From: Microbacterium salitolerans
GTDB lineage: Bacteria; Actinomycetota; Actinomycetes; Actinomycetales; Microbacteriaceae
Direction: 5' to 3'
DNA: 64,000 bases
Assembly: GCF_019720895.1 (NCBI RefSeq)
Contig: NZ_JAHKSH010000001.1
Span: 620,001-684,000, forward strand
Shown here: piece by piece, positions 1 through 64,000 of the stretch
How positions within the stretch are numbered: position 1 is the first letter of the stretch
Layout of the letters: every line of letters begins with the position of its first letter
The notes under the pieces: generated by a model
What the model was told of the DNA's origin: nothing
Database searches by the model: none
Seen by the model: the letters and a program-made list of their open reading frames with translations, nothing else
Made by a program: the position numbers and the translations under genes

Positions 1-5
1 GCCAG

Positions 6-917
6 GTGTCCTCTGAAACGCATTACTCGATCTCGCAGCTGAAGCAGCTCGAGGCCGAGTCGATCCACATCATCCGCGAGGTGGTGGCGCAGCTCTCGAA
101 GCCCGCGCTCATGTTCTCCGGCGGCAAGGACTCGCTCGTCATGCTGCACATGGCGATGAAGGCCTTCGCGCCCGCGCGACTGCCCTTCCCCGTCGTGCAC
201 ATCGACACGGGCCACAACTTCCGCGAGATCATCGCCTTCCGCGACCAGTACGTCGAGAAGCACGGCCTCCGCCTCATCGTCGCCTCCGTGCAGGAGGCCA
301 TCGATGCCGGCCTCGTGCAGGAGGAGCCGAACGGCTCCCGCAACCGCATCCAGACGCCGGTCCTCCTCGACACCGTCGAGAAGCACGGCTTCAACGCGAT
401 GCTCGGCGGCGCCCGCCGCGACGAGGAGAAGGCCCGCGCCAAGGAGCGCGTGTTCTCCTTCCGCGACGAGTTCGGCCAGTGGGATCCGAAGAACCAGCGC
501 CCCGAGATCTGGAGCCTCTACAACGGCCGCGTGCACCCGGGTGAGTCCATCCGCGTGTTCCCGCTGTCGAACTGGACCGAGCTCGACATCTGGCAGTACA
601 TCAAGGATGACGGCGTCGAGATCCCGGACATCTACCTGGCCCAGGAGCGCGAGACGTTCGTGCGCGGCGGCATGGTGTTCGAGGCGAACGAGTTCTGCCA
701 GCCGAAGGCCGGCGAGGAGGTCTCGACCCGCCTGGTGCGCTACCGCACCGTCGGCGACGCGACCCTCACCGCCGCGGTGGAGTCGGACGCGGATTCGCTC
801 GAGAAGGTCATCGAAGAGGTCGCAGCGACCCGCATCACCGAGCGCGGCGCCACCCGTGGCGACGACCGTGTGAGCGAGGCCGCGATGGAGGACCGGAAGA
901 AGCAGGGGTACTTCTAA
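6..917 (+). CDS. cysD: Sulfate adenylyltransferase subunit 2 (CysD)
   Basis: This is the catalytic subunit of ATP sulfurylase, which makes adenosine 5'-phosphosulfate (APS) from ATP and sulfate in the cytoplasm. The 303-residue length matches the family. The PP-loop SGGKDS lies at residues 38-43, and the C-terminal arginine-rich RGDDRVSEAAMEDRKKQGYF end is typical of CysD. The start is a GTG at the very left edge of the window, so upstream neighbours and any alternative start cannot be seen. The stop is 2 nt before cysN, so the two are co-transcribed. It may serve cysteine synthesis, the sulfotransferases downstream, or both. Confidence 0.97.
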   Translation: MSSETHYSISQLKQLEAESIHIIREVVAQLSKPALMFSGGKDSLVMLHMAMKAFAPARLPFPVVHIDTGHNFREIIAFRDQYVEKHGLRLIVASVQEAIDAGLVQEEPNGSRNRIQTPVLLDTVEKHGFNAMLGGARRDEEKARAKERVFSFRDEFGQWDPKNQRPEIWSLYNGRVHPGESIRVFPLSNWTELDIWQYIKDDGVEIPDIYLAQERETFVRGGMVFEANEFCQPKAGEEVSTRLVRYRTVGDATLTAAVESDADSLEKVIEEVAATRITERGATRGDDRVSEAAMEDRKKQGYF

Positions 918-919
918 AC

Positions 920-2170
920 ATGGACATGCTGCGATTCGCGACCGCTGGTTCGGTCGACGACGGCAAGAGCACGCTCATCGGCCGTCTGCTGTACGACTCG
1001 AAGTCGATCTTCGAGGACCAGCTCCTGAGCGTCGAGGAGACGAGCAAGAGCCGCGGCAACGAGTACGTCGACCTGTCGCTGCTGACCGACGGTCTGCGCT
1101 CCGAGCGCGAGCAGGGCATCACGATCGATGTGGCCTACCGTTACTTCGCGACGCCCAAGCGCAAGTTCATCATCGCCGACACCCCGGGCCACGCGCAGTA
1201 CACGCGCAACATGGTCACGGGCGCCTCGACGGCCGACCTCGCGGTCGTGCTGGTGGATGCGCGCAAGGGCGTCATCGAGCAGAGCCGCCGCCACGCGACG
1301 ATCGCGTCGCTGCTGCGCGTGCCGCACATCGTGCTCGCGGTCAACAAGATGGATCTCGTCGACTTCGACGAGAAGGTGTTCGACGAGATCCGCAAGGACT
1401 TCTTCGACTTCTGCACGAAGCTCAACGTGACCGACGTCACGGCGATCCCGATGTCGGCGCTGCAGGGCGACAACGTCGTCACGCGCAGCGACAAGACGCC
1501 GTGGTACGACGGCCCGTCGCTGCTGCACCACCTCGAGAACGTCTACATCGGCGCCGACCGCAACCTGCAGGACGTGCGCTTCCCGGTGCAGTACGTGATC
1601 CGCCCGCAGCAGAGCGACGTCATCGACTACCGCGGCTACGCGGGCCAGGTGGCGAGCGGTCTGATGCGCGTCGGCGACGAGGTCATCGTCCTGCCGTCGG
1701 GTCTCACCTCGAAGATCAAGGCGATCGACACGGGCGACGGCCCCGTGAACGAGGCGTTCCCGCCCATGTCGGTGGCGGTCCGCCTCGAGGACGACATCGA
1801 CATCTCGCGCGGCGACGTCATCGCGCGACCGAACAACCAGCCGCACGTGTCGCAGGACATCGACGCGACGATCTGCTGGATGGACGACGCGCCGCTCGTC
1901 AAGGGCAAGAAGTACACCGTGCTGCACAACAGCCGCGAGGCCCGCTGCGTCGTCAAGGAGATCCAGTACGAGCTCGACGTCAACTCGCTGCACCGCCACA
2001 CCGACGTCGACAAGCTGCCGCTCAACTCGATCGGCCGCGTCACGCTGCGCATGACGTCGCCGCTCGTGGCCGACTCGTACAAGCTGAACCCGTCGATGGG
2101 ATCCTTCATCCTCATCGACGAGGCGACCAACTCGACGGTCGCGGCCTGCACGATCAACCAGGCCGAGTGA
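920..2170 (+). CDS. cysN: Sulfate adenylyltransferase subunit 1, GTPase (CysN)
   Basis: This is the GTPase subunit of ATP sulfurylase, which couples GTP hydrolysis to APS formation by CysD. EF-Tu-like motifs are present: G1 GSVDDGKST at residues 10-18, DTPGH at 87-91 and NKMD at 142-145, followed by beta-barrel domains 2 and 3. At 416 residues it is shorter than the roughly 475-residue enterobacterial form, and it has no fused APS-kinase (CysC) domain. Making PAPS therefore needs a separate kinase outside the window. It ends just before a strong hairpin, so cysDN forms the end of its operon. Confidence 0.97.
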   Translation: MDMLRFATAGSVDDGKSTLIGRLLYDSKSIFEDQLLSVEETSKSRGNEYVDLSLLTDGLRSEREQGITIDVAYRYFATPKRKFIIADTPGHAQYTRNMVTGASTADLAVVLVDARKGVIEQSRRHATIASLLRVPHIVLAVNKMDLVDFDEKVFDEIRKDFFDFCTKLNVTDVTAIPMSALQGDNVVTRSDKTPWYDGPSLLHHLENVYIGADRNLQDVRFPVQYVIRPQQSDVIDYRGYAGQVASGLMRVGDEVIVLPSGLTSKIKAIDTGDGPVNEAFPPMSVAVRLEDDIDISRGDVIARPNNQPHVSQDIDATICWMDDAPLVKGKKYTVLHNSREARCVVKEIQYELDVNSLHRHTDVDKLPLNSIGRVTLRMTSPLVADSYKLNPSMGSFILIDEATNSTVAACTINQAE

Positions 2171-2188
2171 CCTGACGCACGTCCGCTG

Positions 2189-2230
2189 AACGGGGCGGCG
2201 TTTCCTGCAAGGGGAGTGCCGCCCCGTTTC
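2189..2230 (+). terminator. Rho-independent-like terminator after cysN
   Basis: Perfect 11-bp inverted repeat: AACGGGGCGGC at 2189-2199 and GCCGCCCCGTT at 2218-2228, with an 18-nt loop and a short T run. It starts 19 nt past the cysN stop and separates cysDN from the glycan island. Confidence 0.75.
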
Positions 2231-2372
2231 GCGTTCGGGCGACAGCGGGGATGCGAGCACTCCCGACGGCAGCGGATAGGACGCCGTAGGCTCGGCGCCG
2301 AACGCCGATTGCCACGTGAGAGAACGCCGAGAAGCATGCTCCGCGCGTACGTCGCGGTCGGGAGCGGGACGT

Positions 2373-3338
2373 GTGACGGCGACGACGCGGATGGATCCTG
2401 CGCGGTTGGACGGGTATCGACCCGACGTCGACGGGCTGCGGGCGATCGCCATGATGAGCGTGATCCTCTTCCACGCGGGGCTCAGCATGCTTCCGGGCGG
2501 CTACGTCGGCGTCGACGTGTTCTTCGTGATCTCGGGATACCTCATCACTCGTCAGGTCGTGACGGGGATGCAGCGATCCCAGTTCTCCTTCGCCGAGTTC
2601 TATCTGCGTCGAGCACGGCGACTGCTTCCGGCCGCACTCGTCACGATCCTCGGCACGCTCGTCGCGGCTCTGGTCCTGCTGCCGCCTTTCCGCATCGCGG
2701 AGATCGCGCAGTCGGCAGCCGCCGCGGCCGTGTCGGTGTCGAACATCTTCTTCTGGCAGGAATCGGGCTACTGGGCTGAGTCCTCTGCGAGCCAGCCACT
2801 CCTGCACACCTGGTCGCTGAGCGTCGAGGAGCAGTTCTACCTGGTCTGGCCCCTCGCGATGTTCCTGCTCGTGAAGTTCCTGCCGCGCCTCGTTCTCCCG
2901 ATCCTCGTGGTCGGCACGGTCCTGTCTGTCATCGCCACGACGTACGTGTCGATGCGCTCGCCCGATGCCGCGTTCTATCTCATGCCGTTCCGGGTGTACG
3001 AGTTCGCGATCGGCGCGCTGTGCGTGTGGGCGGAGCGGATCCCGTGGTCGCCGGGGCGTGCCGGAGGCGCGGCTCAGAGGGCATCATGGCTGCTCGGTCT
3101 CTCGCTCATCCTCGTCGCGATGCTGACGTTCAACGAGCAGGGAACGATGTTCCCGGGCTACCTCGCGCTCGTTCCGACTGTGGGAACCGCGCTCATGATC
3201 CTGGCCCGGCGTCCCGGGGGCTTCGATGCGGCACTGAGCAACCCGGTCATGAACTACATCGGTCTGCGGTCATACAGTCTCTACCTCGTGCACTGGCCGA
3301 TTCTCGTGTTCACCGCCGAGCTGAACGGGGGGGGCTGA
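2373..3338 (+). pseudogene. Acyltransferase 3 family, N-terminal part of a frameshifted AT3-SGNH protein
   Basis: This is the membrane half of an OafA/YrhL-type O-acyltransferase, a family that puts acyl groups (often acetyl) on surface sugars. Visible AT3 signatures are DGLRAIAMMSVILFHAG near the N-terminus, VDVFFVISGYLIT, the basic FYLRRARRLLPA stretch and WSLSVEEQFYLVWP, with about nine hydrophobic segments. The frame stops at 3336-3338 right after a run of eight G, before the last helix. The rest of the protein continues in another frame at about 3335-4303. Nine G would join the halves into one protein of roughly 640 residues. The start is taken at GTG 2373 (GGGAGC upstream); ATG 2391 is the alternative. 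Confidence 0.8.
3327..3334 (+). repeat. G8 homopolymer at the frameshift of the AT3-SGNH acyltransferase
   Basis: A run of eight G in the coding strand sits exactly where the acyltransferase frame breaks. Adding one G (or removing two) restores one continuous reading frame into the SGNH half. Such tracts are slippage-prone in replication and are also common sites of sequencing error. Confidence 0.9.
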
Positions 3339-3355
3339 CGCTCCTGAGCGCGACG

Positions 3356-4303
3356 ATGTGCGTGGCGGCCACGGTGGTTCTCGCGGAGGCGCTGTACCGG
3401 TTCGTCGAGCGCCCGCTTCGTGTGCGTGGCGGCCACGGCGAGGTTCGCCCGACCTCGCGGTCCCGAGCGCGACGCTTTACGAGATTCGCTGTGCCGGCCC
3501 TCGGGGCAGCCGTCGCGATGTGCGCCGCGAGCGTCACCGTCGCATGGGCGAACGATCGGCCCGAGGCGTACCCGGAGGAGGTGCGCGACATCGTCGCGAT
3601 GGACCGTGGTGCGGTCAGCGCGGAACGGCGTGCCGAGACGAGGGCGTTGTGCCGTGAACCGAAGACGGGGGCGATGTGCGGTTCGTTCGCCGAGGACGAG
3701 CAGAACGTACTCATCCTGGGGGACTCCGTCGGTGTGGAGGGGCATCTGCTCGCTGAGGAGATGTGGCCTGATGCGAACGTGGTGACTGCCGAGAAGGCGG
3801 AGTGCCCGCCCCTGCGCACTCTGGACGGCATTCAGCACTCCTTTGCCGGCTGCGAGCAGCTCAATGACCGGAGATTCGAGAGCCTCGGTGAGAACGCGGA
3901 CCGTATCGACAGAGTGGTGGTGGCGATGCGACTCGACGACGAGCGCCTTCCGCACGTTCTCGACGTGGTCGCGTGGCTGACGGAGCAGGGGATCGAGGAA
4001 TCGGTCTACGGCGTCGGCCCGCAATACGACCAGTTCGTCTGGCAGGTGATGGCGATGCACCAGCCTGGCGCGGATGCGGAACGTGCGCTCTACAGTCACC
4101 TGACGGTCGCCTCCACGCTCAATGCGGCATACGCGGATGGGGTCGCGCAGCGCGGCGGGCAGTACATCGATCGGTGGTCGTGGGCGTGTCAGGAGGGGGC
4201 CTGCCGAGCGCATCTGGGTGACGACATCACGGACCTCGTCATGGTCGACAAGGTTCACATGACTCGCGACGCGGTGGTTGCGTTCGCCCAGTCCGTCCGC
4301 TGA
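3356..4303 (+). pseudogene. SGNH-hydrolase-like C-terminal part of the frameshifted AT3-SGNH protein
   Basis: Continuation, in a different frame, of the acyltransferase at 2373-3338. It begins with the last AT3 membrane segment (ALYRFVERPLR), then another hydrophobic segment and an extracytoplasmic SGNH domain. Block I is ILGDSVGVEGHLL, and a C-terminal DKVHMTRDA carries the Asp-x-x-His catalytic pair. AT3-SGNH fusions acetylate extracellular glycans. The first in-frame ATG is 3356, but it has no ribosome-binding site and lies inside the domain. The fragment is probably not a gene by itself unless the G tract is corrected or re-initiation occurs. Confidence 0.75.
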
Positions 4304-4358
4304 CGGCGTTCGTCCGCGCCGGGAGGGGCGAAGATCTGGGCGCTGCCGGTGCCTGTTG

Positions 4359-4364
4359 TAGGAT
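4359..4364 (+). promoter_or_regulatory. Possible -10 box (TAGGAT) for the glycosyltransferase at 4408
   Basis: TAGGAT fits the actinobacterial TANNNT pattern about 44 nt before the GTG start. No convincing -35 was found. Similar lone boxes precede several genes of this island. Confidence 0.3.
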
Positions 4365-4407
4365 CGACGCTGGCAACTCCGCCGGACGAGGGCTGAAAGG
4401 CGCGATA

Positions 4408-5463
4408 GTGGCACGCATCTTCCGCAGGGCCCTTTCTCGATTTCGAGCCCTGCAACGCGATGCCCGCGGCGCGATGTGGCGCACGCTCCGCATCCTGAAG
4501 CCACCGCGTCGGGTGCACCGCTTGTCCCGTCCCGCGGGTGGTGCGACGCGTGAAGCGCCGAATACGGAGCTGTCGTTCGCTGTCGTGATCCCCGTCGTTC
4601 ATCCGCAGCACCCGAACGTCGGTGACTACGCGCTCGTGGAACGGCATCTCGAGCTCACGGTCGAGTCGATCGCGAGACAGACGCACGGGCGCGTTTCCGC
4701 GATCATCGTCGGCCACCGACGTCCCCAGTGGACCGAGGACGCTGCACTGCCGGTGCACTTCATCGACATCGAGGCGAGTCGCGAGGTGCGCGGACAGCTG
4801 GCGACGCCGCTGGATAAGGGCATCAAGATGCTCGTCGGTGCGCGAATCGCACGGGACCAACTCGGCGCAGACGTCGTCCTGACGGTTGACGCTGACGACT
4901 TTCTCGAAATGAATCTCGTTCTCGACCTGGAGCGACACCTCCGCACGCACCCCGAGAGCAGCGGCGTGGTGTGGACCCGCGGGTACGAACTCACTGTCGC
5001 GCCCAGCGCTGGGGGCGAGGCGATCGGGATCGATGATGCGTATCTCATCGACGGATTCGATCGAGCCTGCGGGACATCCCGCGCAATCAGGATGTCGGCC
5101 CTTGACCACCGCATGCCCGTCGCGGCGGTGGAGCTGGCGCCGGTGGCCGAGACGATAGGCGACCAGCTCCGTTCGTCCTCGGGCTGCTACCTTCACATCG
5201 AGCGCGATGCCATCGAGATCCTCGATGGCGCGGTGCGGCGGTTGAGCCAGGAGGCACTTGACGAGCTCGATCACCTCGGGAGGCACATCACGCCGTATTT
5301 CGGGCTTGACCGACTTCCTCTCGTCGGAGCGGCCAAGATGTGCGGGCATGGTCAGCACGACGGCCCGATCGGTGGAGGCGTCCACTGGAACCGAGTGCGG
5401 GCACGTGTCCACCCGGCTGACGCTCTCGCACGGTGTGGGCTGGAAGTGGCAGACGACGACTGA
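4408..5463 (+). CDS. Putative GT2-like glycosyltransferase
   Basis: 351 residues. After a basic, membrane-binding-like N-terminus (residues 1-50) comes a GT-A type nucleotide-sugar domain: FAVVIPVVHP opens the first beta strand, and a DADD metal-binding motif sits near residue 161. The middle (VWTRGYEL, YLIDGF, SGCYLHI) does not match a family I can name, so donor and acceptor are unknown. It is a single gene with its own GAAAGG ribosome-binding site before GTG 4408. By context it adds a sugar to the surface glycan made by this island. Confidence 0.7.
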   Translation: MARIFRRALSRFRALQRDARGAMWRTLRILKPPRRVHRLSRPAGGATREAPNTELSFAVVIPVVHPQHPNVGDYALVERHLELTVESIARQTHGRVSAIIVGHRRPQWTEDAALPVHFIDIEASREVRGQLATPLDKGIKMLVGARIARDQLGADVVLTVDADDFLEMNLVLDLERHLRTHPESSGVVWTRGYELTVAPSAGGEAIGIDDAYLIDGFDRACGTSRAIRMSALDHRMPVAAVELAPVAETIGDQLRSSSGCYLHIERDAIEILDGAVRRLSQEALDELDHLGRHITPYFGLDRLPLVGAAKMCGHGQHDGPIGGGVHWNRVRARVHPADALARCGLEVADDD

Positions 5464-5496
5464 AGCGGAACCCAGGCCCGCACCGGAGGTGCTCCG

Positions 5497-5524
5497 TTGG
5501 GTTGCACTGTAGGGCGGCTACACT
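5497..5524 (+). promoter_or_regulatory. Possible promoter of the Stf0-like sulfotransferase
   Basis: TTGGGT (5497-5502), a 16-bp spacer and TACACT (5519-5524) lie about 65 nt before the start at 5590. The -10 fits the actinobacterial pattern; the -35 match is weak. Confidence 0.35.
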
Positions 5525-5589
5525 GGCGCATGCGTCGGCGCAGGCACGACGTAGTCGCGCAGAGAAAAGCCGGAGGTGCCTAGCAGCCG

Positions 5590-6453
5590 ATGTCTCGCCA
5601 TCAAGAGTTCGTAGACGGACAGTTCGACCCAGCCCACAACTTCCAACACGAGGGAAACGCGACGAAGACTCTCGTCATCGCGTCTTCTCCCCGCTGTGGG
5701 AGTCACATGCTCGGACATCTCCTGCACGCGACGAACCAGCTGGGGCATCCCCTGGAGTACTTGCATCCGGTCAATTTTGCGCGTTGGAAGGAACTTTACG
5801 CGACGAGCGACGCGGGGGAGACGATTCGCCAGCTTATGCGGAACCGTACATCGCCGAGCGGTGTATTCAGTACGAAGATTCACTATCCCCAACTCGCGGC
5901 ATTCGGTGGGATCGCTGCTCTACGTGAGCACTTCCCCGACCCGCACGTTGTCCTCCTTCGACGTCGCGATTCCATCAAGCAAGCCGTTTCTCTCGCAATT
6001 GCCCGGCAAACTGGGAAATGGATCGGCGAGACGCCCTCCGTCGCTGATGTGCAGTACGACGCGCACGCCATCGATCGGGCGCTCGCTGACGTGATCCTTC
6101 AGACGGCCAATTGGCGGCGCGACGTCCTGCGCAGCGACCTTCCGGTCCTCGAACTCGACTTCGAGGACATCCTTGGACGTGAGGCGGAGGCCGTCGCCTC
6201 GATTGCCGCGTTCGCGGGAGTTGAAGTCCCGGCAGGTGAACTGCCAGCGGCGCCGAGCACACGTCGACAGGGGTCCAGCCTCAATGCGGAGTGGCGCGCG
6301 CGCTTCCTCGCTGACGTCGCACGATCCCCGTCCGACGGCACCAGCAGGTTTGAACTTGCGGACGGTGGCAGCGGGAGATCGACGAACCGAGGTCGTGCGC
6401 CCAAGCGCGCGGTCAAGCGACTGATCGGGCGAATCCAACGCGTCGGAAGATGA
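5590..6453 (+). CDS. Stf0-like sulfotransferase
   Basis: Predicted PAPS-dependent sulfotransferase, 287 residues. The 5'-phosphosulfate loop is ASSPRCGSHML at residues 31-41, followed by GHPLEYLHP. This is the arrangement seen in Stf0, the mycobacterial trehalose 2-sulfotransferase. The 3'-phosphate site is seen in LLRRRDSIKQAVSL. The last 40 residues are basic and Ser/Arg-rich, outside the core fold. A GGAGGTG site lies 11 nt upstream of the ATG. It stands alone, transcribed towards the pyruvyltransferase-like gene. Its acceptor is not known; a sugar residue of the local glycan or a glycolipid is likely. Confidence 0.82.
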   Translation: MSRHQEFVDGQFDPAHNFQHEGNATKTLVIASSPRCGSHMLGHLLHATNQLGHPLEYLHPVNFARWKELYATSDAGETIRQLMRNRTSPSGVFSTKIHYPQLAAFGGIAALREHFPDPHVVLLRRRDSIKQAVSLAIARQTGKWIGETPSVADVQYDAHAIDRALADVILQTANWRRDVLRSDLPVLELDFEDILGREAEAVASIAAFAGVEVPAGELPAAPSTRRQGSSLNAEWRARFLADVARSPSDGTSRFELADGGSGRSTNRGRAPKRAVKRLIGRIQRVGR

Positions 6454-6527
6454 CGGCGCGACGGAGTCGCCGTGACTTCTCCTGCTGAGACTCGACGTAT
6501 TCTCTCGGTGTGCCGAGCAGAGGCAGT

Positions 6528-8315
6528 CTAGGCTCGGCGGGCGAGGTACTCTGCAACGGCCATTCGAAGTGCTTCTTCAACTTCATCCAGCTTCTCGTCG
6601 CGGACGAACTCACGCGTTGCAAGCGAGTCCCAGTCAACCTGTCTGAGGTCAACGCCGACAGATGTCGGCTCCTGGACGCGTTCAAGGCCGGCGCCGAGTG
6701 AGTAGTCACGATATTTGATTCCGCCACCGTGCACAGCTGATTCGAGCCCGTCAAACGTGACCAGGGCGCAAGGAATCCCATAGCTGTGACACGCGATCAT
6801 CACGTGCATAGCGGTGGTAACAACGGCGTCATACTCGACGAGTGAAGCGAGAAAATCTCTGATCTGGTCGGGGTGTGACATGACGACGCTGAGCTCGTCC
6901 ATGCTGTCTGGAAGGACTACTGGGGCGCTTGCGTGAGTGAAATGCCGCACGAGGAGCGTGCGTCCGTTGGTCACATCGCGCTGAAGAGGCACGATCCTGC
7001 GCAGGAGGATCCCGGGATCGCCGAACGAATCGACTCGCGGACCGCCGCGATCTGATAGCAGTCGTGCAGTGATTGGACCCCGCAGCGAGATGTATCGCGC
7101 GCGAGGGTCGATCGCGAAATCCGGGCTGGCCGCGCCGGCCCCGGCGACGATCGAGTCGTGGGCTACGTATCGCATGATGGACCCGAGAGAGACCAAGTGC
7201 TCTCCGCGCGGACGCGTCTTGGGTGACTGGTATCGGATTCCGCGCCCGGTGAGCTCCTTGAGAATGAGCGGGCCGAGCCAGTCGCCGAAGTTTCCCGGGT
7301 AGGGGCGCGCGTGCCACATCAGCTCGAGCGGCGTCTCAGCGGGATTCGCAGTGGCGAGGGATTCAAAGGACTGGGTGACGTCACGGAGCGCTTTCTCGTC
7401 CGCAGTGGGGACCCAGTTGTTCTCTATGACTCTGAAGCGGTCCTGGGCAGCCCCACGATCGCCCCGTTCGGCCGCCGCCGTCAGCTCTTCGGCCAGCCGC
7501 GACCTCCGCTGGGTATCAGGTGCCTCGCCTCTCGGTCTCCAGACGGAGCTCAATTTCGCCGCACGACGTACAGCTCTGAACACCCGGCGGGACAGGGTAC
7601 GACGGATTGCTCCGACAACTTGTCGGCCAGGCACACGCGCCGCGGACAAGGCGGCCGGTGCGGATGGCGTTCCGCCTGCTGAGCCCGCGGCGTTCCCAGT
7701 CGATGCATTCATTGGAGCGCCGAACGAGATGAATGAGATCGGGTCAAGAGGATGGACGGACCGCCGACCAGCTTCCTGCGCTCGCGAGAGCGACTGATGC
7801 GTCAACCGCCCCGCGTGCGCTTCCCAAGCAAGGGTAAACGGGGTGTCTTGTGCGGGGGCTTTCGTCGTCGTGTGGTTCGCCCAGTTCGCCGCGTCAGAGA
7901 TGAACGCACGGGCTTGCGCTGTCGTGTTGACCCCGAAGAATCGCCAATCCCAGGAAAGCTGATCGGAGCGGCTGGCGGACACGCGCATCGGTCTCGCCTC
8001 TTGCGGAAAACCGACAAGATCGGCAGTGAATTCTGCGAGCGACGGCGGAAGTGCGAAGAGTCGACTTGCTGGGTCGATCCAGAAGACTCTGCTGTCGGGG
8101 AACTGCGTGCAGGCGCGTTCGACGAGTGCGACCTTCGCGTGAAGGAGGTCGACGGCAGACCCTGCGGGCACCTCTTCCACGACGTGAGCCAGCCCCAAGC
8201 GCGTCAGGTCCGACTTGAGTCGTTCCACCATCGTCGCATTCGCGGCCCCCGCCTCGTATGCGGTGCAGACGACGACCGCAGGTTGAGTTGGTGGCGCTTC
8301 CCCGCTCGTCGGCAT
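6528..8315 (-). CDS. Two-domain protein: unknown N-terminal domain plus polysaccharide pyruvyltransferase-like domain
   Basis: 595 residues. The C-terminal part (about 330-560) resembles polysaccharide pyruvyltransferases, which add a ketal-linked pyruvate to sugars: LMWHARPYPGNFGDWLGP, then GSIMRY, ISLRGPITA, FGDPGILL and VVTTAMHVMIACHSYGIPC. The N-terminal 200 residues (VVVCTAYEAG, VFWIDPASRLFAL) look like a separate nucleotide-sugar-transferase-like fold, joined by an Ala/Ser/Gly-rich linker. ATG 8315 is chosen because AAGGAA lies just upstream; a TTG 18 nt earlier lacks such a site. It is divergent from the flippase. It may add negative charge to the glycan, as sulfation would. Confidence 0.7.
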   Translation of the reverse strand: MPTSGEAPPTQPAVVVCTAYEAGAANATMVERLKSDLTRLGLAHVVEEVPAGSAVDLLHAKVALVERACTQFPDSRVFWIDPASRLFALPPSLAEFTADLVGFPQEARPMRVSASRSDQLSWDWRFFGVNTTAQARAFISDAANWANHTTTKAPAQDTPFTLAWEAHAGRLTHQSLSRAQEAGRRSVHPLDPISFISFGAPMNASTGNAAGSAGGTPSAPAALSAARVPGRQVVGAIRRTLSRRVFRAVRRAAKLSSVWRPRGEAPDTQRRSRLAEELTAAAERGDRGAAQDRFRVIENNWVPTADEKALRDVTQSFESLATANPAETPLELMWHARPYPGNFGDWLGPLILKELTGRGIRYQSPKTRPRGEHLVSLGSIMRYVAHDSIVAGAGAASPDFAIDPRARYISLRGPITARLLSDRGGPRVDSFGDPGILLRRIVPLQRDVTNGRTLLVRHFTHASAPVVLPDSMDELSVVMSHPDQIRDFLASLVEYDAVVTTAMHVMIACHSYGIPCALVTFDGLESAVHGGGIKYRDYSLGAGLERVQEPTSVGVDLRQVDWDSLATREFVRDEKLDEVEEALRMAVAEYLARRA

Positions 8316-8690
8316 ACGTTTCCTTCCGATCAAGTTGCGCCCGCACGTGACGGAGGTCGGGAGCCTGCTTCACCCCCGGTTCCTGCGGGGACGTCCGATC
8401 TCAGCGTAGTATGCGCTCAGGTGGAGGCCCTTATGAGCGCAACGCCTCGCCGCGGTGCTTTGGGGGTGTTGCTCCCAGTCGCTTCCGGCAGACGCCTGCG
8501 CCGGGAGATCGACCTGTCCGGGCTCACAGGGCGCATGCAATAAGATCCCCGAGTCGGTGGACCGCGAAGCCGGCAGAATCGTGGCGGCAGAGCCTAGGAC
8601 CTGTTCGAAACAGGGGAACTTCTAGGGCATCGATAAGGGCATCATGGATCTGACGAAGACCAACGCGAGGCGACTGTTCGCAGACGTCTC
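8316..8690. other. 375-bp divergent intergenic region before the flippase
   Basis: Gap between the pyruvyltransferase-like gene and the flippase. It holds a TAGTAT -10-like box at 8407-8412, a small ORF at 8433-8543, a 6-bp hairpin (CCTGTT-cga-AACAGG, 8600-8614) and a 28-codon ORF (8644-8730) that ends on a TTG candidate start of the flippase. No further gene was seen. Confidence 0.6.
8433..8543 (+). CDS. Possible 36-residue small ORF upstream of the flippase
   Basis: A short reading frame with a plausible GGTGGAGG ribosome-binding site and a TAGTAT box about 20 nt upstream. The peptide is Arg-rich with a short hydrophobic stretch (GALGVLLPVA). No family was recognised. It could be a leader peptide, a small protein or the decayed start of a lost gene. 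Confidence 0.3.
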   Translation: MSATPRRGALGVLLPVASGRRLRREIDLSGLTGRMQ

Positions 8691-10205
8691 GTGGTTGACG
8701 ATCGGCGCGACTCGCACGGTGAACTTTTGACGAGCGGGAAGGGTCTGAAACCCGACGATCTGCGAAGCCACGTGCTTCGAGGCATCGGGTGGACGGTCAT
8801 CGAGAAGTGGGGCATCCGCCTCGTCTCGCTTGGCGTCTTCGTGATCCTGCTTCGACAGCTTGATGCCGAAGATTTCGGCGTCGCCTCGCTCACGACGTCG
8901 GTCACGATGATTCTGTTCGCGTTCGTCGACGCAGGCTTCTCGAAGGCACTCGTCCAGAGAAAAGAGCTCGGCCCAGATGACGCGACGACGGCCTTCTGGA
9001 CGTCGTTCGGGATCGCTGTCGTCGTGTATGCGATCCTCTTCTTCACGTCGCCACTCATCGCCTCGCTCACGGGGATGGCTGAGCTCGAAGCGATGCTTCG
9101 TGTGCTCGGCCTGAGCATGTTCGTGATTGCTCTGAGCAGCGTCCCGAGTGCACTGCTCGAGCGCGACATGAACTTCCGCTCTCTTGGGCTCCGAAGCATC
9201 TTCGGGACAGTAGTCGGCGCAATCGTCGCGGTGCCCATGGCCCTCTTCGGTGCGGGAGCATGGGCGCTCATCGCGCAGACGCTCGCAACGATGGTCGCCG
9301 GCATGATTGCGCTGTGGTTCAGCACCGACTGGCGCCCGCGATTTCGGTACTCGATCCCCGCCTTGCGGGGGATGATGTCGTTCGGTCTGAGTTCGCTCGG
9401 CTTGGAACTGGTCAATCGCACGCAGCAGAATATCGACAAGATCCTGGTGAATGTGCTTTTGGGGCCAGCAGCTGGTGGGGTCTACTACGTCGCGCAGCGT
9501 GCAGTGAAGCTCGTACTCGAATTGCTATCGAGCGTGATCGGCCGAATCGGTCTGACGACCTTCTCCAAGCTGCAGGACGACTTCGAACGACTGAGTCGTG
9601 CCTTCCTGCAGCTGACCTTCGCGGCGGGGGCGATCGCGATACCAGTTCTCTGTGTGATGGCGGGTCTGGCGGACATCATCCTGCCCTACATCGCCGGCGA
9701 GGGATGGGGAGACGCCGTCGTGGTCATGCAGATCCTCGCTCTGAGCAATTCCTTGTTCGTGATCTGTCGATTCGACAAGCAAGCGCTTCTCGGAGCAGGC
9801 GCGCCGGGGCGCGCGTTCAGCCTCGGCCTCATGGAAAGCGTCGTCGGGATCGCGCTTCTTGTGATCGCGGCCCCATTCGGGCTCGTCGCTGTTGCCTGCG
9901 CTCGCGTGTCGCGGACGCTCGTCACCTGGCCGTATCGCCTCTATCTGCTCAAGCGCTACGCGGGAGTGCGGGTGGGTGAGTACATCTTCAACACGGTCAT
10001 GCTGTTGCTCGCGGTGGCCGCTCCGCTTGGTCTCCTCGCGCTCGCGTCGCTGACACCGTGGCGTGATACGAGCCCGGCGATGTGGACGTTCGCCGTGCCC
10101 ATGGCGGTCGTGATGGTCGCCGCCTACTACGGCGTCCTGTGGTTGATTTGCGGTCGACAGAATCGCAAAGTCATTCGCCGAACGTTCGCGCGCGCTCGTC
10201 GATGA
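8691..10205 (+). CDS. Wzx-type polysaccharide flippase (MOP superfamily)
   Basis: 504 residues with some 12-14 hydrophobic segments across the whole length. The start GWTVIEKWGIRLVSLGVFVILLRQL followed by DFGVASL is typical of WzxC/polysaccharide-biosynthesis flippases, which move undecaprenyl-diphosphate-linked oligosaccharide to the outer membrane face. The tail is short and basic. The start is uncertain: GTG 8691 has no clear ribosome-binding site. TTG 8727 (GGTGAACT upstream, overlapping the stop of a 28-codon ORF) would shorten it by 12 residues. It is the only flippase in the window and sits among the sulfotransferases, so it probably exports their product. Confidence 0.88.
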   Translation: MVDDRRDSHGELLTSGKGLKPDDLRSHVLRGIGWTVIEKWGIRLVSLGVFVILLRQLDAEDFGVASLTTSVTMILFAFVDAGFSKALVQRKELGPDDATTAFWTSFGIAVVVYAILFFTSPLIASLTGMAELEAMLRVLGLSMFVIALSSVPSALLERDMNFRSLGLRSIFGTVVGAIVAVPMALFGAGAWALIAQTLATMVAGMIALWFSTDWRPRFRYSIPALRGMMSFGLSSLGLELVNRTQQNIDKILVNVLLGPAAGGVYYVAQRAVKLVLELLSSVIGRIGLTTFSKLQDDFERLSRAFLQLTFAAGAIAIPVLCVMAGLADIILPYIAGEGWGDAVVVMQILALSNSLFVICRFDKQALLGAGAPGRAFSLGLMESVVGIALLVIAAPFGLVAVACARVSRTLVTWPYRLYLLKRYAGVRVGEYIFNTVMLLLAVAAPLGLLALASLTPWRDTSPAMWTFAVPMAVVMVAAYYGVLWLICGRQNRKVIRRTFARARR

Positions 10206-10357
10206 TCATGCGCAGCGCCATGCGAGTGTGTCGCTTCTCGTCGAACGGCCCCGTCCGCTCGAGCGGATAGAGTGAGGAGCTGGGCTCTGCGGCCGGTCAG
10301 CTGAATGCGGTCGTATTCCCCACGAGACAGCGCGAGCTTGACGGAGAGAGACATCAG

Positions 10358-11251
10358 ATGGCGAGCAGCGACCCCTGGGCGGACAAGAATCTGATCTTCG
10401 TCGGTGGGATGCACCGCAGCGGGACGACGATTCTCGCCGACATCCTGAGCAGCGCCGATGATGCCGCCGGGCTCGACGGCTCCGGCGCCCACATGGGCGA
10501 GGGGCAGTTCTTGCAGGATGTCTATCCCGTGGACAACTCCTTCGGCGGGGTCACGCGCTGGGCCTTCGACCCGCGAACGCATATGACAGAAGTCGATGCT
10601 CAGCCCGACATGGCGCGCCGTCTTTGGGACGCGTGGTCTCCCTGGTGGGGAGATGACGCCCAGTTCCTCGTCGAGAAGTCGCCGCTCAACATCGTGCGTA
10701 CGCGCTTCCTCGCGGAGGTGTTTCCGCAGGCGAAGTTCGTCATCGTCACGCGCCACCCGATCGCCCAGTCTCTCGCGGTGCACAAGTGGGCGCGCACGGT
10801 GCGCGAACGCGCGGGTGACCAGTTCAGTCGTCTGGTCGAGCTGTGGTTGGCCGCGCACCGCACGGCGCAGCGCGACATCGACAGGCTCGACAACGTGCGC
10901 GTCGTTCGCTTCGAGCACCTCGTCACTCAGCCTAGAGGCGAGCTCGACCGGCTTTCAGAGTTCCTCGGAGTTCGCCTCGGCGATGAGGCGGTAAGCCGCC
11001 TGGATGCAGGCGTGCTCGAACACTATGCGACGATCTGGGACAGGGCGCGACGGGGGAGGGGAATGCGGTACCCAGGGCGCGGCCTCAGGACCCTGCGTCG
11101 TCGGGCCATCTCGACGGTCACTTTTCCGTACGAGGCTCGTCTCATCGAGAAGCAGGCGGAAGCTGTCGCGCAGTTCGGGTACGACATCCACGACCTCAGG
11201 AGCGCGCGCACTTGGGCTGACGCGACGTCGACGAACGGGACGCGCCAGTGA
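10358..11251 (+). CDS. PAPS-type sulfotransferase (first of an inverted paralogous pair)
   Basis: 297 residues. The 5'-phosphosulfate loop GGMHRSGTT is at residues 16-24 and the 3'-phosphate signature is in VTRHPIAQSLAV. It shares EGQFLQDVYP, GGVTRW and VEKSPLNIVRTRFL with the minus-strand gene at 13117-13992, so the two are clear paralogues. The C-terminal region is basic. GGAGAGAG lies upstream of the ATG and a TAGAGT box at 10268-10273 may be its -10. The stop overlaps the GTG of the next gene (GTGA), so the two are translationally coupled. The acceptor sugar is unknown. Confidence 0.85.
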   Translation: MASSDPWADKNLIFVGGMHRSGTTILADILSSADDAAGLDGSGAHMGEGQFLQDVYPVDNSFGGVTRWAFDPRTHMTEVDAQPDMARRLWDAWSPWWGDDAQFLVEKSPLNIVRTRFLAEVFPQAKFVIVTRHPIAQSLAVHKWARTVRERAGDQFSRLVELWLAAHRTAQRDIDRLDNVRVVRFEHLVTQPRGELDRLSEFLGVRLGDEAVSRLDAGVLEHYATIWDRARRGRGMRYPGRGLRTLRRRAISTVTFPYEARLIEKQAEAVAQFGYDIHDLRSARTWADATSTNGTRQ

Positions 11252-13125
11252 GGCCTACGGTGAGGATGCTCCGTCCGCCGGCTGGGGCGGTCGCCGAGGG
11301 CGGGATTCTTCGTTTCTCCCGACTCATCGCCGAAGGGATGACGGAGACCGAGCTCGTCGATGTCGTGACGTCGGACATGGATATGCCTGTCGACCCGAAG
11401 CAGACCGAAAGCGTCGTCATGCAGTACGGCGCCGGGTTGCAGTTCGGGTCGAAGGAGTACGTCGCGGCGGTCAAGGCGTTGCCAGCTTCGGCGACGGTGA
11501 CCGTCATGCTGCACGATCTCGGGGGTGCGGCCTATCCCGGCCCTCTGCAGACGACTGTCCGCATCGCGCGTGGGGCGATCCGCAGACTCCTTGGCCGGGG
11601 CGGATCGGTTGCGACGCCGTGGCACCGGCGACGAGCATGGTGCCTCTTGCAGAAGGTCGCAACGACCTTCGTGGTCTGCTACCCGCATGAGAGGGACCGG
11701 CTCTCGCCACGCCTCCAAGAGCGTTGTGTCGTCGTCGACCACCCCACGCCGCCCCGAGCGGCGCTGCCGGATCGCGCCGCGGCTCGTATGGAGCTCGACG
11801 TGGCCGACGCCCACGTGGTCACGCTGCTGGGCTTCTTGAGCCCGCGAAAGGGAGTCCGCGAAGCGTTGGACCTCATCGGCGCGCTCGGCGACGATGCCGT
11901 CCTGGTGCTCGCGGGAGCGCCGGTGGTGGAGTTCGCAGAAGAACTGGACCGGATGATCGCGTCCACGAGGGGGCGCGTCATCCACACAGGCTGGTTGGAG
12001 ACCGCAGAGCAGCGCAAGTGGATCGCGGCAACAGACGTGGCGATCGCGCCCTTCCGAGATGCCTCGGCGTCTGGCTCGATGTTGGAGTGGCTCGTGCAGG
12101 GCATCCCGGTCGTCACGTCAGCGACGCCCCTCGCCGAGCAGCTGCGTCAGCGGACGGACGGGCTGCTCACAACCTACGACGACGAGGAAGGTCTTCAACG
12201 CAGTGTTCGCGCTGCGCTGAGCGGCGCTGACGAGCATCGGAGAGCGAAGCCCCTCGACGTCCCTGCGGCTCGAGTCGGCGAACGCGTCATCGCCGAAGCG
12301 GTGCGCAATCGGGGCGACCTGCACGAGCGAATCTTCCTCGTCGGATGCCCGCGATCGGGCACCACGCTTCTGCAGAGCATGCTTGCTGCGCACCCGGGGT
12401 TGGTGAGCTTCCCGGAAACCCACGCGTTCCGCAACCGAGCGCGGGCGAACGATGCGGAAGCGGTCAAGGCGTTCTCCGCGGCGCTTTCCGATGAGGTCCG
12501 CGCTGTGATCGAACCGGAGCTGGACGCGGTCGACAGCGCTTACGTCCCCCCGCAGACTCTGGTTCATGCGGGGGATCTGACCGTGATGCGCACCGCTGCC
12601 GATGGCTGGCTCGAGAAGACTCCGGATCATCTTCTGTTTGCTGAGCAGATCGCGAGCCAGGTTCCCGGAAGCAGGTTCGTCCACATCGTCCGTGATCCGG
12701 TCGATGTCGTGAGTTCGCTCCGACGTCTGAGCACTGAGCATCCGACGGACTGGACACGCAAGTTTCAGGATCTCGATGCCGGAATCAACCGCTGGACGCG
12801 CAGCGGACGGGCGCACAAGAAGTGGGTCGGCGACCCGGCGCACTTCTTCGTCTCGTACGAGACCCTCGTCGCATCGCCTGAATCCGTCTTGCGTACGCTC
12901 TGCTCCTGGTTGGAACTCGAGTACGACCCGGAGATGACGAGCGGGTTCGCGCGGAGCGCCGAGTCGCTCATCGCCGGCCACGAGCCGTGGAAAGCGAAGA
13001 ACACCCGAGAACTCACCGCTGAGCGGAAGTCGGTCCTCACGGACGCCGAGGAAGAGGCCGTGCGGCAGGCGTGCCACCCGCTGTGGCGTGAGATCCTCGT
13101 CGCGACTCCTTCTCTGTCAAAGTGA
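11248..13125 (+). CDS. Fused glycosyltransferase (GT4-like)-sulfotransferase
   Basis: 625 residues, one unbroken frame with two enzymes. Residues 1 to about 350 resemble a GT4 glycosyltransferase: VTLLGFLSPRKGV opens the nucleotide-sugar half, followed by HTGWLETAEQRKWIAATDVAIAPF and a GSMLEWLVQGIPVV acceptor-loop motif. From about 361, IFLVGCPRSGTTLLQSML is a PAPS-binding loop, with the 3'-phosphate signature in IVRDPVDVVSSLRRL. The simple reading is that one protein adds a sugar and sulfates it or a neighbour. It starts at a GTG overlapping the upstream sulfotransferase stop. Its last 9 bp overlap the convergent gene at 13117. Confidence 0.8.
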   Translation: MRPTVRMLRPPAGAVAEGGILRFSRLIAEGMTETELVDVVTSDMDMPVDPKQTESVVMQYGAGLQFGSKEYVAAVKALPASATVTVMLHDLGGAAYPGPLQTTVRIARGAIRRLLGRGGSVATPWHRRRAWCLLQKVATTFVVCYPHERDRLSPRLQERCVVVDHPTPPRAALPDRAAARMELDVADAHVVTLLGFLSPRKGVREALDLIGALGDDAVLVLAGAPVVEFAEELDRMIASTRGRVIHTGWLETAEQRKWIAATDVAIAPFRDASASGSMLEWLVQGIPVVTSATPLAEQLRQRTDGLLTTYDDEEGLQRSVRAALSGADEHRRAKPLDVPAARVGERVIAEAVRNRGDLHERIFLVGCPRSGTTLLQSMLAAHPGLVSFPETHAFRNRARANDAEAVKAFSAALSDEVRAVIEPELDAVDSAYVPPQTLVHAGDLTVMRTAADGWLEKTPDHLLFAEQIASQVPGSRFVHIVRDPVDVVSSLRRLSTEHPTDWTRKFQDLDAGINRWTRSGRAHKKWVGDPAHFFVSYETLVASPESVLRTLCSWLELEYDPEMTSGFARSAESLIAGHEPWKAKNTRELTAERKSVLTDAEEEAVRQACHPLWREILVATPSLSK

Positions 13126-13992
13126 GCCGGGGACGCTCTCGTCGTCGACGTCGAATGCCGTGGTGAGGTCGTCCAGCGAGTACCCCAGGGCGTTGACGCG
13201 ATCCTCGAAACGCGCCTTGAGACGACTTCCGTGATGGAGCAGCAGGAGGCTCGCGATGATCTCGCGCGACTTTCGAAGGTCGGGGGCTGCTGACATCGTC
13301 TTTCGTCCGGCCCAGCGCGTCTCATAGACGCGCGCTCGGTCCGGATCATAGGCGCGGAACGGAGCGAGATCGAGATCGATTCCGAGCGCGTCCCGGAGCG
13401 TCTGCCCGACGGCGAGCGGATCCTTCGTGATGTCTTCGTATCGGATCACGGTTGCGTCTTCGAGCTGCGGGAGATCCCGTTGCAGTGCTTCGTGCGCCCT
13501 TAGCCAGTTCTCGATGAGCAGGTCGAACCGCAAGCCGAGCTTCTCTTTCTGGGACGGCGCCCACTTCATCACTGCCAGCGCCTGAGTGATCGGGTGGCGA
13601 GTGATGATGACGAAGGAGCTGCGCGGGAAAACGGCCTGGAGGTAGCGCGTCTTCGTGATGTTCAGAGGCGTCTTCTCGACGAGCATCTCTGCTGACAGGT
13701 CCCAGTATGGTGACCAGCTGCTCCAGAGCGCCGCCAGGTCGGTTGCCGTGGCATCCGACTCGGTGAGATATGCGTGCTTGTCCAGAGCCCACCGCGTGAC
13801 GCCGCCCATCTCGTATCCGGGCCTGTACACCGTCTGAAGGAACTGCCCCTCGTCCATGACGACGTTCGTGTTCGTCAGCCCGGAGACGCCCGGTGATCGT
13901 GAGATCGCCGAGGCCAACAGCGTGGTGCCGCTGCGGTGCATGCCGCCCACGAAGGTGAAGCGGTGATCGGACCAAGGAAGCTCGCGGTTCAT
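13117..13992 (-). CDS. PAPS-type sulfotransferase (second of an inverted paralogous pair)
   Basis: 291 residues. The loop GGMHRSGTT is at residues 16-24, the same place as in its paralogue at 10358-11251, with EGQFLQTVYR, GGVTRWALD, VEKTPLNITKTRYL and ITRHPITQALAV also shared. It lies on the opposite strand, so the two copies flank the glycosyltransferase-sulfotransferase fusion as an inverted pair. Its 3' end overlaps that fusion by 9 bp. Divergence across the whole length suggests an old duplication with possibly different acceptor positions. GGAAGG lies a few bases upstream of the ATG. Confidence 0.85.
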   Translation of the reverse strand: MNRELPWSDHRFTFVGGMHRSGTTLLASAISRSPGVSGLTNTNVVMDEGQFLQTVYRPGYEMGGVTRWALDKHAYLTESDATATDLAALWSSWSPYWDLSAEMLVEKTPLNITKTRYLQAVFPRSSFVIITRHPITQALAVMKWAPSQKEKLGLRFDLLIENWLRAHEALQRDLPQLEDATVIRYEDITKDPLAVGQTLRDALGIDLDLAPFRAYDPDRARVYETRWAGRKTMSAAPDLRKSREIIASLLLLHHGSRLKARFEDRVNALGYSLDDLTTAFDVDDESVPGSL

Positions 13993-14192
13993 TGCGCTCC
14001 ACGGAAGGGAAGGCGCGTGCGTGGCTGCACCACGGCACGCGGGAGGGACTCTGGCACTTTATCGCGCCGCTGGCCGCTGTCCGCCTCGGGGGTGATGCGC
14101 TCATCCAGTAGAGTGTCAGGGTTGTCCTGGTGCGGAATTCATGCGTCGGGCGCCTCGCACGCACATGCTCTACCCCAGCTGGGAGGTCTGAG

Positions 14193-15071
14193 GTGGTGAC
14201 ACCCAGCGCGTTCATCGTCGGCGTCAACAAGAGCGGCACGACGGCTGTCTTCAACGCCTTGAGTCGGCAGCCGAACGTCTGCGCGTCGACGACGAAGGAG
14301 ACGCACTTCTTCGACCCCCTGAAGTACGGGGACGCGCTTCCTGCGCTCGCCGAGTACGAGAAGTTCTTCGAGCCTCGTCTGTCTGACGACGTCGTGATCG
14401 AGGCGACTCCTGGGTACTTCTACGGTGGCCGGGTGCTTGCAGAGAAGCTCCGCGAGGTGTCACCCGAGGGCAAGGCCGCGATCATTCTGCGTGAGCCCGG
14501 AGCACGCGCGTTCTCCTGGTATCGCTTCGCCCGCACCCGTCTGCTGCTGCCGCAGAACATCACGTTCGACGAGTACCTCGATCGTTGTGAGCCGCTCGGG
14601 CTGAGTCCCGAGCAGGACAAGGACCAGGTCGGCTGGCGCGGTCTCAGCGGAGGCGCCTACGCGCATTGGCTGCCCTCGTGGCAGAGTGTCTTCGGCGAGG
14701 ACCTGCTCGTCATGTACAGCGACGACTTCCGGGCGCGGCCCGAAGAGGCGCTCGTGCGTATCGGCGCCCACTTGGGCATCGACGTCGTCGAGGCCGAGGA
14801 CCGCCAGAGCAATGTGTCGGTCGACATCAGCAACGCGAAGCTTCAGCGCGTCGCTCTCGCTCTCAACCGCGCCGGCGAGAGAATCTGGCGAAGGCACCCT
14901 CGACTCAAGGACCGGCTGCTCGACGTGTACTACCGGCTCAACTCGCGCAAGCAGCAGGAGCGCATGAGCGATGATGCCCGTCGCCGCCTCGATGCGCACT
15001 TCGCAGCCTCGCTCGCCGAGTTGCGCGAGATGCTTCCCGATGTTCCCGAGACCTGGGGGCGCGCAGCATGA
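14193..15071 (+). CDS. PAPS-type sulfotransferase
   Basis: 292 residues. IVGVNKSGTTAVFNAL at residues 8-23 is the PAPS loop, followed by KETHFFD, as in heparan-sulfate-type sulfotransferase folds. ILREPGARAFSWY carries the 3'-phosphate-binding Arg and Ser. GTG 14193 (or the next codon, GTG 14196) is chosen for the GGGAGG site at 14181-14186; the frame is open further upstream but without such a site. It begins a five-gene run with overlapping stops and starts (to 19994), so it is probably co-expressed with the next sulfotransferase and three glycosyltransferase genes. Confidence 0.84.
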   Translation: MVTPSAFIVGVNKSGTTAVFNALSRQPNVCASTTKETHFFDPLKYGDALPALAEYEKFFEPRLSDDVVIEATPGYFYGGRVLAEKLREVSPEGKAAIILREPGARAFSWYRFARTRLLLPQNITFDEYLDRCEPLGLSPEQDKDQVGWRGLSGGAYAHWLPSWQSVFGEDLLVMYSDDFRARPEEALVRIGAHLGIDVVEAEDRQSNVSVDISNAKLQRVALALNRAGERIWRRHPRLKDRLLDVYYRLNSRKQQERMSDDARRRLDAHFAASLAELREMLPDVPETWGRAA

Positions 15072-15997
15072 CGCGTCCGCCTGACTTCATCCTCGCCGGC
15101 GCTCAGCGCGCAGGGTCGACCGCGCTGGCAGAGGCGCTCGCGGAGCACCCCGATGTCTCGATCACCGACCCCAAGGAGCCGAGCTACTTTGCGACGCTCT
15201 TCGGCTCACTGGACTATTCGGGGCCCGGCGACCCGTGGTTCGCATCGCAGAACGTCGCAGACTGGGACGCCTACCTCGAATTGTGCGATTCGGGTGCAGC
15301 GGTGTCCGGCGAAGCGTCCGTCATGTACCTCGCCATCCCGGGGACAGCGGCTGCGATCCGCGAGCGCCTGCCGGACGTGAAGATCGTGATGGTGCTGCGC
15401 GACCCATTGATCCGGGCGCGCTCAGCTCATGCGTATCTTCGCGTCAAAGGGCGAGAGACAGAGAAGAGCTTTGCCACGGCCCTCGCGCACGAGCACCGCC
15501 GCCGCGAGACCGGCTACGGTCCGATGTGGTGGTTCGAAGGCGCGAGCGACTACGCACCGGGGCTCGAAGAATACATCGCGGCATTCGGGCGCGAGCAGGT
15601 CTTCGTCACGACGAACGAAGAGCTGAAAGCCGATCCGGCACGAGTGCTCGCTGACGTCAGCGCGTTCCTCGGAGTCTCGGAGTCGAGTGCGCCGGTCGAG
15701 TACCTGTCGTCGAACGCGATCAACTCGGGTGGTGTGCCGAAAAGCGAGCTGCTCACACGGATCCTGTATCCCCCGGACAGCGTGCGCCGGTTCATCCGCG
15801 GCCTGGCACCCGAGAAGCTGCGTGACATCGTGCGTTCCGCACGGAAGAAGTCGACGACGCAGGCGACTCCCCACGAGGACGAGCTCAGCGCGGAGGTCAT
15901 CGCGAGGTTCCATGAGAGCGCGCGTCGGACGGGCGATGTGCTCGGGCGTGACATGAGCGATGTGTGGCCGTCGGCGAGGGGCGAAAATGCGGAGTGA
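15068..15997 (+). CDS. PAPS-type sulfotransferase
   Basis: 309 residues. The PAPS loop is FILAGAQRAGSTALAEAL (near residues 7-24), followed by KEPSYF. The 3'-phosphate signature is VLRDPLIRARSAHAYL. The order resembles the preceding gene (loop, K-E-x-x-x-F, R-x-P), so they may be distant paralogues, but overall similarity is low. The ATG overlaps the previous stop (ATGA). Its 3' end overlaps the next gene by 11 bp. It is the sixth sulfotransferase domain counted from the left. Confidence 0.84.
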   Translation: MTRPPDFILAGAQRAGSTALAEALAEHPDVSITDPKEPSYFATLFGSLDYSGPGDPWFASQNVADWDAYLELCDSGAAVSGEASVMYLAIPGTAAAIRERLPDVKIVMVLRDPLIRARSAHAYLRVKGRETEKSFATALAHEHRRRETGYGPMWWFEGASDYAPGLEEYIAAFGREQVFVTTNEELKADPARVLADVSAFLGVSESSAPVEYLSSNAINSGGVPKSELLTRILYPPDSVRRFIRGLAPEKLRDIVRSARKKSTTQATPHEDELSAEVIARFHESARRTGDVLGRDMSDVWPSARGENAE

Positions 15998-16934
15998 CGT
16001 GACCCTCTTCGTCGCGAGTACCGGTGGGCACCTGAGTGAACTGATCCAGCTTGCCTCCCGCATCGAGGTGGTTCCCGCGAAGCGAGTGTGGGTCACATTC
16101 GATACCCCGCAGAGTCGATCGATGCTCGAGGGCGAGAACGTGGAGTTCGTGTCGTTCATGGCACCGCGAGAGTGGGGCGCTCTCGCAAGAAATTTCGGCC
16201 CGGCCCTTCGGATTCTACGCAGGCATCGACCAACGCGGGTGTTCAGTACCGGATCCGGCATCGCATTGTCGTTTCTGCCGCTCGCACGGGTGCTCGGTGC
16301 GAAACCGACATATATTGAGTCGGCTGCGCGGACTGAGGGCCCAAGTGCGACGGGCAAGATTCTCGCGAAGTTCCCCGGCATCAAGACGTATTGCCAGTAC
16401 ACGCACTGGGCGCGAGGCGCGTGGGAGTTCGGGTACTCAGTATTCGACGACTTCCCTGAGAAGGACGGCGAACCGTCCGACGGAGTCGAGCGCCCGCGTG
16501 TGTTCGTGCAGGTCGGCACGCTTGACTATCCGTTCGGGAGGCTTGTCGAACGTGTCGCGTCGCAGCTCCCGCCCGACGCAGAGGTGACGTGGCAGCTCGG
16601 CGCGACGCCAGCGCCGGCGGGTCTTCCCGGGCGCCACTTCGACTTCGCTCCGGCCGCCGAGCTGGCAGATGCGATTGAGCGCGCGACCGTCGTGATCTCT
16701 CATGCTGGCTGCGGCAGTGCGCTGATGTCTCTCAATCACGGCGTGCGGCCTGTGCTCGTGCCGCGGTGGTCTGCGAACGGTGAGCACGTCGATGACCACC
16801 AGGTCGAACTCGCATCAGAGCTCGCGGAACGGGGAGTTGCCACCTACTCCGAGGTCGAGGACATGGACACACGGATACTGAGGGCGGACCACCGGTTCAC
16901 AAGGCGCCAGGACAGGCACGGGGACGTCACATGA
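15987..16934 (+). CDS. Fused Alg14/PssD-Alg13/PssE-type glycosyltransferase
   Basis: 315 residues. Residues 5-150 resemble the Alg14/PssD membrane-anchoring half (FVASTGGHLSELIQL, FSTGSGIALSFLPLA, YIESAAR). Residues about 170-300 resemble the Alg13/PssE catalytic half of GT28 type (FVQVGTLDYPFGRLVE, VVISHAGCGSALMSL, VLVPRW). These are usually two genes whose products work as a pair; here they are one frame. Such enzymes usually add the second sugar to a lipid-linked intermediate on the inner membrane face. ATG 15987 follows GAGGGG at about 7-nt spacing and overlaps the upstream gene by 11 bp. Confidence 0.82.
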   Translation: MRSDVTLFVASTGGHLSELIQLASRIEVVPAKRVWVTFDTPQSRSMLEGENVEFVSFMAPREWGALARNFGPALRILRRHRPTRVFSTGSGIALSFLPLARVLGAKPTYIESAARTEGPSATGKILAKFPGIKTYCQYTHWARGAWEFGYSVFDDFPEKDGEPSDGVERPRVFVQVGTLDYPFGRLVERVASQLPPDAEVTWQLGATPAPAGLPGRHFDFAPAAELADAIERATVVISHAGCGSALMSLNHGVRPVLVPRWSANGEHVDDHQVELASELAERGVATYSEVEDMDTRILRADHRFTRRQDRHGDVT

Positions 16935-17947
16935 CGAGGGTCATTCAGCTTGGAAACTTCGGCGACGACGGCGGCGGCATCTCATCGGTGCTGCGAGAGT
17001 TCGAATCGTGGGAATGGCCGACGAGTCGTCACACCTTCGTCGACACGTACGCGACGGATCCACGTCTCTGGGGGGCGCGCAGACTCCTCGCCGCCGCTTC
17101 GACGCTCGTCCGACGCAGGAAATCGTTTGACGTCGCGCACATCCATCTGTCGGAAAAGGGATCTTTCGTGCGAGAGGGGCTCCTCGTCCGTCTTGCTCAG
17201 GCGCTCGGGCTCCGTGTCGTGGTCACCATGCACGGGGCGACATTCGTCGAGTTCGCCAATCAATACTCCTGGCTGGCTCGTGGCGTGCTGAAGCACGCGA
17301 ATGCGATCGCGTGTCTGACTGATCCGACAGTCAATGAGCTTCAGGCGCTGGGCGTCACAAACGTCACACTCATCCCGAACGCCGTCTCTGCCGATCAGCT
17401 CACCGCCGACGAGACGCCGATGGCCGACAGAATGATCACGGTCTTCGTCGGCGAGGTGTCACGGCGCAAGGGCGTCGATGTGCTCCTCGACGCCTGGAGG
17501 AGCGTCTCCGCGACCTATCCCGGCGCACGACTCGAGGTGTACGGCGGTCCGGTCGACGTCGATGTCCCGAGCGGCGGCGCAATCGCGACGCATGGTCGTC
17601 GGCCGCGCGACGAGGTGCGTCAGGCAGTCCGATCGGCTCGCCTGCTCGTTCTGCCCAGTCGAGCAGAGGCCTTCCCGATGGCGATTCTCGAGGCGATGGC
17701 GGCAGGAATCCCGGTCGTCGCGACCGACGTCGGACAGGTGCGAGACATGATCGACGACGATGAGCTCGTCGTGCCGGCGGAGGACGCGGAGCAGCTCGCC
17801 CAGGCGATGGCATCGCTGTACGCTGACGGCGCGCGTGCAGAGGCGGCGGCCGTCCGGAACGAGGCACGGTACGCCCGTCTGTTTTCGCCTCGCGTCGTCG
17901 CGGAGAAGTACGAGGTGCTCTACGCGGCGGGAGCGGCGCATGTATGA
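16931..17947 (+). CDS. GT4 family glycosyltransferase
   Basis: 338 residues, a GT-B enzyme of the GT4 family. N-terminal features are GGGISSVLREF and VTMHGATFVEFANQY. The C-terminal donor half has FVGEVSRRKGVDVLLDA, then EAFPMAILEAMAAGIPVVATDVG with the conserved E-x7-E type arrangement, and LVVPAEDAEQLAQAM. The sugar is not predictable. The ATG overlaps the previous stop (ATGA) and the next gene starts inside its last codons, so it is part of the coupled run 14193-19994. Confidence 0.88.
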   Translation: MTRVIQLGNFGDDGGGISSVLREFESWEWPTSRHTFVDTYATDPRLWGARRLLAAASTLVRRRKSFDVAHIHLSEKGSFVREGLLVRLAQALGLRVVVTMHGATFVEFANQYSWLARGVLKHANAIACLTDPTVNELQALGVTNVTLIPNAVSADQLTADETPMADRMITVFVGEVSRRKGVDVLLDAWRSVSATYPGARLEVYGGPVDVDVPSGGAIATHGRRPRDEVRQAVRSARLLVLPSRAEAFPMAILEAMAAGIPVVATDVGQVRDMIDDDELVVPAEDAEQLAQAMASLYADGARAEAAAVRNEARYARLFSPRVVAEKYEVLYAAGAAHV

Positions 17948-19994
17948 GGTTCTGAATCGGACCACCGACGAGGGTGCGACATTCGATGTGTCGATCGTCC
18001 TCCCTGTCTTCAATGCCGAGGGGGAGGCGCTTGCAGAACGGCTTGCCGCGTTGGTCGACGGTGCAGGCACGAACATCGAGCTGATCGTCGTCGATGACGC
18101 ATCTCGTGATGACACACGAGCGCAGCTGCTTGCGCAGCTCGACGGTGTGCCGAACACCACAGTTCTCGGTGCGATCGAGAACGGCGGGGTCGCCGCGGCG
18201 CGGAACGTGGCTGTGACGCACGCCGCCGGCGAGTACCTGTGGTTCGTCGACTGGGACGATGAGTGGTTCCCGCACACGCTCTCGCGACTACTCGAAGTCG
18301 CGCGTGAGGAAGATGCCGACGTGGTGGTCTGCCAGGCCGATGCGATCGAAGCCGGACGCGTGCGTCGCATCGACGGGCTCGAAGAAGCGGTCACGCTGGG
18401 TGGTGCGGAGGCGTTCGATCTGCTCTTGCAGGGACGGATCGCCGGGTATCTCTGGTCGAAGCTGATTCGGCGCGAGTTGCTCCGCGCGGATCCGTTCCCG
18501 TTGCTGTCGTATCAGTCAGATCTCGGCGGGTTCGCTCCGGCGCTCGCGCGCGCATCGCGGGTCGTGAATCTGCCAGAGGTGCTATATCACCACCTCATCC
18601 GTGATGGATCGATCAGCCATTCCTCGACGACTGATGTCACGTGCAAGCTGGAGTGTCGAGACATCCTGACTCGCACTGTCGATGGACTCCCGCCGAGTCA
18701 GCGACGGGAGCGATTGCTCCGTCGATTCGTCTTCCGTCGTGTCTATCTCGGGGCAGTCAACATGGCCGTTCGTCTCGCGAAAGTTCCCTCGGACGCCGCC
18801 GACGTGATCACCGTGATCCGCGAGGAATACTCTTGGGAAGAGCTGCGGCGTCATTCGAGAATCGATGCGTCCACTGCTTCTCGTTTGGCGCTCGTGAAGG
18901 CGATGGGCCCGCGGTTCGCGTCGCTCTCGGGACTAGCGCGAAGGCTCTTGAGACGAACGAGCACGAGCCAGAAGCCGGAACCGCAGAGGCAGCCTGAGAG
19001 GGTACGCGTTCTTCACGTCGCACCTCCGTCAGATGAGACGACGTCTTTCGTGGATCTGATCACGGTCGGTGCCGCGACCGATGGCGTCGTGCACCGGACT
19101 TTCGCATGGGGCCCGGCCTTGCGCCTTGACTTCGATGTCCTTCATATCCACTGGCCCGAACGCATGATCCGCGGACGCACGGTTCTCCACCGCATCGGAA
19201 AACGGTGGGCGACGCGACTTCTTCTCCTTCGTATGAGTCGGGGCAAGTTGCCGATTGTACGCACGCTGCACAACATCGCTCCTCACGAGAGTGGCCCGCG
19301 CGGTGAAGACTTGCTCCTTCGAAGGGTCGACGAGGCGACGACGACATTCGTGGCACTGAATCGACGAACTCCGGTTCCCGACTCCCGCGCGGCGACATCG
19401 ATGGTGATTCCCCACCCGCACTACCGCGGGTTCCACCCCACGGATCCGAATGAGAAACCGATAGCGGGCCGACTTCTCTACTTCGGCCTCATCCGGGACT
19501 ACAAGGGCATCGACGCACTTATTGACGCCTTTGGCGACCTCAACAGCAACGATGTCTCTCTGCGGATCTTGGGAGCGCCTACTCCTCGCTGGCGGGATGT
19601 CATCGAACGAGCCAGCACGTCCGACCCTCGCATCTCGGCGCATCTCGAGTATGTCTCCGATGTCGTCCTCGCCGAGGAAATCCGCCAGGCGCAGGCGGTC
19701 GTCTTTCCTTACCGGACGATGCACAATTCGGGCGCGACGTTCGCGGCTCTCTCGCAAGGGCGAGCCGTTCTCGTCCCGAGTAACGACGTCAACGCGGATC
19801 TCGCGGCCGAGGTCGGAGAATCCTGGGTCGTGACTTTCGACGGCGAGGTCGTCGCTGACGACCTGCGAACGCTCCTCAGCAACGGCGGGGTGTCACAAGG
19901 TCATGAGGCACCTTCGTTGAATGCCCGGGATCCTCATACGGTGTCGCGCAGCTACGTGGACGCTTACCGGGAGGCACTGGCGCGGGTGAGCTGA
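17940..19994 (+). CDS. Fused GT2-GT4 glycosyltransferase
   Basis: 684 residues with two glycosyltransferase domains. Residues about 17-300 are GT2: VSIVLPVFNAEGEAL, LIVVDDASRDDT and a DWDDEW metal site near residue 100. After an Arg/Gln-rich linker (near 345) a GT4 domain follows to the end: LHIHWPE, VRTLHNIAPHE, LLYFGLIRDYKGIDALIDAF near 509 and VVFPYRTMHNSGATFAALSQGRAV. It probably adds two sugars in sequence. ATG 17940 lies 8 nt inside the upstream gene's end; the frame is open further left but only inside that gene. It is the last gene of the coupled run. Confidence 0.85.
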   Translation: MYEVLNRTTDEGATFDVSIVLPVFNAEGEALAERLAALVDGAGTNIELIVVDDASRDDTRAQLLAQLDGVPNTTVLGAIENGGVAAARNVAVTHAAGEYLWFVDWDDEWFPHTLSRLLEVAREEDADVVVCQADAIEAGRVRRIDGLEEAVTLGGAEAFDLLLQGRIAGYLWSKLIRRELLRADPFPLLSYQSDLGGFAPALARASRVVNLPEVLYHHLIRDGSISHSSTTDVTCKLECRDILTRTVDGLPPSQRRERLLRRFVFRRVYLGAVNMAVRLAKVPSDAADVITVIREEYSWEELRRHSRIDASTASRLALVKAMGPRFASLSGLARRLLRRTSTSQKPEPQRQPERVRVLHVAPPSDETTSFVDLITVGAATDGVVHRTFAWGPALRLDFDVLHIHWPERMIRGRTVLHRIGKRWATRLLLLRMSRGKLPIVRTLHNIAPHESGPRGEDLLLRRVDEATTTFVALNRRTPVPDSRAATSMVIPHPHYRGFHPTDPNEKPIAGRLLYFGLIRDYKGIDALIDAFGDLNSNDVSLRILGAPTPRWRDVIERASTSDPRISAHLEYVSDVVLAEEIRQAQAVVFPYRTMHNSGATFAALSQGRAVLVPSNDVNADLAAEVGESWVVTFDGEVVADDLRTLLSNGGVSQGHEAPSLNARDPHTVSRSYVDAYREALARVS

Positions 19995-20457
19995 GTACGG
20001 GCATTTTCCGTGGGATCGGCAGAACGGCGATGGGCATCGATGACGCCGGGCGAATACATGAAGCGCTACTTCTTGATGATGCCCCGCAGGTTCCGACCGG
20101 ATTCAGATCATCCGGGGGCGTATTGCCTGCCTGCCACACCGCGGAACATGGCGAAGAGATCGCACGGACGTATCATCGCCGTCGCGTCAGACAGATGTCT
20201 GTAGCGGGAGCCAAGCCTAGAAGGTGTATTTCTACGCCTCGGTCGGTCGTATCGAGCCACACGTCAGATCGGTAACCCTCAGGGGGCGATGTTCGGCAAC
20301 CGAACGCTGATCGACGGGGATGAGGCCATGGGCGCCGCCTGTTGTCCGGTGGCTGCGGAGCCGCCAGCCCGTCAGACGCGAACGACACCCTCCGCGGAGG
20401 TGGGTCAGTCGGTCATCAACCGGTGCGAGCTGGACACCAGGTGCACGTTCCGCACCG
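19995..20457. other. 463-bp intergenic region rich in short palindromes
   Basis: No gene is supported here. Visible items are CAGACA-ga-TGTCTG (20188-20201), GTTCGG-caa-CCGAAC (20291-20305), the 12-bp palindrome CCTCCGCGGAGG (20389-20400) and CGGTGCG/CGCACCG (20421-20427 and 20451-20457). The last lies directly after the stop of the minus-strand sulfotransferase and may be its terminator, though it lacks a T run. Confidence 0.5.
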
Positions 20458-21396
20458 TCATACGTCGTACCCCAGCGCGGCGAGATCGATTCCGAGAAGC
20501 TCGGAGGTACGGCGATTGCTGTCGGCATAGAAACTGCCGACATGCTCCCGGACGGTCCGAGTCTGGCGGGCGGCAAGGCGGGTATTGAGCGAGACAGGAG
20601 TCATACGTCGGAAAGTCGGACCTACGCGCCAGAACACCTGGTTCAGCGAGTGGAAGCCGAGAAGTCCGCGCTCGTTGAGCTCCGTGCGAGTCAGGAGGGA
20701 GTTCGCGACGCGCCGAGTTCCCTGTAACGTCATCGGGCGTCTCCGATTTCTCCCCTTTGGGGCATCCGGAAGTGTGCTCAGGTCGGAAGCTCCAGAGAAG
20801 CTGGCGACCCGCTGCGCGAATCCGAGTGGGTCCGACTTCATCTGCTCGAAGGGCAGTACAAGGAGGTTCTCCGGGCCGAAGACCTCGCGATAGAACGTGA
20901 TCAAAGTATCGAAGCGGAGAATACTGAGGCGGAACTCGGGTTTGCGCCCGAGATAAGGCTTGTGTCCACGGAGGAAACGATTGAGCGACTGATGCCCGCC
21001 ATCAGAGATGTATTGGCTGTACATCGACTCAAGATGGGACGTCTGCTCCCGGATCACGAGGAGGACGCGGGGGGTCGTGAATGTGTGGGCGAGGCGGTGG
21101 GCGATTACGGTACGGTCGAAACTCCCTCCCGGAGGGTAGCCCGAAAGACGCTCGTGGGAGAGAACAGGGACCAGCCCTCTTTCGTCGGCGGCAGAGATCT
21201 CCGCCGCGAACGCGGTCCGCGCATGCTGCAAGTCGTAGTCGAGGTCGGGGGTGCGAGCAAGGAGGTCGAGTGCCTCCGGCATCCCCATCGTGTGGGCGAG
21301 ATCGTGATACCCAGCCTCCTCTCGACGGAAGAGTGCTGCTTGCAACCATGTCGTCCCGGTCTTGTGCAGACCAACATGGATTAGCGGAGACGTCAT
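20458..21396 (-). CDS. PAPS-type sulfotransferase
   Basis: 312 residues, the seventh sulfotransferase domain. LIHVGLHKTGTTWLQAALF (about residues 5-22) is a classic PAPS loop; VLSHERLSGYPPGG and LVIREQTSHLESMYSQYI follow, the latter with the 3'-phosphate Arg and Ser. This pattern is common among bacterial sulfotransferases of glycan clusters. ATG 21396 is chosen because GAGGA lies 4-5 nt upstream; the frame opens 18 codons earlier with no such site. It follows the Wzy-like gene on the same strand after 158 bp. Confidence 0.84.
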   Translation of the reverse strand: MTSPLIHVGLHKTGTTWLQAALFRREEAGYHDLAHTMGMPEALDLLARTPDLDYDLQHARTAFAAEISAADERGLVPVLSHERLSGYPPGGSFDRTVIAHRLAHTFTTPRVLLVIREQTSHLESMYSQYISDGGHQSLNRFLRGHKPYLGRKPEFRLSILRFDTLITFYREVFGPENLLVLPFEQMKSDPLGFAQRVASFSGASDLSTLPDAPKGRNRRRPMTLQGTRRVANSLLTRTELNERGLLGFHSLNQVFWRVGPTFRRMTPVSLNTRLAARQTRTVREHVGSFYADSNRRTSELLGIDLAALGYDV

Positions 21397-21554
21397 GAAT
21401 TCCTCAGGGACTGGGGCACCGCGGCGCCGGTGTAGAGGGGGAGTCGGCACGAGCCGGGGTCACACCAAGACTTCACGTTAGCAAGCGAAGGAAGTTCGTT
21501 GCATCGGGACCGGTCGGGCTCGTCGAGTGGGCTGAGCATGCAGCGACACGGCGA

Positions 21555-23282
21555 TCACGCGTGTGAGAGATGATCTTGCGAATCACCAAGGCCCCGCCCC
21601 GCGGAGGCGTCTGGAGGCGATGCGGCCGGTAGGTACGTGATGCTCGTCAAAGCGATGAGGACGCCGAGCCCTGCCGCAGCGAAGCCATCGAACAATCGGG
21701 GGCTGGCAGCCGAGTCGATGAGGACGACGACGAGGAACGCCAACGCCGCGAGGTGCCAGGTCGTCGTCCGACGACGCCAAGCGGTCGGGATCAGACGGAA
21801 TGCGAGTGCGCCCAAAGCGAGGGCCATACCGGCCGCGCCGATGAATCCGGACTCGCCGATCACCGTCGCCCACGAGAGGTCGGTGGCGAACATCGCGTTG
21901 CCATCGATGAAGCCGTACTGCTCGGACAGGCCGTACTGCTCCCAGAGCGGGCTGTAAGCGCTGCGCGATGCTTCGGAAGCGAATGACCCGAATCCACCGC
22001 CGAAGAGGAAGCGATCCAGGGAGATCTGCATACTCGCCATAAGTAGGGCGGAGCGAGGGGAGCCATCGGCGCCCATGACGGATGAGAATCGCGACGCGAT
22101 GAGGTCCCATCCGATCAGCGCGACGATTCCGGCAACAGCTGCGACAGTCGCTGGAGCGATGATGCGAGTGATCCGGCGACCGCCGACGAAGAATCGGACC
22201 GCGAGCACAGCGATGATTCCAATCAGCGACTTCACGCGCAGGGTGGCTGCTGCGAGTGCGCCGGCAGCGTACCCGATCGCGCGCGACCATCGACTGACCG
22301 GCCCGTTGATAAGCATTGCGACGACGAACATGCAGAAAGTCGCTGATTGGGCGGGGTGGCCGAATATGCCTTTGAGGCTTGAGAATCCGAGCCGAGCGGA
22401 TGCACGCGAACCGCCGAAGATTTGATGCACGACACCGGGCGCGAAGAACTCGACTATCGAAACTGCGGCGTGCGCGAGGAACACAACCGAGATCGCTGTC
22501 GTGAGGGGGCGCACAACGCCGCGGTGCCACCGCAGGCTGACGATGATGAGCACCGTGACGGGGAGCTTGATCGCCAGCCAGGTACCGGTGATCGCGCCGG
22601 GCGGGTTCGTCCATGTCACAAGCTGGCTGATCACGCCCGACGCTGCGAAGACGCCGAAGCCGATCCAAGCCAGTCGCGGTATGGCGCGCAACGCGTTCTG
22701 CGACCCGCGTAGGCGGACGCCTTGTAGGGACGTGCGGGCACCGCGACGCTTTCGCCTCCACAATCGTACGAGGTACGTCAACGTGAAAGGCAGAGCGAGC
22801 GCGAGAACGGCGTCGTCGAGGTACGTAATGAACGCAGTGAACGGCACCTCGAAGAACGCGAGGATTCCGCGGAAGGAGCGGTCGAGAAGAGCCGTCAGCA
22901 GGACCACGATCGCGACGCTCGCAGAGCGGCGGAGGCACGCGAGAACGTAGAACACTGCGAGCGCGGAGAGCGCGAGCACAGCGAGCACCGTGGCAGTTAT
23001 CCGCGGGGCGACGGCGAGGCCGACGATCGCGGTGGCGGCGAGGGCAGCTCCCGTGGCGAGCAACCACGTCTTCACACTGAAGCGTGACACTGGTGCAAGT
23101 GCCCTTCTCTGCATGGATGTTATCGAGGTGGCGCACAACGAGATCGCGAGTGCCCGTAAGTTTTCCACCGTATCGCGCAGTTTCCGCGTGAAACCTCCAT
23201 CGTGGAGACGATAAGGTATCGGTTCCCGTGAAAGATCATTGATCTTGCGCGACCGAGACCGTTTCCAGATCGTATCTGTCAC
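21555..23282 (-). CDS. Wzy-type O-antigen/polysaccharide polymerase
   Basis: 575 residues with about 11-12 hydrophobic segments. The long loop SSLKGIFGHPAQSATFCMFV, then RFLFGGGFGSFASE, and IGESGFIGAAGMALALGALAFRL near the end are typical of the O-antigen ligase/polymerase family. These enzymes join lipid-linked repeat units outside the membrane. The start is unsure: GTG 23282 has no ribosome-binding site, and ATG 23114 (residue 57, just before the first helix) is an alternative that removes an Arg-rich N-terminus. With the flippase at 8691 it completes a Wzx/Wzy pathway. Confidence 0.75.
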   Translation of the reverse strand: MTDTIWKRSRSRKINDLSREPIPYRLHDGGFTRKLRDTVENLRALAISLCATSITSMQRRALAPVSRFSVKTWLLATGAALAATAIVGLAVAPRITATVLAVLALSALAVFYVLACLRRSASVAIVVLLTALLDRSFRGILAFFEVPFTAFITYLDDAVLALALPFTLTYLVRLWRRKRRGARTSLQGVRLRGSQNALRAIPRLAWIGFGVFAASGVISQLVTWTNPPGAITGTWLAIKLPVTVLIIVSLRWHRGVVRPLTTAISVVFLAHAAVSIVEFFAPGVVHQIFGGSRASARLGFSSLKGIFGHPAQSATFCMFVVAMLINGPVSRWSRAIGYAAGALAAATLRVKSLIGIIAVLAVRFFVGGRRITRIIAPATVAAVAGIVALIGWDLIASRFSSVMGADGSPRSALLMASMQISLDRFLFGGGFGSFASEASRSAYSPLWEQYGLSEQYGFIDGNAMFATDLSWATVIGESGFIGAAGMALALGALAFRLIPTAWRRRTTTWHLAALAFLVVVLIDSAASPRLFDGFAAAGLGVLIALTSITYLPAASPPDASAGRGLGDSQDHLSHA

Positions 23283-23372
23283 AACCGGCGCGAATCAGAC
23301 CGTCTGGGCAGACAATCTTCGTGCATCACCAGATGAGCTCGTGGGGCGACAGCTTGCGGGCGCACGCTGGGG

Positions 23373-24356
23373 TCAGAGTGAGCCTCTGCTCCGTCTGTGC
23401 GGGCGCTCTTCGATGACCTGTCTCAGCACCGTATCGATCATCCCCGCCGTCGCGTCCCAGTCATAAGCCCGCGTCGGCGGACCCACGCGGACCGGCGACG
23501 ACAGGGCTTCGCGGATCGCCTGCGCCCACCCCTCGGCCTCATCCGCGCGATCGATCGCCCAGCCGCGATCGCCGACCGTCTCGGCGACGGCTGTGCACCC
23601 GCGCCAGAAGATCACGGGCGTCCCGGTCATGAGGCTCTCGAGCGGCGGCAGTCCGAAGCCCTCGATCTTCGAGGGCATCACCGTGGCCGCGGCTCCGCGA
23701 TACTGCGCGGCGAGTTCGCCGTCGCTCAGCCCGGACAGAAGCTCGATGCGATCGGAGATCCCACGCTCCGCGAACTGCCCGCGCGCCTCGTCGTGCTCCG
23801 CCGACGGGATGAGCATCCGCAGCCGCGCCTCGGGCACGAACCGCAGGGCGTCGAGCACGACGCCGAGGTTCTTGTGCGCGCGCAGGTTGCCGACGTACAT
23901 CAGGTACGGATCCGAGGCGTCCGCCGGCGCGACATTCGAACGGAACGCCGGGGAGGATCCGAGCCCCGCGTTGACGACCTCGACGCGGTCGTCGCCGAGC
24001 CAGTCGCGGATCGCGTCTCGCGACGTCTCCGACACGGTCAGCACGACGCCCGACCTTTTCACGATCGGCTTCACGACAGCGTTGTAGTACGCGACGTACT
24101 TTGCCCGCTCGGGCCACGGCGTCTCGAGGTGGATCAGATCATGCACCGTGAGCACCTGGCGCTGAGCGCGCAGGAACCCGTTGTATCCGGGAGAGTAGAT
24201 GAGCCCCTTCGGCACGCGCGCGAGCGCGCTGATGGGCGACGCGGGGGAGCCGTCGAGCGCGAGCGGGTGCCAGGGCACCGTGAGTCGCTCCGTCACCTCG
24301 CGCGCATACCGACCGATGCCGTGACGCCCCTGCCAGCGCGTGTCGATCCAGATCAT
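23373..24356 (-). CDS. GT4 family glycosyltransferase
   Basis: 327 residues. MIWIDTRWQGRHGIGRYAREV is the usual start of GT4 enzymes of the mannosyl/rhamnosyl type; LTVHDLIHLETPWPER and VSETSRDAIRDWLG follow. The donor half has YLMYVGNLRAHKNLGVVLDAL near residue 147 and SKIEGFGLPPLESLMTGTPVI near 235. The ATG overlaps the acyltransferase stop by 4 bp (ATGA), making it the last gene of the minus-strand operon that starts at 28362. Codon use is clearly more GC-rich than in the island to its left. Confidence 0.9.
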   Translation of the reverse strand: MIWIDTRWQGRHGIGRYAREVTERLTVPWHPLALDGSPASPISALARVPKGLIYSPGYNGFLRAQRQVLTVHDLIHLETPWPERAKYVAYYNAVVKPIVKRSGVVLTVSETSRDAIRDWLGDDRVEVVNAGLGSSPAFRSNVAPADASDPYLMYVGNLRAHKNLGVVLDALRFVPEARLRMLIPSAEHDEARGQFAERGISDRIELLSGLSDGELAAQYRGAAATVMPSKIEGFGLPPLESLMTGTPVIFWRGCTAVAETVGDRGWAIDRADEAEGWAQAIREALSSPVRVGPPTRAYDWDATAGMIDTVLRQVIEERPHRRSRGSL

Positions 24357-25408
24357 GATGCGGTCTCCTTGAGGATCCGTCGGTGCACGGGCGCGGGCAG
24401 CGCGAACAGCGCCCGAGCCGGTGTGCGCATCGCGGCGAGGTGCACGAGAACGGCGACGGCCGCGACGCCGAGCGTGATGACGAGCGGGCCCACCCACCGC
24501 GCGGCCGCGTGCTGCTGCAGGATCGGCACCCACCAGTTCGGGAAGAGCACCATCGCCTCGAGCAGGACGCCGTGCATCACGTAGATCGGCAGGGTGCGTC
24601 GCCCCACCCACGCGAGACCGGGCCCCGCGAGCGGGACACGCGCGATATAGATGAAGGCCGCCAGCACGACGAGCGCGCCAGCCGTATCGCGGGGTGCCGA
24701 CAGGACATGTTCGACAGACGCGTTCCCGCCGAACACGACGATGCCTTGCAACAGGGCGAAGGCGGCGAGCGCGGCCGTCAGTACGCGGGCAGTGTGCTCC
24801 TCGAGCACCCGCCGCAGCCACGCGGATCCGTAGACGCCGACCGCGAAGAAGAACGCGTACCGGCACACATTGCGGTACTGGTCGGACCCCTCGAGCACCG
24901 GCAGCGAGAAGCTCGCGATCGAGAGCACTCCGAGCGCGACGAGCAGGAGCGCGGGATCCACGCGTCGCAGGGTCGTCAGGAGCGCCGTCCACACGGCGAG
25001 GGCGAGCACGTACCAGAGCACCGTGCGGGGGAGGAAGAGCTGATTCGCGAACGCCTGCCACGCCTGCAGCGTCGTGCCCATGCCGAGCGGCCCCGTCCAG
25101 AGGAACGAGCCCACCGTCACAGCGAAGACCGTGAAGATCAGCAGCCACACGACGTACAGCCACGTCGACAGTGCGACCGATGCGCGTACGGTGCGATCGC
25201 GCCATCCGTGGCGGATCCGCCGCGACAGCAGGAGGCCGCTCAGCATCGACAGCGCCGACATGCGGAACGGGCCGAGCTCGTCGACGAGCCAGCGCCACGG
25301 ACCGATGTCGACGCCGAACGCCTGCACGGTGATGACCGTGTGCATCAGCACGACCGCCAGCACGCAGAAGGCGCGCGCGGCATCGATCCAGACGAGGCGG
25401 GACGTCAT
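24353..25408 (-). CDS. Acyltransferase 3 family membrane protein
   Basis: 351 residues, about ten hydrophobic segments. LVWIDAARAFCVLAVVLMHTV carries the conserved early Arg and His of AT3 acyltransferases, and LPIYVMHGVLLEAMVLFPNWW is the typical C-terminal helix pair. Unlike the gene at 2373 it has no SGNH domain. It likely O-acetylates or succinylates a sugar of the polysaccharide from the membrane. It overlaps both neighbours by 4 bp, between two GT4 genes. Confidence 0.87.
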   Translation of the reverse strand: MTSRLVWIDAARAFCVLAVVLMHTVITVQAFGVDIGPWRWLVDELGPFRMSALSMLSGLLLSRRIRHGWRDRTVRASVALSTWLYVVWLLIFTVFAVTVGSFLWTGPLGMGTTLQAWQAFANQLFLPRTVLWYVLALAVWTALLTTLRRVDPALLLVALGVLSIASFSLPVLEGSDQYRNVCRYAFFFAVGVYGSAWLRRVLEEHTARVLTAALAAFALLQGIVVFGGNASVEHVLSAPRDTAGALVVLAAFIYIARVPLAGPGLAWVGRRTLPIYVMHGVLLEAMVLFPNWWVPILQQHAAARWVGPLVITLGVAAVAVLVHLAAMRTPARALFALPAPVHRRILKETAS

Positions 25409-26508
25409 GCGCCGGTGTGCCGTGCGACGAAGTCGCGGATCCTGCCGTCGAAGACGTCCTGGCCGAACTGCGTGGCACGGTTGCGGCAGTCGGACGGCGA
25501 GCACCTCGCGGCTTTCTCGACGGCCGCCCGCAGGTCGGCGTCGTCCGCCCAGTCCTGGACGTGCGCACCGGTGAGGCCGTCGACGACCGACTCGACGGCG
25601 CCGCCGACCGCGTTCACGAGCACCGGCGTGCCCGCGGCCATGGCCTCGACGGGGATGATGCCGAAATCCTCGATCGGGGCGAACACGAGCGCCGTCGCCC
25701 GGCGCAGAATCGCCGAGAGGAGCGGATCCGACGGGTTGAGCACGAACGTGACGCGGCCCGGGTGCATGCGCTCGGCGTTCGCGCGCAGACGATCTTCGTC
25801 GTCTCCACCGCCCGCGAGCACGACCGGCAGTCCCGAGACGCGGCCGGCGTCGATCGCGGCGTCGAGGCGCTTGTACGGCACGAAGCGCGAGAAGCCGAGC
25901 AGGAACTCGTCGGGCAGCGCCGCGAGCGCCGACTCCTCGCGCGCGGTCAGCAGCGGCTCCGCGAGGATCCGGTCGACGTCGACGTTCGGATAGATGACTT
26001 CGGCGTCGCGCTCCCACGTGTCCGCGATGCGCTGCGCGATGAATCGGCTGTTCGCCGCGATCGCGACCGGCTCCTGCGCGCGCTTTCGGTCGAGCGGCTT
26101 GAGGGCGCGCGACGCGAGGCGGGCAGGCAGGCTGTCGCCGCGTCCGTCGAGCTCGGGCACCCAGATGTAGCGCGCGGGCGTGTGGGCGTAGACGAGCTTC
26201 GGGGCGTCGCGAGCGGGACCGCCGAAGCGCGCATGGTGTGCGAACAGATGCGTGCTCGTGAGGATCCAGTCGGCCTCGCGCGCGGGCAGGTGACGCCAGA
26301 CCGCGGGCATGAACGGCAGCGCGAGGGCTTTGCGGCCGCGGAGCGGCGTGCGCGCCAGGAGCGTCTCGTGGACCGGATCGAAGCGGTCCGAGTCGTTCCA
26401 GAGGCACCACCGTTCGGCGTCGGGGAATGCTCGAGCGATCGCCTCGAACACGTTCTCCGAGCCGCCCGCGGGCGCGAGCCACTCGTGCACGATGATGCCG
26501 TCAGTCAC
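25405..26508 (-). CDS. GT4 family glycosyltransferase
   Basis: 367 residues. IIVHEWLAPAGGSENVFEAIARAFPDAE is the start seen in WbaZ-like GT4 enzymes. YAHTPARYIWVPELDGRGD, NSRFIAQRIADTW, LLGFSRFVPYKRLDAAIDA and FAPIEDFGIIPVEAMAAGTPVL follow. Family members often use GDP-mannose, but the donor here is not provable. GTG 26508 is preferred because GAGAGGA lies 8 nt upstream; a GTG 18 nt earlier has none. The DUF4012 gene ends 33 bp before it. Confidence 0.9.
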   Translation of the reverse strand: MTDGIIVHEWLAPAGGSENVFEAIARAFPDAERWCLWNDSDRFDPVHETLLARTPLRGRKALALPFMPAVWRHLPAREADWILTSTHLFAHHARFGGPARDAPKLVYAHTPARYIWVPELDGRGDSLPARLASRALKPLDRKRAQEPVAIAANSRFIAQRIADTWERDAEVIYPNVDVDRILAEPLLTAREESALAALPDEFLLGFSRFVPYKRLDAAIDAGRVSGLPVVLAGGGDDEDRLRANAERMHPGRVTFVLNPSDPLLSAILRRATALVFAPIEDFGIIPVEAMAAGTPVLVNAVGGAVESVVDGLTGAHVQDWADDADLRAAVEKAARCSPSDCRNRATQFGQDVFDGRIRDFVARHTGA

Positions 26509-26541
26509 CGTGACATCCTCTCGCACGCGAGATGGGAAGCG

Positions 26542-28362
26542 TCAGCAGCCGGGCGACTTCCGCGTGACGGGAACGTCCTTGATCATCGGGGTGTGCGCGA
26601 CGGCCAGGGGTCCGTACGCCTGATCCTCCGCGCCCTCGAAGGTCACCTCGACCTCGTGGCTGGTCGCGGGCTGGTTCTCGATGAGGATCCTCACGGCGGC
26701 GCGGCCCTGATCGTTCGTCCCCGCGTGCGGTGTGTACTCCTCGCCGTCGACGGTCGCCGACACGAATGTGCTGCCGACGGGGCCGTAGAAGACGAGGTTC
26801 GTCGACTTCACGCCCTTCGGGAAGTAGCGCCCGGTCGAGACGTACTGGGGGAGCTCCGCGACCTGGCCCGGCTTGAGGTTGTAGTCGTAGGTCGCCGTCG
26901 CCGTGAACGTCGGCGCGCCGTCGGCTGTGCAGACGTCAGTCGTCGCGTCCACGCTCATCTTCGTGTAGTAGTCGAGCTTGCCCTCGGTGTTGTCGTTGAC
27001 GAACACGCCCATCGTCGTGTTCCGCGCGTTGCTGTCGTCCCACAGCGGGCCTTCGAAGAGCGAGTTCTTCACCGCATCGGCCTCCGTCGGATCCGTCGGA
27101 GCATAGAGGATCCGCCCCTCCTGGAATCCCTTGGCGAGCTGGGGCGCAAGAGCGGGCAGGCCACCCTTCGCGTCGGTGATCGAGTTGAAGATCGAGGCCG
27201 CCGCGAGCCCGAAGAACTCGTCCTGCTGGCGCCCGGACTCCTCGGAGCCGCCGGGATAGCGCCAGTAGACCTTGCTCACGAGCTGGTTGACGACGTTGCC
27301 CGCCTTCAGAGTCTCGCCGGTCGGGAGCTGGACGGGTCCCGTGGCCTTCATCAGGTAGCTGAGCATCACGGGATCGATCGCGAGGACGGCGTCGCCCGGG
27401 TCGCCGAGCGTCTCGGACCAGAACGCGCGTGCGAGGCTCGCGGTCTGGGCGAAGTCGGGCGTCATCGTCGTGTCCTGAATGAACTTGCCGACCTTGTCGC
27501 CGTAGAGGGCCTCGGTCCAGGGATCGAGGGGCTGGATGACTTCGTCGCGACGCGTGTTGATGTTGAAGCGATTGGCCTGCTCCGTGATCTCCATCTGCCC
27601 GTTGTCGACCGTCAGCATCAGGATGTTGCCCGGGTTGCCTCCGAGCGTGCGCATCTCGGCGCTGTTCTGCACGAGCACCATGTAGTTGCGCGGCTCGTCC
27701 GCGCCGAGCATCGTCGGCAGCTGCGGCGAGAGCACGGCGAGGCGGCGCAGGACCTGCGACATGGTGTCGAGCCCGTCGGTGACGGTCGTGACGGGTTTCC
27801 GCAGCGGGCCGAGGAGTTCGTCGGGGTCGATGCCCTGGGCGACGACCTCGACGTTGACGCGTTCGGCTGTCGGTGCGATCTCCTCGATCACCGTGCCGAG
27901 CTCGGCGACGGCGTCGACATTCAGCGCGCCGTTCGTGGGGCCGATCGACGACAGGTCGAACGCGACGAGCGGAGCCGCGACGTCGGAGACGAGATCATCG
28001 GCCGCACCCGCGAGCACACGGACGGCGCGCATGTCATCGCCCACGAACGGCAGGACCTCGGTGGCCCGCCAGAGCGGGTGGCTGGTCGCGATCCGCGCGG
28101 CCTGCGTGGATCCGCTCATGTCGTCGACGCTCTGCGTGACGGCCTGCTGGTCGCCCATGCTGGCGGCGAGTTCCTTCGACTGCGGCACGAGCGACTCGAA
28201 CGACGTCTTCGCGACGACCAGGCTCACCGCCATGACGATGAGGCAGAACCCGAGGACGCCCGCGACGGACCACGCGACGACCTTCTTGCTCGGACGACGA
28301 CGCCACCAGGGGGGCGCGGCGTCGGGTTCGGCGCCGGTCTGGTCGTGCTCCCGCGTCAGCAT
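26542..28362 (-). CDS. DUF4012 membrane-anchored protein
   Basis: 606 residues. A short basic N-terminus, one membrane helix near residues 30-50 (VVAWSVAGVLGFCLIVMAVSLVVA) and a long extracytoplasmic part. YMVLVQNSAEMRTLGGNPGNI and VLAIDPVMLSYLMKATGPVQLP are recognisable DUF4012 signatures. The biochemical role is not established; such genes are frequent in actinobacterial polysaccharide clusters. ATG 28362 is chosen because TACAAT ends only 6 nt upstream, which would give a leaderless mRNA. It is the first gene of a four-gene minus-strand operon with two glycosyltransferases and an acyltransferase. Confidence 0.88.
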   Translation of the reverse strand: MLTREHDQTGAEPDAAPPWWRRRPSKKVVAWSVAGVLGFCLIVMAVSLVVAKTSFESLVPQSKELAASMGDQQAVTQSVDDMSGSTQAARIATSHPLWRATEVLPFVGDDMRAVRVLAGAADDLVSDVAAPLVAFDLSSIGPTNGALNVDAVAELGTVIEEIAPTAERVNVEVVAQGIDPDELLGPLRKPVTTVTDGLDTMSQVLRRLAVLSPQLPTMLGADEPRNYMVLVQNSAEMRTLGGNPGNILMLTVDNGQMEITEQANRFNINTRRDEVIQPLDPWTEALYGDKVGKFIQDTTMTPDFAQTASLARAFWSETLGDPGDAVLAIDPVMLSYLMKATGPVQLPTGETLKAGNVVNQLVSKVYWRYPGGSEESGRQQDEFFGLAAASIFNSITDAKGGLPALAPQLAKGFQEGRILYAPTDPTEADAVKNSLFEGPLWDDSNARNTTMGVFVNDNTEGKLDYYTKMSVDATTDVCTADGAPTFTATATYDYNLKPGQVAELPQYVSTGRYFPKGVKSTNLVFYGPVGSTFVSATVDGEEYTPHAGTNDQGRAAVRILIENQPATSHEVEVTFEGAEDQAYGPLAVAHTPMIKDVPVTRKSPGC

Positions 28363-28368
28363 TAGCAC

Positions 28369-28374
28369 ATTGTA
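28369..28374 (-). promoter_or_regulatory. Possible -10 box (TACAAT) giving a leaderless DUF4012 transcript
   Basis: On the minus strand TACAAT lies 6 nt before ATG 28362, and no ribosome-binding site is present. That spacing would start the mRNA at or next to the ATG. No clear -35 box was found. Confidence 0.4.
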
Positions 28375-28582
28375 TGTGCGGCGACGCCGATTCACCTGAC
28401 CAGCGAGGGTGTGCCAGCTGGCCGGCGATGGTGAGCCGCCTGACTGGTGTTGATGAGCCAGCCGAGCGGAAGGCCCCGGCCTCGATGCGGCCAGAGATCG
28501 CGCGCGAGCCTCATCCGCGGAATGCCGCTGGGGTATGCTTCAGGCGGCCGACGAGCGGCGATATATACGGGGAGGCTGGCGG

Positions 28583-30178
28583 TTGACGACCGAGACGACG
28601 ACGGGGTCGAAGGGTGAGGCGTCTGTGAACGGACTCGTTCACACCGTGGCCACCGGCGCCGCCCGAGCTTCGACCGCCGAGTTCCCCGTCGTGGTTCGCA
28701 CCCCGACCGACGGGATCCCCATCGTGCACTCCGCCCCGAAGGGAACCGTCAACTGGCGGGAGAAGTACGCCCGGTTCCTGCGTCTCACCGACTTCGTCGT
28801 CATCGTCGGCGTGGTGTTCGGCACGCAGATCGGCTGGCTCGGCTTCCACAAGCAGATCGCGATGCCGGTGCCGACGTGGCCGGGCATCTCGTCCTACACC
28901 GTGCTGTCGTGCCTGATCGTCCTCCTGTGGTTGCTCGCCCTGGCCGTCGCCGACACGAGATCCGACCGCGTCGTCGGCATCGGCGCCGCCGAGTATCAGC
29001 GCGTCTTCAACAGCAGCGTCATGCTGTTCGGGCTGCTGGCGATCGCCGCCTTCCTGCTCCGCGTCGAGGCCTCGCGCGGATACCTCCTGCTGGCGCTGCC
29101 CGCCGGCGTGCTGCTGCTCGTCTTCGGTCGATACATGTGGCGCGTGTGGCTGCGCCGCCAGCGTGCGAAGGGGCAGTACAGCGCACGCGTGCTCCTCGTC
29201 GGCACGGAGGAGTCGGTGGCGCACACGGCGAACGAGCTGAGGCGCTCCAAGGGCGCCGGATACGTCGTCGCGGGCGCGTGCATCCCGACCGGTCGCGTCA
29301 AAGGCGAGCTGCGCGAATCCGACATCCCCGTCATGGGCGACGTGGCGTCGATCGAGGACGCCCTCCGCGTCACGGCGGCCGACACCGTCATCATCGCGAG
29401 CACCGACCAGCTCGACCCCATGCAGGTCAAGCAGATCTCCTGGTCTCTGGAGGCGGGCCGGCAGCATCTCGTCCTCGCCCCGAGCATCACCGACATCGCG
29501 GGCCCGCGCATCCATACGCGTCCGGTCTCGGGACTGCCCCTCATGCACGTCGAGACGCCGCGATTCTCTCCCGCGCAGCGCTTCGTCAAGCGCATGATGG
29601 ATCTGTTCGGCGCCCTCTTCCTCTTCATCTGCCTGAGTCCCGTGGTGGTCACGCTCGCCCTCATCGTGCTCATCTCCTCGGGGCGCCCGGTCATCTACAA
29701 GCAGAACCGCATCGGTCGCCACGGTCGCGAGTTCCGCATGTGGAAGTTCCGATCGATGGTGCCCGGCGCGGAGGCGAGGCTCACCTCGCTGCTTGACGCA
29801 CAGGATCACGGCAACGCCGTGCAGTTCAAGATGAGGAACGACCCGCGCGTGACGCCGATCGGCCGCGTCATGCGCAAGTACTCGCTCGACGAGCTCCCGC
29901 AGCTGTTCAACGTGCTCGGCGGGTCCATGAGCCTCGTGGGGCCGCGCCCGCCGATCCAGCGCGAAGTTGAGCAGTACGACGACCACGTGCACCGCCGCTT
30001 CCTCGTGAAGCCGGGCATCACGGGACTGTGGCAGGTCTCCGGACGGTCGACGCTGTCGTGGGACGACAGCGTGCGCCTCGATCTCTCCTATGTCGAGAAC
30101 TGGAGCGTCATGGGCGACGTCGTCATCCTGTTCAAGACGTTCAAGGCCGCACTCGCGCCGGGCGACACCACGGGATGA
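28583..30178 (+). CDS. Polyprenyl-phosphate sugar-1-phosphate transferase (first of tandem pair)
   Basis: 531 residues, WbaP/CpsE/WcaJ family. It starts glycan assembly by moving a sugar-1-phosphate from a nucleotide sugar to undecaprenyl phosphate. Four or five N-terminal helices and a cytoplasmic CoA-binding-like domain (VLLVGTEESVAHTANEL) are followed near residue 336 by the catalytic domain: KRMMDLFGALFLF, MWKFRSMVPGAE, SLDELPQLFNVLGGSMSLVG, then GPRPP and GLWQVSGRSTLSW. TTG 28583 is chosen for GGGGAGG 7 nt upstream. Divergent from the DUF4012 operon; its stop overlaps the next gene (ATGA). Confidence 0.93.
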   Translation: MTTETTTGSKGEASVNGLVHTVATGAARASTAEFPVVVRTPTDGIPIVHSAPKGTVNWREKYARFLRLTDFVVIVGVVFGTQIGWLGFHKQIAMPVPTWPGISSYTVLSCLIVLLWLLALAVADTRSDRVVGIGAAEYQRVFNSSVMLFGLLAIAAFLLRVEASRGYLLLALPAGVLLLVFGRYMWRVWLRRQRAKGQYSARVLLVGTEESVAHTANELRRSKGAGYVVAGACIPTGRVKGELRESDIPVMGDVASIEDALRVTAADTVIIASTDQLDPMQVKQISWSLEAGRQHLVLAPSITDIAGPRIHTRPVSGLPLMHVETPRFSPAQRFVKRMMDLFGALFLFICLSPVVVTLALIVLISSGRPVIYKQNRIGRHGREFRMWKFRSMVPGAEARLTSLLDAQDHGNAVQFKMRNDPRVTPIGRVMRKYSLDELPQLFNVLGGSMSLVGPRPPIQREVEQYDDHVHRRFLVKPGITGLWQVSGRSTLSWDDSVRLDLSYVENWSVMGDVVILFKTFKAALAPGDTTG

Positions 30179-31638
30179 CGGTCGCCGCGCGCGCGGGCGC
30201 CTCGCCCCGCCGCGCGAAGTGGCCCCGCCGGTACGCGGGGCGCCTCGCGCTGACCGACGCGCTCGTCATCGCCATCACCTTCGCGGCATACGCCCTCATC
30301 GTCCGACCGGGGCACCGCGGCGGCTTCGTCTGGTGGCAGGGCGTGAGCGAGATCCCGTACTGGGCGGTGCTCGTCGTCGTCGGGGGCGTGTGGTTCCTCG
30401 GCCTCGGCATCGCCGACAGCCGAGACCAGCACATCGTCGGTCACGGCAGCCAGGAGTACCGCCGCATCATCAACTCCTCGATCGGCGTCTTCTGCGTCGT
30501 CGTGACGGTCGCGTTCCTGCTGCAGATGGAGCTCGCCCGCACGATCGTCGTGTTCGCGATGCCGCTCGGCACGATCCTGCTCCTCGTCAGCCGATGGATG
30601 TGGCGGCAGTGGTTGCGCGGTCGGCAGCGCGGCGGCCAGTACACGCTCCGCGCGGTCGCGCTCGGCGAGCGGTCGAAGATCGAGCACATCGTCGATGCGA
30701 TGCGGCGCGAGGGCGGATCCGGCATCGAGGTCATCGGGGCGATCACCGACCGGCGCGACGGCGGCGAGGCCCTCGAGGGCGGGATCCAGGTGTACGGCAC
30801 GTACGCGAACGCGGCCGAGGCGATCGGATCCAGCGGGGCCGACACCGTCATCTTCGTGGGGTCGGATGATCTCGACCCGGTGATGGTGCGCAACCTCAGC
30901 TGGGAACTCACGGCGCGCGACATCCAGTGGGCCGTCGCGCCTGCGATCACCGACGTCGCGGGCCCACGGATCCACACTCGCCCCGTCGCCGGGCTGCCGC
31001 TCGTCATGATCGACTTCCCGCGGCTCGAGGGCGTCAACCGCGTCATCAAGCGCACGTTCGATGTCGTCGGATCGGCGCTCATGCTCCTCGTCCTGTCGCC
31101 CGTGTTCCTCGCGGCGGCGATCGCCGTGCGGGCGAGCGGACCCGGGCGGATCCTCTTCGCCCAGGAGCGCATCGGCCGCAGCGGGGAGCAGTTCCGCATG
31201 TACAAGTTCCGGTCGATGGTCGCCGATGCCGACGACCACCTGCAGAGCCTGCTCGATTTGCAGGGCACGACCGAGGCGCCGCTCTTCAAGGTCAACGATG
31301 ATCCGCGGATCACCCCCGTCGGACGCTTCCTGCGCAAGCACTCGATCGACGAGCTGCCGCAGCTCGTCAACGTCCTGCGCGGCGACATGAGCCTCGTGGG
31401 GCCGCGCCCGCAGCGTGCCGAGGAGGTCGCGCTGTACGACGACGCGGCGCACCGGCGCCTGCTCGTCAAGCTCGGTATGAGCGGCCTGTGGCAGGTGTCG
31501 GGCCGCAGCGCGCTCGACTGGGAGGACGCCCTCCGGCTCGACCTCTACTACGTCGAGAACTGGTCGCTGACGCAGGACATCGTGATCCTCTTCCGCACGA
31601 TCCGCGCGGTCGTGGCGCCGGGGGCGACGGCGCACTGA
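30175..31638 (+). CDS. Polyprenyl-phosphate sugar-1-phosphate transferase (second of tandem pair)
   Basis: 487 residues, paralogue of the preceding gene with the same order: N-terminal helices, Rossmann-like middle (VALGERSKIEHIVDAMR) and catalytic C-terminus (VIKRTFDVVGSALMLLVL, MYKFRSMVADADD, SIDELPQLVNVLRGDMSLVG, GLWQVSGRSALDW). Its ATG overlaps the previous stop by 4 bp, so the two are made together. Having both suggests two initiating sugars, two lipid-linked products, or a redundant pair. It is the last polysaccharide gene before the accessory patch at 31.7 kb. Confidence 0.93.
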   Translation: MTVAARAGASPRRAKWPRRYAGRLALTDALVIAITFAAYALIVRPGHRGGFVWWQGVSEIPYWAVLVVVGGVWFLGLGIADSRDQHIVGHGSQEYRRIINSSIGVFCVVVTVAFLLQMELARTIVVFAMPLGTILLLVSRWMWRQWLRGRQRGGQYTLRAVALGERSKIEHIVDAMRREGGSGIEVIGAITDRRDGGEALEGGIQVYGTYANAAEAIGSSGADTVIFVGSDDLDPVMVRNLSWELTARDIQWAVAPAITDVAGPRIHTRPVAGLPLVMIDFPRLEGVNRVIKRTFDVVGSALMLLVLSPVFLAAAIAVRASGPGRILFAQERIGRSGEQFRMYKFRSMVADADDHLQSLLDLQGTTEAPLFKVNDDPRITPVGRFLRKHSIDELPQLVNVLRGDMSLVGPRPQRAEEVALYDDAAHRRLLVKLGMSGLWQVSGRSALDWEDALRLDLYYVENWSLTQDIVILFRTIRAVVAPGATAH

Positions 31639-31688
31639 CGGGCGGTGAGCGGCGTCGGCAGACAACTGTTCGGGACGGCTTAGCGTTA

Positions 31689-31710
31689 GAGTTATCTAAA
31701 ACGATAACTC
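31689..31710 (+). promoter_or_regulatory. Inverted-repeat operator before the XRE/nucleotidyltransferase pair
   Basis: Perfect inverted repeat GAGTTATC (31689-31696), 6-nt spacer, GATAACTC (31703-31710), lying 13 nt before the ATG of the XRE gene and just upstream of its GGGAGG site. It is AT-rich in a GC-rich setting. The likely role is autorepression by the encoded HTH protein. Confidence 0.6.
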
Positions 31711-31723
31711 AGGGAGGTGGAGC

Positions 31724-32305
31724 ATGACGCTCACGGCATCCCTTCGACGTGCGCGGATCCGCTCCGGCGAGACGCTGCGGGACGTCGCTCGCCGCGCGGG
31801 CGTCGCGGCACCCAACCTGTCGACGATCGAGCGAGGCAGACGCGATCCCACGAGTGCCACCGTGCAGAGGGTCGCCCAGGCGCTGGGGGTATCGTTCGTC
31901 CCCGTCGCAAGTCGAGGGAGAGCTTCGGCAGCCGAGGCTCTGCCGCTGATCGCCGCGGCGCACGAGCGTGGCGAGCATCGCCTCGCGTACCGATCGTTCA
32001 TCCAGCTCGCCGACGACCTCGCCGTTGCCGATGCGGTGACTCGTGTGCTGCTTTCTGCAGAGCCGCCGGAGCCGTCGGAGACCCGCTGGGACGACGCCGT
32101 CGCCGCCCTCGTCGAATACCGGCTGGTGAGCCTCCACGCACCCGTCCCGGCCTGGGTCCGCGAGAACACCGGTGATGCCGAGCACCCCTGGGAGCCGCAG
32201 CGAGCTGAGGTCCCGCTGCCGTTCCCTGTGGATGAGGCCGAAGTCGCCGAACCCTTCCAGCGCCGCGGAGTGATGATCGAGGCGAACGAGCTGGACAGCG
32301 CGTGA
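31724..32305 (+). CDS. XRE-family HTH regulator, putative antitoxin
   Basis: 193 residues. An N-terminal helix-turn-helix of the Cro/C1 type covers about residues 6-60 (ASLRRARIRSGETLRDVARRAG..LSTIERGRR). The rest is acidic and not assigned. GGGAGG lies 6 nt before the ATG. The stop overlaps the start of the nucleotidyltransferase (GTGA), a layout seen in AbiE-type and other nucleotidyltransferase toxin-antitoxin pairs. The perfect inverted repeat in front of it suggests that it controls its own operon. Antitoxin function is inference from context. Confidence 0.72.
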   Translation: MTLTASLRRARIRSGETLRDVARRAGVAAPNLSTIERGRRDPTSATVQRVAQALGVSFVPVASRGRASAAEALPLIAAAHERGEHRLAYRSFIQLADDLAVADAVTRVLLSAEPPEPSETRWDDAVAALVEYRLVSLHAPVPAWVRENTGDAEHPWEPQRAEVPLPFPVDEAEVAEPFQRRGVMIEANELDSA

Positions 32306-32895
32306 CCGGCCCGCGCGGAGTCCTCGACCGTGACGAGGTGGTCGCCGGGCTCAAGGATCTGGTCGATCGGTTGCGCGACGAAGGTCAGCCGTGCACGATC
32401 CAGATCGTCGGCGGCGCGGCGATCGCGCTCACGGTCGACCAGGAGCGGCCGCCGACGAGAGACGTCGACATGATCGTCACGCCGCCCGAGGCAATCCGGC
32501 GGATCGCCGCGGACGTCGGCTTCGATCGTGGCTGGCCCGAGGGGTGGCTCGATGGGGCGGTATCGATCTTCTTGCCGAGCCAATTCGGGCGTGGCACGGA
32601 GTGGGTCACGATCCACCAGGACGGCGACGTCCTCATCCAGGTCGCAAGTCCCGCAATGCTGCTCGCGATGAAGCTGATGGCCGTAGCCAGGCGCCCGCGC
32701 CGAGACGCAGATGACGTCGCGACGCTCCTGGCGGTCAACGAGATCTGCACTGCGGACGAAGCAGACGAGCTGTTCGGCGAGTTCTTCCCCGGCGACGAAA
32801 TGACGCCGAAGGCGTACGAGGTCGTCGAAGCGCTTCTCGCGCAGGGGGTGCGCCACGTGCGCACGCCGGGAACGCCGGTGCTCGGCGAGGCGTGA
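32302..32895 (+). CDS. AbiEii/MNT-like nucleotidyltransferase, putative toxin
   Basis: 197 residues. IQIVGGAAIAL at about 33-43 followed by TRDVDMIV at 52-59 is the GG...DxD arrangement of minimal nucleotidyltransferases, including AbiEii-type toxins and DUF6036-like proteins. A later basic stretch (LMAVARRPRRDADDV) also fits. It starts with GTG overlapping the XRE gene stop. Targets cannot be told from sequence. It could instead be a non-toxic tRNA- or protein-modifying enzyme. Confidence 0.65.
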   Translation: MTGPRGVLDRDEVVAGLKDLVDRLRDEGQPCTIQIVGGAAIALTVDQERPPTRDVDMIVTPPEAIRRIAADVGFDRGWPEGWLDGAVSIFLPSQFGRGTEWVTIHQDGDVLIQVASPAMLLAMKLMAVARRPRRDADDVATLLAVNEICTADEADELFGEFFPGDEMTPKAYEVVEALLAQGVRHVRTPGTPVLGEA

Positions 32896-32998
32896 AGGCT
32901 GGCGTTCCCTGCCTGCTCGCGCAGCAGATCGACGGGGCGTGAACCGGGTCTGTCGGGCGGATCGCTTCGTTTGTCAGAGGTTCGGGTTCGACTGAGGC

Positions 32999-34516
32999 AT
33001 GGACAACTTCCGCGAACTCCGAGAGCAGGTGGCCGTGCTCGGCGGCCTGCTCGACGAGGGCGCTGGCGAGCTCGCCGACGCGATGCGCACACTCGGCGAC
33101 GAGCAGCTGGTGCGCGCGCTCGAGGCCGCGGCCCGCGCCGTGCGATCCCTGGGCAGGATCGAGGCGGTCGGAGCCGGCATCCTGGCCGAGCGCTCGACGC
33201 GCGAGTCGGGGCACGACGGGCTGGCGCAGACGCGCGGCCACCGTACATCCGCCGAGTTCGTGCAGGCGATCACGGGAGCGTCGAGGGCCGACGCCCGTCA
33301 GCGGATCCGTGTGGGGCAGTCGGTGCTCGACGCGGCAGACGAGAGCGTCGCTCCCAGAGGGCCGGGCGAGGCGCGCGCCGCGGCGTGGCACGCACCGCTC
33401 GCCGAGGCGCTGATGCGCGGGCGGCTCTCGCCGGCGCAGAGCGACGCGATCCGACGCGGACTCGGAGAGCCGCCCACCGCCGAAGGCGGCGCGGCCAACG
33501 AGGGCTCCCGCGGTGACTGGTCCGCGGCGGCCGAGCAGCTCGCCGACGAGGCCGCGCACCGCACAGTCGAGGAGCTGCGTTCCGAGGCGCGCCTGATTCG
33601 CGATCGACTCGACCCCGACGGTGCCGAGCGACGATTCCTCGCGCGACACGAAGCGCGGGCGTTTCGCTCGTGGACCGACGACGAGGGGCGCAGCCGTGCA
33701 TCGATCTGCTTCGACGACGACGGCCACGCGCTGGTCCGCTCGATCTTCGATGCGGCGCTGCGGCCGCGGCGGGGCGGGCCGCGTTTCGTCGACGACACCG
33801 AGCGCGAGGCGGCGACGGCGCTCGCAGACGACCCGCGGACGAACGACCAGCTGTCGTATGACCTTCTCGTCGACCTGCTGCGCGCGGGAGCGTTCGCCGA
33901 CGCGAAGGTCGTGCACGGCACGCGTCGAGCCGGCGTGCGCGTGGTGTCCGTGATCGACACGGGTGCGCGCGGCGCGCGCTCTCCGGGCGGCGCAGATGCT
34001 GACTCGACGGGCGGCGCGGGTGGCGCGGTCAGCGGTGTCGGTGCGGGCCCGGGCGGCTACACCGAAGACGGGCTCGTGTCGCTCCCTCGGCGCGACATCG
34101 ACCGGCGCATCTGCGATACGGCGGCGCTGCCCGTGGAGGTCTCGACCCGGGGCGATCCGCTGAACGTCGGGCGCGAGCGCCGCCTCTTCACACCCGCACA
34201 GCGCGTCGCACTCGCTGTGCGCGACGGCGGGTGCCGCTGGAGCGGCTGCGACCGCCCGGCTTCCTACTGCGAGGCGCACCACATCGACGCCTACTCGCAG
34301 GACGGGCGCACCGATATCGACCGCGGCATCCTGCTGTGTCGGTTCCACCACATGCAGCTGCATCACTCCGCCTGGCAGATCACGCGCGACGGCAGGTCCG
34401 ACTTCGTGCTTCACGATCCGGGCGGCCGCTCGATCACCCTTGCCCCGCGACTCGCCCTCACCTACGCGTTCGCGGGCGTCGACCCACCGCCCCGACGATT
34501 CCGCCCCGCCGCATAG
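32999..34516 (+). CDS. DUF222-HNH endonuclease family protein (13E12-like)
   Basis: 505 residues. The N-terminal part is a DUF222 domain (helical, SAEFVQAITGASRADARQRI and LSPAQSDAIRRGLGEP). A Gly/Ala-rich linker lies near 320-350. At about 411-455 there is an HNH nuclease core: CRWSGC, CEAHHIDAY, DRGILLCRFHHMQLH. Family members are often multi-copy in actinobacterial genomes and resemble mobile or selfish elements; their natural role is unclear. A small hairpin overlaps the stop (CCCCGCC/GGCGGGG, 34504-34522). No insertion-sequence ends were seen around it. Confidence 0.85.
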   Translation: MDNFRELREQVAVLGGLLDEGAGELADAMRTLGDEQLVRALEAAARAVRSLGRIEAVGAGILAERSTRESGHDGLAQTRGHRTSAEFVQAITGASRADARQRIRVGQSVLDAADESVAPRGPGEARAAAWHAPLAEALMRGRLSPAQSDAIRRGLGEPPTAEGGAANEGSRGDWSAAAEQLADEAAHRTVEELRSEARLIRDRLDPDGAERRFLARHEARAFRSWTDDEGRSRASICFDDDGHALVRSIFDAALRPRRGGPRFVDDTEREAATALADDPRTNDQLSYDLLVDLLRAGAFADAKVVHGTRRAGVRVVSVIDTGARGARSPGGADADSTGGAGGAVSGVGAGPGGYTEDGLVSLPRRDIDRRICDTAALPVEVSTRGDPLNVGRERRLFTPAQRVALAVRDGGCRWSGCDRPASYCEAHHIDAYSQDGRTDIDRGILLCRFHHMQLHHSAWQITRDGRSDFVLHDPGGRSITLAPRLALTYAFAGVDPPPRRFRPAA

Positions 34517-34752
34517 GCGGGGTGCGGGGCGAGCAGCGGTCGCGAGGAGCTCCATGGGGCCGGGCCGCGGGCTGCGGGGCGAGGCGTCAGAGAAGATCAG
34601 TCCGTCGCCGGGTACGACCCGACCGCGGCGTCACGCTTCGTCGAGTGCTGGTCCCGCGAGTCATGCGACCGCGTCATCCACTGAGCACCTGCCCGACCGT
34701 ATGAGCGCGTACGACAGGCGATCGTTCTCCTGGCTCCTGCGGAAATGTATGA

Positions 34753-34762
34753 CTACATGTAG
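34753..34762. promoter_or_regulatory. Palindromic operator-like site (CTACATGTAG)
   Basis: A 10-bp perfect palindrome in an AT-rich patch about 30 nt before the RelE-like relic. It resembles operators of RelB/Phd-type antitoxins, but no antitoxin gene lies between it and the relic. Confidence 0.4.
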
Positions 34763-34785
34763 ATATTTGTCGTCATGGCGGCGTG

Positions 34786-35031
34786 AAAAGGTGATCAAGG
34801 ATGTTCCGCGCTCCGTGCGCATCCTCGACGAGATCGATCGCGGCGCGTGTGATCGTTGCGCTCACACGGCTCGACGGGCTCGATGACCCATCGGTTCGCT
34901 ACAGGGTGCGCCCCGGACCGCTTCGACGGCTCTGGAGACTCCGAGTCGGAGCTGATCGGGTGATTCTCGACATCCGACGACACGAGCTCGTGGTTCTCGC
35001 GATCGATGTGGGCAACCGAACGAGCAACGAC
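34786..35031 (+). pseudogene. RelE/ParE-type toxin relic (frameshifted)
   Basis: A RelE-like protein appears split over two frames. In one frame KVIKDVPRSVRILDEIDRG matches the first helices. From about 34855, one frame over, RLWRLRVGADRVILDIRRHEL and VVLAIDVGNR match the C-terminal beta sheet (W-R-x-R-V-G-x-x-R-V-I). No intact start or antitoxin remains. Its end runs up to the convergent rmlCD gene. It looks like a dead toxin-antitoxin locus. A sequencing error is possible but would not explain the missing antitoxin. Confidence 0.5.
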
Positions 35032-35039
35032 GACCGAAC

Positions 35040-36433
35040 TCACTCCGCGAGATATGCGGCGAGTGACTCCTCGTGATCGGCGGGGGAGAAGCCCGTCTGC
35101 TCGAGCTTGGTGAGGTCGAGCACACTGTTCGCGGGACGCGGGGCCACCGGTCCCGCGGCGCCGGCGAAGTAGTCCGCCGTCGAGACGGCGGACACCCGGT
35201 CGGGCGCGTGGCCGGTCAGCTCGAACACCCGCCGCGCGATCTCGTGCCACGAGCGTGGCTCACCCGACCCCGTGAGGTGATAGATGCCGAACGGGGCATG
35301 CGTCTGGAGCAGGTGGCGGATCCCGCGCGCGAGCTCGCTCGTGAACGTCAGGCGGCCGACCTGATCGTCGACGACCGACGGATCCACGCCGCGCTCCGCG
35401 AGCTGCGCCATGGTCCGCACGAAGTTCTTTCCCTCGCCGATGACCCACGACGTCCGCACGATGTAGTGCCGAGGCGCGGTCGCGGCGGCGACGTCGCCCG
35501 CCGCCTTCGTCTGGCCGTAGACGCTCGTCGGGCAGACGTCGTCCGTCTCGACGTACGGGCGCGGGGCGGATCCATCGAACACGTAGTCGCTCGACACGTG
35601 CACGAGCGTGATGCCGTTCTCCGCCGCGATGCGCGCGAGGCGTGCCGTCCCCGTCGCGTTCGCGGCCCACGCGGATGCCCGATCGGTCTCCGCCCCGTCG
35701 ACCGCCGTGTATGCGCCCGCGTTGATGATGACGCCGTAGTCGCGCCAGCGCCGCGCGCCCGAGATGTCGCCGGTCAGATCGAGGTCGTCGCGCGTCGCGA
35801 ACTCGACGTGCGCGGGGGCGACGGATCCGGGGGCCGCGTACGCCTCCCGCAGCGCGCGACCCAGCTGGCCGTTCGCGCCGATCACGAGCGTCTTCTTCGG
35901 CGGCACGGGCGTCACCTCGGCGAGCCGCGGGTGCGCGCGATCCTTGTCGCTCCGCTCGGCGTCCTCGAGGGCGATCGGCCAGTCGATCGCCGCCGTCTCA
36001 TCGGCGAGGTTGAGGAACGCGTACGAGGCGTCGGGCGACCAGTGGTCGTTGACCAGGTACGTGTACGCGGTGCTCGGCTCGAGCGTCTGGAACGCATTCC
36101 CGACCCCACGTGGCACGAAGATCGCCGTCGACGGATCGATCTCGGCCGTGAACACCTGGCCGAACCCCGAGCCCTCGCGCAGGTCGACCCACGCGCCGAA
36201 GATGCGCCCCGTCGCCACGGAGACCCACTTGTCCCACGGTTCGGCGTGGATCCCGCGGGTCGTGCCGACCTTCTCGTTGAACGAGATGTTGTTCTGCACG
36301 GGCCCGAAGTCGGGAAGGCCGAGGGCGGTCATCTTCTCGCGCTGCCAGTTCTCCTTGAACCAGCCGCGGGCATCGCCGTGCACATCGAGCTCGGCGAGCA
36401 GCAGCCCCTCGATGGGGGTCTCGTGGAGCCGCA

Positions 36434-36434
<1 letters not shown>
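35040..36434 (-). CDS. rmlCD: Fused dTDP-4-dehydrorhamnose 3,5-epimerase / reductase (RmlC-RmlD)
   Basis: 464 residues, the last two steps of dTDP-L-rhamnose synthesis in one protein. Residues 1-180 are RmlC (DARGWFKENWQREKM, NISFNEKVGTTRGIHAEPWDKWV with its His, IFVPRGVGNAFQTLE). From about 187 comes RmlD, an NAD(P)-binding short-chain reductase (TLVIGANGQLGRALREAY, VHVSSDYVFDGS, then SVYGQTK with Tyr and Lys near 304-308). The fusion is usual in several Actinobacteria. ATG 36434 follows GAAGGGG and overlaps the rmlB stop by one base. It ends the rmlA-rmlB-rmlCD operon. Confidence 0.93.
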
Positions 36435-40624
<4,190 letters not shown>

Positions 40625-40632
40625 TCAGCGAA

Positions 40633-40723
40633 GCGTGTACCGCTGTCGATGGCGCTGGCATCGGGCTTGGCGGGAGGTCCGCTCTGCGGGCCGGGGGACT
40701 GCGTCATCGACAGCGGTGCACGC
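40633..40723. repeat. Long inverted repeat between convergent genes
   Basis: A perfect 13-bp core, ACCGCTGTCGATG (40639-40651) against CATCGACAGCGGT (40705-40717), extends to about 21 bp per arm (40633-40653 and 40703-40723) with two mismatches. The 49-nt interior is GC-rich. It lies between the membrane protein and the convergent GT2 gene. It may be a two-way terminator or a small mobile-element remnant. Confidence 0.6.
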
Positions 40724-40744
40724 GCAGCGGGGCCCCGCGACGCA

Positions 40745-41698
40745 CTAAGGCTCGACAGGCCCCGCTTCCGCCACCGCGAACGCGTAGAGCGGTCGCCCCT
40801 GGACCTCCTCGTAGATGCGGCCGATGTACTGGCCGAGCACGCCGAGCATGAGCATCTGGATCCCGCCGAGGAGGAACATCCCGGCGGCGAGGAAGGTCCA
40901 GCCCTCGACGACCGAGTCGGGGTTGACGAGGCGCGAGATTGCCAGGTAGACGGTCCAGACGCCGGCGCCCACGGCGAGGATCATGCCGATCGCGCTGATG
41001 AGCCGCAGCGGGAAGGAGCTGAACCCGAGGATCCCGTCGGCGGCCAGCTTCATCATCTTGCTGAGCGGGTAGCCCGTGGTTCCGGCGTGGCGGGCGTCGC
41101 GGTCGAACGGCACGGGCTCCTGGCGGAAGCCGATCGCCGCGACCATTCCGCGCAGGAAGCGGTGGCGCTCGGGATATCGCCGCAGCTGCTCGACGACGCG
41201 GCGATCCATGAGGCGGAAGTCGCCGGTGTCGCGGGGGATCTCGATGCGCGCGAGCTTCGAGAGCGTCCAGTAGAACCCGCCGGCGGTGAGGCGCTTGAAG
41301 AAGCCGTCGTCGCGGGTGCGGCGCACGGCGTAGGCCACGTCGACGCCGCGCTCCCACGCGGCGATGAGGTCGTGGCAGACCTCGGGCGGATCCTGCAGGT
41401 CGCTGTCCATGACGATGACGGCGTCGGCATCTGCGACGTCGATGCCGGCGGTGACGGCGATCTGGTGGCCCTCGTTGCGGGCGAGGGCGTACACGGACAC
41501 GCGGTCGTCCTGCGCGCGCAGGGCGCGGAGGAGGGCGAGGGATCCGTCGCGGCTGCCGTCGTCGACGAAGACGAACTCGCAGGCGTACCGCTCCTCGAGC
41601 GCGGCGGCCACCCGCGTGATCCGCTCGAAGAGGACGGGGATGTTGTCCTCCTCGTTGAAGATCGGTAGGACGAAGGCGATGCGCTTGCGGTCGGTCAT
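40745..41698 (-). CDS. GT2 glycosyltransferase, DPM1/GtrB-like
   Basis: 317 residues. FVLPIFNEEDNIPVLFERI, EFVFVDDGSRDGSLALLRAL and VIVMDSDLQDPPEVCHDLIAAW form the usual GT-A domain with its Asp-x-Asp. Two C-terminal helices (ISAIGMILAVGAGVWTVYLAI, LGGIQMLMLGVLGQYIGRIYEE) are those of GtrB/ArnC-type enzymes that load a sugar onto polyprenyl phosphate. With the GtrA-like protein at 42546 this is a typical pair feeding a GT-C enzyme outside. ATG 41698 follows GGGAGG and overlaps the previous stop (ATGA). Confidence 0.92.
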   Translation of the reverse strand: MTDRKRIAFVLPIFNEEDNIPVLFERITRVAAALEERYACEFVFVDDGSRDGSLALLRALRAQDDRVSVYALARNEGHQIAVTAGIDVADADAVIVMDSDLQDPPEVCHDLIAAWERGVDVAYAVRRTRDDGFFKRLTAGGFYWTLSKLARIEIPRDTGDFRLMDRRVVEQLRRYPERHRFLRGMVAAIGFRQEPVPFDRDARHAGTTGYPLSKMMKLAADGILGFSSFPLRLISAIGMILAVGAGVWTVYLAISRLVNPDSVVEGWTFLAAGMFLLGGIQMLMLGVLGQYIGRIYEEVQGRPLYAFAVAEAGPVEP

Positions 41699-42546
41699 GA
41701 GCGACCTCCCTTCCGAGGGGCGAGCGCCATGGCGCGGTAGACGAGGCGGCGCATGCGCGCCATGCGGCGGGCGCGATTCACTCCCGTGCGCACATCGTCG
41801 GGCGTGACGCGGTCGACGGCGTCGGACGTGTGCGCGAACAGGTCGGCCATCTCTGCCGCTTGGCGGTCGGCGAGGGCGACCGACCACTGGCCGGAGCTGA
41901 CGCGGAACGTCGAGGCCACGCCGTCGTCGCGCACGAAGTGCCCGTGGCGCAGCACCGCGATGTACGTCGCGACGTCGATGCCGTACGACCAGTCGCCCTG
42001 CCAGCCGCCGGCCGCCACCAGGGCGTCGCGCCGCATCGTGACGGCGCCGGGCTCGCCGAACGGGTTCGTGCCGCTGCGCACGGCCTGACGCACGGCGTCC
42101 TCGCCGCGCATGCGCGCGTCCAGCCCCTGCAGCCCGCGGCGCGGGGCGATCGTCCGGCCGCGGTCGTCGATGATCCGCCGACGCCCGGCCACGAGCACGG
42201 CGGCCGGGTTCTGCGCGAGCAGCGCGACCTGACGCGCGAGCGATCCGGGAAGGACCGTGTCGTCGCCCGGCAGCAGCTTGAGGTACTCGCTGCGCGCTTC
42301 GTGCGTGACGGCCGCCCAGTTCGCCGCCGCGCCGCCGCCTGCGGGCGTGTGCAGGAGCCGCACACGGGGATCTGCGGCGAACCGCTCGGCGACGGCGTAG
42401 GTGTCGTCGGCGGAGGAGTGGTCGGCCACGATGAGCTCGAGGTCGACGTCGTGCTGCGAGAGCACGGACGTCATCGTCTCGGCGAGGGTGTCGGCCTGCT
42501 CGTACGCGGGGACCACGACGGACAGCGTCGGCTCAGCGTCGGACAT
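41695..42546 (-). CDS. GT2 family glycosyltransferase
   Basis: 283 residues. LSVVVPAYEQADTLAETMTSVLSQ, ELIVADHSSADDT and LKLLPGDDTVLPGSLARQVALL give a GT-A fold with the Asp-Asp metal site. The C-terminal half (GEPGAVTMRRDALVAAGG) is that of soluble GT2 sugar transferases. GGAGGAG lies close to the ATG. It sits between gtrA-like and gtrB-like genes, with overlapping stops on both sides, so all three are made together. Confidence 0.9.
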   Translation of the reverse strand: MSDAEPTLSVVVPAYEQADTLAETMTSVLSQHDVDLELIVADHSSADDTYAVAERFAADPRVRLLHTPAGGGAAANWAAVTHEARSEYLKLLPGDDTVLPGSLARQVALLAQNPAAVLVAGRRRIIDDRGRTIAPRRGLQGLDARMRGEDAVRQAVRSGTNPFGEPGAVTMRRDALVAAGGWQGDWSYGIDVATYIAVLRHGHFVRDDGVASTFRVSSGQWSVALADRQAAEMADLFAHTSDAVDRVTPDDVRTGVNRARRMARMRRLVYRAMALAPRKGGRS

Positions 42547-43028
42547 CACTCCTCCTCCTTCTTGCGGCGGAACGAGAACCGGCTGTGGCCGAACCAGCTG
42601 ATCACGACGTACACCACAGTGAACATCAATTGCGCGACGATGCGGTTCCAGTCGAGGCCGAGCGTCAGCGCCGGCACGACGACGAGGTTGAGCGGGAAGA
42701 TCACCACGTAGACGAGCTGGAAGCGCACGAAGTCGAGCAGCAGGTGGCCCCGGACCCGGAACACGAGGTGGCGGTAGAGGAAGAACGCGCTGAGCGACGA
42801 GGTGATCTGCGCGCAAGTGATCACGGCGAACTCGGCCCAGGTGGCGTCCGGCCAGACCGCGTCGAACAGCTCCGAGAAGAGGATGAACCACACGAAGCCG
42901 ACGCCGGTGTTGATGCCGCCCACAACGAGGAACGCGAAGCGGCGGTCGCGGAAGAGCTTGAGCAGCGGCCCATCGGGGCCGACCATTCCACCGGTCTGCG
43001 GGGCCTTCGCCGGCTCGTCGTCTGTCAC
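42546..43028 (-). CDS. GtrA-like membrane protein
   Basis: 160 residues, four hydrophobic segments. FLVVGGINTGVGFVWFILF at the first helix and FFLYRHLVFR in the middle are the hallmarks of the GtrA family, which helps flip or hand over polyprenyl-phosphate-linked sugars. The C-terminus is basic and acidic (RRKKEEE). GTG 43028 follows AGAGGAT. It is the first gene of a three-gene minus-strand operon with two GT2 genes. Confidence 0.9.
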   Translation of the reverse strand: MTDDEPAKAPQTGGMVGPDGPLLKLFRDRRFAFLVVGGINTGVGFVWFILFSELFDAVWPDATWAEFAVITCAQITSSLSAFFLYRHLVFRVRGHLLLDFVRFQLVYVVIFPLNLVVVPALTLGLDWNRIVAQLMFTVVYVVISWFGHSRFSFRRKKEEE

Positions 43029-43144
43029 GCGGATCCTCTTCTGACGGGGCCGTCACGCGGCCGTTCCCCTCGGCGGGCTTCGGTGCCAGACTAGTTCCCG
43101 CGCGGTCAGACGCCGTGCGAAGGCGACGCGAGCGGAGGGGCACG

Positions 43145-43360
43145 ATGGGATTCGACGACCTGGTGAACAAGGGCAAGGACGCCTACGAGCAGAACAAGGA
43201 CAGGGTCGACGACGCACTGCGCAGCGAGAAGGCCGAGGAGATCAGCGACTCGATCCTCGACAAGGGCGAGGCCCTCGCGAAGAAGGTCGCCCCCGACTCG
43301 GCCGACAGCAAGATCGACGAGGTGCGCGCGAAGCTCGACGGCAAGATCGGCGACCAGTAG
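43145..43360 (+). CDS. Small antitoxin-like protein (Rv0909/MT0933 type)
   Basis: 71 residues, highly charged (Asp, Glu, Lys) and helical, starting MGFDDLVNKGKDAYEQNKDR. This is close to the small actinobacterial proteins labelled MT0933-type antitoxins. No toxin gene is next to it, so the role is unclear. GGAGGGG at 43134-43140 sits 4 nt before the ATG. It lies alone between the gtrA-like operon and the S10 operon. Confidence 0.7.
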   Translation: MGFDDLVNKGKDAYEQNKDRVDDALRSEKAEEISDSILDKGEALAKKVAPDSADSKIDEVRAKLDGKIGDQ

Positions 43361-43378
43361 CCGCAGCCGTTCTCGAGA

Positions 43379-43409
43379 CGCCCTTCCGCCCCGCGCGGGA
43401 GGGCGTTCT
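43379..43409 (+). terminator. Probable terminator after the small antitoxin-like gene
   Basis: CGCCCTTCC (43379-43387) pairs with GGAGGGCG (43398-43405) with one bulged base, followed by TTCTT. It starts 19 nt past the stop. Confidence 0.55.
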
Positions 43410-43497
43410 TCGCGCCCGCTCGGGAGGTTGCTGAGAGACTCCCCGACGAACGCCGGGATCCGCGGAATCACGGGGCTGTCACCGCGACACGCCCGGG

Positions 43498-43527
43498 TTG
43501 CGCAGAGGGCTGGCCGCCTGGCAGAAT
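43498..43527 (+). promoter_or_regulatory. Candidate promoter of the S10 ribosomal protein operon
   Basis: TTGCGC (43498-43503), 18-bp spacer and CAGAAT (43522-43527). A transcript from here has a 5' leader of about 300 nt before rpsJ. Confidence 0.4.
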
Positions 43528-43578
43528 AGACCAGTTCCACATTTCGGTGCCTTGCGCCCTGCGCACGCACCGAATCAC

Positions 43579-43593
43579 TGCACTGGCAGTGCA
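43579..43593. promoter_or_regulatory. 15-bp perfect palindrome in the S10 leader
   Basis: TGCACTG, one central G, CAGTGCA, about 55 bp after the candidate -10. It could be a protein-binding site on DNA or a hairpin in the leader RNA. Confidence 0.4.
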
Positions 43594-43835
43594 CAGGCGG
43601 CGTCTTGAACGCGACGGTCTGGGCCGCGGGCAGAGGAGCGACTCACACCCCCACACCTTCACGGGCTCGTCCTGTGTCTTCGTGGGGCTGACATGTGAAC
43701 AAGGCGCGGCGTCCTGCGCGGCGGATCCTCGGGTCCGTTCGAGCGGCGGCGAGCAGTGCCGACCCGAAGGGTGTCCGGAGGGTACGTGCGTCCAATGCCC
43801 TCGAGGTAAGACGCGAGAAGAGAGTGAGCAGACAA

Positions 43836-44144
43836 ATGGCGGGACAGAAGATCCGCATTCGCCTGAAGTCGTATGACCATGAGGTCATCGACACGTCGGC
43901 GCGCAAGATCGTCGACACCGTGACCCGCGCGGGTGCGCAGGTCGTGGGCCCGGTGCCCCTCCCGACGGAGAAGAACGTCGTGGCGGTCATCCGTTCGCCC
44001 CACAAGTACAAGGACAGCCGCGAGCACTTCGAGAAGCGCACGCACAAGCGCCTCATCGACATCGTGGACCCGACGCCGAAGGCCGTCGACTCGCTCATGC
44101 GACTCGACCTTCCGGCTGACGTCAACATCGAGATCAAGCTCTGA
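43836..44144 (+). CDS. rpsJ: 30S ribosomal protein S10
   Basis: 102 residues, full length. [19 protein letters not shown] and [12 protein letters not shown] are diagnostic, as is [17 protein letters not shown]10 is part of the 30S head and also the transcription antitermination factor NusE. It is the first gene of the S10 operon here. No tuf, fusA or rpsG is upstream; a small antitoxin-like gene and polysaccharide genes lie there instead. Confidence 0.98.
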
Positions 44145-44152
44145 GGTGCGTC

Positions 44153-44812
44153 GTGGCTGATATCAACAACAAGGTTTCGAAGGGCATGCTCGGCAAGAAG
44201 CTCGGCATGACCCAGGTCTGGAACGAGGACGGCAAGCAGATCCCCGTCACGGTGATCGAGCTCGCTCCCAACGTCGTCACGCAGATCCGCACGCCCGAGA
44301 AGGACGGCTACAACGCCGTGCAGATCGCGGCCGGCGAGATCGACCCCCGCAAGGTCACCCAGCCCCTCACCGGTCACTTCCAGGCCGCGGGCGTCACGCC
44401 CCGCCGTCAGGTCACCGAGATCCGCACCGCGGATGCCGCTGACTACACGGCCGGCCAGGAGATCAAGGCCGAGGAGACGTTCGAGGCCGGCGAGCTCATC
44501 GACGTCGTCGGCACGAGCAAGGGCAAGGGCTTCGCGGGCGTCATGAAGCGCCACAACTTCGCTGGTGTCGGCGCATCGCACGGTGCGCACCGCAACCACC
44601 GCAAGCCCGGTTCGATCGGCGCCTCGGCGACCCCGAGCCGCGTCTTCAAGGGCACGCGCATGGCCGGCCGCATGGGCGGCGAGCGCGTGACCGTTCTCAA
44701 CCTCACGGTGCACGCCGTCGACGCCGAGAAGGGTCTGCTGCTCGTCAAGGGCGCCGTCCCCGGCGCGAAGGGCCGCGTCGTGTTCGTCCGCAACGCAGTG
44801 AAGGGGGCCTGA
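44153..44812 (+). CDS. rplC: 50S ribosomal protein L3
   Basis: 219 residues. [18 protein letters not shown] near the N-terminus and the loop [20 protein letters not shown], then [13 protein letters not shown], identify L3, which reaches the peptidyl-transferase centre. The start is GTG 44153 with GAGG 6 nt upstream, 8 nt past rpsJ. An internal ATG at residue 12 is less likely since the N-terminal extension is translated in frame after a good site. Confidence 0.97.
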
Positions 44813-44817
44813 GTTAG

Positions 44818-45474
44818 ATGACTGACTCCACTCTCGCTCTCGACGTCCTGAACACGGACGGCAAGAAGGCCGGCTCGGTCGACCTGCCCGCCTCGGTGTT
44901 CGACGTCAAGACGAACGTTCCGCTGATCCACCAGGTCGTCACCGCGCAGCTCGCGGCGGCTCGCCAGGGCACCCACTCGACCAAGCGTCGCGGTGAGGTC
45001 TCGGGCACCGGTGCCAAGCCCTTCAAGCAGAAGGGCACCGGCCGCGCGCGCCAGGGCTCGATCCGTCAGCCCGAGCACCGCGGTGGTGGCATCGTCCACG
45101 GACCGAAGCCCCGCGACTACTCGCAGCGCACCCCCAAGAAGATGATCGCCGCAGCCCTCGCGGGCCTGCTCAGCGACCGCCTTCGCGGAGAGCGCCTGCA
45201 CGTCGTCGAGTCGTTCGGCGTCGAGACGCCGTCGACGAAGGCCGCATCCGGCTTCCTCGCGAAGTTCACCGCGGGCAAGAAGACGCTCGTCGTCCTCGAC
45301 CGCGATGACGAGATGGGCTTCCTCAGCGTCCGCAACCTCGGCAACGTGCACGTGCTCGTCGCCGACCAGCTCAACGCATACGACGTCGTCCGCAGCGACG
45401 ATGTCGTCTTCACCAAGGCGGCCATCGACGCGTTCATCGCGATGAAGGCCGGCGCCAAGGAGGTCTCGGCATGA
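44818..45474 (+). CDS. rplD: 50S ribosomal protein L4
   Basis: 218 residues. The conserved loop [20 protein letters not shown] and then [19 protein letters not shown] lines the exit tunnel. In E. coli L4 also represses its own operon, but no matching leader was recognised here. Its stop overlaps rplW (ATGA). Confidence 0.97.
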
Positions 45475-45770
45475 CCGCGATCAACAAGGACCCGCGCGAG
45501 ATCATCATCGCGCCGGTCGTCTCGGAGAAGAGCTACGGCCTGATCGACGAGGGCAAGTACACGTTCCTCGTGGACCCCCGCGCCAACAAGACCGAGATCA
45601 AGCTGGCCATCGAGAAGATCTTCGGTGTGAAGGTCGCTTCGGTGAACACGCTGAACCGCTCGGGCAAGTCCCGCCGTACCCGCTTCGGCACTGGCAAGCG
45701 CAAGGACACCAAGCGCGCCATCGTGACGCTCAAGTCGGGATCCATCGACATCTTCACGGCTGTCGCCTGA
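45471..45770 (+). CDS. rplW: 50S ribosomal protein L23
   Basis: 99 residues. [20 protein letters not shown] and [19 protein letters not shown]-like sequence identify L23, which sits at the tunnel exit and binds trigger factor and SRP. It starts within the rplD stop and is full length. Confidence 0.97.
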
Positions 45771-45795
45771 TAGCTGGGAAGGACAAGGAACGAAT

Positions 45796-46635
45796 ATGGC
45801 TATTCGCAACTACAAGCCCACGACCCCCGGTCGCCGCGGCTCGTCGGTGGCCGACTTCGCCGAGATCACGCGTTCGACGCCTGAGAAGTCGCTGCTCCGC
45901 CCGCTCTCCAAGACGGGTGGCCGCAACAACCAGGGCCGCATCACGACGCGTCACATCGGCGGTGGCCACAAGCGCCAGTACCGCGTGATCGACTTCCGTC
46001 GCACCGACAAGGACGGCATCGACGCGAAGGTCGCTCACATCGAGTACGACCCCAACCGCACGGCGCGCATCGCGCTGCTCCACTTCGCTGACGGCACGAA
46101 GCGCTACATCCTCGCGCCGGCGAAGCTCAAGCAGGGCGACATCGTCGAGTCGGGCGCTCAGGCCGACATCAAGCCGGGCAACAACCTCCCGATGCGCAAC
46201 ATCCCCACGGGTACGGTCATCCACAACGTGGAGCTCCGTCCCGGTGGCGGCGCGAAGATGGCTCGCTCGGCCGGTGCGTCGGTTCGCCTCGTGGCGAAGG
46301 ACGGCCCCTACGCGCAGCTCCGTCTGCCGTCGGGCGAGGTCCGCAACGTCGACGCGCGCTGCCGCGCCACGATCGGCGAGGTCGGCAACGCCGAGCAGTC
46401 GAACATCAACTGGGGCAAGGCCGGTCGCAGCCGCTGGAAGGGCGTTCGCCCGACCGTCCGCGGTGTCGTGATGAACCCGATCGACCACCCCCACGGTGGT
46501 GGTGAGGGTCGCACGTCCGGTGGACGTCACCCCGTTTCCCCCTGGGGCCAGGCAGAGGGCCGCACCCGCCACGCCAACAAGGAAAGCGACAAGTACATCG
46601 TGCGTCGTCGCACCTCGGGCAAGAAGCGCAAGTAG
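45796..46635 (+). CDS. rplB: 50S ribosomal protein L2
   Basis: 279 residues. [38 protein letters not shown] and [20 protein letters not shown] are the L2 signatures; the last contains the His near the peptidyl-transferase centre. AAGGAACG lies before the ATG, 25 nt after rplW. Confidence 0.98.
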
Positions 46636-46647
46636 GAGTTCAAGAAG

Positions 46648-46929
46648 ATGCCACGCAGTCTGAAGAAGGGCCCCTTCGTCGACGAGCACCTGCTTCGCAA
46701 GGTTGTCTCGCAGAACGAGGCGGGAACGAAGAACGTGATCAAGACCTGGTCGCGCCGCTCGATGATCGTCCCGGCCATGCTGGGTCACACGATCGCCGTC
46801 CACGACGGTCGCAAGCACATCCCTGTGTTCGTGTCCGAGTCCATGGTCGGCCACAAGCTGGGCGAGTTCGCGCCCACCCGCACCTTCCGCGGCCACGTGA
46901 AGGATGACAAGAAGGGCCGTCGCCGCTGA
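46648..46929 (+). CDS. rpsS: 30S ribosomal protein S19
   Basis: 93 residues. [19 protein letters not shown], then [20 protein letters not shown] and [14 protein letters not shown] are those of S19 in the 30S head. AGGAG precedes the ATG, 12 nt after rplB. Confidence 0.98.
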
Positions 46930-46954
46930 CGCGGCGACGCAAGAGGAGAGAGAA

Positions 46955-47350
46955 ATGGTGGAGTCCATCGCACGCGTGCGACACATCCGCGTGACCCCTC
47001 AGAAGGCTCGTCGTGTCGTCGCTCTCATCAAGGGAAAGCCGGCCGACGAGGCCCTCGCGATCCTGAAGTTCGCCGCGCAGGGTGCTTCCGAGCCGATCTA
47101 CAAGCTCGTCGAGTCCGCGAAGGCCAACGCGCAGGTGAAGGCCGACAAGTCGGGTGAGTACCTGAACGAGCAGGACCTGTTCGTGAAGAACGCCTTCGTC
47201 GACGAGGGGACCACGCTCAAGCGCTTCCGTCCCCGCGCTCAGGGTCGCGCCGACCAGATCAAGAAGCGCACGAGCCACATCACGGTCGTGCTCTCCACGC
47301 CTGAGACCGCCGCCGCGGTCGCCGGCAGCAAGAAGAAGGCGAGCAAGTAA
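46955..47350 (+). CDS. rplV: 50S ribosomal protein L22
   Basis: 131 residues. [39 protein letters not shown] and then KRTSHITVV match L22, whose loop helps form the macrolide-binding part of the exit tunnel. ATG 46955 follows GAGGAGAG. A short basic, Ala-rich tail follows. Its stop overlaps rpsC by one base (TAATG). Confidence 0.97.
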
Positions 47351-48105
47351 TGGGACAGAAGATCAACCCTTACGGCTTCCGCCTCGGTATCACGACCGAC
47401 CACACGTCGCGTTGGTTCGCCGACTCGACGAAGCCGGGTCAGCGCTACGCCGACTACGTCGCCGAGGACATCCGGATCCGTCACCTGCTGCAGAAGAACC
47501 TCGACCGTGCCGGCGTCAGCCGCATCGATCTCGAGCGCACGCGTGACCGCGTCCGCGTCGACATCCACACGGCACGCCCCGGCATCGTCATCGGTCGCCG
47601 CGGTGCGGAGGCCGAGCGCATCCGCTCGGAGCTCGAGAAGCTCACGAGCAAGCAGATCCAGCTGAACATCCTCGAGGTCAAGAACCCCGAGGCCGACGCG
47701 CAGCTGGTCGCGCAGGGTGTCGCCGAGCAGCTCGCTGCTCGCGTGGCGTTCCGTCGCGCGATGCGCAAGGGTCTGCAGGGCGCCATGCGCGCCGGCGCCA
47801 AGGGTGTTCGCATCCAGGTCTCGGGCCGCCTCGGCGGCGCCGAGATGAGCCGCACCGAGTTCTACCGCGAGGGTCGTGTGCCGCTGCACACGCTTCGCGC
47901 GAACATCGACTACGGCTTCTACGAGGCGAAGACCACCTTCGGCCGCATCGGCGTGAAGGTCTGGGTCTACAAGGGCGACCTCACGAACAAGGAACTCGCT
48001 CGCGAGGAGGCTTCGAAGAAGCCGGCGCGCGACCGTGGCGGCCGTCGCGGCCCGCGTCGTGGAGACGACGCCGCGAAGAAGGCCCCGGAAGGAGCAACGG
48101 CGTAA
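47350..48105 (+). CDS. rpsC: 30S ribosomal protein S3
   Basis: 251 residues. [34 protein letters not shown] (KH motif) and [20 protein letters not shown] are diagnostic of S3 at the mRNA entry site. The basic C-terminal tail (about 220-251) is common in Actinobacteria. One-base overlaps on both sides couple it to rplV and rplP. Confidence 0.98.
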
Positions 48106-48524
48106 TGCTGATTCCCCGCAAGGTCAAGTACCGCAAGCAGCACCACCCGAAGCGTTCGGGCCAGGCCACCGGCGGCACCACGATCTCGTTCGGTGAGTAC
48201 GGGATCCAGGCGCTCACGCCCGCGTACGTGACGAACCGTCAGATCGAGGCAGCTCGTATCGCCATGACGCGTCACATCAAGCGCGGCGGCAAGGTGTGGA
48301 TCAACATCTACCCCGACCGTCCGCTGACGAAGAAGCCCGCCGAAGTCCGCATGGGCTCGGGTAAGGGCTCGCCGGAGTGGTGGGTCGCCAACGTCAAGCC
48401 GGGTCGCGTCCTCTTCGAGGTCGCCGGTGTGAGCGAAGAGCTCGCCAAGGGTGCTCTGACCCGAGCAATGCACAAGCTGCCTCTCAAGGCACGCATCATC
48501 AAGCGCGAGGAGGGCGACGCGTAA
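48105..48524 (+). CDS. rplP: 50S ribosomal protein L16
   Basis: 139 residues. [39 protein letters not shown] and [19 protein letters not shown] match L16, placed near the A site. It overlaps rpsC and rpmC by one base each (TAATG). Confidence 0.98.
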
Positions 48525-48829
48525 TGGCGATCGGCACCAAGGAGCTCGCCACAACCGAGCTCGACACGTTCGAAGACCAGCGCCTCGTCGAGGAGCTGCG
48601 CAAGGCCAAGGAAGAGCTGTTCAACCTGCGCTTCCAGTCGGCTACCGGCCAGCTTGAGAGCCACGGTCGCATCCGCGCCGTGAAGCGCGACATCGCGCGT
48701 CTCTACACGGTCATCCGCGAGCGCGAGCTCGGGATCCGTGCGACGCCGGCCCCTGTCGAGAAGAAGGCCAAGAAGAGCAAGGCGAAGAAGGCCGACGACA
48801 CGGCCGCTGCCGAGGGAGAGGCTGAGTGA
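48524..48829 (+). CDS. rpmC: 50S ribosomal protein L29
   Basis: 101 residues, longer than the roughly 65-residue core. [20 protein letters not shown] and [20 protein letters not shown] form the two-helix L29 fold. The extra Lys/Ala then Glu-rich C-terminus ([20 protein letters not shown]) is a lineage-specific tail. Its stop overlaps rpsQ (TGATG). Confidence 0.95.
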
Positions 48830-49113
48830 TGGCCACTGACAAGAAGGCTGAGGAGGCCGTCGAGCGCGGCTACCGCAAGTCCGCCCGCGGCTACGTCGTG
48901 AGCGACAAGATGGACAAGACCATCGTCGTCGAGGTCGAGGACCGCGTGAAGCACCCGCTCTACGGCAAGGTCCTCCGCCGCACGAACAAGCTCAAGGTCC
49001 ACGACGAGCAGAACACCGCCGGAATCGGCGACCTGGTCGTGATCAACGAGACCCGTCCGTACAGCGCCACGAAGCGCTGGCGCCTGGTCGAGATCGTCGA
49101 AAAGGCCAAGTAA
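48829..49113 (+). CDS. rpsQ: 30S ribosomal protein S17
   Basis: 94 residues. [39 protein letters not shown] and [20 protein letters not shown] match S17, an early 16S-binding protein. ATG 48829 overlaps the rpmC stop; a GTG directly before it is less likely. It is the last gene of the classic S10 part. Confidence 0.97.
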
Positions 49114-49142
49114 GCCCTCGGGCTTGCGTGAAGGAGTAACCA

Positions 49143-49512
49143 GTGATTCAGAACGAATCCCGCCTGAAGGTCGCCGACAACACCGGCGCGAAGGAGCTGC
49201 TGACGATTCGCGTGCTCGGTGGTTCCAACCGCCGCTACGCGGGTGTCGGCGACACCATCGTGGCCACGGTCAAGGACGCGATCCCCGGCGGCAACGTGAA
49301 GAAGGGCGACGTCGTCAAGGCGGTCGTCGTCCGAACCGTGAAGCAGACGCGCCGTCCTGACGGCTCGTACATCAAGTTCGACGAGAACGCCGCCGTCATC
49401 CTGAAGAACGACGGGGAGCCCCGCGGCACCCGCATCTTCGGACCGGTCGGTCGTGAGCTTCGTGACCGCAAGTTCATGAAGATCGTCTCGCTCGCCCCGG
49501 AGGTGCTGTAAC
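49143..49512 (+). CDS. rplN: 50S ribosomal protein L14
   Basis: 122 residues. [39 protein letters not shown] and [20 protein letters not shown] are diagnostic of L14. The start is a GTG with AAGGAG close upstream (49131-49136). It opens the spc part of the cluster. Confidence 0.97.
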
Positions 49513-49514
49513 AC

Positions 49515-49886
49515 ATGGCCAAGATCAAGAAGGGCGACCTCGTCCAGGTGATCACCGGAGCCACGCAGGAGCGCGGCGGAGACCGCGGCAAGCAGGGCAC
49601 GGTCCTCGAGGTCCTCGGCAATCGCGTGATCGTCGAGGGCGTCAACTACATCACCAAGCACAACCGCGTCGGACAGACGCAGCGCGGCACCAAGACCGGT
49701 GGAATCGAGACCTTCGAGGCCCCGATCCACGTGTCGAACGTCGCGATCGTCGACCCCGAGACGAAGAAGCCGACTCGCGTCGGCTACCGCGTCGAGGAGC
49801 AGGTCAAGGACGGCGTCAAGAAGACCGTGCGCGTGCGCATCGCCAAGGGCTCGGGCGAGGACATCCCCGACCCCAAGGGAAAGTAA
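49515..49886 (+). CDS. rplX: 50S ribosomal protein L24
   Basis: 123 residues. [20 protein letters not shown] near the start holds the KOW motif, followed by [21 protein letters not shown]24 starts 50S assembly. It lies 3 nt after rplN. The C-terminus is charged and slightly longer than the enterobacterial protein. Confidence 0.97.
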
Positions 49887-49896
49887 GGGTTAGCAA

Positions 49897-50478
49897 ATGA
49901 GCACGGACACCGCCGCGCAGTCTGGCAAAATCCAGCCGCGCCTGAAGCAGGTCTACCGCAACGACATCCGTCAGAAGATGCAGGACGAGTTCGGCTACGA
50001 GAACGTCATGCAGGTCCCCGGCCTGGTCAAGGTCGTGGTCAACACGGGTGTCGGCGAGGCCGCACGCGACAGCAAGGTGATCGACGGCGCGGTGAAGGAC
50101 CTCACGGCCATCACCGGTCAGAAGCCCGTCGTCACCAAGGCGAAGAAGTCGATCGCGCAGTTCAAGCTGCGCGAGGGCCAGGCCATCGGCGCGCACGTCA
50201 CCCTCCGTGGCGACCGCTCGTGGGAGTTCCTGGACCGTCTCATCTCGCTCGCTCTTCCGCGCATCCGCGACTTCCGCGGTCTGTCGCCGAAGCAGTTCGA
50301 CGGCAACGGCAACTACACCTTCGGTGTGACCGAGCAGTCGATCTTCCACGAGATCGATCAGGACAAGATCGACCGCGTGCGCGGCTTCGACATCACGATC
50401 GTCACGACCGCGAAGAACGATGCGGAGGGCCGCGCGCTCCTCACGCACTTCGGCTTCCCGTTCGTGAAGGACGCCTGA
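49897..50478 (+). CDS. rplE: 50S ribosomal protein L5
   Basis: 193 residues. [40 protein letters not shown] and [20 protein letters not shown] match L5, the 5S rRNA and P-site tRNA contact. AAGGGTTAGCAA precedes the ATG. The gene for S14, which often follows here, is absent. Confidence 0.97.
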
Positions 50479-50510
50479 GCGGACATCCGCCCACTCAGGG
50501 AAACAGCTGA

Positions 50511-50545
50511 GGATGCCGGGCTCGGTTTGGCCGGGCCCGGCATCC
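50511..50545 (+). terminator. Hairpin between rplE and rpsH
   Basis: Perfect 10-bp arms GGATGCCGGG (50511-50520) and CCCGGCATCC (50536-50545) with a 15-nt loop but no T run. It may stop or pause part of the transcription inside the spc operon. Confidence 0.5.
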
Positions 50546-50550
50546 TGGCT

Positions 50551-50567
50551 GACAATTGAACATTGTC
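50551..50567. promoter_or_regulatory. Inverted repeat in the rplE-rpsH gap
   Basis: GACAAT (50551-50556), TGAAC, ATTGTC (50562-50567). TTGAAC at 50556-50561 could act as a -35 for an internal promoter before rpsH, though no clear -10 is at the right spacing. Confidence 0.35.
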
Positions 50568-50636
50568 TATCCACGTCGTGGTAGGTCGTCTGTCGCGTAA
50601 CGGCAGCCGAAACCTCATGAACAAAGGAAATCTCAC

Positions 50637-51035
50637 ATGACCATGACAGACCCGGTCGCAGATCTGCTGACCCGTCTGCGCAACGCGAACTCGGCGCACC
50701 ACGACCAGGTGTCGCTGCCGTCGAGCAAGCTGAAGACGCACATCGCCGACATCCTCAAGCGCGAGGGCTACATCGCAGGGTGGGAAGAGACCGACGCGCG
50801 CGTCGGCAAGACCCTCACCCTGACGCTGAAGTACGGCTCCAACCGCGAGCGCTCGCTTCAGGGCCTCAAGCGTGTGTCGAAGCCCGGACTCCGCGTGTAC
50901 GCGAAGTCGAACGAGCTCCCCAAGGTGCTCGGTGGCCTCGGCGTCGCAATCCTGTCCACCTCCAGCGGTCTTCTCACCGACCGTCAGGCCGAGCAGAAGG
51001 GCGTGGGCGGAGAAGTTCTCGCCTACGTGTGGTGA
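50637..51035 (+). CDS. rpsH: 30S ribosomal protein S8
   Basis: 132 residues. [20 protein letters not shown] and [26 protein letters not shown]-type C-terminus match S8, a 16S assembly protein. The first ATG (50637) follows AAGGAAA; an ATG two codons later is the alternative. A 158-bp gap with a hairpin separates it from rplE. Confidence 0.97.
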
Positions 51036-51041
51036 TCGACG

Positions 51042-51578
51042 ATGTCGCGTATCGGAAAACTTCCCATTGACATTCCCGCGGGCGTCGAGGTGAAGATCGA
51101 CGGTCAGTCGGTCTTCGTCAAGGGCCCGAAGGGCGAGCTCAGCTTCGAGTTCGCCGCGCCCATCGAGGCCAAGGTCGAGGATGGCCAGGTCATCGTCAGC
51201 CGTCCCGACGAGGAGCGCGAGTCGCGTGCACTGCACGGCCTGACCCGCACCCTCATCAACAACGACATCATCGGCGTGACCCAGGGTTACTCCAAGGATC
51301 TCGAGATCGTCGGCACTGGTTACCGCGCGCAGCAGAAGGGCTCGAACGTCGAGCTCGCTCTCGGCTTCTCGCACCCCGTGCTCATCGAGCCGCCGGCCGG
51401 CATCACCTACAAGGTCGAGGGCAACAACAAGCTGACCGTCAGCGGCCTCTCCAAGCAGGCCGTCGGCGAGGCAGCTGCCAAAATCCGCAAGATCCGTCCG
51501 CCGGAGCCCTACAAGGGCAAGGGTGTGCGTTACGCCGGCGAGCAGGTCCGCCGCAAGGCCGGAAAGGCTGGTAAGTAA
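51042..51578 (+). CDS. rplF: 50S ribosomal protein L6
   Basis: 178 residues. [20 protein letters not shown] at the start, [20 protein letters not shown] in the middle and [20 protein letters not shown] at the end identify L6 near the factor-binding site. It lies 6 nt after rpsH. Confidence 0.98.
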
Positions 51579-51580
51579 TC

Positions 51581-51940
51581 ATGGCTGTGAAGTCGAAGAC
51601 TGCAGCGCGTTCGCGCCGCCACACTCGCCTTCGCAAGAAGGTCGTGGGCACCGCGCAGCGTCCCCGTCTCGTCGTGACGCGCTCCGCTCGTCACGTGTTC
51701 GTCCAGATCATCGACGACGCTCAGGGCCACACGCTCGCGTCGGCGTCGACCCTCGAGACCGAGCTCCGCTCGCTCGGGGCTGACAAGACCGCCAAGGCAC
51801 GCAAGGTCGGCGAGCTTCTCGCCGAGCGCGCGAAGGCCGCTGGCATCGAGGCCGTCGTGTTCGACCGCGGCGGCAACCGCTACGCAGGTCGCGTCGCGGC
51901 CATCGCGGATGGCGCGCGCGAGGGAGGGCTGAGCCTGTGA
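51581..51940 (+). CDS. rplR: 50S ribosomal protein L18
   Basis: 119 residues. [37 protein letters not shown] and [20 protein letters not shown] match L18, a 5S rRNA-binding protein. It is 2 nt after rplF and overlaps rpsE (GTGA). Confidence 0.98.
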
Positions 51941-52626
51941 GTGACAACAAGGAGACCGAAGTGACCACCGAAGCCGGTCAGAAGGCGCCCGAGAAGGCGC
52001 AGACCGAGCAGCGCCAGGATCGTCGCGGCAACGACCGCGGCGGCCGTGGAGGCCGTGGCGACCGTCGTGGCAACGACCGCGGTCGCGGCAACGACAGCCA
52101 GTTCCTGGAGCGCGTCGTCACGATCAACCGCGTCGCCAAGGTCGTCAAGGGTGGTCGTCGCTTCAGCTTCACCGCTCTCGTCGTCGTCGGCGACGGTGCG
52201 GGTCTCGTGGGCGTCGGCTACGGCAAGGCTCGCGAGGTTCCCCTCGCGATCTCGAAGGGCGTCGAGGAGGCGAAGCGCAACTTCTTCCGCGTTCCTCGTG
52301 CCGGCCAGTCGATCCCGCACCCCGTGCAGGGTGAGGCCGCAGCCGGTGTCGTCATGCTCCGCCCGGCGTCCGCGGGTACCGGTGTCATCGCCGGTGGTCC
52401 CGTCCGCGCCGTGCTCGAGTGCGCCGGCATCCACGACGTGCTGTCGAAGTCGCTCGGCTCGTCGAACACGATCAACATCGTGCACGCGACGGTCGCGGCT
52501 CTGAAGCAGCTCGAGGAGCCTCGTGCGGTCGCCGCGCGTCGCGGTCTCGAGTTCGACCAGGTCGCGCCCGCCCGTCTGGTTCGTGCGGAGGCAGAGGCCG
52601 CCGCTGCTGCGAAGGTAGGTTCCTGA
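51937..52626 (+). CDS. rpsE: 30S ribosomal protein S5
   Basis: 229 residues. [40 protein letters not shown] and [19 protein letters not shown] are S5 signatures. The first 50 residues are an unusual low-complexity extension rich in Arg, Gly, Asp and Asn ([19 protein letters not shown]), probably flexible and RNA-binding. The start is GTG overlapping rplR. Confidence 0.96.
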
Positions 52627-52811
52627 TGGCTGCGCGTCTGAAGGTTACGCAGATCAAGTCCAAGGTGAGCGAGAAGCAGAACCAGCGTCACACGCTGCGG
52701 AGCCTCGGTCTCAAGCGCATCGGTGACGCGGTCGTCCGCCCCGACGACGCTCAGACCCGCGGTTACGTCCGTGCCGTCGCTCACCTCGTGAAGGTTGAGG
52801 AGATCGACTGA
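52626..52811 (+). CDS. rpmD: 50S ribosomal protein L30
   Basis: 61 residues. [20 protein letters not shown] and [18 protein letters not shown] are L30. It overlaps both neighbours by one base (TGATG). Confidence 0.97.
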
Positions 52812-53269
52812 TGGCTGAGAACAACGAGCGCCCCGGCGTGCTCAAGGCTCACCACCTGCGTCCCGTCCCCGGCGCCAACACCGCGAAGACCCGCAAGGGT
52901 CGCGGTGAGGGCTCGAAGGGCAAGACGGCGGGTCGAGGCACCAAGGGAACGCGCGCGCGCAACACCGTGCGCGTCGGCTTCGAGGGTGGCCAGATGCCGC
53001 TGCACATGCGCACCCCGAAGCTGCGCGGGTTCAAGAACCCGTTCCGCACCGAGTACCAGGTCGTGAACCTGGACAAGCTGGCCGAGGCCTTCCCCGAGGG
53101 CGGCGACATCACTGTCGACGACATCGTGGCCAAGGGCCTCGTGCGCAAGAACCAGCTGGTCAAGGTTCTGGGCGACGGCGAGATCTCGGTCGCGCTGAAC
53201 GTCCAGGCCGACAAGGTCTCGGCGTCGGCCAAGGCCAAGATCGAGGCCGCAGGCGGTTCCATCAAGTAA
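52811..53269 (+). CDS. rplO: 50S ribosomal protein L15
   Basis: 152 residues. [20 protein letters not shown], then [20 protein letters not shown] and [18 protein letters not shown] match L15. It is the last ribosomal protein gene in the window and is followed by a strong terminator, so secY-adk-map forms a separate unit at least in part. Confidence 0.98.
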
Positions 53270-53291
53270 CGCACTCGCGTGCGTTCTGCCG

Positions 53292-53330
53292 AAAGGACCG
53301 GGAGCGACGAGCTCCCGGTCCTTTTCGGTT
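53292..53330 (+). terminator. Strong terminator between rplO and secY
   Basis: Perfect 14-bp arms: AAAGGACCGGGAGC (53292-53305) and GCTCCCGGTCCTTT (53311-53324) with a 5-nt loop, then TCGGTT. It lies 23 nt after the rplO stop. Confidence 0.85.
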
Positions 53331-53388
53331 AGTCTTGAGGCTGGTGTGCGCTCCTGCGCGTTCATCGTCCTGTTTGGGAGGCAGTTTC

Positions 53389-54711
53389 TTGTTCAGCGCC
53401 ATCGCGCGGATCTTCCGCACGCCTGACCTTCGCCGGAAGATCGGCTTCACGCTCGGCATCATCGCCATCTACCGCTTCGGCGCGCATGTCCCGGCGCCGT
53501 TCGTGAGCTATCCGAACGTGCAGGCCTGCCTCCAGGAGAACGAGGGCGGCGACGGACTGCTGTCGCTCGTCAACCTCTTCTCGGGCGGCGCGCTCCTGCA
53601 GCTCTCGATCTTCGCCCTCGGCGTCATGCCGTACATCACGGCGACGATCATCACGCAGCTGCTCCGCGTCGTCATCCCGCACTTCGAGGCGCTCCACAAG
53701 GAGGGCCAGGCGGGCCAGGCGAAGCTCACGCAGTACACGCGCTACCTCACGATCGCGCTGGCGCTGCTGCAGTCGACGACGCTCGTCACGGTCGCCCGCT
53801 CGGGTCAGCTGTTCGGCGTCACCGACATCCCCGCCTGCAACAACCTCCTGACGGACAGCGGCTGGCTCGCGCAGGCCATGATCGTCATCACGCTGACGGC
53901 CGGTACGGGCCTCGTGATGTGGATGGCCGAGCTCGTCACCGAGCACGGCGTCGGCAACGGCATGTCGCTGCTCATCTTCACGTCGATCGCCGCGACGTTC
54001 CCCGGTGCGCTCGGCGCCATCCTCGCCGCGCGCGGACTCGAGGTCTTCCTCCTCGTCCTCGCGATCGGCCTCGTCATCGTCGCGCTCGTCGTCTTCGTCG
54101 AGCAGTCTCAGCGCCGCGTCCCCGTGCAGTACGCGAAGCGCATGGTCGGCCGTCGCACGTACGGCGGCACCAACACGTACATCCCGATCAAGGTCAACAT
54201 GGCCGGCGTCGTGCCCGTCATCTTCGCCTCGTCGCTGCTCTACATCCCGGCTCTGATCGCGCAGTTCAACACCCCGACCGACGGATCCGCGCCGCCCGAG
54301 TGGGTGCAGTGGATCGGCCAGTACTTCACGACGGGCGATCAGCCCGTCTACATGGCGGTCTACTTCCTGCTGATCATCGGGTTCACGTACTTCTACGTCG
54401 CGATCACCTTCAACCCGGTCGACGTCGCCGACAACATGAAGAAGTACGGCGGATTCGTTCCCGGCGTCCGCGCCGGTCGGCCCACGGCCGAGTACCTCGA
54501 CTACGTGCTCACGCGCATCACGTTCCCCGGTTCGATCTACCTGGGCCTCATCGCGCTGATCCCGCTCATCGCGCTGGCGACGGTGCAGGCGAACCAGAAC
54601 TTCCCGTTCGGCGGCGCCTCGATCCTCATCATCGTCGGTGTGGGTCTCGAGACCGTCAAGCAGATCGACGCGCAGCTCCAGCAGCGCCACTACGAAGGGC
54701 TCCTCCGATGA
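53389..54711 (+). CDS. secY: Protein translocase subunit SecY
   Basis: 440 residues, ten membrane helices. FSAIARIFRTPDLRRKIGFTLG is the standard start, GVMPYITATIITQLL follows the plug region, and the conserved GGTNTYIPIKVNMAGVVPVI and FNPVDVADNMKKYGGFVPG sequences are present. TTG 53389 is chosen because GGGAGG lies 7 nt upstream and it gives the usual N-terminus. SecY is the pore of the Sec channel. It follows the terminator after rplO, so it probably has its own promoter. It overlaps adk by 4 bp. Confidence 0.97.
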   Translation: MFSAIARIFRTPDLRRKIGFTLGIIAIYRFGAHVPAPFVSYPNVQACLQENEGGDGLLSLVNLFSGGALLQLSIFALGVMPYITATIITQLLRVVIPHFEALHKEGQAGQAKLTQYTRYLTIALALLQSTTLVTVARSGQLFGVTDIPACNNLLTDSGWLAQAMIVITLTAGTGLVMWMAELVTEHGVGNGMSLLIFTSIAATFPGALGAILAARGLEVFLLVLAIGLVIVALVVFVEQSQRRVPVQYAKRMVGRRTYGGTNTYIPIKVNMAGVVPVIFASSLLYIPALIAQFNTPTDGSAPPEWVQWIGQYFTTGDQPVYMAVYFLLIIGFTYFYVAITFNPVDVADNMKKYGGFVPGVRAGRPTAEYLDYVLTRITFPGSIYLGLIALIPLIALATVQANQNFPFGGASILIIVGVGLETVKQIDAQLQQRHYEGLLR

Positions 54712-55301
54712 CGACACGTCTCCTGATCGTCGGGCCGCAGGGCTCGGGCAAGGGCACGCAGGGCGTGCGCATCGCGGAGGGCTTCGGCATCCCCGTCGTC
54801 TCGACGGGCGACATCTTCCGCGCGAACATCAAGAACGAGACCGAGCTCGGCAAGAAGGTCCAGGCGATCACCGACGCCGGTGACCTGGTGCCCGACGAGG
54901 TCACGAGCGAGATCGTGCGCGACCGCCTCGGGGAAGACGACGCGCAGCAGGGCTTCCTGCTCGACGGCTACCCGCGCAACCGCGCGCAGGTGGCGCACCT
55001 CGACGAGTTCCTGTCGGCGCGCGACGAGAAGCTCGACGCCGTGATCCTCCTCGACGTGCCGCGCGACGAGTCGATCTCCCGCATCCTCCAGCGGGCGACC
55101 GAGCAGGGCCGCAGCGACGACACCGAAGAGGCCGTGGCGAAGCGCCTGTCGATCTACGAGAGCGAGACCGCGCCGATCATCGACACGTATGCCGAGCGCG
55201 GCATCGTCGACCGCATCGACGGCGTGGGCTCGCTCGACGAGATCACCGCGCGCATCGTGTCCGCACTCGAGGCCCGCGGCCTCGTGCGCGTCGCCGTCTG
55301 A
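54708..55301 (+). CDS. adk: Adenylate kinase (short form)
   Basis: 197 residues. LLIVGPQGSGKGTQGVRIAE is the P-loop; ISTGD-type sequence (VSTGDIFRANIKNETELG), GFLLDGYPRNRAQ and the short LID region (RATEQGRSDDTEEAVAKRL) follow. It lacks the longer zinc-type LID, as usual for actinobacterial enzymes. It balances ATP, ADP and AMP. The ATG overlaps the secY stop. Confidence 0.97.
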   Translation: MTTRLLIVGPQGSGKGTQGVRIAEGFGIPVVSTGDIFRANIKNETELGKKVQAITDAGDLVPDEVTSEIVRDRLGEDDAQQGFLLDGYPRNRAQVAHLDEFLSARDEKLDAVILLDVPRDESISRILQRATEQGRSDDTEEAVAKRLSIYESETAPIIDTYAERGIVDRIDGVGSLDEITARIVSALEARGLVRVAV

Positions 55302-55313
55302 CGGATCCGCCTG

Positions 55314-56171
55314 GTGGGCATGTTCCGTCGCTCGATCTACAAGAAGCCCGCGCAGCTTCGCGGCATGATCGAACCCGGCGCCATCACGGCCGCGGCGCTC
55401 GATGCCGTCGCCGAGGCGATCCGGCCGGGCATCACGACGCTCGAGCTCGATCGCATCGCGGAGCAGGCGATCACTCAGAGCGGGGCCCACTCGAACTTCC
55501 AGCTCGTCCCGGGCTACCGCCACACCGTCTGCGTCTCCGTCAACGACGAGGTCGTGCACGGGATCCCCGGTGAGCGTGTGCTCGAGGCCGGCGACATCGT
55601 GTCGGTCGACTGCGGCGCCGAGACGCCCGAAGGATGGAACGGCGACTCCGCGCGCACGTTCATCGTCCCGGGCGAGCACGCGGATCCCGAGCTCGTCGCG
55701 CAGCGCCAGGAGCTCAGCGACGTGACGCGCGCCTCGATGTGGGCCGGCATCGCGGCCCTCGCGTCGGCGTCGCATCTCGGACAGGTGGGCGCCGTCATCC
55801 AGGATCACATCGAGGCGAATCCGCTGCCCTCGACGGGTCAGCCCGCCGGCATCCTGCGCGACTACGTCGGCCACGGCATCGGCAAGAGGATGCACGAGGA
55901 GCCGACGCTCTTCCACTATGCGACGCCGGGGCGCGGCGCCGAGATCAAGCCCGGACTGTGCATCTGCGTCGAGCCGATGATGACGGCCGGCAGCGAAGAG
56001 GTCGTCGTCGAGGACGACGACTGGACGATCTCGACGGTCGACGGATCCAGCGGCGCACACTGGGAACATAGCGTCGCCGTGCATGCTGATGGCATCTGGG
56101 TCCTGACGGCTCCCGACGGGGGAGCAGAGGGCCTGGCGCCCTTCGGCGTGACGCCGACCCCCATTCCCTGA
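55314..56171 (+). CDS. map: Methionine aminopeptidase, type I
   Basis: 285 residues. Metal ligands can be placed: the Asp in VSVDCGAETP and in GDSARTF, the His in YVGHGIGKRMHEEP and the Glu in CVEPMMT and in EHSVAVHADG. It removes the starting Met of new proteins. GTG 55314 is the first start; ATG 55320 (two codons on) is equally possible. It lies 12 nt after adk. infA, which commonly follows map in this cluster, is not here. Confidence 0.95.
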   Translation: MGMFRRSIYKKPAQLRGMIEPGAITAAALDAVAEAIRPGITTLELDRIAEQAITQSGAHSNFQLVPGYRHTVCVSVNDEVVHGIPGERVLEAGDIVSVDCGAETPEGWNGDSARTFIVPGEHADPELVAQRQELSDVTRASMWAGIAALASASHLGQVGAVIQDHIEANPLPSTGQPAGILRDYVGHGIGKRMHEEPTLFHYATPGRGAEIKPGLCICVEPMMTAGSEEVVVEDDDWTISTVDGSSGAHWEHSVAVHADGIWVLTAPDGGAEGLAPFGVTPTPIP

Positions 56172-56196
56172 CACCCCTCACCGAAAGTCACCGCAC

Positions 56197-56886
56197 ATGA
56201 TGATGGCAGCAGCAGCAGGCAAGAACCGGAGCGTCTTCGCGATCGTGATCTCGGTCGTCGTGATCGTCGCGGTCGCCGGCGTCGGAGCCCTGGTGTTCTG
56301 GATGAACCAGACGGCGAAGGAGCCCGCCGCGTCGCCCGCGGCGGCTTCGATCAACGAGGAGACCGGCGCGATCGCGATCGGCGACGGGGAGAACACGGTC
56401 GCCGAGTACATCGACTTCATGTGCCCGTTCTGCCAGCAGGCGTTCGAATCGTACAGCGACACGACCACCGAGCTGGTCGAGAGCGGTGACATCACGCTCG
56501 AGATCCACCCGATCTCGATCCTCGACCGTGCCTCGCAGGATACGCAGTTCTCGACGCGCTCGGCGAGCGCGGCCTACTGCGTCGCGGAGGACAACGGCGA
56601 CGCCGTCTACCCGTTCGTCGACCTGATGTTCCGGAATCAGCCGAGCGAGGGCTCGTCGGGCCTCGACGACGCGCAGATCATCGAGTACGCCGAGCAGGCG
56701 GGAGCGACGGGCGCGGCCGACTGCATCGAGGCGGGCGAGTACATGGACTACGTCACGGAGATGACGGAGGAGACGCCGATCGCCGAGGGCGGGCAGGGCA
56801 TCTCGACGCCCACGGTCGTCGTCAACGGCGAGGTCATCGCGGTCACGATGGATCCGGAGACGGACATCGTCGCGAACCTCCAGTAA
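56197..56886 (+). CDS. Membrane-anchored DsbA-like thioredoxin-domain protein
   Basis: 229 residues. One N-terminal helix (SVFAIVISVVVIVAVAGVGALVFW, about 11-35) anchors it, with the rest outside. YIDFMCPFCQQAFESYSDT holds the CxxC active site (CPFC), and GISTPTVVVNGEVI near the end has the cis-Pro that faces it. This fits the DsbA/BdbD-like family that forms disulfides in exported proteins. It has two extra Cys (YCVAED, DCIEAG) that may pair. It lies 25 nt after map and ends before a hairpin. Confidence 0.88.
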   Translation: MMMAAAAGKNRSVFAIVISVVVIVAVAGVGALVFWMNQTAKEPAASPAAASINEETGAIAIGDGENTVAEYIDFMCPFCQQAFESYSDTTTELVESGDITLEIHPISILDRASQDTQFSTRSASAAYCVAEDNGDAVYPFVDLMFRNQPSEGSSGLDDAQIIEYAEQAGATGAADCIEAGEYMDYVTEMTEETPIAEGGQGISTPTVVVNGEVIAVTMDPETDIVANLQ

Positions 56887-56915
56887 CGTCACCGCACGCA
56901 TCGCGTGCGTTTCCT

Positions 56916-56950
56916 GAGGGCCCCGTTCTGCTTCGGCAGGCGGGGCCCTC
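56916..56950 (+). terminator. Hairpin terminator after the DsbA-like gene
   Basis: Outer arms GAGGGCCCCG (56916-56925) and CGGGGCCCTC (56941-56950) with an inner CTGC-TTCG-GCAG stem. No T run follows. A smaller hairpin (CGCACGC/GCGTGCG, 56893-56909) precedes it. Confidence 0.65.
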
Positions 56951-57046
56951 GGCGTGTTACCGAAATGTGAAGATTCTCGCTTGGGGGAGACATCCCTGTG
57001 ACAGCGGGGCAGAAACGCGTCCGCATCCGGTAGGAATGAATGTGAG

Positions 57047-57065
57047 GTGCAACTGTACATTGCAC
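57047..57065. promoter_or_regulatory. Operator-like inverted repeat over the peptide-transport promoter
   Basis: GTGCAA (57047-57052), 7-nt centre, TTGCAC (57060-57065), a perfect 6-bp inverted repeat. Its right arm is the -35 box of the promoter below, so a bound regulator would block it. Confidence 0.5.
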
Positions 57066-57089
57066 GGTCCTACATCACACGGCTAGAGT
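57060..57089 (+). promoter_or_regulatory. Promoter of the peptide-transport operon
   Basis: TTGCAC (57060-57065), 18-bp spacer, TAGAGT (57084-57089). Transcription would start near 57096, giving either a leaderless mRNA at ATG 57097 or a 36-nt leader to ATG 57133. Confidence 0.55.
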
Positions 57090-57132
57090 CCCGCGTATGC
57101 AATGGGGCACACAGAAAGCAGGTTCACGCGCG

Positions 57133-58824
57133 ATGACCACGAAGACGAACACCAGGGCGGGCGTTCTCGCTCTCGGGATGGCGGGCGTGCTGGCGCTGGC
57201 CGGCTGCAGCGGCAGCGCCGCGACCGGCCCCGAGTCGAGCGACGAGCCGCAGAGCGGCGGCACCGTCCACATGCTGCAGAACACCGACTTCTCGTACCTC
57301 GACCCGGCCCGCGGATGGGACGGCGGCGTCAACGCGTTCTACCGCCTGATGTACCGCGGCCTCATGATGCAGACGGCGGGCGACGCCGAGGATCCGAACG
57401 CGATCGTTCCGGACCTCGCGACGTCGGCGGGTGAGCCCTCCGAAGACGGCCTCACCTGGACCTACACGCTGAAGGACGACATCTTCTTCGACAACGGCGA
57501 CCCGATCACGTCGGCCGAGGTCAAGTTCGGCATCTCGCGGGCCTGGGATCCTCAGATCGGCATCGGATCCCCGTACCTCAAGAGCGTCATCGACGCCCCC
57601 GAGGGATACGAGGGGCCCTACGTGACGGGCGACCTTCCCACGATCGAGACGCCGGACGACAAGACGATCGTCTTCCACCTCAAGGAGCCGTTCCGCGAGT
57701 TCGACAACGTGCTCGCGCAGGCGAACGCCGTGCCGTTCCCCGAAGGAACGGGCGGCGGCGACGAGTTCATCAACGACGTGATCGCCTCCGGGCCCTACAC
57801 GCTCGAGAGCTACACGCCGGGCAGCTCGATCTCGCTCGTGCGCAACGAGTACTGGGAGCCCGAGAGCGATGACGTGCGCGAGGCCTACCCCGACGCCTGG
57901 GAGGTCGAGATCGGCATCGATCCCGCGACGATCGACGAGCGGATGGTCGCCGGCCAGGGCACCGACGGGAACGCGATCGCGAGCCGGATCCAGGGAGCCA
58001 CCCTGCCGCGCCTGCAGACGCCCGAGCTGCAGGACCGGGCCATCGCGGCCGAGGCATACTGCCTCACCTACATGGGCCTGAACACGACGAAGGAGCCCTT
58101 CGACGACGTGCGCGTGCGCCAGGCGGTCAACTGGGCGCTCGATCGCTCGACCGTCCAGAACGTCTCCGGCGGCAGTCAGCTCGCCGACCCGGCGACGACG
58201 ATCATCCCGCCGGCCGTCACGGGCCACAAGGACTTCGACCTGTACCCCAGCGACGACATGGCGGGCGACCCCGAGAAGGCGAAGGAGCTGCTCGCCGAGG
58301 CGGGCTACGAGGACGGCGTCTCGTTCACGCTCGACATCCGCTCCAACGACATCGCCCAGGCGCAGGCCGAGGCCGTGCAGGAGTCTCTGCTGGATGCGGG
58401 CATCGAGGTCGAGCTCAACGTCATCGACGCGGCGATCTTCTACGAGACGATCGGCACGCCCTCGCAGCAGCACAACGCCGCGATCACGGGCTGGTGCCCG
58501 GACTGGGCGTCGAGCGCCAGCACCTTCATCCCGCCGCTGTTCGACGGCGACAACATCCTCGAGAAGGGCAACTCCAACCTCGCCCAGCTCGACGAGGCCG
58601 ATGTCAACTCGCGTATCGACGAGATCATGGCGATGGAGGACATCGAGGAGGCGAACGCCGCCTGGGGCGACCTGGACGAGCAGATCATGGAGCTCGCTCC
58701 GATCGCGCCCCTCGTGCTCGAGAAGAGCATCTTCGTTCCGGGCGAGAACATCGCCGGCTACTACCCGAACACCAACATGACCGACCTCACCATCATCGGT
58801 CTCAAGGATCCCTCGAAGGGCTGA
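57133..58824 (+). CDS. Oligopeptide-binding lipoprotein of an ABC transporter (SBP family 5)
   Basis: 563 residues. A lipoprotein signal (GVLALGMAGVLALAGC) with lipobox LAGC ends near residue 25. The mature part matches solute-binding family 5: SGGTVHMLQNTDFSYLDPARGW, LTWTYTLKDDIFFDNGDPIT, VRVRQAVNWALDRSTVQNV and AITGWCPDWASSAS. It captures peptides outside the membrane and gives them to the permeases that follow. ATG 57133 gives the usual signal length; ATG 57097 would be leaderless. It starts the operon. Confidence 0.92.
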   Translation: MTTKTNTRAGVLALGMAGVLALAGCSGSAATGPESSDEPQSGGTVHMLQNTDFSYLDPARGWDGGVNAFYRLMYRGLMMQTAGDAEDPNAIVPDLATSAGEPSEDGLTWTYTLKDDIFFDNGDPITSAEVKFGISRAWDPQIGIGSPYLKSVIDAPEGYEGPYVTGDLPTIETPDDKTIVFHLKEPFREFDNVLAQANAVPFPEGTGGGDEFINDVIASGPYTLESYTPGSSISLVRNEYWEPESDDVREAYPDAWEVEIGIDPATIDERMVAGQGTDGNAIASRIQGATLPRLQTPELQDRAIAAEAYCLTYMGLNTTKEPFDDVRVRQAVNWALDRSTVQNVSGGSQLADPATTIIPPAVTGHKDFDLYPSDDMAGDPEKAKELLAEAGYEDGVSFTLDIRSNDIAQAQAEAVQESLLDAGIEVELNVIDAAIFYETIGTPSQQHNAAITGWCPDWASSASTFIPPLFDGDNILEKGNSNLAQLDEADVNSRIDEIMAMEDIEEANAAWGDLDEQIMELAPIAPLVLEKSIFVPGENIAGYYPNTNMTDLTIIGLKDPSKG

Positions 58825-58825
58825 C

Positions 58826-59794
58826 ATGACCACCCCCTCGACTGAGCTCGAGGCGGAGGCGCCCGGCGACGACTCTTCGCATGATCTGCGAGAGTCGTCG
58901 CCGGCTTCCGGCCGCCGCCTGCTGAAGGCCTTCGTCACGGATGTGCCGTCGATGCTGTCGACCGGCTACATCGTCGTGATGACCCTCGCCGCGATCTGCG
59001 CACCGCTCGTCGTGCAGATCAGCGGGTGGGGACCGTACGAGTTCGACCAGGACGCGATCGACCCCGACATGGGGGCGATCCCGATCGGCCCGCTCGGCGG
59101 GATCAGCGCGGAGCACTGGTTCGGCGTCGAGCCGGGCAGCGGCCGCGACATCTTCGCGCGCATCGTCTACGGCGCGCGCGTCTCGTTCACCGTCGCGCTC
59201 AGCGCCACCCTGCTCACCACGATTCTGGGCGTCGTCTTCGGCCTGCTGGCGGGATACTTCGGCGGGATCATCGACAACGTGATCTCCCGCGTCATGGAGT
59301 TCCTCATGGCGTTCCCCGCGCTCATCTTCATGATCGCGATCCTCTCGGCGCTTCCTGCCGACAACCGCGTGCTGCTGCTCGTCCTCGTGATCTCGATCTT
59401 CGGGTGGCCCTACCTCGCCCGCATCGTGCGATCGCAGACCCTCTCGCTCAAGGAGCGCGAGTTCGTCGAGTCGGCGCGCGCGTCCGGCGCGACCCACGCC
59501 CAGATCATCTTCCGCGAGGTCCTGCCGAACCTGCAGTCGACCATCGTCGTCATGGCCACGCTCGCGGTCCCCGGCTACGTCGGAACCGAGGCGGGGCTGT
59601 CGTTCCTCGGCGTCGGCGTCGTGCCGCCCACGCCCAGCTGGGGCCAGATGATCGCCGCGGCCGCTCCCTGGTACGCCGTCGATCCGATGTACTTCATCAT
59701 CCCCGGCGTCTTCCTGTTCCTGCTCGTGCTGTCGTTCACGACGCTCGGCGACCGCGTGCGCGTCATCGCGCGCAGCGGGGAGGTGCGCGCATGA
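58826..59794 (+). CDS. ABC transporter permease, OppC/DppC-like
   Basis: 322 residues, about six helices. A long N-terminal part with GVEPGSGRDIFARIVYGARVS is typical of OppC/DppC, and EFVESARASGATHAQIIFRE holds the EAA loop that contacts the ATPases. It lies 1 nt after the binding-protein stop. Permease order here is C before B, the reverse of the enteric opp operon. It overlaps the next permease (ATGA). Confidence 0.93.
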   Translation: MTTPSTELEAEAPGDDSSHDLRESSPASGRRLLKAFVTDVPSMLSTGYIVVMTLAAICAPLVVQISGWGPYEFDQDAIDPDMGAIPIGPLGGISAEHWFGVEPGSGRDIFARIVYGARVSFTVALSATLLTTILGVVFGLLAGYFGGIIDNVISRVMEFLMAFPALIFMIAILSALPADNRVLLLVLVISIFGWPYLARIVRSQTLSLKEREFVESARASGATHAQIIFREVLPNLQSTIVVMATLAVPGYVGTEAGLSFLGVGVVPPTPSWGQMIAAAAPWYAVDPMYFIIPGVFLFLLVLSFTTLGDRVRVIARSGEVRA

Positions 59795-60789
59795 TCCGCT
59801 TCATCGCCTCCCGCCTGTCCGGAATGGTGATCGTGCTCGCGCTGGTGACGCTGTTCACCTACGTGATCTTCTTCGTGCTCTCCCCGGATCCCGCGGTGCA
59901 GATCTGCGGCAAGCACTGCACCCCCGAGCGCATCGATCAGATCCGCACGAGCCTCGGGCTCGATCAGCCGTTCTGGGCCCAGTTCTTCACCTACGTCGGC
60001 GGCCTCTTCGCCGGACGGACGTTCATGGTCGCCGGTTCCGAGGTCGTCTGCTCGGCGCCGTGCCTCGGGTACTCGTTCCAGACGAGCCAGCTCGTGGGCG
60101 ACATGATCGTGCAGCGCCTGCCGATTTCGGTGACGATCGCGCTCGGCGCGGCCGTGCTGTGGCTGCTCGGCGGCGTCTCCGCCGGCGTGATCAGCGCCGT
60201 CAAGGAGGGGAAGTTCCTCGACAGGTTCATCGCGGGGCTCACGCTCGGATCCATGTCGGTGCCGAACTACGTCGTCGCCCTGACCCTGCAGTTCCTGCTG
60301 GTCGTCGTGCTCGGGTGGCTGCCCTTCCCGCAGGCGGTGCCGTTCGCGGACGATCCGGTGCAGTGGTTCCTCAACTTCCTCATGCCCTGGATCGTGCTCG
60401 CCCTCACCTACGCGGCGGTCTACACGCGCCTCACCCGCGCCAACGTGATCGACACCCTGCAGGAGAACTTCGTGCGCACCGCGCGGGCGAAGGGCCTGAA
60501 GCCCGGTCTCGTCTGGCGCCGCCACGCGCTGCGGCCGGCGCTGACGCCCATCGTGACGATGTTCGGAATGGACATCGCCGGCCTGCTCGGCGGCGCCCTC
60601 ATCACCGAGACCGTGTTCGGCATGAACGGCGTCGGCAAGCTCACGGCCGATTCGATCGCGAAGAACGATCAGCCCGTCATCATGGCGGTCACGCTGCTGT
60701 CGGCCTTCTTCGTGATCATCGGGAACTTCGTGGTCGATCTGCTCTACTCGGCGATCGATCCCCGCGTCCGGACAGGAGCACGCGCATGA
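59791..60789 (+). CDS. ABC transporter permease, OppB/DppB-like
   Basis: 332 residues, about six helices. MIRFIASRLSGMVIVLALVT is the standard OppB start, then SLGLDQPFWAQFFTYVGGLF, and ENFVRTARAKGLKPGLVWRR is the EAA loop. It forms the peptide channel together with the OppC-like permease. There is an unusual pair of Cys-rich loops (QICGKHCTPER, VVCSAPCLGYS) on the outer face that could form disulfides. It overlaps both neighbours by 4 bp. Confidence 0.93.
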   Translation: MIRFIASRLSGMVIVLALVTLFTYVIFFVLSPDPAVQICGKHCTPERIDQIRTSLGLDQPFWAQFFTYVGGLFAGRTFMVAGSEVVCSAPCLGYSFQTSQLVGDMIVQRLPISVTIALGAAVLWLLGGVSAGVISAVKEGKFLDRFIAGLTLGSMSVPNYVVALTLQFLLVVVLGWLPFPQAVPFADDPVQWFLNFLMPWIVLALTYAAVYTRLTRANVIDTLQENFVRTARAKGLKPGLVWRRHALRPALTPIVTMFGMDIAGLLGGALITETVFGMNGVGKLTADSIAKNDQPVIMAVTLLSAFFVIIGNFVVDLLYSAIDPRVRTGARA

Positions 60790-61640
60790 ACCAGCAGACG
60801 GATCCGCTGCTGACCGTCGACGGTCTCCGCGTCGCCTTCACGACGGCGCAGGGCGAATCGGCCGTCGTGAAGAACCTTAGCTTCTCGCTTCCGCGCGGAG
60901 GATCTCTCGGGATCGTCGGCGAATCGGGGTCCGGGAAGTCGATGACGAGCCTCGCGATCATGGGCCTGCTGCCCAAGGGCGGGAAGGTCTCCGGGGCGAT
61001 CGACTTCGACGGGGTGCGGCTCACCGATCTTCCCGAGAAGCAGATGCGCAGAGTGCGCGGCGACCGGATCGCCATGATCTTCCAGGATCCGCTCTCCTCG
61101 CTGAACCCGTACTACCGGGTCGGCATGCAGATCGAGGAGGCCTACCGCTCGCACCGGCCCGGCGCCTCGCGCAAGGAGGCGAGGAAGGTGGCGATCGCCG
61201 CGCTCCAGCGGGTGAGGATCCGCGACGCCGAGACCCGCATCGACCACTATCCGCACCAGTTCTCGGGCGGCATGCGGCAGCGCATCATGATCGCGATGGC
61301 TCTGACGATGGAGCCCGACCTGATCATCGCCGACGAGCCCACGACCGCCCTCGATGTGACGGTGCAGGCGCAGATCCTCGATCTGCTCGCCGAGATCCGG
61401 GAGGAGACCGGCGCGAGCCTGATCCTCATCACGCACGACCTCGCGGTCGTGAGCGAGGTCACGGACGACATCATCGTGCTCCGCGAGGGCGACATGGTCG
61501 AACAGGGACCCACCGAGCAGATCTTCTGCGATCCGCAGCACGTCTACACGCGGCGGCTGCTCGACGCGGTGCCGCGCATCGACGACGAGATCGGCACGCT
61601 GCGCACGACCGACATCACGACGGTGGGAGAAGACGAATGA
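60786..61640 (+). CDS. Peptide ABC transporter ATP-binding protein, OppD-like
   Basis: 284 residues. Walker A GESGSGKSM near residues 45-53, Q-loop IFQDPLSSLNP, signature FSGGMRQRIMIAMAL and Walker B LIIADEPTTALD are all intact. The C-terminal part (DPQHVYTRRLLDAVPRID) is the Opp/Dpp-type tail. It overlaps both neighbours. Confidence 0.94.
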   Translation: MNQQTDPLLTVDGLRVAFTTAQGESAVVKNLSFSLPRGGSLGIVGESGSGKSMTSLAIMGLLPKGGKVSGAIDFDGVRLTDLPEKQMRRVRGDRIAMIFQDPLSSLNPYYRVGMQIEEAYRSHRPGASRKEARKVAIAALQRVRIRDAETRIDHYPHQFSGGMRQRIMIAMALTMEPDLIIADEPTTALDVTVQAQILDLLAEIREETGASLILITHDLAVVSEVTDDIIVLREGDMVEQGPTEQIFCDPQHVYTRRLLDAVPRIDDEIGTLRTTDITTVGEDE

Positions 61641-62494
61641 CCGCTGCGCCGCTGTGCCGGGCAACCGGCCTCGTCAAGGAGTTCGCCACGGGGCGGCCGT
61701 CGCTTCTCGGACGGAAGAGCTCCTTCCGCGCCGTCGACGACGTCTCGCTCGAGGTGCGCGCAGGGGAGACCCTCGCGATCGTGGGCGAGTCGGGATCGGG
61801 CAAGTCCACCACGGCGCGCCTCGTGGCGCGGCTCATGGAGCCGACGGCCGGCACGGTCGAGCTCGAGGGCGAGGACGTCACCTCGTATCGGTCGAAGGAC
61901 CTCCACGAGTTCCGCCGGGCCGTGCAGGTCATCTTCCAGGATCCGTTCTCCTCGCTGAACCCGCGTCACACGGTCGAGCGCCTGGTCACGGCGCCGCTCG
62001 TCTACCAGAAGCGAAAGATCCCCGGGGGAGCGAAGGCGTTCACGCGCGGTCTCATGGAGCGCGTCGGCCTCAACCCCGACCTGTCGGATCGCTACCCGTC
62101 GCAGTTCTCGGGCGGTCAGGCGCAGCGCATCGGCATCGCGCGGGCCCTCGCCGTCGGGCCCAAGCTCGTGATCTGCGACGAGGCGGTCTCAGCACTCGAC
62201 GTCTCGGTGCAGGCGCAGGTCATCAACCTGCTGCGCGACCTGCAGGCCGATGAGGGCTTCGGGTACCTCTTCATCGCGCACGATCTCGCAGTCGTGCGCC
62301 AGATCGCCACGCGCGTCGCGGTCATGAGCGAGGGCCGCATCGTCGAGCAGGGCGATCGCGACGCGATCTTCGACGCGCCCCAGCACGAGTACACCCAGAC
62401 GCTGCTGAAGGCCGTGCCGCGCATCGATCCCGAGTGGGATCGCCGCAGGCGCGAGGCGCAGCGTCGCCGTGAGGAACAGGAGAGGTCCGCGTGA
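61637..62494 (+). CDS. Peptide ABC transporter ATP-binding protein, OppF-like
   Basis: 285 residues, second ATPase. Walker A GESGSGKSTT, Q-loop IFQDPFSSLNP, signature FSGGQAQRIGIARAL and Walker B LVICDEAVSALD are intact; the last reads EAVSALD rather than EPTTALD as in OppF. The tail (DAPQHEYTQTLLKAVPRIDP) is typical. It overlaps the OppD-like gene and the peptidase start. Confidence 0.94.
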   Translation: MTAAPLCRATGLVKEFATGRPSLLGRKSSFRAVDDVSLEVRAGETLAIVGESGSGKSTTARLVARLMEPTAGTVELEGEDVTSYRSKDLHEFRRAVQVIFQDPFSSLNPRHTVERLVTAPLVYQKRKIPGGAKAFTRGLMERVGLNPDLSDRYPSQFSGGQAQRIGIARALAVGPKLVICDEAVSALDVSVQAQVINLLRDLQADEGFGYLFIAHDLAVVRQIATRVAVMSEGRIVEQGDRDAIFDAPQHEYTQTLLKAVPRIDPEWDRRRREAQRRREEQERSA

Positions 62495-63777
62495 CCACGA
62501 CGTACATGCTTCCGGGGATCCGCGTGCGCGAGCAGCGCGTGACGGTCCCGCTCGACTGGTCGGCGGACGGCGGCGAGACGATCGACCTGTTCGTGCGCGA
62601 GCTCGTGGATCCCGACCGCGACCGCGCCGACCTCCCCCTGCTCACCTACCTGCAGGGCGGCCCGGGCGGCGCGAACCCGCGGCCCCTCAGTCGCGGCGGG
62701 TGGATCGACGAGGCGCTGCGCGACTACCGCATCGTCTTCGTCGACCAGCGCGGCACGGGCGCGAGCACGCCCCTCGACGCGCAGGTCGTCGCCGAGCGCG
62801 GCGACGGGCGCGCGGGCGCCGACTACCTCGCCCTGTTCCGCGCCGACTCGATCGTTCGCGACCTCGAGCACGTGCGGCGCACGCTGTACGACGGCCGGCG
62901 GTGGTCGACGCTCGCGCAGAGCTACGGCGGGTGGATCACGCTCACCTACCTGTCGTTCGCGCCCGAGGCGCTGGCCGCCAGCTACATCTGCGGAGGCGTT
63001 CCGGGAACGCCTCCGCGGGCGAGCGAGGTGTACCGGCGGACGTTCGGTCGCGTCGCCGCTAAGACGGCCGAGCTGTATCGCCGCTACCCCGACGACGAGG
63101 CGCGCGTCGCCGAGATCGCCGACGCCCTGTCGTCGGACGACGTCCTGCTGCCCGACGGCGACGTCCTCACCGTGCGCCGGTTCCAGTCTCTGGGCATCGA
63201 CATGGGCATGAAGCCGGGCCATGAGCGCCTGCACTGGCTGATCGAGAAGGCGTTCGTGCGCCCGGGGCGCTTCTCCGAAGCGTTCCTCCTCGACGTGCTG
63301 GTGCAGTCGTCGAACGCGACGAGCCCGCTGTTCTGGACCCTCCAGGAGACGCTGTACGGGGATCCCGCGAGCGGCGCCACCGGCTGGGCCGCGCAGGCGG
63401 AGCGCGACCGGCGGCCCGAGTTCGACGAGGACCGACGCCCGCTGATGTTCACGGGCGAGATGGCGTTCCCGTGGATGTTCGACGAGATCCGGCTCCTGCG
63501 CGGCTTCGCGCCGGCGGTGCACGAGCTCGCCGCGCGCACCGACTGGAGCCCCCTCTACGACCTGGGGCGCCTGGCCTCGAACGAGGTGCCTGTCGCGGCC
63601 GCGGTGTACTTCGACGACATGTACGTCGACGCCGAGCTGCAGCTCGACACCCTCTCGCGTCTCGGGAACTCCGAGCGCTGGGTCACGAACGAGTACGAAC
63701 ACGATGGAATCGGATCCGGACGCACGTTCTCGCGCCTGCGCGAGATCGTCCGCGACCGGGGAGGAGAACGCGCGTGA
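62491..63777 (+). CDS. Proline iminopeptidase-like alpha/beta hydrolase (S33)
   Basis: 428 residues. LTYLQGGPGGANPRPLSRGG holds the oxyanion GGPG of proline iminopeptidases, DQRGTGAST follows, and AQSYGGWITLTYLSFAPEAL contains the nucleophile Ser in Q-S-Y-G-G. The C-terminal His (EYEHDGIGSG) and Asp (YFDDMYVDAEL) are in place. It releases N-terminal Pro from peptides in the cytoplasm. GTG 62491 overlaps the OppF-like stop, so import and cleavage of peptides are coupled. Confidence 0.88.
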   Translation: MTTTYMLPGIRVREQRVTVPLDWSADGGETIDLFVRELVDPDRDRADLPLLTYLQGGPGGANPRPLSRGGWIDEALRDYRIVFVDQRGTGASTPLDAQVVAERGDGRAGADYLALFRADSIVRDLEHVRRTLYDGRRWSTLAQSYGGWITLTYLSFAPEALAASYICGGVPGTPPRASEVYRRTFGRVAAKTAELYRRYPDDEARVAEIADALSSDDVLLPDGDVLTVRRFQSLGIDMGMKPGHERLHWLIEKAFVRPGRFSEAFLLDVLVQSSNATSPLFWTLQETLYGDPASGATGWAAQAERDRRPEFDEDRRPLMFTGEMAFPWMFDEIRLLRGFAPAVHELAARTDWSPLYDLGRLASNEVPVAAAVYFDDMYVDAELQLDTLSRLGNSERWVTNEYEHDGIGSGRTFSRLREIVRDRGGERA

Positions 63778-64000
63778 CCGCACGACCGCCCTACGCAGGG
63801 ACCCGATACCCGAAGCTCGCCGAGATCCCGGCCTTCACGGAGTGGATCGCCGGCGGCTGGGAGGACCGACAGGTCGCCCCGACCATCCCCGAGGGATCCG
63901 CCACGGCCGCCGCCGCGCACCGCGACCGCCTGAGCGCCCGCTTCCCCGGGCAGACGCTGGTCGCGGCCGCAGGGACCGCCCCGACGCGCAACGACGACAG
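63774..64000 (+). CDS. Aminopeptidase P-like protein, N-terminal part (cut by window end)
   Basis: 75 residues seen, truncated at the right edge. WIAGGWEDRQV and HRDRLSARFPGQTLVAAAG with GTAPTRNDD resemble the N-terminal domain of M24B Xaa-Pro aminopeptidases. The catalytic metal site lies beyond the window. GTG 63774 overlaps the previous stop (GTGA) and follows GGGGAGGAG. It cleaves Xaa-Pro bonds if the rest agrees, which suits the upstream proline iminopeptidase. Confidence 0.65.
   Translation, partial: MTARPPYAGTRYPKLAEIPAFTEWIAGGWEDRQVAPTIPEGSATAAAAHRDRLSARFPGQTLVAAAGTAPTRNDD

Follow-up and report, generated by a model that had tools for sequence, protein, structure and literature searches.

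Seven Sulfotransferase Domains in a Microbacterium Glycan Locus Adjoining a Predicted PAPS Module

Introduction

Passages of the 2021 paper on synechan (PMC8205485) and of a 2026 paper on Actinoplanes (PMC13390465) describe bacterial sulfated polysaccharides as exclusive to cyanobacteria; sulfated capsules are nonetheless reported in parts of papers on Vibrio (PMC11641403) and Cobetia (PMC11766843). As far as the excerpted text of the latter goes, the sulfated repeat unit of the capsule of Cobetia marina KMM 1449 is established, and its polysaccharide cluster resembles the locus described here in combining cysN/C, cysD, cysQ and a sulfate permease gene with sulfotransferases. That organism, however, is Gram-negative and exports by an ABC transporter, whereas the present island is Wzx-type, lies in a Gram-positive bacterium and encodes seven sulfotransferase (ST) domains. 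The capsule cluster of Vibrio sp. KMM 8419, according to passages of PMC11641403, has second copies of cysC, cysN and cysD together with three sulfotransferase genes, but these are spread across regions of a cluster of about 80 genes, in a Gram-negative bacterium with ABC export.

Two clusters are closer in the export route. The xss cluster of Synechocystis (PMC8205485, in part) is of the Wzx/Wzy type with sulfotransferases, and its gene numbers roughly match the numbers of sugars and sulfates in synechan; it differs in being cyanobacterial and having two sulfotransferases, and the portion of text searched makes no mention of PAPS. Similarly, wps-1 of Actinoplanes missouriensis (PMC13390465, in part) is an actinomycete Wzx/Wzy cluster with sulfotransferases for which a sulfated polymer is proposed, but it has two sulfotransferases, the portion searched names neither PAPS nor cysD nor cysN, and the proposal comes without chemistry. 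Such systems are already known from Cobetia, Vibrio and the synechan cluster, and proposed in Actinoplanes.

Surface polysaccharide sulfation is a chemistry rarely described in this Gram-positive group. In the same genus, the exopolysaccharide of marine Microbacterium aurantiacum FSW-25 is anionic, with sulphate mentioned (review PMC9409974, in part), although the relevant passages of two reviews (PMC9409974, PMC7024282) name no genes. Microbactan, another exopolysaccharide of the genus, is described in the passage available as non-ionic, which counts against sulfation. Our literature search found no report of a seven-domain system or of a sulfation gene island in Microbacterium. What the search did turn up, namely passages on the Actinoplanes proposal and on one Microbacterium exopolysaccharide, agrees with the original prediction in its view that sulfated extracellular glycans are little described here.

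Results and Discussion

Sulfotransferase Domains

Seven PAPS-loop domains had been claimed in the window (the whole stretch of 64,000 nucleotides analysed), and all seven matched a Pfam sulfotransferase family above its curated cut-off. ST1 (5590..6453, + strand) is of the Stf0 type, with 68.3 bits to PF09037 and 34.7 bits to PF13469, and aligns with Stf0 itself (PDB 1tex, E 6e-8). ST2 (10358..11251, +) and its paralogue ST4 (13117..13992, −) match PF13469 with 92.2 and 78.3 bits, respectively. ST3 forms residues 362-561 of a fused protein (11248..13125, +), as delimited by Pfam, and is preceded by a GT4 glycosyltransferase domain at residues 189-324 (PF13469 117.2 bits; PF13692 49.5 bits). 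ST5 (14193..15071, +; scanned as 14130-15071) gave 31.6 bits to PF13469 and 27.7 bits to PF00685, and ST6 (15068..15997, +) gave 36.0 bits to PF00685 and 35.9 bits to PF13469. The divergent ST7 (20458..21396, −; listed ORF 20458-21450) had the weakest match of the seven, 25.5 bits to PF00685 with a cut-off of 22; its structure prediction, from an alignment of 2 sequences, had a mean pLDDT of 43.5. The coordinates predicted earlier proved correct, 14130 being the longest reading of the 14193 gene and 21396 a sensible start for 20458-21396. An assignment of ST1 as a trehalose 2-sulfotransferase was dropped, since it reached 56.3 bits on the equivalog-level model, whose cut-off is 400.

All seven domains have a readable 5'-phosphosulfate loop. 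The 3'-phosphate motif, also predicted for each, held for the Arg in every domain but for the Ser in only five, with the serine of ST1 taken from its alignment to Stf0; in ST2 and ST4 the residue eight positions after the Arg is Ala (RHPIAQSLA and RHPITQALA). When the whole genome (3.46 Mb) was scanned, the matches to PF00685 (4), PF13469 (6) and PF09037 (1) all fell inside the island, which argues that the matches there are not due to chance, and PF03567 had zero matches genome-wide. As ST7 was not itself listed by these scans at E<=0.001, a similarly divergent sulfotransferase elsewhere could escape detection. A comparison of the fused GT-ST3 protein with a plasmid collection gave 19 matching records; identity stayed under 60% throughout, and no match extended over 80% of the protein.

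The nearest solved structures bear on the acceptor. The chains closest to ST3 are polyketide synthase sulfotransferases (4gox, 4gbm CurM) and tyrosine sulfotransferases, and the latter are also closest to ST2 and ST4. Together with the membership of ST1 in the Stf0 Pfam family, this would be consistent with enzymes whose main acceptor is a glycolipid or a small metabolite, as in mycobacterial trehalose-2-sulfate, with the polysaccharide-locus setting being incidental. We regard this as unlikely, however, given the score of 56 for ST1 on the trehalose 2-sulfotransferase model (cut-off 400), the fusion of ST3 to a glycosyltransferase, and the structures nearest to ST5, which are heparan sulfate 3-O-sulfotransferases (1t8t, E 7e-11), and to ST6, which are 3rnl (E 1e-47) and then heparan sulfate sulfotransferases. 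It is also at odds with a sister island in genome G148: this island is largely syntenic, has four sulfotransferases and keeps ST5, ST6 and ST7 (the last 65% identical) alongside glycan genes.

Glycan Assembly and Export Genes

The claim of a Wzx-type flippase is firm: the Wzx/MOP-type protein at 8691..10205 (+) matches PF13440 with 229.6 bits and, under the cut-off, NF007773 with 211.9 bits. A priming sugar-phosphate transferase lies at 28535..30178 (+; PF02397 228.5 bits; 78% identical in the sister island), followed by a second at 30028..31638 (+; PF02397 223 bits), whose listed start overlaps the preceding gene. The locus thereby has both the flippase (PF13440) and the priming transferase (PF02397) of a Wzx/Wzy cluster, and beside them the window encodes seven glycosyltransferase domains with Pfam support. 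These comprise, besides that of the ST3 fusion, a GT28 C-terminal domain in a PssD/PssE- and WelK-like protein (15987..16934, +; PF04101 43.9 bits; NF046028 126.9 bits, under cut-off; start 15987 is proposed here, the listed ORF beginning at 15960), a GT4 enzyme (16931..17947, +; PF13692 107 bits), the GT2 and GT1/4 domains of one protein (17940..19994, +; PF00535 95.3 and PF13692 32.3 bits; listed ORF start 17760, true start uncertain), and two further GT4 enzymes at 23373..24350 (−; PF00534 67 bits; start approximate, scanned as ORF 23373-25568) and 25405..26526 (−; PF00534 71.3 bits). By eye, a possible GT-A type glycosyltransferase is encoded at 4408..5463 (+), which had no match in Pfam or NCBIfam.

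The predicted Wzy-type polymerase (21555..23282, −) is no more than plausible: it has approximately ten hydrophobic segments, no match in Pfam or NCBIfam and a low-confidence structure model (mean pLDDT 44.0, alignment of 7 sequences). A 61% identical copy lies beside ST7 in the sister island. Another protein with a Wzy_C domain is encoded at L011:9786-11384. Genes that may modify the sugars include a polysaccharide pyruvyl transferase-like C-terminal domain (6528..8333, −; PF04230 32.7 bits, cut-off 25.3) and a membrane acyltransferase at 24353..25402 (−; PF01757 73 bits; start approximate, scanned as ORF 24353-26482). A second membrane acyltransferase, for sugar acylation, spans 2316..4303 (+; PF01757 114.9 bits for 2316-3338); its frame 2316-3338 stops early with an apparent continuation in another frame (ORF 3020-4303), and the gene may be broken or misassembled. 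A DUF4012 protein is encoded at 26542..28395 (−; PF13196 144.1 bits). An Rfam scan of the window at gathering scores returned nothing.

The PAPS Module and Its Distribution in the Genus

At the left edge of the window lie cysD, for ATP sulfurylase subunit 2 in sulfate activation (6..917, +; NF003587 447 bits; TIGR02039 429 bits, cut-off 396.6; GC3 0.95), and cysN, for subunit 1 (920..2170, +; TIGR02034 577 bits, cut-off 336; GC3 0.97). Left of them, outside the window, are genes for a CysQ-like phosphatase, APS kinase (cysC), a TauE permease and a sulfatase. The order cysC-cysQ-cysD-cysN adjoins the glycan locus and, with its neighbours, is a predicted PAPS-making and PAP-clearing module. These genes, just left of the sulfotransferases, had been overlooked in the original prediction; we count them as the strongest evidence. 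The cluster accordingly holds both sulfotransferases and PAPS synthesis genes, the hallmark of a sulfated-polysaccharide cluster in passages of PMC11641403.

The same genes could instead serve sulfate assimilation, their adjacency to the glycan locus being due to chance. The CysD of the module is the only one found in the genome, so assimilation probably shares it; unless the genome has a Sat-type ATP sulfurylase, the module also feeds assimilation and would not be exclusive to sulfation here. On the other hand, cysH and sulfite reductase are located elsewhere, on contig C15, with the module on C5, and do not form an assimilatory sulfate reduction operon with it. The cysteine pattern of the genome's own CysH is presumably that typical of APS reductases, which need no PAPS.

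A survey of 296 Microbacterium genomes makes a role in assimilation alone very improbable. Pfam's own APS kinase cut-off (21.1 bits) was exceeded in 200 of the 296, other P-loop proteins scoring 21-34 bits; with the line set between 34.4 and 175.8 bits, a range in which no score fell, 16 genomes remained with a full-strength match (E <= 1.0e-51; next best 4e-8). A Pfam-recognised sulfotransferase was present in 12 of the 296, and 11 of these 12 are among the 16 with the kinase (Fisher P 1.6e-15). In eight of the ten genomes that match both PF13469 and the kinase, a single contig holds the kinase and, 0.4-14 kb away, the nearest sulfotransferase. Three genomes (G196, G232 and G288) carry the module and sulfotransferases, and their single PF01507 protein is the module CysD; the PF01507 search gave no match to CysH (APS/PAPS reductase), and the module there can therefore hardly serve assimilation. 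G005, G032 and G034 have an adjacent cysH-cysD pair and lack an APS kinase match of full strength; G036 has one cysD linked to cysH and another in the module. In a set of 16 genomes without a full-strength kinase match, chosen by hand rather than at random, PF01507 matched nothing in 12 and only weakly in one (E 2.7e-8), and three had the cysH-cysD pair. The APS kinase as an assimilation enzyme was dropped on the genus-wide distribution of kinase and cysH/cysD.

Five of the 16 kinase-bearing genomes lack a match to PF13469, PF00685, PF03567 or PF09037. In G043, one of the five, an ST7-like protein was recognised in retrospect; in G201, G142, G026 and G179 no sulfotransferase was seen in the genome stretches examined, and the genes adjoining the module in G142 and G026 resemble, by eye, housekeeping genes. 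Because of the tie between APS kinase and sulfotransferase across the genus, including genomes without a reductase match, a simple marker in the genome can flag sulfation in Microbacterium; the tie also singles out M. excoecariae and M. commune as species for a sulfate assay.

Proposed Pathway and Degree of Sulfation

The linkage of the PAPS module and the co-occurrence across the genus give good support to sulfation of an exported glycan and make it a stronger reading than could be known when it was first proposed. In our judgement, the locus probably directs the synthesis and export, by a route of the Wzx/Wzy type, of a sulfated polysaccharide that is displayed on the surface or secreted and is probably pyruvylated and acylated as well. 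CysD and CysN would form APS from sulfate, which the TauE-type permease may import; CysC would convert APS to PAPS, and the CysQ-like phosphatase would remove the by-product PAP. In the cytoplasm, a priming transferase together with about seven glycosyltransferase domains would assemble a lipid-linked repeat, to be sulfated by up to seven ST domains before flipping and polymerisation. The analysis shows the domains and the module, together with the linkage of the module and its co-occurrence in the genus; that sulfation takes place in the cytoplasm, which polymer is made, which positions accept sulfate and how heavily it is sulfated are what we infer.

The original prediction went further, to a heavily sulfated repeat with each enzyme taking a different position, and this would likewise be an extrapolation from gene number. 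ST2 and ST4, which are about 40% identical (40-41%), could share one position. We see roughly even chances that redundancy or loss of activity affects several of the seven domains and that the repeat consequently bears one to three sulfates; such light sulfation is a weaker form of the sulfated-polysaccharide reading and compatible with it. It would agree with the paralogy and altered 3'-phosphate motif of ST2 and ST4, with the genus genomes in which sulfotransferase matches go down to one, and with the synechan cluster, where, in the part of PMC8205485 consulted, loss of one of two sulfotransferases left bloom formation and polymer amount not substantially altered. Against it, all seven reading frames are open, and the remaining ST pairs are 22-31% identical, which argues against simple redundancy.

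More tentatively, and with some doubt on our part, the seven STs may be non-redundant and give a defined repeat roughly one sulfate for every sugar, fed by a PAPS module that moves together with the glycan locus between species of Microbacterium; the island would then be a Gram-positive 'heparin-like' factory and one example of widespread multi-sulfotransferase glycan islands in actinobacteria. For such islands, a contig search used one sulfotransferase subfamily (6 sequences) as the query, and sulfotransferases were counted with self-built profiles up to 10 kb on each side of the best 80 of 237 relatives, stretches below 40 bits being dropped; these counts are lower bounds for islands, and some short partial matches may be false. 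Seven differing bacterial sulfotransferases, two of which resemble enzymes of heparan sulfate, might also find use in the synthesis of defined sulfated glycans. At the level of gene arrangement, ST2 overlaps the GT4-ST3 gene at GTGA and ST5 overlaps ST6 at ATGA, suggesting coupled translation.

Seven Sulfotransferase Domains in the Glycan Island

The original prediction placed seven sulfotransferase domains in a 16-kb glycan island (5590-21396), and a Pfam profile search confirmed all seven: ST1 (5590-6453), ST2 (10358-11251), ST3 (the C-terminal part of GT-ST3, 11248-13125), ST4 (13117-13992), ST5 (14193-15071), ST6 (15068-15997), and ST7 (20458-21396). The best score was that of ST3 (PF13469, 117 bits), and the lowest was that of ST7 (PF00685, 25.5 bits; cut-off 22). 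In scans of the whole 3.46-Mb genome, matches to PF00685, PF13469, and PF09037 were confined to the island and PF03567 gave no match; the sensitivity of these scans is limited, since none of the four listed 20458.

By sequence comparison, the seven domains are assigned to different sulfotransferase branches. ST1 falls in the Stf0 branch, as judged by alignment to Stf0, and ST2 and ST4 form one family, distantly similar to tyrosine sulfotransferases. The closest solved chains were polyketide synthase sulfotransferases for ST3 (4gox and 4gbm, CurM), heparan sulfate 3-O-sulfotransferases for ST5, and 3rnl for ST6, with heparan sulfate enzymes next; no significant relative of ST7 was found among solved structures (best E 0.065). 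ST2 and ST4 share 40-41% identity, and all other pairs in the island share 22-31%. A 3'-phosphate motif had also been claimed for each domain. Its closing Ser is kept in five of the seven, namely ST1 (read from the Stf0 alignment), ST3, ST5, ST6, and ST7; the claim did not hold to this extent for ST2 (RHPIAQSLA) and ST4 (RHPITQALA), where Ala replaces the usual final Ser. In a six-member alignment of the ST2/ST4 family, this position is Ala in five and Ser in one.

The gene layout suggests that sulfation is coupled to sugar addition. ST3 is joined, as the C-terminal part, to a GT4 domain in a single 625-residue frame, and GTGA/ATGA stop-start overlaps link ST2 to GT-ST3, ST5 to ST6, and, at 16931, one glycosyltransferase gene to another. 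ST6 also overlaps the following glycosyltransferase gene, given a start at 15987. GC3 reaches 0.95-0.97 in cysD and cysN and 0.90-0.91 in the priming transferases, and is lower, about 0.68-0.84, in the island genes at 2316-23282; such lowered GC3 is usual in exchanged surface-polysaccharide genes.

An acyltransferase frame (2316-3338) stops early, with an apparent continuation in another frame (ORF 3020-4303), representing a broken gene, a sequencing error or a frameshift. Two adjacent PF02397 priming sugar-phosphate transferases (28535-31638) stand at the island end. Directly past them, a helix-turn-helix gene and then an AbiEii-like nucleotidyltransferase gene (31724-32895) have the arrangement of an AbiE-type pair (toxin-antitoxin or phage defence), and a DUF222 protein weakly matched by HNH (32999-34516) also adjoins the island.

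A PAPS Module Adjoining the Island

The genes cysD (6-917) and cysN (920-2170), which open the window, were overlooked in the original prediction. The 20 kb to the left, outside the window (L011), encode a CysQ-like phosphatase and an APS kinase that has an extended N-terminal region. The same stretch also contains genes for a TauE permease, an Rrf2 regulator, an MFS transporter, a sulfatase, and a Wzy_C protein. The CysQ-like protein scored 107.6 bits against TIGR01331, under the model cut-off of 228.8, so that its identification relies on family membership and gene position. The genome has no other strong APS kinase match (runner-up E 9.6e-4). CysH and sulfite reductase are encoded on a different contig from the module, and this CysH bears the CC...GCxxC cysteines characteristic of APS reductases; these enzymes work without PAPS. 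Since the module CysD is the only one found in the genome, it probably serves both sulfation and assimilation.

The sulfatase (PF00884; L011:12122-13909) adjoins the module and has CxPxR, a signature of type I sulfatases. G229 has a copy with 76% identity close to its module (L083:6191-7936), and no match was found in the stretches of G148 searched. This sulfatase may serve to trim the sulfated glycan or to recycle it.

APS Kinase and Sulfotransferases across Microbacterium

Among 296 Microbacterium genomes, PF13469 was found in 11 and PF00685 in 10, every one of which was among these 11; PF03567 added one genome (G094), giving 12 with any Pfam sulfotransferase. PF09037, sought in 17 genomes only, was present in G000 and G148. 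A full-strength APS kinase match (at least 175.8 bits, E <= 1.0e-51) was found in 16 of the 296. This line was drawn in a score gap, the next match having 34.4 bits; Pfam's cut-off of 21.1 bits is low, and 200 genomes exceed it via other P-loop proteins.

Kinase and sulfotransferase occurred together in 11 genomes (Fisher P 1.6e-15), and the kinase was present in 10 of the 11 genomes with PF13469 (P 7e-14), shared ancestry being ignored in both tests. The sole sulfotransferase genome without a full-strength kinase, G109, is 83% complete, and its sulfotransferase sits on a 12.6-kb contig starting inside cysN. In eight of the ten genomes with PF13469 and kinase, the kinase lies 0.4-14 kb from the nearest sulfotransferase on the same contig. 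In G229, the two are at the ends of two contigs, with cysD on both, and in G290 about 300 kb separates them. Five kinase genomes had no Pfam sulfotransferase (G043, G201, G142, G026, and G179). G043 encodes an ST7-like protein in the module region, recognised by a motif and a profile built only after that protein had been seen; no sulfotransferase was seen in the stretches fetched from the other four. In G142 (L077) and G026 (L079), the module lies amid genes judged by eye to be housekeeping-like, and no sulfotransferase or polysaccharide gene was recognised near it.

A check for CysD/CysH (PF01507) covered 15 of the 16 kinase genomes and 16 genomes without a full-strength kinase. G196, G232, and G288, each listed as 100% complete, have the module and sulfotransferases with a single PF01507 protein apiece, which occupies the module cysD position; CysH was not found in them at E <= 0.001. 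G036 has two cysD genes, one adjoining cysH and the other in the module, and G005, G032, and G034 have cysH-cysD pairs without a full-strength kinase match. From these patterns, APS kinase tracks sulfotransferases better than assimilation within Microbacterium. Twelve of the 16 hand-picked genomes without a full-strength kinase had no PF01507 match whatever, and may depend on reduced sulfur.

Comparison with Known Sulfated-Polysaccharide Clusters

PAPS genes and sulfotransferases lie together in capsule clusters of Cobetia (PMC11766843) and Vibrio (PMC11641403), each with an established sulfated structure, and the Vibrio authors term this pairing a hallmark. The island is a pathway of known kind, a sulfated-polysaccharide cluster, in a novel variant, with an unusual place and an unusual dose. 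The closest actinomycete cluster, Actinoplanes wps-1, is described with two sulfotransferases and without chemistry (PMC13390465), whereas the present island has seven domains. For Microbacterium, a review mentions sulphate in an exopolysaccharide of marine M. aurantiacum (PMC9409974), and another report terms a different polymer, microbactan, non-ionic (PMC3794815); a literature search covering mostly open-access papers turned up no description of a comparable gene island in this genus. In synechan, a Wzx/Wzy case, the sugar and sulfate numbers are close to the gene numbers, with eight glycosyltransferases and two sulfotransferases for 8 sugars and 2 sulfates (PMC8205485). By this analogy, a sulfate content of up to about 0.7-1 per sugar would be predicted from seven sulfotransferases set against a priming transferase and the seven glycosyltransferase domains with Pfam support.

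Related Islands within and beyond Microbacterium

G148 has a sister island: it carries the module and island genes in a broadly similar order. The matches comprise the flippase (68% identical), ST5 (74%), ST6 (76%), two glycosyltransferases (62% and 53%), ST7 (65% along its length), the putative polymerase (21555-23282 in the window; 60-61%), and a two-domain glycosyltransferase (51%), together with more glycosyltransferases, DUF4012, and a priming transferase (78%). The Stf0-type gene is 28% identical and follows the flippase in G148, whereas it precedes it in the window. ST2, GT-ST3, and ST4 had no match in the G148 island, and therefore look like genes gained later in the window's genome or lost from G148. 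No genome of the 296 equalled the window's genome in number of sulfotransferase matches in the Pfam searches.

The ST2/ST4 family is widespread, with 237 relatives, and the best 80 come from Promicromonospora, Myceligenerans, Demequina, Phycicoccus, cyanobacteria, and others. Using our own profiles, we counted sulfotransferase-like stretches around these 80 loci, up to about 10 kb either way: there were six in one locus, five in four, four in five, three in 17, two in 27, and one in 26. PAPS module genes were matched too in L107, L131, L135, L147, L163, and L166, as well as in both Microbacterium loci (L090 and L168). From these counts and module matches, glycan islands with several sulfotransferases seem to form a broader class, with the window's island at the upper end. 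Sulfotransferase-GT2 fusions were found in two of ten long frames scanned from other loci, in a Lapillicoccus MAG (L107:3982-5919) and Phycicoccus endophyticus (L119:12010-13911), each a single open frame in which the sulfotransferase is N-terminal and the GT2 domain C-terminal. Two Demequina loci (L126 and L127) have five tandem sulfotransferase-like stretches in about 4 kb, the fifth short and weak, and contain glycosyltransferase and flippase matches as well.
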